A stretch of 26,617 nucleotides of DNA from a virus. The stretch spans positions 1-26,617 of the IMG/VR virus record IMGVR_UViG_3300025889_000811; one strand, written 5' to 3'. The position numbers and the translations under genes are program-made. Under the pieces are notes generated by a model. It worked only from the letters and a program-made list of their open reading frames with translations. It did not search any database and had not been told where the DNA came from. Below, piece after piece: positions 1 to 26,617 of the stretch; positions within the stretch are counted from its first letter, which is position 1, and the number at the start of each line of letters is the position of its first letter.

Positions 1-192
1 TCTTGGTGCAATATTAACTATTAATCGTTTAATTTCCCCCCTAAACACCCTATCTAGTGTTTTGCCAATTAAATAATGATGCCGATTAAGGATCATACGC
101 TGTTTTTTTCGTTGATAAAAAAAGTATCTTGTGAACGCTAAACTATTATTTAGTAACGTTTCTCTTAATAACGCTTTTTCAATACTGGTCAT
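1..192 (-). CDS. terL: Terminase large subunit, N-terminal 64 residues (cut by window edge)
   Basis: Only the first 64 codons are present; the frame stays open to the window edge. The translation has the N-terminal signature of phage large terminases: an aromatic-rich FTRYFFYQ segment (residues 20-27), then RHHYLIGKTLDRVFRGEIK and RLIVNIAPR just before the expected Walker A loop. The protein is the ATP-driven motor and nuclease that packages DNA into the prohead. The ATG at 192-190 overlaps the end of the small terminase gene by 14 bases, the usual coupled arrangement. The ATPase and nuclease motifs lie outside the window, so the assignment rests on the pre-Walker pattern plus the neighbour. 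Confidence 0.85.
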   Translation of the reverse strand, partial: MTSIEKALLRETLLNNSLAFTRYFFYQRKKQRMILNRHHYLIGKTLDRVFRGEIKRLIVNIAPR

Positions 193-694
193 TGAACTTC
201 TTAAAAAACTTTTGTAAATCTTTGTCGCTTACGTTTAATTCGGGAGCTGGATTATTAACATTAATTGTATTTACTGTTTCTTTTGATCCACTAATTAACG
301 TGGAAATCATCTTTAAAGCATCATTCGCCCCTTTTGAATCTACTTTATATTCACCTGTATGATGCCCTTTGTTGTCAATAATCGGCTGTTTAAGCATACA
401 TTTATGGTAAATATCAAGTAAATGCAACACTATGGCGTTTTCGTTGACAAAGATAGTTTTAATTTGTTCTTGTCGTAATACTAGGTATTCACCTACCAAA
501 TTATTATTAAGTATTTCCTCATTAATGTTGTTAATATATGTTTCTTGTGGGGATATGCTACCATAAGGTGAGCTACTATTTTTTAAATGTGTTTCACAAA
601 ATGTCAATTCCTCATCAGTTAAAAGTTTTTTAATTTCTAAAACTTTCTGCGTTAGTTTATTTGTTTGTGATTGTAATTTACTTTTTTTTGCCAT
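179..694 (-). CDS. terS: Terminase small subunit
   Basis: A 171-residue protein with the pattern of phage small terminases. It has an N-terminal LTDEELTFCETHL segment (about residues 26-38), a central region, and a C-terminal part in which a G-E-Y-K-V-D-S-K-G-A-N-D-A-L-K-M-I motif (about 113-130) matches the family's usual 'D-x-K-x-A-x-x-A-L-x-x-I' end. These proteins recognise the packaging site and load the large terminase. Position supports the call: the gene overlaps the large terminase start downstream and the lysis-cassette membrane gene upstream (17 bases). The start ATG at 694-692 has only a modest GAGAA ribosome site. The C-terminal tail (KFFKKFNDQY) probably contacts the large subunit; that is inference. 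Confidence 0.75.
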   Translation of the reverse strand: MAKKSKLQSQTNKLTQKVLEIKKLLTDEELTFCETHLKNSSSPYGSISPQETYINNINEEILNNNLVGEYLVLRQEQIKTIFVNENAIVLHLLDIYHKCMLKQPIIDNKGHHTGEYKVDSKGANDALKMISTLISGSKETVNTINVNNPAPELNVSDKDLQKFFKKFNDQY

Positions 695-926
695 ATTTAA
701 AATTCTCGATAAAACTGCATATTTTAGTTTGTGTGATTATTACCTCGTTTTGAGTGTCTTTAATCTCTTTTAAATCGTCCTTAATTGATAAGGGGGCTTC
801 TTTCTCAATCATTCGTGAAACCTCTTTGCGTGTGGGGCGTTGTCTTAACTCATAAAAGTGACTAGGTGCACCACCTATTAATATTGATATCGTGCTGATA
901 GCGATATAATGCCATAAATCATCCAT
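678..926 (-). CDS. Small membrane protein with coiled-coil tail in the lysis cassette (i-spanin- or holin-like)
   Basis: 82 residues. A hydrophobic segment (about residues 5-22, WHYIAISTISILIGGA) is followed by a basic stretch (ELRQRPTRKEVSR) and a charged helical tail. Topology and location between holin and terminase fit an inner-membrane spanin or an accessory holin. There is no lipobox and no nested o-spanin reading frame that I could see, so spanin is not proved. The ATG overlaps the holin stop in a TAATG junction, suggesting translational coupling. An AGG lies close upstream and GGGAG a little further off. Confidence 0.6.
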   Translation of the reverse strand: MDDLWHYIAISTISILIGGAPSHFYELRQRPTRKEVSRMIEKEAPLSIKDDLKEIKDTQNEVIITQTKICSFIENFKYGKKK

Positions 927-1321
927 TACCTAGTTACTCCCTTTATCTTTTCAATTGTTCTGAAAGCCCCTAAACCCAGTAACACATAAATAAGCTCTTT
1001 TGTTTCGTTGAATTGATTGTAAGGTAATTGTGGTAATGTTTCATTACATAATACCATTATATAATTAACTACATCTTTAATTATTAAATTGTAGGCTAAG
1101 TTAATACCACATACCCAACCGATTAATGGTCGCCATCCACTCATAAAGAAGTTTTTGTTTAAGGCTTCAATTTTTGTGATTTCTGCATTAATAACTTCCG
1201 ATTTATCCTTTATCGCTTCAATTAATTGGTTTTTGTTTAACCGTTGATTTTTTTTTGAATAAACTACACCTAAAACAGAATTGATCAAGCTAGGTAATAC
1301 CGATACTATACTAATACCCAT
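926..1321 (-). CDS. Holin of the three-transmembrane GTA type
   Basis: 131 residues from the ATG at 1321. The middle and C-terminal parts carry the hallmarks of the 3TM holin family (PF11351-like): SGWRPLIGWVCGINLAYN, a second hydrophobic stretch, and the terminal LLGLGAFRTIEKIKGV. An N-terminal hydrophobic segment (GISIVSVLPSLINSVLGVVY) gives the first membrane span. Holins form lesions in the inner membrane that release or activate the endolysin. A longer reading starting with TTG at 1357 is possible but has no ribosome site; the ATG at 1321 follows an AGAGTGGG and gives an ordinary 11-base overlap with the endolysin gene. The next gene starts at its stop (TAATG). Confidence 0.8.
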   Translation of the reverse strand: MGISIVSVLPSLINSVLGVVYSKKNQRLNKNQLIEAIKDKSEVINAEITKIEALNKNFFMSGWRPLIGWVCGINLAYNLIIKDVVNYIMVLCNETLPQLPYNQFNETKELIYVLLGLGAFRTIEKIKGVTR

Positions 1322-1832
1322 AAGCCCACTCTGTATATCTATCCCGATCAATATCAAGATGTATATAATGATTACCTACACCTACCCCAATGAATCTGTC
1401 CGTTTCTTTTTTAAACTTATTATCAATTAAGAAATTATAATACTTAGCTGAATTAACGTAATTAAGAATAACCTCTTTTAGATCTTCACCTGTATAATAT
1501 TCTGTATTACTTTTTTTGGACGCAATATCCACAGCTCTTAAATACGGTTTGTTATGCTGGGCTAAATGCCTAGATCTAAATGGAATACAGTCAATCAATG
1601 GTTTATCGCCTAACCCATTTTCTAGAGTGTTTATTTTATGTTCATCACTTAAACTTTTATAAATTAAATAATGCGTCATAAAATCTCTGCTAGAATCGGT
1701 TATAGTTACACTAGTATTAAGTTTATCTCTCAATGTTTGTAATATTGCTAATAAGCGTAAATCTGGCATCACGTAATTAAATTCTGATAACCAAAAATTT
1801 TTACTAATTTTTAAATTTTCTTTTTTCATCAT
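1311..1832 (-). CDS. Endolysin, M15-family peptidoglycan peptidase
   Basis: 173 residues resembling the M15 D,D-carboxypeptidase / L-Ala-D-Glu endopeptidase fold (Peptidase_M15_3-like). Visible family marks are FWLSEFNYV near the N-terminus, the RDKLNTSVTITDSSRD block (the usual 'I-T-S-G-Y-R' region), SRH (H89) with a following AVDIAS (D102), and the C-terminal HYIHLDI (H158, D160) with a final W-x-Y. H89, D102 and H158 are the likely zinc ligands. The H-to-D spacing is longer than the usual seven residues because of an inserted AQHNKPY loop, which is unusual. It heads the lysis cassette and is directly followed by the holin. Two consecutive ATGs are possible starts. Confidence 0.8.
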   Translation of the reverse strand: MMKKENLKISKNFWLSEFNYVMPDLRLLAILQTLRDKLNTSVTITDSSRDFMTHYLIYKSLSDEHKINTLENGLGDKPLIDCIPFRSRHLAQHNKPYLRAVDIASKKSNTEYYTGEDLKEVILNYVNSAKYYNFLIDNKFKKETDRFIGVGVGNHYIHLDIDRDRYTEWAYGY

Positions 1833-1866
1833 CTTAATTTTAACACACTAAAATAAATTTTTGCTA

Positions 1867-1890
1867 ATTATACAAAAATACATTATTATA
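1867..1890 (-). promoter_or_regulatory. Candidate promoter region for lysis/packaging genes
   Basis: Two TATAAT hexamers are readable on the minus strand (1872-1867 and 1890-1885), 35 and 53 bases before the endolysin ATG. Neither has a convincing TTGACA at the right distance. In such AT-rich DNA a chance match is plausible, so this rests mainly on position between two transcription blocks. Confidence 0.35.
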
Positions 1891-1996
1891 ATATATACGT
1901 CTTAATAGCTTATTTTTGGTTTAGTCCCCCTTTTCCAGAGATAGGCTTTTTAAGATAATTTATATATAAATTGCACTTCTTATCAATTTGCAAAAA

Positions 1997-2093
1997 GATG
2001 TAATTTCATCAGAAATTACAAGATTACATCGGCACGATTTTGTGCTTAGCTTTTTCATTTTGTAATTTCTGCCAATTTTCTGAAATTACAAAA
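1997..2093. repeat. Module A, block 1: two ATTACA/TGTAAT hairpins
   Basis: The first hairpin pairs TGTAATTTC (1999-2007) with GAAATTACA (2012-2020), 9 bp with a 4-base loop; GATGTAAT and ATTACATC at 1997 and 2023 mark the outer ends. The second pairs TTTTGTAATTTC (2058-2069) with GAAATTACAAAA (2082-2093), 12 bp with a 12-base loop. The string GAAATTACAAGATTACA, then TTTTGTGCTTA, then TTGTAATTTCTG is repeated at 17292-17343. Confidence 0.85.
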
Positions 2094-2134
2094 AATGTGA
2101 CGTAGCGTCTAAAATCCTTAATTAAACACTGTTT

Positions 2135-2164
2135 TGTAATTTTCAATTTTTTTTAGAAATTACA
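2135..2164. repeat. Hairpin in module A
   Basis: TGTAATTT (2135-2142) pairs with AAATTACA (2157-2164), 8 bp around a T-rich loop. It belongs to the same hairpin family as the others in the two non-coding modules and has no run of T after a GC stem, so it is not a typical terminator. Confidence 0.7.
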
Positions 2165-2194
2165 TTTCTTTTCAATTTTGTGCTTAATTAACAT

Positions 2195-2302
2195 CTTGTA
2201 ATCTTGTAATCTTGTAATTTCACTTTCAAGCAAAAAATCAAAAATCAAAAAAAATATTCCTTAAATTACAAAAGCCAAATTACAAGATTACAAGGTTACA
2301 AA
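2195..2302. repeat. Module A, block 2: three CTTGTAAT facing three ATTACAAG units
   Basis: Three perfect tandem copies of CTTGTAAT (2195-2218) are followed, after 60 bases, by ATTACAAG, ATTACAAG and GTTACAAA (2279-2302). The two arms are inverted repeats of each other over about 24 bases with one or two mismatches. The spacer contains CACTTT, an A-rich run and CCTTAAATTACAAAA, which are also found in the spacer of the copy at 17399-17507. Confidence 0.9.
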
Positions 2303-2385
2303 GGGCTATTTTTACATTTCCTTATACAAAAATAATATATAAATTACTTAGTTGATAATTAGCTAAAAAAGCGGGATTTTTTCTT

Positions 2386-2772
2386 TTATATTTCTCTTAT
2401 AACTCTTAAAATCATATCATCATGATCTCTTTTAGCTTGATTTATACAATAATTCTTAAATTCATATAAAATAGACTTATTTTCAAACACTATAGTTTCA
2501 AATATTAAAGGTCTATCTGATATTCTTACGTAAGAGAAAGGATTTTCCCACTCACAAAAAGGTAAACATACAGTGGACACCACATATTCTTTTGCACCAT
2601 AAAGTGTTGATACTGTGCTGTTATCTGAGGCTAAATTAAACTTATCGTATTTGATAGCATCTTTCACCCCATTATTTTTTTTAAGAAACTCACGATATTT
2701 GGTTTTATCGCATTTTATAACTGTGTCTGTTGCTTTGTCATACCAATAATAATCATCATTTAATTCATTCAT
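2386..2772 (-). CDS. Conserved phage protein of unknown function ('VSTV...LIFETIVF' type)
   Basis: 128 residues. The pattern YYWYDKATDTVIKCD near the N-terminus, VVSTVCLPFC in the middle, RPLIFETIVFE, and a closing A-x-x-DHDDMI matches a widespread uncharacterised phage family whose members read 'ISTVFLG...P-x-LFET-M-x-F-G...A-x-x-G-H'. No catalytic motif is evident. It is the last gene of the accessory cluster and overlaps its neighbour by ATGA, so the two are probably co-translated. The family assignment comes from remembered sequence patterns; the function is unknown. Confidence 0.7.
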   Translation of the reverse strand: MNELNDDYYWYDKATDTVIKCDKTKYREFLKKNNGVKDAIKYDKFNLASDNSTVSTLYGAKEYVVSTVCLPFCEWENPFSYVRISDRPLIFETIVFENKSILYEFKNYCINQAKRDHDDMILRVIREI

Positions 2773-3239
2773 AACTCAACTCCATATTCTGGCATTTCAT
2801 CAAATAAACTATGTATTGTTTTAATTACATGGGAATAAATATCTTCATAAGAATAAGCGTAACCTCTTTCCATATCCCATGCATGATTAAAATCACAACC
2901 TACTTTTATTATTTTCTTTTCGCCTTCCTCTAATCCCCTAACTTTTGAATAAAATGTTATTCCAGAATAAAAGTAAATATTATTTAGCGTTGTATGGTTG
3001 TCGTAATTATACATTGTTCCATGATGTTTCCCTAATTTATAATGTTCTACAGGTAACCAAAATGAATCAGGATTATATTTTTTTGGTATTTTTTCGATAT
3101 CAATGTAAATGTAATAAGTCCAATAATAATCGTCAACATTAAAATCAATTTTTAAATTTGGTCTGAAAATCTGATTAATCTCAAAAAAAACATCTTTATA
3201 AAAACCTGTGTATATTATTCTTTTATTTGTTTCACTCAT
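2769..3239 (-). CDS. Conserved phage hypothetical protein ('GITFYSK...VGCDFNHAWD' type)
   Basis: 156 residues rich in Tyr, Trp and His. The motifs YTGFYKDVFFEI, WTYYIYIDIEKIP, FWLPVE, SGITFYSK and KVGCDFNHAWDMERGY follow a recurring phage family of unknown role, usually with 'GCDY-x-H-x-W-D'. The conserved Cys, Asp, His, Trp and Asp could form a small-molecule or metal site, but that is speculation. It overlaps both neighbours by ATGA junctions, so three genes (3385 to 2386) form a coupled run. Confidence 0.65.
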   Translation of the reverse strand: MSETNKRIIYTGFYKDVFFEINQIFRPNLKIDFNVDDYYWTYYIYIDIEKIPKKYNPDSFWLPVEHYKLGKHHGTMYNYDNHTTLNNIYFYSGITFYSKVRGLEEGEKKIIKVGCDFNHAWDMERGYAYSYEDIYSHVIKTIHSLFDEMPEYGVEL

Positions 3240-3385
3240 AACTCAACCTTTTTGTACATTTTTTCTAAAAACTCTTCAATATTGCTACCATCAGTTAACA
3301 TAACTGCTTCTAACATATCAGCATAATTTACTTTATCGAGTATCTTATTTTCAATTAAGAATTTAATTATTTTTTCAGATTCCAT
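3236..3385 (-). CDS. Small protein, 49 residues, unknown
   Basis: Reads MESEKIIKFLIENK and ends KKVEL. It is acidic, probably two helices, with no recognised motif. It is supported by a good ribosome site (GAGGAA, about 8 bases before the ATG at 3385) and an ATGA overlap with the next gene, and it fills an otherwise empty 158-base gap. Function unknown. Confidence 0.6.
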   Translation of the reverse strand: MESEKIIKFLIENKILDKVNYADMLEAVMLTDGSNIEEFLEKMYKKVEL

Positions 3386-3398
3386 AAAATATTCCTCT

Positions 3399-3710
3399 TT
3401 ATATAAAGTCATTAGAACTTACACCATTAATATAATAAGGATCTGTTAATTCTCTGCGTGATTGTTCTGAAAAATCATTATAAAGGTCAATTTGATTAAC
3501 ACTTTCAATTAAATCAAATAAGTTAATTTTTTGATCAATTATTAAAGAACTAATATAGTCATTAAAATCAAGATTAAGCTCAATTGTAACGTAATTGATA
3601 TATAATTCCAGTTGCTCTTGATCAATTATATTTAATTCTTCAAAATACGTTGCCCAATCGCTAGGGGCATTATAATAAGGGTTTTTCCCTGTGTATTTGT
3701 ATAAGATCAT
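3399..3710 (-). CDS. Hypothetical acidic protein, 103 residues
   Basis: Not recognised. It starts MILYKYTGKNPYYNAPSDW and is acidic, with predicted helices in the second half (DQKINLFDLIESVNQIDLY). The start is firm: the ATG at 3710 is preceded by GAGAGG in one of the shared cluster leaders. The 30 bases of start codon plus leader are identical to those of the 29-residue gene at 4916. The next gene begins 14 bases after its stop. Confidence 0.55.
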   Translation of the reverse strand: MILYKYTGKNPYYNAPSDWATYFEELNIIDQEQLELYINYVTIELNLDFNDYISSLIIDQKINLFDLIESVNQIDLYNDFSEQSRRELTDPYYINGVSSNDFI

Positions 3711-3740
3711 TGTTTACCTCTCTTTTCTCTTTGATATAGA
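3711..3740 (-). promoter_or_regulatory. Shared early leader, copy 1
   Basis: On the minus strand this reads TATATCAAAGAGA, then AAAGAGAGG, then TAAACA before ATG. It is identical over 27 bases to the leader at 4917-4943. It contains the ribosome site but is much longer than one needs to be. Similar leaders occur at 4917, 5214, 7835, 12492, 13176 and 17135. Confidence 0.75.
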
Positions 3741-3781
3741 TATAGTTTACTACTATTTATTTAATTTTTAAATAGGTATTT

Positions 3782-4267
3782 TTAATCGGAAACCTCCTCA
3801 TATGTTTTCTTGAAAATTCTAGGCTTACAAGGGTAAAACTCACCCTCAACTCCCTTTATTATGTAATCCCCTATACTTGCTATATGTTCACCCTCTAACG
3901 TTGGAACTGTAAGAGTGTTATCTTTGTTTTTTTTGAACCCACAAGTAACAAACTCTTTCAACTTCTCTAAATTATCGGAATCACCTGTATATTGAATAGC
4001 TTGAATAACCACAGGCTTTTTTTTATATTTTTTAATCGGTTTGCTTACTTCGGGAAAACCTTGATTTATGCTTTTTGTGAAATCTTCAGAAAATAAATTA
4101 ATTTCAGTCGTAAGTTTACTTAAAATATTTTTTAATTCTTTTTTACTCAATTTTTTGTTTGGATCTGATAATTGAATTTCGCCACGATACCTTCCATTTT
4201 CTTTTGTGATTTTAACTTCTTTAAATTCATATTCTTTAAATTTCAAATTTATTTCATCTATATTCAT
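3782..4267 (-). CDS. Conserved phage protein with 'GDYIIKGVEGEFYPCKPRIFKKTYE' type C-terminus
   Basis: 161 residues in two parts. The N-terminal 75 residues are charged and helical. The C-terminal part (about 80-158) begins KYKKKPVVIQAIQYTG and ends with IGDYIIKGVEGEFYPCKP then IFKKTYEEV. This C-terminal domain is very common in phages and prophages across many hosts and its function is unknown. Translation is well supported: a perfect AAGGAGG lies just before the ATG, inside the end of the upstream gene, and the two genes overlap by ATGA. Confidence 0.7.
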   Translation of the reverse strand: MNIDEINLKFKEYEFKEVKITKENGRYRGEIQLSDPNKKLSKKELKNILSKLTTEINLFSEDFTKSINQGFPEVSKPIKKYKKKPVVIQAIQYTGDSDNLEKLKEFVTCGFKKNKDNTLTVPTLEGEHIASIGDYIIKGVEGEFYPCKPRIFKKTYEEVSD

Positions 4268-4665
4268 TTTTTCCTCCTTATATCGATTAGTTTTGCATTG
4301 TTATAAGATCTTACTTCTGAATTATCATAAGCGCTTACTTTTGAATTTTCATAAGCGCTTACTTTTGAATGCCCAAAAGCCATTACTTTTGAATGCCCAA
4401 AAGCCATTGCTTCTGAATTTTCATAAGCGCTTACTTTTGAATGCCCAAAAGCCATTGCTTCTGAATTATCATAAGCTTTTGATTTTGAATTATCATAAGC
4501 ATATACCTTTACATTATCATATGCGTATACATTTACATTATTCATAGCTATTACTTTTGCGTCACCAAAAACATAATAGATATTATCTCCAGTTAATAAA
4601 TAGTAACCATATTCATCTTGTTTTATATCTGCTGGGTTGGTTTTTTCTTTATCTAAATAAATCAT
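4264..4665 (-). CDS. Octapeptide-repeat protein, probable beta-solenoid
   Basis: 133 residues. A short N-terminal domain (about 1-33, containing QDEYGYYLLTGDNIYYVFG) is followed by about eleven 8-residue units of the form S-K-V-x-A-Y-(D/E/G)-(N/H). Alternating small and aromatic positions suggest a stacked beta structure. Proteins with A-Y-D-N-x-x-V repeats occur in phages and bacteria, but the role is unknown; surface binding or decoration would be plausible. The start has a strong AAAGGAG. Repeats are also nearly identical at the DNA level, so unit number may change readily. It overlaps the next gene by ATGA. Confidence 0.65.
   Translation of the reverse strand: MIYLDKEKTNPADIKQDEYGYYLLTGDNIYYVFGDAKVIAMNNVNVYAYDNVKVYAYDNSKSKAYDNSEAMAFGHSKVSAYENSEAMAFGHSKVMAFGHSKVSAYENSKVSAYDNSEVRSYNNAKLIDIRRKK
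4312..4500. repeat. 24-bp coding repeats within the octapeptide gene
   Basis: Tandem 24-base units encode the octapeptides. Two unit types, one giving E-N-S-K-V-S-A-Y and one giving G-H-S-K-V-M-A-F, alternate with almost no silent differences. TTTTGAATGCCCAAAAGCC (plus strand) recurs three times. Low divergence suggests recent expansion or ongoing slippage. Confidence 0.75.
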
Positions 4666-4677
4666 TATTAACTCCTT

Positions 4678-4830
4678 TTACTTATTAATTGACACAAGCA
4701 ACCTTTCAATCAAAATCATTATATGATTATATTTTGCTTGAGTTACTTTTGGATCATTATTATATTTTTGCAATTCATTTTTAAGCAGTTTAAATATAAT
4801 TTCATTTTTATATTGTTGTAGAGGACTCAT
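4678..4830 (-). CDS. Small helical protein, 50 residues
   Basis: Starts MSPLQQYKNEIIFKLLKNEL and ends LLVSINK. It looks like two amphipathic helices and resembles short uncharacterised phage proteins with a hydrophobic heptad pattern; no motif is recognised. Its ATG shares an ATGA junction with the preceding 29-residue gene, which has a strong ribosome site, so it is probably translated by coupling. Confidence 0.55.
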   Translation of the reverse strand: MSPLQQYKNEIIFKLLKNELQKYNNDPKVTQAKYNHIMILIERLLVSINK

Positions 4831-4916
4831 ACGTTCCACCGTATAATATAGCTAATAATTACTAACACGGTGCAAATATAAAAAGCTGTTTCCACATAAT
4901 TAAATTTTTTATCCAT
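4827..4916 (-). CDS. Single-span membrane microprotein, 29 residues
   Basis: Reads MDKKFNYVETAFYICTVLVI then ISYIIRWNV: a charged N-terminus, one hydrophobic helix (about residues 10-25) and a short basic end. It is preceded by a full shared leader with GAGAGG, identical to that at 3711 over 30 bases including the ATG. That is strong evidence for expression despite the size. Its stop overlaps the next start (ATGA). The function is unknown; it could act on the host inner membrane. Confidence 0.6.
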   Translation of the reverse strand: MDKKFNYVETAFYICTVLVIISYIIRWNV

Positions 4917-4950
4917 TGTTTACCTCTCTTTTCTCTTTGATATGTTTATA
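4917..4950 (-). promoter_or_regulatory. Shared early leader, copy 2, with promoter-like upstream
   Basis: On the minus strand TACAAT-ATAAAC precedes ATATCAAAGAGA and AAAGAGAGG. The stretch ATATAAACATATCAAAGAGA is shared with copy 3, which suggests that the conserved unit includes a -10 region and the transcript start as well as the ribosome site. Confidence 0.65.
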
Positions 4951-4973
4951 TTGTAACATATTAATTATTTTTT

Positions 4974-5213
4974 TTAAAATTTATTAGATTCAAACACGAC
5001 TTTTTCGCTTGGATTATGAATGTTCTTGATCGCCAAGCCATTATTTCTAACAGCTTCAATCTGGACTTTTTCGGATGGATTATCAATATATTTGATTGCC
5101 AACACATTATTTTTAACAGCTTCTAACTGAACTTTTTCGGATGGATTATCAATATACCGTATTGAATCCCCATTCTTTTTAACAACTTTTAGCTGTTCTT
5201 CTTCATTTTCCAT
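4974..5213 (-). CDS. Small solenoid repeat protein (three ~22-residue units), DUF4116-like
   Basis: 79 residues made of three near-identical units: x-I-R-Y-I-D-N-P-S-E-K-V-Q-L-E-A-V-K-N-N-(G/V). The units match the DUF4116-type repeat seen in many phage, protist-associated and bacterial proteins, which probably stack as helical pairs. The function of these repeats is unknown. A larger paralogue with seven to eight units lies at 12552-13175, and both genes use the same leader type. The start is fixed by GAGAGG seven bases upstream. The last unit diverges (VVFESNKF), so the gene may be a truncated copy of a longer ancestor. Confidence 0.65.
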   Translation of the reverse strand: MENEEEQLKVVKKNGDSIRYIDNPSEKVQLEAVKNNVLAIKYIDNPSEKVQIEAVRNNGLAIKNIHNPSEKVVFESNKF

Positions 5214-5274
5214 TACTTACCTCTCTTATCTCTTTGATATGTTTATATCATACTATTATTTTAAAAAAAAACAA
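5214..5274 (-). promoter_or_regulatory. Shared early leader, copy 3, with a readable sigma70-like promoter
   Basis: On the minus strand TTGTTT (5274-5269), a 16-base spacer and TATGAT (5252-5247) precede ATATAAACATATCAAAGAGA and AAGAGAGG. This is the best -35/-10 pair among the leader copies. The region lies back to back with the plus-strand promoter candidate of the gene at 5312. Confidence 0.6.
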
Positions 5275-5275
5275 G

Positions 5276-5311
5276 TATAATAAAACCTATATCAATTAAA
5301 AGAGGGAAGAG
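5276..5311 (+). promoter_or_regulatory. Divergent plus-strand promoter and leader
   Basis: A perfect TATAAT (5276-5281) is followed by CTATATCAATTAAAAGAGGG before ATG at 5312. The leader resembles the minus-strand shared leaders (ATATCAA...AAGAGGG) but points the other way. No clear -35 is visible. Confidence 0.5.
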
Positions 5312-5500
5312 ATGAAAGAGTGTAATATTACAAGTTTTTTAACTATTAAAAAAACTAAAATAAAATTAACCGTAAGGATTGAAAATAATGTAAGCTGTAA
5401 ATCATACGTGTATGAAACTAAAAACACGATTAATACAATTGAGTTACTTAATTGGCAACAATTAAAAATCAAACAATCGCTTTTGAATCACCAATTTTAA
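5312..5500 (+). CDS. Small protein on the opposite strand, 62 residues
   Basis: The only plus-strand gene I can support. It starts MKECNITSFLTIKKTKIKLT, is basic and probably mostly beta strand, then ends IKQSLLNHQF; no family is recognised. Evidence for expression is its own TATAAT, a leader resembling that of the cluster's other genes, a good AGAGGGAAGAG ribosome site, and that it fills the 255-base gap between two minus-strand genes. Its 3' end overlaps the convergent gene at 5469 by 32 bases. A divergently read small gene in an otherwise one-strand phage region is often a regulator, but no DNA-binding motif is visible. Confidence 0.55.
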   Translation: MKECNITSFLTIKKTKIKLTVRIENNVSCKSYVYETKNTINTIELLNWQQLKIKQSLLNHQF

Positions 5501-5696
5501 TCGCTAAATCAAGTAAGTTTTTGTTTAATTGACCGATATAATGCGATAATTTATCTTGGTATTTTCGCTCTTGATCTAACCTTTCGGCGATAATTTCAAT
5601 CTTCTCGTCAAAAATCATATTGATAATGTCAATCAAGGAATTAATGTCTTGCACATCTTTTTCGAGGCTTTGAACTCGATTAATTAGTTTTTCCAT
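5469..5696 (-). CDS. Short coiled-coil protein, 75 residues
   Basis: Heptad-rich throughout (MEKLINRVQSLEKDVQDINS, then LDQERKYQDKLSHYIGQLNK), with no membrane span or enzyme motif. It overlaps the upstream membrane/coiled-coil gene by 17 bases, so the two probably form a pair whose coiled coils may interact. There is no strong ribosome site before its ATG, which favours coupled translation. The function is unknown. Confidence 0.55.
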   Translation of the reverse strand: MEKLINRVQSLEKDVQDINSLIDIINMIFDEKIEIIAERLDQERKYQDKLSHYIGQLNKNLLDLAIKIGDSKAIV

Positions 5697-6072
5697 TGAG
5701 ATACTTTATTTTTTCATCGTTTCGTAAAATTACTTCTCGCTGTTCTTGCAACAACGAATTAATATTATCGATACTATACTTAACGTTTTTTAATTCTTTT
5801 ACAACGCACGATATTTCATTTTTTAAATCTTTCTTAATTGGATCAACAAATTTATTAAAGTTATCTTGATTGATATACTCAGTTTTTAGTTTAATTTTGA
5901 TATCATCTAAGTTTTTTGTTGTTTGCGTTTGAAATTTAAAAATCTTAACTGTAACGTAAAAAATAGAAGGTAAATTAAACATAAGTATAATCCCAAAGAA
6001 TGAAAAAAGCCCTAACTCTCTAAGTGAATCTAAAATTAAACGTAATCCTACAGTTTCTACCATGCCTGTCAT
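5680..6072 (-). CDS. Membrane protein with long coiled-coil tail, 130 residues
   Basis: A hydrophobic region (about residues 18-45, GLFSFFGIILMFNLPSIFYV) suggests one or two membrane spans. It is followed by a charged, heptad-rich domain (about 55-125). The family is not recognised. It lies between the exported protein at 6112 and the coiled-coil protein at 5469, so the three may form an envelope-associated set. Two ATGs nine bases apart could be the start; neither has a clean ribosome site. Confidence 0.55.
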   Translation of the reverse strand: MTGMVETVGLRLILDSLRELGLFSFFGIILMFNLPSIFYVTVKIFKFQTQTTKNLDDIKIKLKTEYINQDNFNKFVDPIKKDLKNEISCVVKELKNVKYSIDNINSLLQEQREVILRNDEKIKYLNGKTN

Positions 6073-6111
6073 AATAGTTTAATTTTAACGTACTTTTTTA
6101 AAAATTAAAAA

Positions 6112-6552
6112 TTATAACTTTTCAAAAGCAAAATCATACTGCTTAATTTCAAGTCGTACACCGATAGCTTGGTATGTATCGTAGACTAAATAACTTACAT
6201 CATTATTATTTCCGATAATTTTTTCAGTAAAAGATCCCTCAAAAAAAACGCCTATTTTATTGTTTTTAAGTGGTAAATATATAAATTTGTATCCCATTCT
6301 ATTAACTGCATGATTATAATTTAGTATTGATTTCCTGTTGCTTGTGAATCCAGTGGACGCCCCTAAAAAAAACGTAGCTCTATCAGTTAAATCGTAACGA
6401 ATTTTAAAATATTGAATTTCGGCAAAGCCGTTTCCGTTTTCAATTTTGCCAAATTTAAGTTGTGGGGCAAAAATAAATGAACGTGAAAAACTTATACTGT
6501 CACCATGAATAATGGTTGATAGCAAACAAACACATAAAATTAATTTTTTCAT
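6112..6552 (-). CDS. Exported protein, likely small beta-barrel or periplasmic beta protein
   Basis: 146 residues with a classic signal peptide (MKKLILCVCLLSTIIHG, cut probably before DS). The mature part is rich in alternating strands (GFAEIQYFKIRYDL, ATFFLGASTGFTS, NKIGVFFEGSFTEKI, YQAIGVRLEIKQYDFAFEKL), as expected for a small outer-membrane or periplasmic beta structure. The end lacks the terminal Phe usual for outer-membrane barrels and there is no clear lipobox. A strong AAGGGAG precedes the ATG. A phage-encoded exported protein outside the lysis cassette suggests alteration of the host surface, for example superinfection exclusion; that is inference. Confidence 0.6.
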   Translation of the reverse strand: MKKLILCVCLLSTIIHGDSISFSRSFIFAPQLKFGKIENGNGFAEIQYFKIRYDLTDRATFFLGASTGFTSNRKSILNYNHAVNRMGYKFIYLPLKNNKIGVFFEGSFTEKIIGNNNDVSYLVYDTYQAIGVRLEIKQYDFAFEKL

Positions 6553-6567
6553 TTAAAAAAACTCCCT

Positions 6568-7209
6568 TTAAAATAATTGTAATTGTGCTGTATGTATATT
6601 TATTCTTTCACACATCTTTATAAAATAATCTTCATCAATTTCACACCCAGTTAAATTAAAATTCATATCATGACAAGCAATCGCAATACTACCACTACCT
6701 AGATGAGTATCGAGGATCTTATCTCCCGCTTTTGCGTAATTATTTAAAATCCAAGAATAAAGTTTTACTGGTTTTTGTGTTGGATGAAACCTGTTTTTTT
6801 CTTGGCTTCTCACCTCATACGTTTTAGCAACCTTATCAAAAGAAGACCAAGCCATCTCCCATCTGCTCATTGAGGGCATCATTTGTTTTTTATCCCAACA
6901 TATAATTCCCCTTGTGTTATATAGGTGGTCAATAAAATAATTCCCCCCCCATATTATTTGGTTTTTACTAACCCTAAATAGTTGTTTAAAGTATTCTGCA
7001 CTTGGAATTTCCTCATCCCATTGTTTTAATCTATATTCTTCTTTGTATTTTCCCATTATACCCTTGCCACCTCCTTCAACCAATCTACTTCCAAGACCAT
7101 AAGGGGGATCAACAATGGCAAGATCAAAATAATTATCTGGATACTTCTTCATTAACTCCATGCAATCCATGTTATATAAATTTAAATTATTTTTAACAAA
7201 ATAATTCAT
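6568..7209 (-). CDS. DNA adenine/cytosine-N4 methyltransferase, beta class
   Basis: 213 residues. DPPY (34-37) is the catalytic motif IV. RFHPTQKPVKLYSWIL (141-155) and LDTHLGSGSIAIAC (166-179, motif I) form the S-adenosylmethionine site, with E190 behind it. The DPPY-before-motif-I order is that of the beta group; DPPY is most common in N6-adenine enzymes. The recognition domain is the short middle part (about 45-130). No restriction enzyme is adjacent, so it is probably an orphan enzyme protecting phage DNA or regulating expression. A GAGGTGG lies nine bases before the ATG, inside a candidate 25-residue membrane peptide. Confidence 0.9.
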   Translation of the reverse strand: MNYFVKNNLNLYNMDCMELMKKYPDNYFDLAIVDPPYGLGSRLVEGGGKGIMGKYKEEYRLKQWDEEIPSAEYFKQLFRVSKNQIIWGGNYFIDHLYNTRGIICWDKKQMMPSMSRWEMAWSSFDKVAKTYEVRSQEKNRFHPTQKPVKLYSWILNNYAKAGDKILDTHLGSGSIAIACHDMNFNLTGCEIDEDYFIKMCERINIHTAQLQLF

Positions 7210-7283
7210 TGATCCACCTCATAACTTATATATATTGCTAATGCAATAATTATTAAAATCAAAATAAATATAAATACATTCAT
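7206..7283 (-). CDS. Candidate membrane microprotein, 25 residues
   Basis: Reads MNVFIFILILIIIALAIYIS then YEVDQ: one continuous hydrophobic helix with an acidic C-terminus. It fills the gap between two genes and its TGA overlaps the methyltransferase ATG (ATGA). No ribosome site is obvious. Hydrophobic low-complexity translations arise easily in AT-rich DNA, so confidence is limited. Confidence 0.4.
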   Translation of the reverse strand: MNVFIFILILIIIALAIYISYEVDQ

Positions 7284-7286
7284 ATA

Positions 7287-7550
7287 TTAATTATAACTCA
7301 AGGTTAAGGACTCAAGATAAAATTTATTTCCATACTTTTTTTTATTTTCTGAAAACATTTCAAAAAAATATAATCTATTTTTTTTGTTTGGTTTAAAAAA
7401 CAAACACTTTTCAAACTTTTTTGGAGTCTCATTAATATATGGTAATACAACATATGTTTTATTTCTATGCAATTTTGGATCTTCAACTTCACCATAAAAA
7501 CTAATACTTGTGTTGTATGATGGTATATAATTAGTGTAACTTAATTCCAT
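7287..7550 (-). CDS. Hypothetical basic protein, 87 residues
   Basis: Starts MELSYTNYIPSYNTSISFYG; Lys-, Phe- and Tyr-rich with probable beta strands at the start. No family is recognised. The ATG at 7550 has a strong GAGGGG ribosome site lying inside the end of the preceding gene, two bases from its stop. A second frame in the same bases (7304-7495) is a shadow. Confidence 0.55.
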   Translation of the reverse strand: MELSYTNYIPSYNTSISFYGEVEDPKLHRNKTYVVLPYINETPKKFEKCLFFKPNKKNRLYFFEMFSENKKKYGNKFYLESLTLSYN

Positions 7551-7552
7551 GG

Positions 7553-7834
7553 TTACCCCTCCCCTGCAACTTTCTTAGCTAAACGCATATTGGTCGTGTA
7601 GACAACTAATCTAACTCGTGGGTTTTTCTTAACATAATCAACAACATATTTTTTATACTTGTGCGGGTATTTCAAGACTGAATCCGCCCACTCCTGCTTA
7701 CTGAAATCAGTATTAACATGTAATTTTTTAGCGTGTTTACCAGTTCCAATAATAAAATCACTAGCTTTACTTACACCTTTGTAAGATACTAATTTGCTTG
7801 CCACCTTAACATCGTTTGCATAATATTTTTTCAT
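7553..7834 (-). CDS. Hypothetical strongly basic protein, 93 residues
   Basis: Not recognised. Rich in Lys and Arg, with a pattern of short helices and a strand (VRLVVYTTNMRLAKKVAGEG). High charge suggests nucleic-acid binding, which is only a guess. The ATG is preceded by the shared leader with AAGAGAGG; the following gene starts inside a tight junction, so 7834 heads a short operon running through the methyltransferase. Confidence 0.5.
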   Translation of the reverse strand: MKKYYANDVKVASKLVSYKGVSKASDFIIGTGKHAKKLHVNTDFSKQEWADSVLKYPHKYKKYVVDYVKKNPRVRLVVYTTNMRLAKKVAGEG

Positions 7835-7872
7835 TTTCTCTACCTCTCTTCTCTCTTTTGGTATATATATAA
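7835..7872 (-). promoter_or_regulatory. Shared early leader, copy 4
   Basis: On the minus strand GGTATTATATATATACC is followed by AAAAGAGAGAAGAGAGG. GGTATTATATATATACC (7875-7859 region) is a near-perfect palindrome not present in the other copies and might be an operator. The ribosome site sits at the end of the conserved part. Confidence 0.55.
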
Positions 7873-7885
7873 TACCATAACTATT

Positions 7886-8143
7886 TTAATGTTCAATAGT
7901 TTTTTTTAAATTCTTTGATATTTCTAGGTAGCCGTTTAAATCATCTAAATTATCCTGTTTATGTTTCCTTACTTCTCTACACAATTTTAAAATCGCCATC
8001 ATATCACTTACCTGTGATGGCAATATATGATAACCAAGATAGCCTGTCCACATCCTAGCAATCAAATCGAAAGTATCAACATAATTACCATAATCTTTTT
8101 CACGCTCATTTAATAATTGTTGTGTTTTTTTACTAAAAGTCAC
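7886..8143 (-). CDS. DUF6378-like phage protein, 85 residues
   Basis: The pattern R-E-K-D-Y-G-N (14-20), DLIARMWTGYLGYHILPSQV, MMAILKLCREVRKHKQDNLDDLNGYLEI matches the DUF6378-type phage family ('R-x-x-x-Y-G-D...M-W-x-x-x-L-G...M-M-x-L-L-K...D-N-x-x-D-x-x-G-Y'). Members resemble all-alpha MazG-like folds, but a nucleotide pyrophosphohydrolase activity is not established and the MazG metal motif is not evident. The start is GTG at 8143, after a G-rich (AGGGGGG) ribosome site within the upstream gene. Confidence 0.7.
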   Translation of the reverse strand: MTFSKKTQQLLNEREKDYGNYVDTFDLIARMWTGYLGYHILPSQVSDMMAILKLCREVRKHKQDNLDDLNGYLEISKNLKKTIEH

Positions 8144-8327
8144 GTTTTCCCCCCCTACTAGCTAACCAATTAATAATACAATATTCTGCATCTTTTTTAG
8201 TTTCAAACCGATTATTTGATAATTTTTTATTGTGAATACAGGTGTTATACTTTTTTTTATCAAAAACTAGGTATGTGTTTGTTTCTTCACATTTTTTAAT
8301 CTCAAAACGTTTCGTTAAAGTCACCAT
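8133..8327 (-). CDS. Small basic protein, 64 residues
   Basis: Starts MVTLTKRFEIKKCEETNTYL and ends WLASRGGKRDF. Probable three-stranded sheet followed by a helix (F-E-T-K-K-D-A-E-Y-C-I-I-N-W-L), an arrangement seen in small DNA-binding AP2/Arm-type domains; that comparison is only by pattern. Good AGGAGT ribosome site; overlaps the next gene by 11 bases. Confidence 0.55.
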   Translation of the reverse strand: MVTLTKRFEIKKCEETNTYLVFDKKKYNTCIHNKKLSNNRFETKKDAEYCIINWLASRGGKRDF

Positions 8328-8339
8328 CTTAAACTCCTA

Positions 8340-8777
8340 TTATGAATCATAATCAACAACGTAATAACAACTATTAATAATTGACGGATTAATTTCATCT
8401 ATATTTTTGACAGTCTCAAAATCACTTTGAGTTAATTTAAATAAATTACTTAATGTTATTTCTTTGTTCATTATTTCTGTTATGTCATTAATATAATGAT
8501 TGAAATTTTCTGAGTGTGGTTCTATTTTATAATGTTTATCTGGCTGTAATTCTCCGTACTGTTTTACCTTATCAATTCTAATGGCTTCATAGTCTTGAAC
8601 ATGTTCATCAATTTCTCTTTTTAATTTAGCTAACTTAAACAAAATCGTACTAGAAAATCCCACCAACTTGGTCAAAGCAATAAAATCGCTATACGTGTTA
8701 TATAATACACTTAATTTAATTGTTTCTATTTTTGGCTCTATTGGCTCTATTGGCTCTGTCGTTGTTGTTTCTTCCAT
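8340..8777 (-). CDS. Phage hypothetical protein with DUF1617-like pattern, 145 residues
   Basis: An acidic Thr/Glu/Pro-rich N-terminus with an I-E-P repeat (EPIEPIEPKIE) is followed by a helical body whose LYNTYSDFIALTKLVGF and RIDKVKQYGEL stretches resemble uncharacterised phage proteins of the DUF1617 type. The frame can be extended by eight codons to 8801, but AAAGGAG sits ten bases before the internal ATG at 8777, so that start is chosen. The longer form would also overlap the zinc-ribbon gene more. Function unknown. Confidence 0.55.
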   Translation of the reverse strand: MEETTTTEPIEPIEPKIETIKLSVLYNTYSDFIALTKLVGFSSTILFKLAKLKREIDEHVQDYEAIRIDKVKQYGELQPDKHYKIEPHSENFNHYINDITEIMNKEITLSNLFKLTQSDFETVKNIDEINPSIINSCYYVVDYDS

Positions 8778-8790
8778 CTCTTTTTCTCCT

Positions 8791-8934
8791 TTATCGTGCA
8801 AAGGTAAACCGTTTCTTGTTGGTTAACCCTTCACACTTTTGACATTTATAATTAAAAACCACCCCATTAATTAATACAGTATAATTCATTAATTTTGGTT
8901 TTACATCTTTCCCACATTCACAGAATTTATCCAT
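8791..8934 (-). CDS. Small zinc-ribbon protein, 47 residues
   Basis: Reads MDKFCECGKDVKPKLMNYTV and then carries YKCQKCEGLTNKKRFTF. Two Cys pairs (C5-x-C7 and C-x-x-C about 28 residues later) form a typical zinc-ribbon, probably binding nucleic acid or a protein partner. No family name can be given. Its ATG overlaps the end of the 52-residue gene before it. It is too short for a usual size cut-off but the paired cysteines in a conserved layout make it credible. Confidence 0.6.
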   Translation of the reverse strand: MDKFCECGKDVKPKLMNYTVLINGVVFNYKCQKCEGLTNKKRFTFAR

Positions 8935-9085
8935 TTTTTAAACTCAAAAACGGTATAAAACACCCTGGACTTTTTTGTGGTGCTATTTTCTTTGGCGCAG
9001 GGGGCTTTTTCTGTGCCTGTGTTTTTTTTGCCCTTAATTTGGGGTTTGGTTGTGGATTTAACCCTATTCTTGCACGGATATGCAT
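8927..9085 (-). CDS. Small Lys/Pro/Gln-rich basic protein, 52 residues
   Basis: Starts MHIRARIGLNPQPNPKLRAK with a middle rich in Lys, Pro, Ala and Gln (KKTQAQKKPPAPKKIAPQKS). Probably disordered and nucleic-acid binding. The ATG shares a TAATG junction with the membrane protein before it and its end overlaps the zinc-ribbon start, so it sits in a coupled chain. The opposite-strand frame at 8895-9110 is a shadow of this stretch. Not recognised. Confidence 0.5.
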   Translation of the reverse strand: MHIRARIGLNPQPNPKLRAKKTQAQKKPPAPKKIAPQKSPGCFIPFLSLKNG

Positions 9086-9282
9086 TAATTTAGTTTACTT
9101 TCTTTTTTAACGTCAATCCACGATTGACCCGCCAAATATGTAACAACGATACTCACTACACCAATAATTTTATCAAGTGAAATATCCATGTTTGCCCACT
9201 CTGTTAATAGAATAAACAAAACGCTAGAAATAGCTAATGTTAATTTTTTACTTAAACTTGTTGTAAAATTTGAAAAATCCAT
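9085..9282 (-). CDS. Small two-span membrane protein, 65 residues
   Basis: Two hydrophobic segments (about 15-29, LTLAISSVLFILLTE, and 38-54, KIIGVVSIVVTYLAGQSWID) with a charged tail (VKKESKLN). The second segment resembles the 'Y-x-x-G-Q-S-x-x-D' end of small phage membrane proteins that are often labelled holin-like. It lies outside the lysis cassette, so a holin role is doubtful. Strong AAGGAGTT ribosome site; TAATG overlap with the next gene. Confidence 0.6.
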   Translation of the reverse strand: MDFSNFTTSLSKKLTLAISSVLFILLTEWANMDISLDKIIGVVSIVVTYLAGQSWIDVKKESKLN

Positions 9283-9296
9283 AATAAACTCCTTTT

Positions 9297-9743
9297 TTAT
9301 ATTAAATTAAATCCTTTTAACTTATTTGATAATATTATTAAATTCACCTCCTGCCAATAATTTCTATTTTTAAAAGAAACGTTAAACGCATAATTTTTTA
9401 AATTACCAAAAGGGATTTTTTCAACTTCAAACATAATTTTCGTATCAAAAATAAAATCATATTCCCCACATCGAACAACCAAAAAAACTGTATTAGATCT
9501 AAATCTGTTACGCATCCATTGACGTTGAGGTTCAGTCCAGTGTTTCAAATTAATAAACGTGTTATCTTTTTTAGGCATGGTGCAACATTTAAACTCAATA
9601 AACCCATGTATACCATCTATAGTATAGGTGTAGTCGGGAGTACCGTTACACATAGAATTCTCTATTTTTTCGTGTCCGTCAACATTAGAAATTTTGTTTA
9701 ATATTAAACTGAAATCTTTGCTTAATTCACTTTCGGGTTTCAT
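9297..9743 (-). CDS. PD-(D/E)XK nuclease, VRR-NUC/resolvase-like
   Basis: 148 residues. The segment CNGTPDYTYTIDGIHGFIEF followed by K-C (about 32-53) shows the catalytic P-D-x(n)-(E)-x-K arrangement (D37, E50, K52), as in VRR-NUC and Holliday-junction resolvase-type nucleases. LKHWTEPQRQWMRNR (about 67-81) resembles the conserved helix with Gln and Arg that follows in VRR-NUC members. Likely role: processing branched DNA during replication, recombination or packaging. It sits beside the UvrD-like helicase. The ribosome site is weak, so it may be coupled to the 46-residue gene that overlaps it by 17 bases. Confidence 0.75.
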   Translation of the reverse strand: MKPESELSKDFSLILNKISNVDGHEKIENSMCNGTPDYTYTIDGIHGFIEFKCCTMPKKDNTFINLKHWTEPQRQWMRNRFRSNTVFLVVRCGEYDFIFDTKIMFEVEKIPFGNLKNYAFNVSFKNRNYWQEVNLIILSNKLKGFNLI

Positions 9744-9867
9744 CGGTTTGCTCTTTTCTCTTTTTTGGTTTACTCCATATAATACAATTACATTTTACAC
9801 ATTTTTTTTTGTTTGTAACACAATATTTTTTTTTGTCAGATTTTTTCTGTAAATTTATTATCTTCAT
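9727..9867 (-). CDS. Small Cys-rich basic protein, 46 residues
   Basis: Reads MKIINLQKKSDKKKYCVTNK and continues KKCVKCNCIIWSKPKKRKEQ. The pattern C-x6-C-x2-C-x-C with many Lys residues suggests a zinc-binding nucleic-acid-binding peptide. It starts two bases after the helicase stop and overlaps the nuclease start, so coupled translation is likely; no ribosome site is visible. Not recognised. Confidence 0.5.
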   Translation of the reverse strand: MKIINLQKKSDKKKYCVTNKKKCVKCNCIIWSKPKKRKEQTDETRK

Positions 9868-9869
9868 AA

Positions 9870-11333
9870 TTATATTATACCGCACTTGTTAATCAATCTA
9901 AAACTATTATCACCATTGACAATATCAAGCCTATTTTTAGTCCTTGTTAATGCAACATAAAAAACTCGTATTTCTGTTTCTTTTTTCTGTTTAGAAAATC
10001 GACTAAATTTATTTCCTAAACTATTAATCACTATTACTCTTTCCGCTTCTTTCCCCTTTGCTCCATGAATCGTATTTAATTTAATTGTATAATTGAATTT
10101 CAAATCTTTATTTAATTTAAGTAAACTTTTTAAGTATTTCTTTTTTTTGTATTCAAAGTTAAATACCGTTTCCCAATCATGTAATAATGTTGTATTTATA
10201 TCTAATTTTTTATATTTTGAATAAAAAAATTTGGTCATTACATTTGTTTGCTTTTCAGTTAAATCGTAACTTTTCAATTTCTCGTTTTTTAAACTCAAAA
10301 AAATCTTTAACGCTCTAAATTCTGGAATATCACAATACCCTATATGTTTTCCATCAATCTTATAGGGTAATCCTAATTTAATTAATTGGCTTTCAATTTG
10401 GGATCTAAAAAAATGGTTACGATATAATATCAATATATCATCATTATAATTGATATTTTTAACTGATAATACATTATTATAATAGTTAATCGTTCCCTGC
10501 TTATCCGTAGGCTTGAAATCTTTAAAAACTCGATTTTCTAGTTTCTGTATTAAGTTTTGACTTTTTTTGAACACATCTACAGGTAACCTATACGATTTAT
10601 TTAACACAACTCGTTCACAATTAAACGCATGTTCAAACTCTTGCATACCGTTAAGCCTAGCCCCTGCCCACTCGAAAATTGATTGATCGTCATCTCCTGC
10701 AATAATAACAATAGGTATATTTAACGCCCAATCATACACTATTTTCCATTGTAATAATGATAAATCTTGAGCCTCATCCACAATTAAAACTTTTGTATTT
10801 AAATCATATTGATTATACGCATTATATAGCATATCCGCATAATCAATATAATTATTTTCTTTTTTAAATTCTTCGTATCTATCACAAAATTTAATAAATT
10901 GATTTAAATTCCCTTTTTTTTCCGATTCTGAATACAACTTTTTTAAATCCGTTACCATTTTATTTTTTGCTAGATTGTATAACGCAAGGTAAAAATCCCC
11001 TAACAACGTTTCCGAATTTTCAATATTTTTAAAGTTGAATTTATACTTATATTTTTTTGAAAACTCTTTTAATTTTTCATTGTCTATAACATATTCGGGT
11101 AAGAATTTACACATCTGAAAACAAAGAGAATGAATAGTGCCGATATGTTTAATTTTTATATTACTTTTATTAGATAAAACTTTGGCCGCTGTTTTGGTAA
11201 AACTGCATAAAATAAAATCTTTACTATTTAAATTATATTTTTCTGAATAATAATTGATTTTATCAATAAGATATGTGCTTTTCCCTGTTCCTGCACTGCC
11301 ATATATAACTTTTCGCTCTGTCTTAATTTCCAA
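9870..11333 (-). CDS. UvrD/Rep-like superfamily 1A DNA helicase
   Basis: 487 residues with a full SF1A motif set: Walker A GSAGTGKST (12-20), SFTKTAA (44-50), GTIHSL (65-70), DEAQD (186-190), GDDDQSIFEWAGA (213-225), SYRLP (247-251), NTIHGAKGKEAERVI (420-434) and FYVALTRTKNRL (458-469). It is shorter than UvrD (about 720) because the 1B/2B subdomains are reduced, as in many phage helicases. It would unwind DNA 3'-to-5' in replication or recombination. The start is TTG at 11333, after an AAGGGTG; no ATG is available before the Walker motif. A GC-rich RNA-like structure lies just upstream. Confidence 0.92.
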   Translation of the reverse strand: MEIKTERKVIYGSAGTGKSTYLIDKINYYSEKYNLNSKDFILCSFTKTAAKVLSNKSNIKIKHIGTIHSLCFQMCKFLPEYVIDNEKLKEFSKKYKYKFNFKNIENSETLLGDFYLALYNLAKNKMVTDLKKLYSESEKKGNLNQFIKFCDRYEEFKKENNYIDYADMLYNAYNQYDLNTKVLIVDEAQDLSLLQWKIVYDWALNIPIVIIAGDDDQSIFEWAGARLNGMQEFEHAFNCERVVLNKSYRLPVDVFKKSQNLIQKLENRVFKDFKPTDKQGTINYYNNVLSVKNINYNDDILILYRNHFFRSQIESQLIKLGLPYKIDGKHIGYCDIPEFRALKIFLSLKNEKLKSYDLTEKQTNVMTKFFYSKYKKLDINTTLLHDWETVFNFEYKKKKYLKSLLKLNKDLKFNYTIKLNTIHGAKGKEAERVIVINSLGNKFSRFSKQKKETEIRVFYVALTRTKNRLDIVNGDNSFRLINKCGII

Positions 11334-11367
11334 ACTGTCACCCTTTTTTTAATTATACATAAAAACG

Positions 11368-11417
11368 GCTGGGTGGTTCTACCCTACGGAGGCTATCAAT
11401 CTCCATACACACCCAGC
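11368..11417 (-). ncRNA. GC-rich structured element between SSB-like and helicase genes
   Basis: An 8-bp perfect outer stem (GCTGGGTG / CACCCAGC) encloses two smaller possible hairpins: GGAG with CTCC around an 8-9 base loop, and GGT with ACC around a 3-base loop, giving a three-way-junction shape. It stands out against the AT-rich background. On the minus strand it is followed by CGTTTTT, so it may act as an intrinsic terminator or attenuator with an unusually elaborate loop. It may equally be a regulatory leader for the TTG-started helicase gene. No known riboswitch or ribozyme core was recognised. Confidence 0.5.
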
Positions 11418-11439
11418 ACATTAAAAGTAAGTTAGAATT

Positions 11440-11973
11440 TTATTTTAACGTTTCCGCATTGTTTTGACGGAATTTTTCAATAAATTCGGGAGTTTCATTT
11501 ATATATAAATTATCTGGATCAAACGCTTTCATCCCTGCAGGTAACTTGGTTACTGTATCAACATTAGCATAGGTTTTACCGTTACTTTCAGTATGCAAAA
11601 CATTAAGCATACATGGCAACCCTACCAATATATTTAAGTCAAAACCACCCTTTAATTCTTCGGGTGTCAGTTTACCTCTCCATGCTTCAATTATTTTACT
11701 CAGTCTTGATAGTGAGTTAAAACTGTAAGTTGTTGTAAGGTTCACTGTTTTGTTTTTACCTTTATACTCCCCCTTTTCCATTTCTTCGTCAACTTCCCAC
11801 ATTAACATAACTTGGTGCTGTATTTTTTCCTCGCCCTTAAATACTCTTTTTCTTTTTCCCAATCGCCATACGCCAATACATACAGCAACATGATTATTTT
11901 CTGATGCTAAAAAATTATTACTTGTTGTTTCTTCTCGTTTTATTACTAAATTATCTAAATTATCTAATTCCAT
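11440..11973 (-). CDS. Conserved phage replication-module protein, probable OB-fold ssDNA-binding
   Basis: 177 residues. The pattern HVAVCIGVWRLG, HQVMLMWEVDEE, TTTYSFNSLSRLSKIIEAWRGKLTPEEL, GFDLNILVGLPCML and YANVDTVTKLPAGM matches a phage family with a conserved 'aWRGk-x-(f/l)-T-x-E-E-l' motif, often predicted as an OB-fold single-strand DNA-binding protein. Location between primase/helicase genes and the UvrD-like helicase agrees with a replication role. The call is by remembered pattern and context; binding activity is not shown by sequence alone. An AAAGGA site lies before the ATG. Confidence 0.65.
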   Translation of the reverse strand: MELDNLDNLVIKREETTSNNFLASENNHVAVCIGVWRLGKRKRVFKGEEKIQHQVMLMWEVDEEMEKGEYKGKNKTVNLTTTYSFNSLSRLSKIIEAWRGKLTPEELKGGFDLNILVGLPCMLNVLHTESNGKTYANVDTVTKLPAGMKAFDPDNLYINETPEFIEKFRQNNAETLK

Positions 11974-12002
11974 TTTATTTTTTCCTTTATTTAATTATTT
12001 GT

Positions 12003-12491
12003 TTATTTATTTCGTTTTACTATTTTTGTTACTTGGTATTCATGAAACCTAAATATGTTTTCGTTTATTTCACCTCCATTATTAATATAATCAGTCAACA
12101 AAGCTCTAAGACTATTATTATTAACTGTTTCTTTAATTAACAGGCCGTGACCATTATCACGCAACCAATTATAAGCGTCTTCTTGCCTATCCGATTCAAT
12201 ACTAACATAATACGCTTTCGAATTAACTATCTGCCCTACCCCATCAATACTAATGTTCTTAATCCCTTGTGCTTCCATAGCATTGGGAACGTGATGTTTT
12301 CTCAACAATTCATAAAATGAGGTTAAAAGTGTTAATGCCCCTTTTATATCGTCAATTTTTTGTTTTGTGTCATTTTGTAATTTTGCTAAATCAACTAGAG
12401 TTTTTGTTGCTAAATTATCAGAATTGTTAATATCAATATAGCTATCAACACCCTTTTTTAAGTTTTCTATAATATTGTTTAAATTATCCAT
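12003..12491 (-). CDS. Conserved phage replication-module protein, unknown role
   Basis: 162 residues. A helical N-terminal half (residues 1-65) is followed by LRKHHVPNAMEAQGIKNISI, then DRQEDAYNWLRDNGHGLLIK, ETVNNNSLRALLTDYINNGG and FRFHEYQVTKIV. The series 'W-L-R-D-N-x-x-x-x-L-I-K-E-T-V-N-x-x-(S/T)-L-(K/R)' recurs in many phages, commonly next to single-strand binding proteins. Function is not known; a nuclease inhibitor or replication accessory role would be a guess. The start is fixed by a shared leader with AAGAGAGG. Confidence 0.65.
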   Translation of the reverse strand: MDNLNNIIENLKKGVDSYIDINNSDNLATKTLVDLAKLQNDTKQKIDDIKGALTLLTSFYELLRKHHVPNAMEAQGIKNISIDGVGQIVNSKAYYVSIESDRQEDAYNWLRDNGHGLLIKETVNNNSLRALLTDYINNGGEINENIFRFHEYQVTKIVKRNK

Positions 12492-12530
12492 CTTTTACCT
12501 CTCTTATCTCTTTTTGATATTTTTATATTA
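12492..12530 (-). promoter_or_regulatory. Shared early leader, copy 5
   Basis: On the minus strand TATATAATATAAA is followed by ATATCAAAAAGAGA and AAGAGAGG. Same layout as the other copies, with TATAAT-like sequence directly before the conserved block. Confidence 0.65.
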
Positions 12531-12551
12531 TATAATTAAAAAAATTATTAT

Positions 12552-13175
12552 TCAACATTTAATATAGTGCATTAATTCTGGATGATTTTCTTTTATAAAT
12601 AATTTTACTGATTCATAAGGTTTTTTTATCCACATTATCCCAAAACGATTATTCTGAACGATCTCTAACTGAACGATCTCAATAGGGTTTTTAATGTACT
12701 TAGCTAAGTAACCAAGATAGCAAGCTTCTCTTTTTTTCCCAGCGTTTACTGCTTCAATTTGGATATTATCGCTAGGTTTTTTTATGTACTTTATACAAAC
12801 TGGGTCTTGTCTTACCGCTTCAATCCTTGCTTTTTCTGTTGGATTTTTAATAAATTTTATCAATTCGCCCTTTTTTCTTACCGCAATTATTTGCAAATCT
12901 TCGCAAGGATTAATTATATACCGTATAGCGTAAGGGGTTTTATTGACTGCATCAAATTTAACTTTATGGCTTGGATTCTTAATATATTTCAATACCGCCC
13001 CGTCTTGATTTACAGCTGTAATCTGCTCTTCTTCGCTTGGGTTATCTATGTACTGTATTAAAAAACCGTATTTTTTTAATATTTCTTTCTTTTCTAAATT
13101 GCCATTTTTAAATAAATACTCACAAATATCATTTAACTGTTTAACCTGTTTTTTTAAACCTTTTTTTAAACACAT
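12552..13175 (-). CDS. Solenoid repeat protein with seven to eight ~22-residue units, DUF4116-like
   Basis: 207 residues. After a basic helical start (about 1-37) come seven to eight units of the form L-I-x-Y-I-x-N-P-S-(E/H)-x-V-x-(I/L)-x-A-V-x-x-x-(G/P). The sixth unit has an eight-residue insertion (AGKKREACYLGY). The small protein at 4974-5213 has three more regular units of the same type, so the phage carries a two-member family. Such repeats probably stack into a helical solenoid that binds protein or nucleic acid; function unknown. Shared leader with AAGAGAGG precedes the ATG. Confidence 0.65.
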   Translation of the reverse strand: MCLKKGLKKQVKQLNDICEYLFKNGNLEKKEILKKYGFLIQYIDNPSEEEQITAVNQDGAVLKYIKNPSHKVKFDAVNKTPYAIRYIINPCEDLQIIAVRKKGELIKFIKNPTEKARIEAVRQDPVCIKYIKKPSDNIQIEAVNAGKKREACYLGYLAKYIKNPIEIVQLEIVQNNRFGIMWIKKPYESVKLFIKENHPELMHYIKC

Positions 13176-13215
13176 ATTTTACCTCTCTTATCTCTTTTAA
13201 TTATATTATATAACT
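13176..13215 (-). promoter_or_regulatory. Shared early leader, copy 6
   Basis: On the minus strand TTATATAATATAATT is followed by AAAAGAGATAAGAGAGG and TAAAAT before ATG. The ATATC part of the consensus is replaced by ATAATT. Confidence 0.6.
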
Positions 13216-13223
13216 AAAAAATA

Positions 13224-13442
13224 TTAATCGTCTAGAAAATTATCTAAGTTGCGTATATATTTTTTTAACTGTGCGTGTTCTATGTCTTTAGTGTTAGTTA
13301 ATAAATGATAAAAATCAGATTGTGATATATTCATTTTTTTAGCTATTTTATTATCATCCCACCCTTTTTGCTTTAATTCGTTTATCGCATCTAATAACAA
13401 ACTGTAGTTAGCTATATCGCTCTTGATTGTGTCTATTCCCAT
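13224..13442 (-). CDS. Small helix-turn-helix protein, putative regulator
   Basis: 72 residues. LKQKGWDDNKIAKKMNISQSDFYHLL (about 23-48) has the spacing of a helix-turn-helix, with A34 in the first helix, a turn at N38, and S40-Q41 opening the recognition helix. The last third is helical and acidic. It could control phage transcription or bind replication sites. It is the only clear DNA-binding regulator candidate in the window, so it is a possible reader of the repeat modules, though nothing links them directly. No ribosome site precedes the ATG; it starts 12 bases after the upstream stop. Confidence 0.55.
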   Translation of the reverse strand: MGIDTIKSDIANYSLLLDAINELKQKGWDDNKIAKKMNISQSDFYHLLTNTKDIEHAQLKKYIRNLDNFLDD

Positions 13443-13453
13443 ATTATTAATTA

Positions 13454-13771
13454 TTACAAATTAATTGAATTATAAATCTTATCTTGGTTTGCCCATTTAA
13501 GAACGTTAATACTTCCATGTATTGCAAGTAACGCATGAACACATAACGCAATGATAACAGGATCGCCAGTAAACAATAAATGATCCGTTTCGGGATTAAA
13601 TTTATTTGCCATTGTGTCAATATCTTTTTTAATTACAGTGTTGATTTTTGAGTTTGCTATACTAGAATATTCAAAACTAGTTACAAATGTAGGCTCACCA
13701 TAATTTTTTGCTTGTGAATAATTTTTGTTATTTTCTTGTGTAATCCAAACTATTCCTTCTTTATTTTCCAT
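13454..13771 (-). CDS. Conserved phage protein ('WITQENN...GDPV...LKWANQDKIYNSI')
   Basis: 105 residues from the ATG at 13771. IVWITQENNKNYSQAKNYGE at the start, FNPETDHLLFTGDPVIIAL in the middle and LKWANQDKIYNSINL at the end match a widespread phage family ('W-V-T-Q-E...D-x-L-x-x-x-G-(D/S)-P-x...L-(K/R)-W-x-x-x-x-x-x-Y') that often accompanies phage SNF2-type helicases and primases. Function unknown. A longer start at 13798 would use a TAATG junction, but GAGAGGAG lies ten bases before the chosen ATG. Confidence 0.7.
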   Translation of the reverse strand: MENKEGIVWITQENNKNYSQAKNYGEPTFVTSFEYSSIANSKINTVIKKDIDTMANKFNPETDHLLFTGDPVIIALCVHALLAIHGSINVLKWANQDKIYNSINL

Positions 13772-13797
13772 CTCTTTTATCTCCTCTCTAATAATCA

Positions 13798-15537
13798 TTA
13801 TACCATATCATTAATATTATTCAATGATTGCTTAATATGCTCCGAAAAATCTTTTTTACTTTTTAAACAATCGTAAATTTTTTCATCCACAGTATTTTTA
13901 TAAATTAAATCAAAATAGGTCACTGTTCTATTTTGCCCGATTCGGTGGCATCTGTCTTCCGATTGCTCCCTGAATAACAAGCGTTCACTGTTACTATAAT
14001 ATATAACATAACATACCGTATTAATCGTTAATCCTGTACCCCCACTGTTAGGTGTCGACACAAAATACCGTATATCTCTATTATCCATTTGTTTTTGGAT
14101 TTCTTGTCGTTCTTCTTTTGTTTTATCCAAAAATGAAACCGCCCCAAATTTAAATTTATCCGTTTTATAATCACTTAAAAACCGTGTTACTTTTTCAACT
14201 TCATACCGATACTTACACCATATAATCACCTGCTCATTATCGGGTAATTCATCAATAATTGATTTTATTTCTTGTAATTTTTTGTTTTTTTGATCCGTTA
14301 CAATATCGCTAATTTTTTTGATCGGCTCTCCCTTATCATCAACTTGGCCTGTGTCTGCATTAACAAAGCCCCCACTAACCTGCTGTAAACTCACATACAA
14401 ACTTAACGCATTATTATATATCTGATTAATATCATCTAAGCCTTTAAGCTCAATGATTTTATCTTTTTTGATTTTGGTATAAAGTTTTGATTGCTCGTTT
14501 TCCATCTCTAAAAACCTTGTCATATATACCTTACTTGGTAACTCTTTTGAGGCTTCATCTTTTGTTACTTGGTAGGTGTAAGGACTAACTAATTTCATTA
14601 ATTCCTCTACGTTTTTATACCCAACAATTTTTTTAAATTCTTTTGATTTCAGTTTAATTGTTTCAGTGATAGTGTACCGATTTTTAAAACTCCAAAAATC
14701 TTTAATGCCTAATATATTAGGATCAATAAATTGATAAATTCCAAAAAGGTCAAGTATTCCCTGACTAACAGGTGTTCCAGTCATCGCTATACGATACACG
14801 CAATTTCTTGTTGCATTAAATATATTTTTAAATCTGTTACTTGTAGGATTCTTAATATCGTGAGCTTCATCAACAACACACGCAACTTTATTTAATTTAG
14901 TAAATTCATTAAATTTATGAGTTAATCGCCCATCACTTAACTGTAACGATTCTACCCCACACACCAAAATTTTAAGTTTTGTTTTGTCTTTGCTTTGTAT
15001 CATATTATCAATTTTTTTAAATGCCTTTTTATCTAAAATTTGAAATTCATAATCAAAAAAAGCGTGTTCTTGTAATTGTTTTTCCCACACATACCTAATT
15101 GAGCAAGGGCATATAATCACTAACGCATCAATTTTTTTTAAACAAAAATGTGCGTTCATTAAATCAATAATAATTTTACTCTTACCTGTTCCCATCGCCA
15201 TAGCTAACATTGAATTGTTTAAATTGTATACATGATTCAATGCCCCTATTTGATACGATCTAGGCTCATATTTAAACTCAAAACATGTTGGAAAATCTTT
15301 ATATTTTGGTAAAGCGTCATCAAAATTATTAATGTAATTTAAGCAATCTTGTGTCATCTTTAAATTATCATAAGTTTTCATTAACTCTTTTATGTGCATA
15401 ACATTTAATTTTAATGATGATGCTTCCCACATTTTCGTTTTGGATACAAATTTTCTACATGGGAATTTTCTTACAAGATCAAGCTCATTAAAATTGGTTG
15501 ATATAATGAATTTATTATTTAAATAATCAATTACCAT
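13798..15537 (-). CDS. SNF2-like superfamily 2 helicase/ATPase
   Basis: 579 residues from the ATG at 15537. The first 60 residues (FIISTNFNELDLVRKFPCRK, TKMWEAS) resemble the HARP-like N-terminal region found in annealing helicases. Motifs follow in order: LAMAMGTGKS (Walker A, about 111-120), VVDEAHD (about 221-227), RIAMTGTPVS (about 249-258), then in the C-terminal lobe QVIIWCKYR, TPNSGGTGLTINTV and REQSEDRCHRIGQ. The SNF2 signature 'RCHRIGQ' is clear. Phage members are thought to remodel forks or serve as replicative helicases. The preferred ATG has GAGGGTG upstream and overlaps the primase end by 11 bases. Confidence 0.9.
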   Translation of the reverse strand: MVIDYLNNKFIISTNFNELDLVRKFPCRKFVSKTKMWEASSLKLNVMHIKELMKTYDNLKMTQDCLNYINNFDDALPKYKDFPTCFEFKYEPRSYQIGALNHVYNLNNSMLAMAMGTGKSKIIIDLMNAHFCLKKIDALVIICPCSIRYVWEKQLQEHAFFDYEFQILDKKAFKKIDNMIQSKDKTKLKILVCGVESLQLSDGRLTHKFNEFTKLNKVACVVDEAHDIKNPTSNRFKNIFNATRNCVYRIAMTGTPVSQGILDLFGIYQFIDPNILGIKDFWSFKNRYTITETIKLKSKEFKKIVGYKNVEELMKLVSPYTYQVTKDEASKELPSKVYMTRFLEMENEQSKLYTKIKKDKIIELKGLDDINQIYNNALSLYVSLQQVSGGFVNADTGQVDDKGEPIKKISDIVTDQKNKKLQEIKSIIDELPDNEQVIIWCKYRYEVEKVTRFLSDYKTDKFKFGAVSFLDKTKEERQEIQKQMDNRDIRYFVSTPNSGGTGLTINTVCYVIYYSNSERLLFREQSEDRCHRIGQNRTVTYFDLIYKNTVDEKIYDCLKSKKDFSEHIKQSLNNINDMV

Positions 15538-17134
15538 TATTAACACCCTCAACATCAATTAGTTTATCTTCTTTTTTTATGCAATCAATTTTATTTTTAT
15601 CTGTTAATGGTATCCGCCAGATATTTACTACTTGATTACCGTTTTCTGTTTTAACTCGTATTGTATGCGATTCTACGTTAAACTCTTTTAATGCTAAATA
15701 GATGTTTTCTCCTAAAACATTACCGAACTTTTTAGTAATCAAAAATTCTTTAAAATCTGGAAATCTAAAACAAAAATACCGTTTCTTTTGCATCGTGTGT
15801 TTATCATCAAAACTAATAATAATCTGTTCACCATCAAGGATAGCTGATCGATCTTCTAAATTTTCGCATACATTATCATCACAGTTTGAATTTTTTCTAA
15901 ATTCTTCCAAATACCCACGCACTAATCCCGATTGACTTGCATCGTCTGGCAATTCTTCATACTCTATTTTCTTGGTTAATTCTTCCACAATATACATCCA
16001 TTCATCCGCTTTTACCGTTTTAATTACAGTATCTAATTGCTCAAACACTTTAAGCCTAAAATACTTAAAATTAAGTAATTCATTACTGCTTAACGTAACA
16101 GATTTAAACCCCTCAATTGAATTAACTTTTACCTCTAATCGATACTTAACTGGTTCAGTAATGTATTTTATGAATTTCCCAAATTCTGGTAAATCACTTA
16201 ACATTAACGTGCTTTTTTCTGCACTTGTAATCCCGTATTGCCTTTTTACACACAATTCTGCATTACAATACATTTTGCATGGGTTCTCTTGGCATTTATA
16301 TTGATAACCCTTTTGCCTTTGTACTGACTTAATTACTGCGTTTACTTCCTCATAGGTTAATTTTGGTGTTATAGCAACATCATTAAAGTTATATACCATA
16401 CTTTCCCACCCATCGGGGGATTTTTTTCTGGCATAAATACAAAAGTTATATAATGCGTTATTGCGTTGCCCTTGTCCGATTTTGTTTTTAAAAAATTCTT
16501 GGATACATGGTGGTGCTTGTGCGTGTTTATCATCCCCCACCAATTTAATTAAATCATCATTACTAACCCTAATTGAATTACAATAATTGATAAACGTATT
16601 AACATCATAAACAATCTTATTATTAATAATTGCGTATCGTTCAGTATACCCTTTTTCGCACCCAAAATAAGGTAAATTAATCCAATTTCCTATAATATGT
16701 TTATCGACACTATCTTGTTTTGGAAACACCTCAATTTCTATCTCACCATGCCCTTTTAAAACATCAATTAAATTGTTAAGTACGGATCGCAATAGTTTAG
16801 TTTTTAGTTTCTCTTTTCCAAAAATGTATACATGACCACCACCACTTTTAGATCTACATACAACCATAGGCAACTTTTCATCTGCTATTTTTTTAGCTAA
16901 CTTAAATAAATTGATCCCATCTGATATTTCGTGATTGTCAAAATCTAATACTCCAAAATTACTAAACTCTTTATCAACTACAGGGATAATACCTAACCCC
17001 ATAGCCCCACTAAAATGGTTATCATACTCTTTTTGTGTTGGTGCTGTCTTTTTGGTAAACGATTTATTGTTTTTCCAATCGTGTACCCCAAATGCGTTAG
17101 GGTTGCCCGAAAATAAATTTTTAAATTCTTCCAT
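15527..17134 (-). CDS. Archaeo-eukaryotic-type primase(-polymerase) with PriCT-like and zinc region
   Basis: 535 residues. The AEP active site is readable: GVLDFDNH (D64, D66 as metal ligands), SGGGHVYIF (97-105, with H101), IEVFPKQD (134-141) and GNWINLPYF (149-157). This matches the TOTE/phage AEP branch. A helical PriCT-like region (about 219-275) is followed by four cysteines (C281, C286, C290, C295) that probably bind zinc. The C-terminal 230 residues are not recognised. It should make primers and perhaps extend DNA, and is first in the replication cluster, coupled to the SNF2 helicase. A shared-type leader with GAGAGGAGAG precedes it; no family-A/B polymerase is in the window. Confidence 0.85.
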   Translation of the reverse strand: MEEFKNLFSGNPNAFGVHDWKNNKSFTKKTAPTQKEYDNHFSGAMGLGIIPVVDKEFSNFGVLDFDNHEISDGINLFKLAKKIADEKLPMVVCRSKSGGGHVYIFGKEKLKTKLLRSVLNNLIDVLKGHGEIEIEVFPKQDSVDKHIIGNWINLPYFGCEKGYTERYAIINNKIVYDVNTFINYCNSIRVSNDDLIKLVGDDKHAQAPPCIQEFFKNKIGQGQRNNALYNFCIYARKKSPDGWESMVYNFNDVAITPKLTYEEVNAVIKSVQRQKGYQYKCQENPCKMYCNAELCVKRQYGITSAEKSTLMLSDLPEFGKFIKYITEPVKYRLEVKVNSIEGFKSVTLSSNELLNFKYFRLKVFEQLDTVIKTVKADEWMYIVEELTKKIEYEELPDDASQSGLVRGYLEEFRKNSNCDDNVCENLEDRSAILDGEQIIISFDDKHTMQKKRYFCFRFPDFKEFLITKKFGNVLGENIYLALKEFNVESHTIRVKTENGNQVVNIWRIPLTDKNKIDCIKKEDKLIDVEGVNNGN

Positions 17135-17181
17135 AGTTAATCATCTCTCCTCTCTTTTGATATATTATAGTATACATTATA
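17135..17181 (-). promoter_or_regulatory. Leader and promoter candidate of the replication cluster (copy 7)
   Basis: On the minus strand two TATAAT hexamers (17181-17176 and 17169-17164) precede ATATATCAAAAGAGAGGAGAG and the primase ATG. The conserved block is like the other leaders. No TTGACA is seen upstream, so if this is a promoter it may depend on an activator or on the repeats just upstream. Confidence 0.6.
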
Positions 17182-17291
17182 TCTAGCATTTTTTTAAATA
17201 TTTTTTGTAATTTCTAAAAAAAAAATAATCATCACCCAAATTACAAAATCGCCTATTTTTAAGCATTTTTAAGCATTTTTATCGCTTCCTA

Positions 17292-17342
17292 GAAATTACA
17301 AGATTACAACTTTTGTGCTTAATTTCATTTTTTTGTAATTTC
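17292..17342. repeat. Module B, block 1
   Basis: GAAATTACAAGATTACAA, then TTTTGTGCTTA, then TTGTAATTTC. GAAATTACAA (17292-17301) and TTGTAATTTC (17333-17342) are inverted repeats of 10 bp. The same string of elements in the same direction is found at 2012-2069 in module A, with TTTTGTGCTTA in the same place between them. Confidence 0.8.
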
Positions 17343-17398
17343 TGGTATTTATTAACAATTTTGTAAATTTAAGTACAAAAACAGGCTATTTTTAAGGC

Positions 17399-17507
17399 TT
17401 TGTAATCTTGTAATGCTGTAATTCCACTTTTTTTATTTTTTTTTAAATTTCAAAAAAAAATCCCTTAATTACAAAAATATGAAATTACAAGATTACAAGA
17501 TTACATC
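17399..17507. repeat. Module B, block 2: three TTGTAAT-type units facing three ATTACAAG-type units
   Basis: TTTGTAAT, CTTGTAAT, GCTGTAAT (17399-17422), a 61-base spacer, then ATTACAAG, ATTACAAG, ATTACATC (17484-17507). Geometry equals that of module A (three units, about 60 bases, three units), and the spacer again contains CCACTTT, an A-rich run and CCCTTAATTACAAAA. Confidence 0.88.
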
Positions 17508-17572
17508 CTGTTAATAACCTGTGTATATTTTTTTTATCTATGCTTAAAAACTGTGGATAACCTGTTAATAAC
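17507..17572. other. DnaA-box cluster, candidate replication origin
   Basis: TGTGGATAA at 17552-17560 is the exact complement of the canonical DnaA box TTATCCACA. Three near-boxes flank it: TTATTAACA (complement strand) at 17509-17517 and 17563-17571, and ATATACACA at 17520-17528. The 12-mer CCTGTTAATAAC is repeated exactly at 17507-17518 and 17561-17572. Four DnaA-like sites within 66 bases, next to AT runs and 8-bp iterons and just upstream of the primase gene, fit an origin that borrows host DnaA. Confidence 0.6.
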
Positions 17573-17573
17573 G

Positions 17574-17594
17574 TGTAATTTCTGTAAAATTACA
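17574..17594. repeat. Hairpin at the end of module B
   Basis: TGTAATTT (17574-17581) pairs with AAATTACA (17587-17594), 8 bp with a 5-base loop. It lies just after the tail hub stop but has no T run on the minus strand after it, so it is more likely part of the repeat family than a terminator. Confidence 0.6.
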
Positions 17595-17614
17595 ATTTTT
17601 GTATTTTTTCGTTA

Positions 17615-20600
17615 TTAACTGGCTGTAATAACTGAAACCGCATAGTTTCCTACTGTCGAGGATACCATAGACGCTACTCTAACGTAAAGAGTTCCAGTCG
17701 CATTGATATTATATGTGGTGTTAGTTGTTGTCGCTACATCGGTATAGGTTTGGTTATCTGTACTTTTTTGGATCTTATAAAGACTTATATTATTAACAGG
17801 ATTCCATTTAGCTACAACAACTCCAGAATTAGGTGTGTTGGTTAATAATAATCCCCCGATATTCTGCGGGAGTGGTAACGTGTTCGGTTCTTCTGTTGTT
17901 CTTATTGGTGGTGTTCCAGAATCAGCTGTGTAATTGGATGGGATGTAGGGCATACATTCAATGGAGTATGTTCTATTGCCTTTTGCTGTAATTTTAGTTA
18001 CAACACATAATTGACTTATATTAGTAGCAATACCAATTTGAAAAATAGTCGAGATTTTATTTGTTTTGGATGAAATAACTGATGGACCACTAGGAATTGT
18101 TTTGAATTTGTACGGATCATTATTATATTGTTGTGCCTCATACGATACAGCTATATTCCCTGTAACATTTCCGAAAGGCGTTATAAATCTAACGTAATAC
18201 GTTCCAGAATCGCTAAAATCAATAGGTTGATTAGATGTAATTATCGTTTCATTATTAATTGTTTCAACCTTAACCACTTGCCCACTTTGCCCCCAATCTG
18301 GTAAATCATGGCTCACGCTTATAACACTACCATATGACGGTATCTGACCTCGATCATCCGTATCAAACGTAATTAATTTATTGTTATTTTCTAGCACTGA
18401 CTGCATATATTGAGCCTCTCGCCACGCTTGATAATATTGCGTAACTCCAAATAGTGTTACCTCTTTATAATTCCCTGCGTTTTCCTTTGTGTATATTTTT
18501 GCGGGTTCATAATTGTTTTCCTCATCAATATAATTTACTATATAGGCTTTGTAATCATTTTTTTTAAAAAATATATATTCCATATTAAAACTATTAGGTA
18601 GCATATTATCTGGCGTAAATATCATCTCGTATGCTGTTTGTGCTTGATCTCTAACGAACGTTAATTTATTCCCAATCATGACTGGCCTTGCTCGTCCAGC
18701 TCGGGCAACCTTAGTTAGAGCTTCCCATACGGTAATAGTTGAATCAAAAACACCATCAAAAGCATCATCATATAATGAGTAACTTGACCATGTATTATCC
18801 AATTCAACTAACGTTGATAAATCTAGAGTACTCTCATGTTTGGACGCTCCGTATGATGACAACCATATATCAGCTAACGCCCATGCAATAGATCTAGTCG
18901 CTGTTAAATTGCTCCATGATCCGTTACTATATTTTATTAATTTTCGTTCAGACAATACCCCGATCTTATTATCAAGTTGGTTAGGGTTGTTACTCGCTGT
19001 AACAATTTTTACTTTTAATAAATCTACATTCGGGAAATATTCTTGTTTTGGGTATACTATTTTAATTCTATCAATTGAAACGTCATCAGAATAATCCTCT
19101 AAATAATGATTACTATTAGCTACATATAACATAACTTGATATTGTGGATATATATTTATTTCGTAATCATCATATCTAAACAAATTTAATTTTACTGTTT
19201 TGTATACGGTGTTAGTTTGTGGCGTGTAAAGATAAAAATCATTTTTAAACACTAAATTATTATCTAATCTAGGATACCCACTTGATACGAAAGCAACTAC
19301 GTCATGTAATTTTAGTGTACCTGTTTTTTGAGTAAAAAATCGTACAGAATTACTATTAACATAATCAATGTCACTTGTGGGTACAACCGTGCCATTATGA
19401 GTAAAATAATAATTATCACTAGATGATTTTGTAGGGAATTTTAAACCAGATATATCGTTATCAATTCCCCACCAATAATCTGACGTAGGTAAGCTAAATT
19501 GATAATTGTCTGACGTTGTAGTCACATCAACCTCATACACCCACTTATAATACCCTGATCCAGCAGGCTTCAAGTATCCCGATATATTTTTATGTATTTG
19601 GTACACTTGGTTATTTTGTTTCATGTAGAAACCGTTAAGGCTTCTTAAATCAAGCTCAATGTAAACATCCCCTGCATACGGTGTTTCAATTGTGAATACC
19701 TCCGTTGCTGTACCATTAACTAGATAAGGGTTTTTATTTAAATCTGAATCTGTCGAAGATAACAAAGAATAAAACGGGTTTTCATAATAATCACCTTCCC
19801 GATACAAAACTGCAAATATTGTTTCGTCATCACTTGTCCATGCGGAAGTATCCGCCAAAGTTAAACGTGAATCTGTCACAGCGGTAATTTCAAAAACCCC
19901 ATTAAACGCTGTGTTTTCATCACTCCATATTCTCACAAAATCACCGATATTAAATTTATACGTTAAGTAATGGTCGGAGTGTGGAAATGTTATATGTTTA
20001 TTTGTTTTATGAAAATTTATTGCTGTGTAAGATACCCTACTCCGTGCAGGGCTTTTGAATGGTACACTGTTGAACTCTTTAACTGTATACACCAAAGTTT
20101 CTGTGTTGGTCACTTGAGTGTTAGGCGTAAACTGTGTATAACTTACATTTTCATTCCCTAATATTTTAGTTTTACCTGAATACAACTGATGAATAACATG
20201 TTCCCCATGACCTAAACTCAATAAATATTCTGTAACAAGTTTTGAATCCTCAAAATATTGATACGGTGCTGTTGCTAGATCTGGAAACCATTTTAGTTTT
20301 CCATATTGTGAGGGTATCGGTTCACCAATTCGAGATAAATTTCTTTGTGCATTAAAATTATATGCACCCCCAACAGGTCTATTTAAATTCGTTTGTAAGT
20401 CTTCTGGTTCGGGAATAAATATAGATGCAATTAATTTAAACGTATTAAAAACGCCCACAATAGGAACAAAACTTTTAGCGATATCTTTTATTTCAATATC
20501 TTTAAAATTTCCTTGTGGAAATTCGTAAATATTAAGCGTATCACCATCATTTAAATTAAAATCTAAATCTTGTATTACATAATTTTTTTTATTAACTTTA

Positions 20601-20737
20601 AATGTTAATACTGGAATTTCTTTGTTTTTGTAATAATCAATAATAAACGTTTGAGCATTAATATTTTCATCGGTAACAATTTTTTGACATTCAAAAATAT
20701 TAAAAGGGTTATTATGTATTTGGATTACTACACTCAT
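17615..20737 (-). CDS. Tail hub / host-specificity protein (lambda J-like)
   Basis: About 1040 residues. The N-terminal part (about 1-115) is a small alpha/beta domain. RIGEPIPSQYGKLKWFPDLA, YQYFEDSKLVTEYLLSLGHG and a following Gly-rich loop match the start of J-like central tail proteins ('P-V-x-Y-G...Y...L-L-x-x-G-x-G-E'). The middle is a long beta-rich region; about 650-800 resembles the hub fold of tail-baseplate proteins. The last 90 residues (VVAKWNPVNNISLYKIQKST to the end) look like one fibronectin type III domain. It would close the tail tip and contact the receptor. The ATG at 20737 is preferred to a TTG nine bases upstream; it overlaps the peptidase gene. Confidence 0.8.
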   Translation of the reverse strand: MSVVIQIHNNPFNIFECQKIVTDENINAQTFIIDYYKNKEIPVLTFKVNKKNYVIQDLDFNLNDGDTLNIYEFPQGNFKDIEIKDIAKSFVPIVGVFNTFKLIASIFIPEPEDLQTNLNRPVGGAYNFNAQRNLSRIGEPIPSQYGKLKWFPDLATAPYQYFEDSKLVTEYLLSLGHGEHVIHQLYSGKTKILGNENVSYTQFTPNTQVTNTETLVYTVKEFNSVPFKSPARSRVSYTAINFHKTNKHITFPHSDHYLTYKFNIGDFVRIWSDENTAFNGVFEITAVTDSRLTLADTSAWTSDDETIFAVLYREGDYYENPFYSLLSSTDSDLNKNPYLVNGTATEVFTIETPYAGDVYIELDLRSLNGFYMKQNNQVYQIHKNISGYLKPAGSGYYKWVYEVDVTTTSDNYQFSLPTSDYWWGIDNDISGLKFPTKSSSDNYYFTHNGTVVPTSDIDYVNSNSVRFFTQKTGTLKLHDVVAFVSSGYPRLDNNLVFKNDFYLYTPQTNTVYKTVKLNLFRYDDYEINIYPQYQVMLYVANSNHYLEDYSDDVSIDRIKIVYPKQEYFPNVDLLKVKIVTASNNPNQLDNKIGVLSERKLIKYSNGSWSNLTATRSIAWALADIWLSSYGASKHESTLDLSTLVELDNTWSSYSLYDDAFDGVFDSTITVWEALTKVARAGRARPVMIGNKLTFVRDQAQTAYEMIFTPDNMLPNSFNMEYIFFKKNDYKAYIVNYIDEENNYEPAKIYTKENAGNYKEVTLFGVTQYYQAWREAQYMQSVLENNNKLITFDTDDRGQIPSYGSVISVSHDLPDWGQSGQVVKVETINNETIITSNQPIDFSDSGTYYVRFITPFGNVTGNIAVSYEAQQYNNDPYKFKTIPSGPSVISSKTNKISTIFQIGIATNISQLCVVTKITAKGNRTYSIECMPYIPSNYTADSGTPPIRTTEEPNTLPLPQNIGGLLLTNTPNSGVVVAKWNPVNNISLYKIQKSTDNQTYTDVATTTNTTYNINATGTLYVRVASMVSSTVGNYAVSVITAS

Positions 20738-21107
20738 AAAATTCAACTCGATTATATAATAATTTTATTTTACTCATTCTATTATACACCACCCCTACGC
20801 CATTCGTACAATGTAACACCCCACCATCAATATATATACCTACATGATGGGCTTTTGTTACCTTACCAAGTAATACAACACAATTATTTACAGGGTTTTC
20901 AATTTTTTTCCAAAACGGTTTAATTTTTTCTTTATTGATTGTTTCAATAACTTCTTTGCTGTTATCAATGGTTACATCATAATCAATTACATCTATATTT
21001 AATTCATTTTTATAATAATGTTTTAAAAATCCCCAACAATCAAACCCGTTTATATCTCTACCCCCAACAACAAAAGGAATCCCAATGTATCGGCAATAAT
21101 CACGCAT
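20712..21107 (-). CDS. NlpC/P60 peptidase, lambda gpK-like tail protein
   Basis: 131 residues. GFDCWGF (catalytic C24), AHHVGIYI (H87 or H88) and GGVLHC (H99 or nearby polar residue) form the Cys-His-polar triad of NlpC/P60 enzymes; CRYIGIPFVVGGRDINGFDC is the usual 'Y-x-x-x-P-(Y/F)-x-x-G-G' start. The enzyme cuts peptidoglycan stem peptides and sits in the tail tip for entry or assembly. It lies between the DUF1833 and hub genes as in many siphoviruses. It overlaps both neighbours (8 and 26 bases). Confidence 0.88.
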   Translation of the reverse strand: MRDYCRYIGIPFVVGGRDINGFDCWGFLKHYYKNELNIDVIDYDVTIDNSKEVIETINKEKIKPFWKKIENPVNNCVVLLGKVTKAHHVGIYIDGGVLHCTNGVGVVYNRMSKIKLLYNRVEFYECSNPNT

Positions 21108-21603
21108 TTATAATTAAACTTAAAAAATCTCGTGTGTAATTTACATTCAAAAACCGTTTATTTTGTAACGATACCATTTCCGCTATTCCTGATATTGTCT
21201 GATTGTTAATTGTCACGCTAGTTAATTCTAATTCTAATGGGGTAGATTTTGGTTCGGTTGTATCGTCACTTAAATAAACACGATATGTAACGATTATAGG
21301 GTTATTGTTAGTATCTTCAACGGCTGTGCCTAATAAATTTACAAGTTCAAGATTAACCGCATCAATTGTAATCCCTAACGTTTGATTTCCATTATCATCT
21401 TTGGATGGTTCAGTAATTTCAAAAGCGTATTTTTTAAATGTTACATTCCCTGCATTATTTTCAAGCCCAGCTGTTAAATCTTGAAAATCATTAACTATAT
21501 AATAAGGATTGGTAAATGTTGTATGCTTAATTTCTAACGTATCAAGTTTTACAGCACTACCGCTAGATGCGTAATACTCTTTTAAGTCATTACTAATTGT
21601 CAT
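21100..21603 (-). CDS. DUF1833 minor tail protein
   Basis: 167 residues. KLDTLEIKHTTFTNPYYIVN near the start, FKKYAFEITEPSKDDNGN, LGITIDAVNLELVNLL and the ending RFLNVNYTRDFLSLIINA fit DUF1833, a family of tail-tip proteins placed just before NlpC/P60 and J-like proteins. It is mostly beta. Its role in lambda-like tails corresponds to gpL-type initiator proteins, which is an inference from order. The ATG follows shortly after the fibre gene stops reading; no metal-binding Cys cluster is seen. Confidence 0.75.
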   Translation of the reverse strand: MTISNDLKEYYASSGSAVKLDTLEIKHTTFTNPYYIVNDFQDLTAGLENNAGNVTFKKYAFEITEPSKDDNGNQTLGITIDAVNLELVNLLGTAVEDTNNNPIIVTYRVYLSDDTTEPKSTPLELELTSVTINNQTISGIAEMVSLQNKRFLNVNYTRDFLSLIINA

Positions 21604-21604
21604 T

Positions 21605-22993
21605 TTATTTGTTTTTTAATGCGTCTAATTCTTTTTTTAATTCTTTTACCCCAGCTACTAAGAGAGGAATTATAGCATCATAAGTAAGAGCTAGGTATTC
21701 ATCCCCATCAATCTCAAAATTAGTTTTTTCAACTGCTTCTGGAAGAACTTGTTGAACATCTTGAGCAATTAAAAAAGATCTTCTTATTCCTTCATCATCA
21801 GCCTTATATTTACCGATTACGGATCTTAATTTATTAACTTTATCTAAAGCATTGGTAATAGGCTCTATAATATCCTTTGCTCTCTCATCCGACAATGACG
21901 ACCAACTTGTATTCCCTGCAAACAATTCTACTCCCCCAGTACTACCGCATCTCATTTGTAATCTTCCTGTAGATGTAATGTGACCAATTTTGAACCCATT
22001 ACTAGAATTACCAACTGAATCAACCCCCTCTATTAACACACCACTTGCATTTGATTCCATATATATTACAGAAGACGAGTTGCCTTGACCAATTTGGAAA
22101 TCGTACGAGCTGTTGACTGAGCTTGATCTGTTAATAAGTAATGATCCACCACCGTCAACATATACATTATCTTGAACATTTAATACGGTAACTGCTGTGG
22201 ATGACGTTCCACTGGATTTAATTCGAGCTACCGTTCCAGGATTACCAGAATTCAAGCTAGAATCATCAACATCAAGCCTATGACTAGGTGATGATAATCC
22301 GATACCAACCCTATTATTAGTAGAATCTACTTTTAATGTGGATGTGTCAAAAGTAACATCACCACTTACATTTAAACTACTCAATGTTCCAACACTAGTA
22401 ATATTAGGCTGTGATGCTGTCGATAATGTGCCCGATAATAACGTAGATGTAAGTGTGCCTGTGCTGGGATTATAATGGAAATCACCATCACTTTCTAAGC
22501 CTACACTTCCTGTAGCTGTTGCGTCTTCAATAAATGGTATTAAATTGTTTTCGTTTTCTGCTTCGTTGTCAACCACAGTGACATGTGTTGCGTTTGTAGC
22601 TGTTCCTGTGACATCCCCAGTAACATCACCAGTCAACGTTCCTGAGAATGTACCAGAAAACGTGCCACTGACATTTAAATTTTGAAAATCTGTTTGTAAA
22701 ATTGCCCATTTACCACCAGCTAAATCTGTAGCAAATGTTCCGCTTGTGTGAGCAACTAAACACACATATAATATACTACTTTCTGATACAACATCTTTCA
22801 CAGCGTAACTATACGCTGTCTGCCATGCCCCTAATGAATTATAGGCTTTTAACTCTGCTAAATATCCCGATACCGTCTTAACTGTTGAATTGTCTAAGGT
22901 TACAGTATCAGTTTCAGAGCCATTGACTATATCATCCCAACGCCCTAAATTTGTTGTTAATTTGTCAATCTGTGCTTGTGTTGGATTAGTCAT
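21605..22993 (-). CDS. Tail fibre with S74 intramolecular chaperone
   Basis: 462 residues. The N-terminal 110 residues contain WQTAYSYAVKDVVSESSILY and LVAHTSGTFATDLAGGKW, a carbohydrate-binding-like domain common in fibres. A Gly/Thr/Ser-rich repeat stretch (GTFSGTFSGTLTGDVTGDVT) and a beta-helical shaft follow. The last 97 residues (from SLSDERAKDI at 366) are a peptidase S74 chaperone: S368 in S-D-E-R-A-K is the expected cut site, and LTYDAIIPLLVAGVKELKKE is the terminal helix. The trimeric fibre folds with it and sheds it. The gene's place between tail-tip genes rather than after the hub is somewhat unusual. Confidence 0.85.
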   Translation of the reverse strand: MTNPTQAQIDKLTTNLGRWDDIVNGSETDTVTLDNSTVKTVSGYLAELKAYNSLGAWQTAYSYAVKDVVSESSILYVCLVAHTSGTFATDLAGGKWAILQTDFQNLNVSGTFSGTFSGTLTGDVTGDVTGTATNATHVTVVDNEAENENNLIPFIEDATATGSVGLESDGDFHYNPSTGTLTSTLLSGTLSTASQPNITSVGTLSSLNVSGDVTFDTSTLKVDSTNNRVGIGLSSPSHRLDVDDSSLNSGNPGTVARIKSSGTSSTAVTVLNVQDNVYVDGGGSLLINRSSSVNSSYDFQIGQGNSSSVIYMESNASGVLIEGVDSVGNSSNGFKIGHITSTGRLQMRCGSTGGVELFAGNTSWSSLSDERAKDIIEPITNALDKVNKLRSVIGKYKADDEGIRRSFLIAQDVQQVLPEAVEKTNFEIDGDEYLALTYDAIIPLLVAGVKELKKELDALKNK

Positions 22994-22999
22994 TTAATT

Positions 23000-23512
23000 T
23001 CAGCTCCCTGCGTAACCGCTACTAGCATACGTCTGGTTAATCGCAACATCTAACTTATCAATATAAGTAGATGTCACATCAAAGCCTCTTACACCGCCAA
23101 GCGATGCTATAAGCCCTTCAATAACTTCATTATAATCTAAGCCTATCGCCATTTCAACCGCTTCTATAGTTGCCTCAACGCGATATAAATTACCTGTCAT
23201 TATATATGCGGGGGTGCTAGTAAACCTGCACTCATGGGCTGTATTTGCTCCTACGCCAACAGCTATATCCATGTTAAAATAATTAAGCCCACAATCAAGT
23301 GTATCGTTATACCATGCCTGAAAATAACTTAAACTGCTTTGATCTAACAATAATTGAAAATTCAAATCAAGGGGAACAGACGTAAACCGTTTTCGGGCAA
23401 CTCTATAACCACTGTCCATATCGGTGTAGATAATCCGTTGCCTTTCTTGGTGACGATTTCCATTCACTAAACATTTCGGTAAAATCTCTTTTGGGTAATC
23501 TATACTAGCCAT
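23000..23512 (-). CDS. Minor (distal) tail protein
   Basis: 170 residues. It begins YPKEILPKCLVNG, has R-x-x-Y-T-D-M-D-S-G-Y-R-V-A-R-K-R-F-T-S and LSYFQAWYNDTLDCGLNYFN, then TPAYIMTGNLYRVEATIEAV. This is the pattern of small tail proteins encoded between tape measure and tip genes ('M-x-x-G-x-x-R-x-R-x-R-F...F-x-x-W-x-x-x-x-x-x-x-G...W/Y-F'). It probably forms the ring joining tube and tip. Family name uncertain; position is strong support. GGGAGTT precedes the ATG. Confidence 0.7.
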   Translation of the reverse strand: MASIDYPKEILPKCLVNGNRHQERQRIIYTDMDSGYRVARKRFTSVPLDLNFQLLLDQSSLSYFQAWYNDTLDCGLNYFNMDIAVGVGANTAHECRFTSTPAYIMTGNLYRVEATIEAVEMAIGLDYNEVIEGLIASLGGVRGFDVTSTYIDKLDVAINQTYASSGYAGS

Positions 23513-23515
23513 ATC

Positions 23516-25255
23516 TTAATAACTCCCATACGCCCTATTCACACCATAAGTATTACTTAACGCTTTATTGATTGTTCCAGTTCCAGCGTTGATTCCTTGT
23601 GCAATAGAATTTTCAACACTTTCAATAATAACTTTTAAATTCACGCCACCCATACCATCGCTTTGTTGTTCAACTTTTGCTGTTTGTCCTTCCAGATTAT
23701 ACACATTGACGTTTACTTTTGCACTTGATCCGCCACCAGATATATCACTGTTAGGTATTATTCTACCTGAACTATTACCCATCTGTAATATCTCTGCCCC
23801 ATTTTCACCCACTAAATAACTTCCGTTAGGGTATATCGATCCCCCTACAGCTCTTGGTGTATAACTTTGATTCGCTATTGCACTAGCCTGAACTGCCATT
23901 GCACTACCCGCAATCCCCGCAAAAAGTGACCCAACTATAGGTGATCCTACCGCTGTACCGTAAGCATATGCATTAGCTATTGCTTCGGGTGTTTTGATTG
24001 CAATATTGGCTATAGCTAACGCCTTATTTAACTCGAAAAACTCTTTGGAGTGTTGACTTGCTAGTTGAATCTGCTGTGCAAAATTTTCACCGGCTTGTTG
24101 TAACCCTGCATTATCAATCTTGCCTTTTTCGTCAATATAGCTTTTCTCAAAAGCTTCTCTTGATTTATTGTACCATTCATCTATTTTAAGCATTGCATAG
24201 GCTTTTTTTTCTTTGTTTTTGATTTCTTCATCGTCTAACTTACTTAGGTCTTTTTTTCGCTTTTCTTCTGCCTCAATAATTTTCTTGTTTATATCTTTTT
24301 GCTTTTTATCTTCATCCTCATCCCCAACAAAAAACCCACCGAACTTTGCCATCATGTCAAATGCTTTAGTTATCCATCCGCTAGATTCTCTAGCACTGTT
24401 TAACTTTTGAAGAAACACATCAAAATTAGTATTAATACCAGAAATTTTTTCCCCAACATCAAACATCGCACCCCCTAATGTCTCGGTTAAGCCTATAGAA
24501 GAATTAACATCATCAATGAACTGCTCTGTACCTAACAATAATCTAGAAAAGCCTCTACTCAATGTCATAGGCATATCTTGAGCCTTTTTATTAATTTCAT
24601 CGGTTTGACTAATTAAAGCATCAAACACATCTTTAGACGTTAGTTTCCCTTCTTTTTTAAGTTTAATTAATTCTTGTGTTGTTATTCCCATACCTCTAGC
24701 CATATGCTCAGCTATCGCTGGGATATTCTCTAAGACACTCTGAAATTCTTGCGCTTGGAACGTACCAGAGATTAACCCTTGAGAAAATTGCAACATAGCA
24801 CTATTCATTTGTGCTATATCTGTACCACTCATCATACCCAATTGTGTCATTGCTTTTGTTAATTCAAGCATTTCAACCGTAGTTGCTCCTACAGTATCCT
24901 TGGCAAAAAGCATCTTTTGAAATCCCCCTGCTGTGGTATCTATGCTCGCCCCTGTTAACTCACTAATCTTTTGTAGTTCTGAAAAAACTATTTTACTTTT
25001 CTCTGTATCGCCTATCATTGCATTTATTCGGTTTTGAAGAAGTTGAAAATTATCTGCAGTTTTCAATGCACGTCTACCAGTCTCCGCTAGAGCTATTGCC
25101 ATTATAGCTTTGCTTAACATTTTTGCTGAGCTTGTTACTGCATTAAACGATTTTTTAGTTTTTGACTCAAAGTTCTTAACGTCTTTATTAGCCTTGTTTA
25201 AACCTGTTGTATTAACACCAAGTCGATAGAATATACTCCCTAAATTCACAGTCAT
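23516..25255 (-). CDS. Tape measure protein
   Basis: 579 residues. The N-terminal half shows the tape-measure domain (TIGR02675-like): LTGASIDTTAGGFQKMLFAK, MSGTDIAQMNSAMLQFSQGL, SGTFQAQEFQSVLENIPAIA and LKKEGKLTSKDVFDALISQT. A charged helical stretch (KKQKDINKKIIEAEEKRKKD, about 310-345), then Ala/Gly-rich membrane-like segments (about 405-450) and a Gly/Ser tail follow. It sets tail length; at roughly 1.5 angstrom per residue it would suit a tail somewhat under 100 nm. The ATG shares an ATGA junction with the frameshifted chaperone and has AAGGAA upstream. Confidence 0.88.
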   Translation of the reverse strand: MTVNLGSIFYRLGVNTTGLNKANKDVKNFESKTKKSFNAVTSSAKMLSKAIMAIALAETGRRALKTADNFQLLQNRINAMIGDTEKSKIVFSELQKISELTGASIDTTAGGFQKMLFAKDTVGATTVEMLELTKAMTQLGMMSGTDIAQMNSAMLQFSQGLISGTFQAQEFQSVLENIPAIAEHMARGMGITTQELIKLKKEGKLTSKDVFDALISQTDEINKKAQDMPMTLSRGFSRLLLGTEQFIDDVNSSIGLTETLGGAMFDVGEKISGINTNFDVFLQKLNSARESSGWITKAFDMMAKFGGFFVGDEDEDKKQKDINKKIIEAEEKRKKDLSKLDDEEIKNKEKKAYAMLKIDEWYNKSREAFEKSYIDEKGKIDNAGLQQAGENFAQQIQLASQHSKEFFELNKALAIANIAIKTPEAIANAYAYGTAVGSPIVGSLFAGIAGSAMAVQASAIANQSYTPRAVGGSIYPNGSYLVGENGAEILQMGNSSGRIIPNSDISGGGSSAKVNVNVYNLEGQTAKVEQQSDGMGGVNLKVIIESVENSIAQGINAGTGTINKALSNTYGVNRAYGSY

Positions 25256-25832
25256 TTAAACTTATTCCTTGATTTTGCTTTTGCTTCCGCTTCTTTCATT
25301 GCACGATCTTGCATTTTTGCTTTTATATCAAAATAAGCGATCCATTCCATAATCTCATTATAAGGCATTTGTGTTTCTAATTCAAAAACAGTTTTACCCA
25401 ACTTTTCAGCTAGGCTAAAAAGATTATACCTTTCCGTTAATTCATATGTGTTAGTTTCTGGATTGAATTGTTCTAGTTTTTTTTTGCTTCATCAAAAGTA
25501 ATATCATGTAAAGCGGAAATCTCAGAAAATAAAATGTCAACATATCCACCCGATACACAATTTTTTAAAGTTTCTTTGTCTGTTTCATCGTATATTTTTT
25601 CGTTTGTATTCGGTACATAACAACTAAATATAATAGAATTAATTTGATATTCAATATAATCCACTTGATTAGTATCCTTATTTAACGATTTACTCGTCAA
25701 CATGTTTCGATCTGCTACACTTAACTGCTTTATTTCAATTTCAATATCTTGGATTTTAACTATTCGCGATCCAAAATCTTGAGCTAGTCCTAACGTTGCT
25801 TTTCTTATTTCATCTCTTGTGATTTTTGCCAT
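25252..25832 (-). CDS. Tail assembly chaperone, -1 frameshift product (G-T fusion)
   Basis: Shifting -1 at the slip site joins the 119-residue G part to a 74-residue T part (LEQFNPETNTYELTERYNLF ... LGKTVFELETQMPYNEIMEW ... SRNKFK). The T part has the classic 'L-G-K-T-V-x-E-L-x-x-x-M-P-x-x-E-(I/L)-x-x-W' pattern of gpT-like domains. Its TGA overlaps the tape measure ATG, as expected for lambda-like G/GT genes. The ratio of G to GT is set by slippage; GT recruits tail tube subunits around the tape measure. The T frame has no start of its own and is only 74 codons, so simple ORF calling misses it. Confidence 0.88.
25473..25832 (-). CDS. Tail assembly chaperone, unshifted G product
   Basis: 119 residues (MAKITRDEIRKATLGLAQDF, then SVADRNMLTSKSL), ending DEAKKN at a TAG directly after the slip sequence. 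Lambda gpG-like: helical, acidic C-terminus, encoded between major tail protein and tape measure. The ATG follows AAGAGAGGAG, a partial form of the shared leader's ribosome site. Confidence 0.85.
   Translation of the reverse strand: MAKITRDEIRKATLGLAQDFGSRIVKIQDIEIEIKQLSVADRNMLTSKSLNKDTNQVDYIEYQINSIIFSCYVPNTNEKIYDETDKETLKNCVSGGYVDILFSEISALHDITFDEAKKN
25476..25482 (-). promoter_or_regulatory. Programmed -1 ribosomal frameshift site, A AAA AAC
   Basis: In the G frame the codons are GCA AAA AAA AAC TAG. The heptamer A AAA AAC is among the most efficient bacterial -1 slip sites, and the UAG stop immediately follows. No strong downstream stem was found in the AT-rich sequence, so slippage may rest on the run of nine A and the stop. 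Confidence 0.88.
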
Positions 25833-25861
25833 TGCTCTTTTTTCTCCTCTCTTAATTTTTT

Positions 25862-26482
25862 TTAGTTTCTACTAAATGTTTTCCCTTCCTCATCATCACC
25901 CGATAAATCAAACGTTAAAGTGTCTTCAATCAACGCATTAACATCAAGGCTCTGATCTTTACCACTCAAAATAAACCACCCTCTATATACCTTGGTTGAT
26001 ACAGGGGCAAACTCTACTACTATAGGGTTTCCGCTATTTAATATAGTAACAAAATCACCACTCAAATCATCAAAACGGCTCACTGTAATGTTAACGTCTT
26101 TTATCCCTGTTTCTTTAGTTTCAAATCCTACATTGCTTTGATCTGTCGAAGTAAAAAGCTGGTTGGTTCTGTTCATTGTTGCCTCATACCCCCCTGCAAT
26201 TAATGCCGTGGGTAAATAATCCCCATCAACGGTAATACTTCCAGTTTTTGACGTTGAAAACGTAACTTTACCAAAAAGATAATCAATGCTTGATATATCG
26301 CTTGAGGATATTTCAACAGAATCCTCATAAAATGTAAATGTGCTTAACCTGTTCCACACTTGCTTAGAATCGGTATCAATTTGATAAGTATTTCCAGTGA
26401 CTACAGTCATAGACTCCCCAGTGAATGACGTACTAGTTCCCGATTTTCTAAATTTAGCTTGGTATCCTGCTGTTCCAGTCAT
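25862..26482 (-). CDS. Major tail (tube) protein
   Basis: 206 residues, strongly beta: GYQAKFRKSGTSTSFTGESM near the start, IDYLFGKVTFSTSKTGSITV, YEATMNRTNQLF, VNITVSRFDDLSGDFVTILN and FILSGKDQSLDVNALIEDTL. Such alternating-strand proteins of about 200 residues placed before the G/GT chaperone are tail tube subunits. A family domain is not named with certainty. The ribosome site is weak; its ATG lies five bases after the upstream stop, so it is likely coupled. Confidence 0.75.
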   Translation of the reverse strand: MTGTAGYQAKFRKSGTSTSFTGESMTVVTGNTYQIDTDSKQVWNRLSTFTFYEDSVEISSSDISSIDYLFGKVTFSTSKTGSITVDGDYLPTALIAGGYEATMNRTNQLFTSTDQSNVGFETKETGIKDVNITVSRFDDLSGDFVTILNSGNPIVVEFAPVSTKVYRGWFILSGKDQSLDVNALIEDTLTFDLSGDDEEGKTFSRN

Positions 26483-26487
26483 TTACG

Positions 26488-26617
26488 TTATGCGTCGTCT
26501 GCTGTTACAGCTCCGTTCCCCTGAAAACTAACACTAACCGATATCTTATCACTAACTGGGCTTGATATTGAAAAGTTTTCAACTAAAACAGGTACTTTAT
26601 ATCCGTTTCCTGCCACG
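26488..26617 (-). CDS. C-terminal end of an upstream tail protein (cut by window edge)
   Basis: The last 42 codons are present (VAGNGYKVPVLVENFSISS ... FQGNGAVTADDA). The series of beta strands with a final F-Q-G-N-G-A-V-T is like the ends of tail tube or tail-completion proteins. A second tube-like protein next to the major tail gene would be possible, but too little is visible. Confidence 0.55.
   Translation of the reverse strand, partial: VAGNGYKVPVLVENFSISSPVSDKISVSVSFQGNGAVTADDA

Follow-up and report, generated by a model that had tools for sequence, protein, structure and literature searches.

What are the two similar non-coding repeat modules that stand at either end of the replication block of this phage DNA? 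The window, meaning the whole stretch that was analysed, corresponds to one complete record of IMG/VR, 26,617 bases long and classed as linear; it is the whole deposited contig, probably a fragment, and lacks the late region, which may carry further copies. A preliminary description had placed the modules at 1997-2302 and 17203-17594 and had named their repeated elements, all of which were found at the coordinates given or a few bases away. The modules are referred to here as L and R, and consist of the following features:

1997-2302, no strand assigned: module L, a non-coding repeat module upstream of the endolysin/holin/TerS operon
2012-2028, plus strand: L block 1, GAAATTACAAGATTACA
2038-2048, plus strand: L TTTTGTGCTTA box, with a second copy at 2176-2186
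2060-2071, plus strand: L block 1, TTGTAATTTCTG
2195-2218, minus strand: L triple array, CTTGTAAT three times with an 8-bp period
2219-2278, no strand assigned: L spacer, 60 bp, A/T-rich, with one further AAATTACA inside
2279-2302, plus strand: L facing triple array, ATTACAAG ATTACAAG GTTACAAA
17203-17594, no strand assigned: module R, a non-coding paralogue of L, upstream of the primase operon
17256-17279, no strand assigned: R TTTTTAAGCA, repeated with a 10-bp step, A/T-rich, diverged in the relative L131
17292-17308, plus strand: R block 1, GAAATTACAAGATTACA
17311-17321, plus strand: R TTTTGTGCTTA box, invariant in five R modules except at the last position of the A-run
17333-17344, plus strand: R block 1, TTGTAATTTCTG
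17399-17422, minus strand: R triple array, TTTGTAAT CTTGTAAT GCTGTAAT
17423-17483, no strand assigned: R spacer, 61 bp
17484-17507, plus strand: R facing triple array, ATTACAAG ATTACAAG ATTACATC
17574-17594, no strand assigned: R outermost inverted pair, TGTAATTTCTGTAAAATTACA

The elements of L and R agree in order and orientation, and differ in the spacing from the first to the second element of block 1, which is 26 bp in L and 19 bp in R. ATTACA cores are more numerous than had been reported, with 13 in L and 14 in R. The TTTTGTGCTTA box is kept in five L modules, the copy at 2176 with one variant base. The G+C contents of the two modules in the window are 21.5% and 24.9%, compared with 30.4% for the genome, and the TTTTTAAGCA repeat of R is a possible unwinding element.

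All eight copies of ATTACAAGATTACA in the record lie inside the modules, and a control with the letters reversed gave none; for ATTACAAG the figure was 10 of 14. In a test of 8-mer clustering L scored 152 and R 120, while none of 60 second-order Markov genomes scored above 15, so that the repeats of the modules are clustered about ten times as strongly as in the best of the random genomes. The only region that scored above the modules, 4250-4600, is a coding tandem repeat and was set aside. Alignment of L with R, which are only about 60-70% identical, gave a score of 147, whereas shuffled controls reached at most 89.

The main genes of the window are all on the minus strand. The gap that R fills runs from the end of a tail gene (17615-20746) to the start of the primase gene (17134); that of L runs from the end of the early block (2386) to the start of the endolysin gene (1832), beyond which come holin and a probable TerS. 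The modules therefore mark the starts of both operons, the rest being one-directional in the part covered by the record. The neighbouring features are:

17169-17174, minus strand: -10-like TATACT, putative promoter of the primase operon
15527-17134, minus strand: AEP-type primase (PF22548, phrog_21866), first gene after R
13798-15558, minus strand: SNF2-type SF2 helicase (phrog_62)
13454-13798, minus strand: Pam3_gp32-like protein of 114 aa (PF23992), conserved in the replication operon
12003-12491, minus strand: Pam3 gp33-like protein (PF23984, phrog_2378)
9870-11333, minus strand: UvrD-type helicase
9297-9743, minus strand: phrog_2165 protein of the early block, which we take to be VRR-NUC-like
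1311-1832, minus strand: endolysin, first gene after L
179-694, minus strand: probable small terminase subunit, with a weak match to TerS of K21 and SH-Ab15497

The early block contains no unassigned open reading frame of polymerase size, whereas relatives do encode a polymerase; its absence from the early block fits dependence on host replication proteins. No third module was found in the part covered by L133 and L135, two contigs that extend beyond the left end of the window.

Related IMG/VR contigs were found by way of the flanking genes, and yielded R in L129-L132 and L in L064 and L133-L135. In the most diverged of these (L131 for R, L135 for L) nearly all the ATTACA/TGTAAT cores are kept while the spacers vary; the AAGCACAAAA box is likewise kept, and DnaA-box-like sites persist. 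Megablast of the window against 50,697 phages gave no match, nor did one gapless exact pattern search, and the matches listed in an exact-word search of IMG/VR with ATTACAAGATTACA were mostly single chance ones, although they included the relative L064 and the divergent contigs G001 and L037.

Cultured relatives were identified with the primase. A tblastn search returned 25 phage records, 15 of which cover 97% of the protein at 32-34% identity. Paired modules were found in the Acinetobacter phages SH-Ab15497 and DMU1, Klebsiella phage K21lambda1 (K21), Salmonella phage PMBT28, Providencia phage Kokobel2 and others. The window and these relatives have in common the primase, the SF2 helicase, the Pam3_gp32-like and Pam3 gp33-like proteins, UvrD, the phrog_2165 protein and TerS, in synteny. 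Five relatives have gaps of 410-555 bp, both annotated throughout as non-coding, upstream of the primase and of the late operon. A clustering scan that was given no motif placed these two gaps at ranks 1-2 in PMBT28, PSA28, SH-Ab15497 and K21 and at ranks 3-4 in Kokobel2; the L gap of JeffCo ranked second. L and R were alignable paralogues in all seven genomes tested. By blast, the L module of SH-Ab15497 was present in 10 of 10 Acinetobacter records and its R module in eight of the 10, and the L module of K21 was present in four records. The claim that the modules bracket a replication/accessory block, each at an operon boundary, is borne out, the relatives keep both modules in these places, and neither the record nor the relatives gave the random scatter or missing arrangement that had been named as grounds for refutation.

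The repeat word is identical within a genome and different between lineages, while the 8-bp period stays. It is TGTAAT in the window, TGGAAC in K21, PMBT28, PSA28 and Kokobel2, and GCAAC in SH-Ab15497 and DMU1, and in JeffCo GTAAC is mixed with GCAAAC. Pooled over the modules, including that of L037, same-strand spacing was 8 bp in 29 of 50 cases, 12 bp in eight and 9 bp in four. In six relatives the distance from R to L was measured, and it came to 45.6-51.4% of the genome (PSA28 is deposited as a partial sequence). Taken on the sequence evidence, it is close to certain that the modules are real, paired and conserved, and they are very likely arrays of sites to which a protein binds. As the word is constant within each genome and divergent between lineages, the predicted binder must coevolve with it.

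The relative orientation of the two modules is not constant. Alignment, with clear score differences, showed the pair to be direct in the window, K21, PMBT28, PSA28 and Kokobel2, and inverted in SH-Ab15497 and JeffCo, in which the genes downstream nevertheless keep their direction. This alternation argues against parts of a promoter, and a reversible module is unlikely as such a part; it also argues against direct-repeat borders for cassette exchange. Inversion is tolerated by a site whose bound protein acts at a distance, such as an origin, and by remote regulation too. That the modules are recombination borders for exchange of the replication/accessory cassette, one of the proposals of the preliminary description, accords with the direct-repeat paralogues that flank the block in the window and in the enterobacterial relatives. 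It is weakened by the inverted pair of the Acinetobacter phages, by the low identity between L and R, and by a lineage-specific word that would not guide exchange between lineages, and we regard it as highly improbable.

Remote regulation fares better. A phage repressor or activator could bind both arrays from afar and coordinate the early (primase) and late (lysis/TerS/structural) operons, each of which has one module filling the gap before it. Promoter-like sequences follow in most gaps, including a perfect TTGACA-17-TATAAT in L of K21 and PMBT28; the distance from array to primase is fairly constant (-240 to -145 in K21, PMBT28 and Kokobel2); and extra copies of the motif lie near the L promoter in K21 and PMBT28. 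On the other hand, about 70-110 bp or more lie between the R-gap arrays of cultured relatives and the predicted -35 downstream of them, several L promoters match the consensus as they stand, and the pair inverts without the operon changing direction. Regulation would also leave the DnaA-like cluster of R unexplained, and no conserved regulator was found. We consider it the lesser prospect, with perhaps one chance in four.

The DnaA-like cluster adjoins the triple array of R:

17509-17571, minus strand: four DnaA-box-like sites on the same strand, in two 11-bp pairs (TTATTAACA at 17509, ATATACACA at 17520, TTATCCACA at 17552 and TTATTAACA at 17563)

The cluster is conserved in the window clade, where exact TTWTNCACA sites number two in L130, three in L131 and one, at the same place, in the window. 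It was absent from L and from the cultured relatives. When the R gap of the window was shuffled 1000 times, the count of sites was reached by two shuffles and the score by one; for L131 the score was reached by none of 1000. Whole-window shuffles reached the count in 20 of 200 cases and the score in four of 200, which makes the clustering moderately unusual, and the cluster is therefore taken as supportive and not decisive.

To see how widely such arrays occur, more distant sequences were considered. Most of the other primase relatives, with 30-32% identity, have no array upstream of the primase, so that the primase alone does not require one; L156, one such relative, does have an array there, with the word TGGAAC and a 12-bp step. 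G001, found from the word search alone, carries the primase and has an array directly upstream of TerS, and G005 has dense TAACAAA/TTTGTTA arrays. A search of 2.9 million contigs for facing arrays, with the pattern TGTAATNNTGTAATN{40,70}ATTACANNATTACA, gave 14 matches: six in the window clade and eight others, of G+C 0.38-0.60. No primase of this AEP family was detectable in those eight; in one of them, L261, the array is upstream of TerS, and three of the phages without the primase have a phrog_62 helicase match. Facing TGTAAT arrays in phages without the primase indicate that the element is not confined to the primase type of replicon, and this keeps readings based on TerS or a general regulator alive.

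In the first of these, TerS would bind the arrays as at a pac-like packaging site, with R as a secondary site or in another role. TerS is common to the window and its relatives, and arrays lie directly upstream of its gene in DMU1/SH-Ab15497, G001/L037 and L261. However, about 1.3 kb separates L from TerS in the window, and in K21 and PMBT28 the distance is at least 2 kb; R, equally well built, stands next to the primase half a genome away and never adjoins TerS. Packaging is an unlikely function.

Contiguous short repeats in two orientations resemble the arrays of ribbon-helix-helix (RHH) centromere-binding proteins such as omega. This likeness, and the placing of two sites nearly opposite each other on the circle, would suit centromere-like or DNA-bridging sites for a partition-type or RHH protein. 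No ParA, ParB or RHH gene was recognised among the proteins scanned, however, and the isolated relatives were obtained as lytic phages; we think such a role quite improbable, though less so than cassette borders.

The best single explanation of the two modules is a pair of iteron-type phage replication origins, to which we give an even chance. Paired origins were one of the alternatives offered by the preliminary description and are now the best supported of them. In each origin, short binding sites repeated every 8 bp would face each other across an A/T-rich spacer. Both modules would be bound by a single phage-encoded factor for origin recognition, which would coevolve with the repeat word and deliver the phage primase/SF2-helicase replisome, and the bound complex would then start replication. 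In the window clade, the DnaA-box cluster of R together with the lack of a polymerase gene in the early block suggests that host initiation proteins are probably recruited there. The precedent of phage SPP1 supports two similarly built direct-repeat origins in one phage genome, and NrS-1 is a case of an AEP primase able to work with a recognition word of 8 nt (PMC8718748).

Several observations count against origins: in six relatives the GC skew does not turn at the modules and gave no origin signal; the DnaA-like boxes are those of the window-clade R only, and are clustered to a merely moderate degree on the genome-wide scale; most primase relatives of 30-32% identity lack an array before the primase; facing TGTAAT arrays also stand in phages in which no primase of this family was detectable; and several arrays adjoin TerS and not replication genes.

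Candidates for the binder are the primase, the SF2 helicase, the Pam3 gp32-like and gp33-like proteins and TerS. Four of these, the primase, SF2 helicase, gp33-like protein and TerS, are conserved across the array phages with enough sequence. The predicted fold of the gp33-like protein gave no significant match and no recognised DNA-binding fold; that of the gp32-like protein resembles SAVED/CARF lobes, again with no recognised DNA-binding fold. A requirement for the gp32-like protein was rejected, as G001 has an array and no match to this protein in the 20 kb covered. A 72-aa HTH protein (13224-13442) was rejected as a universal binder, since the proteins at the comparable place in relatives do not align. 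The phrog_62 helicase is common to most array phages, including the three without primase, but its profile also matches all 14 control genomes and the association is therefore weak. Pfam and PHROGs scans of the main window proteins recognised no member of the RHH, ParA/ParB, RepA-type or gp38/gp39 families.

More tentatively, the modules may represent a new class of twin phage origins, with facing arrays of 8-bp step and a word that switches between lineages in concert with an initiator from outside the known families. Phages that have the AEP primase and phages that lack it would both carry such origins, and the origin specificity would diverge like that of an incompatibility group; we think this reading possible and somewhat doubtful. 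A binder that coevolves with its word would offer a handle for finding a new initiator. If the twin-origin reading is true, it names the probable origins of a phage group with the Z-genome phage SH-Ab15497 among its members, for which no description of origins was found in the literature searched. It predicts two coverage peaks about half a genome apart, and as several phages of the group are cultured this is directly testable.

Of the known systems with which the modules can be compared, met boxes, the operators of MetJ, are palindromic and overlap promoters. Contiguous 8-bp units are found in both, but the units here are non-palindromic, occur in both orientations and, in the cultured relatives, lie far upstream of promoter-like sites. 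With no RHH protein recognised among those scanned, the RHH/MetJ operators that were the lead comparison of the preliminary description are not supported. In iteron plasmid origins, and in oriR of phage P1, DnaA boxes and A/T-rich DNA adjoin the tandem iterons. R of the window clade has arrays beside DnaA-like boxes, while L and the cultured relatives do not; the 8-bp period (iterons are usually about 20 bp), the facing arrays and the two modules per genome are differences, and the proteins scanned included no recognised RepA-type initiator.

NrS-1 PrimPol is an AEP-family primase with an 8-nt template site, 5'-TTTGGTTA-3', that has been put forward as setting where replication of the genome begins (PMC8718748). 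An AEP-family phage primase and an 8-nt word would be features in common. In NrS-1, as far as the parts of that account considered here go, a single-stranded template is recognised by a PrimPol with its own helicase part, and there is no mention of arrays, of facing orientations or of a second copy (PMC8718748). For the Acinetobacter phage vB_MZM_2AB-P, 8-bp tandem repeats at 13,563-13,589 and 34,824-34,852 were listed in 2025 as Tandem Repeats Finder output (PMC12695905). Both positions lie within modules of that phage, R and L respectively; the listing itself says nothing of pairing, conservation or function.

The closest known system is the oriL/oriR pair of SPP1, a 44-kb siphophage in which two similarly organised origins of direct repeats and A/T-rich DNA lie about 13 kb apart and are bound by gp38 (PMC6316719). 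The phages described here likewise have two similarly organised direct-repeat modules per genome. SPP1 uses gp38, the loader gp39 and a DnaB-type helicase, and its oriL lies inside gene 38, whereas these phages have a core of AEP primase and SF2 helicase, an 8-bp period and a word that changes between lineages, and no counterpart of gp38 or gp39 was recognised among the main window proteins scanned. As no gp38-type protein was recognised, and the origin role here is argued from sequence, we would treat SPP1 as a functional analogue and do not claim membership of its type. The earlier statement that no element of this layout has been described therefore needs qualifying by SPP1 and by the uninterpreted vB_MZM_2AB-P listing (PMC12695905), beyond which the literature searched held nothing on this architecture. 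The kind of element, direct-repeat origin or operator arrays, is already known; the layout, the changing word and the alternation of inverted and direct pairs are new as far as that literature shows.

The most strongly clustered repeats in the window lie within a coding sequence. Nine 24-bp tandem repeats (4262-4570), contained in the gene at 4264-4665 and translated as a protein repeat of 8 residues, form the only cluster that outscored the two paralogous non-coding modules, L and R. A 66-bp (22-residue) repeat is common to two further genes (4974-5213 and 12552-13175), and the longer of these, 12552-13175, matches DUF4116.

A different element, AAAGAGANAAGAGAGGTA as read on the minus strand, recurs 5′ of at least six genes of the early (replication/accessory) block between the modules. 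It would be a leader or ribosome-binding signal common to those genes. These copies and a further early gene are as follows.

3695-3732, 4901-4938, 5198-5235, 7821-7858, 12476-12513 and 13160-13197, minus strand: copies of AAAGAGANAAGAGAGGTA
6568-7209, minus strand: N6/N4 DNA methyltransferase

In the cultured relatives found through the primase, a short palindrome, TGTCGCCGGGCGACA, including variants, stands just ahead of the first array; none was seen in the window clade, that is, the window and its close relatives among IMG/VR contigs.

L151, about 22000-22015, and counterparts: palindrome TGTCGCCGGGCGACA

Facing TGTAAT arrays with an 8-bp step were also present in phages L255, L257, L258, L259, L260, L261, L263 and L264, in which the window-type AEP primase family was not detectable. 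In the 64.6-kb phage G005, dense TAACAAA/TTTGTTA arrays (L241, 15300-16110) flank on either side a short gene that has a TerS-like look. This phage also encodes a protein resembling the following early product.

13454-13798, minus strand: Pam3_gp32-like protein, 114 aa, PF23992

The AlphaFold model of the window protein (pLDDT 87.7) was compared with known structures. Its top match was 8fmh (E 5e-3, probability 1.00, TMq 0.56), which falls under the customary significance line. A half-SAVED-like protein standing alone within a replication operon would be unexpected; the predicted model is nevertheless closest to SAVED/CARF lobes found in proteins of CBASS and CRISPR systems.
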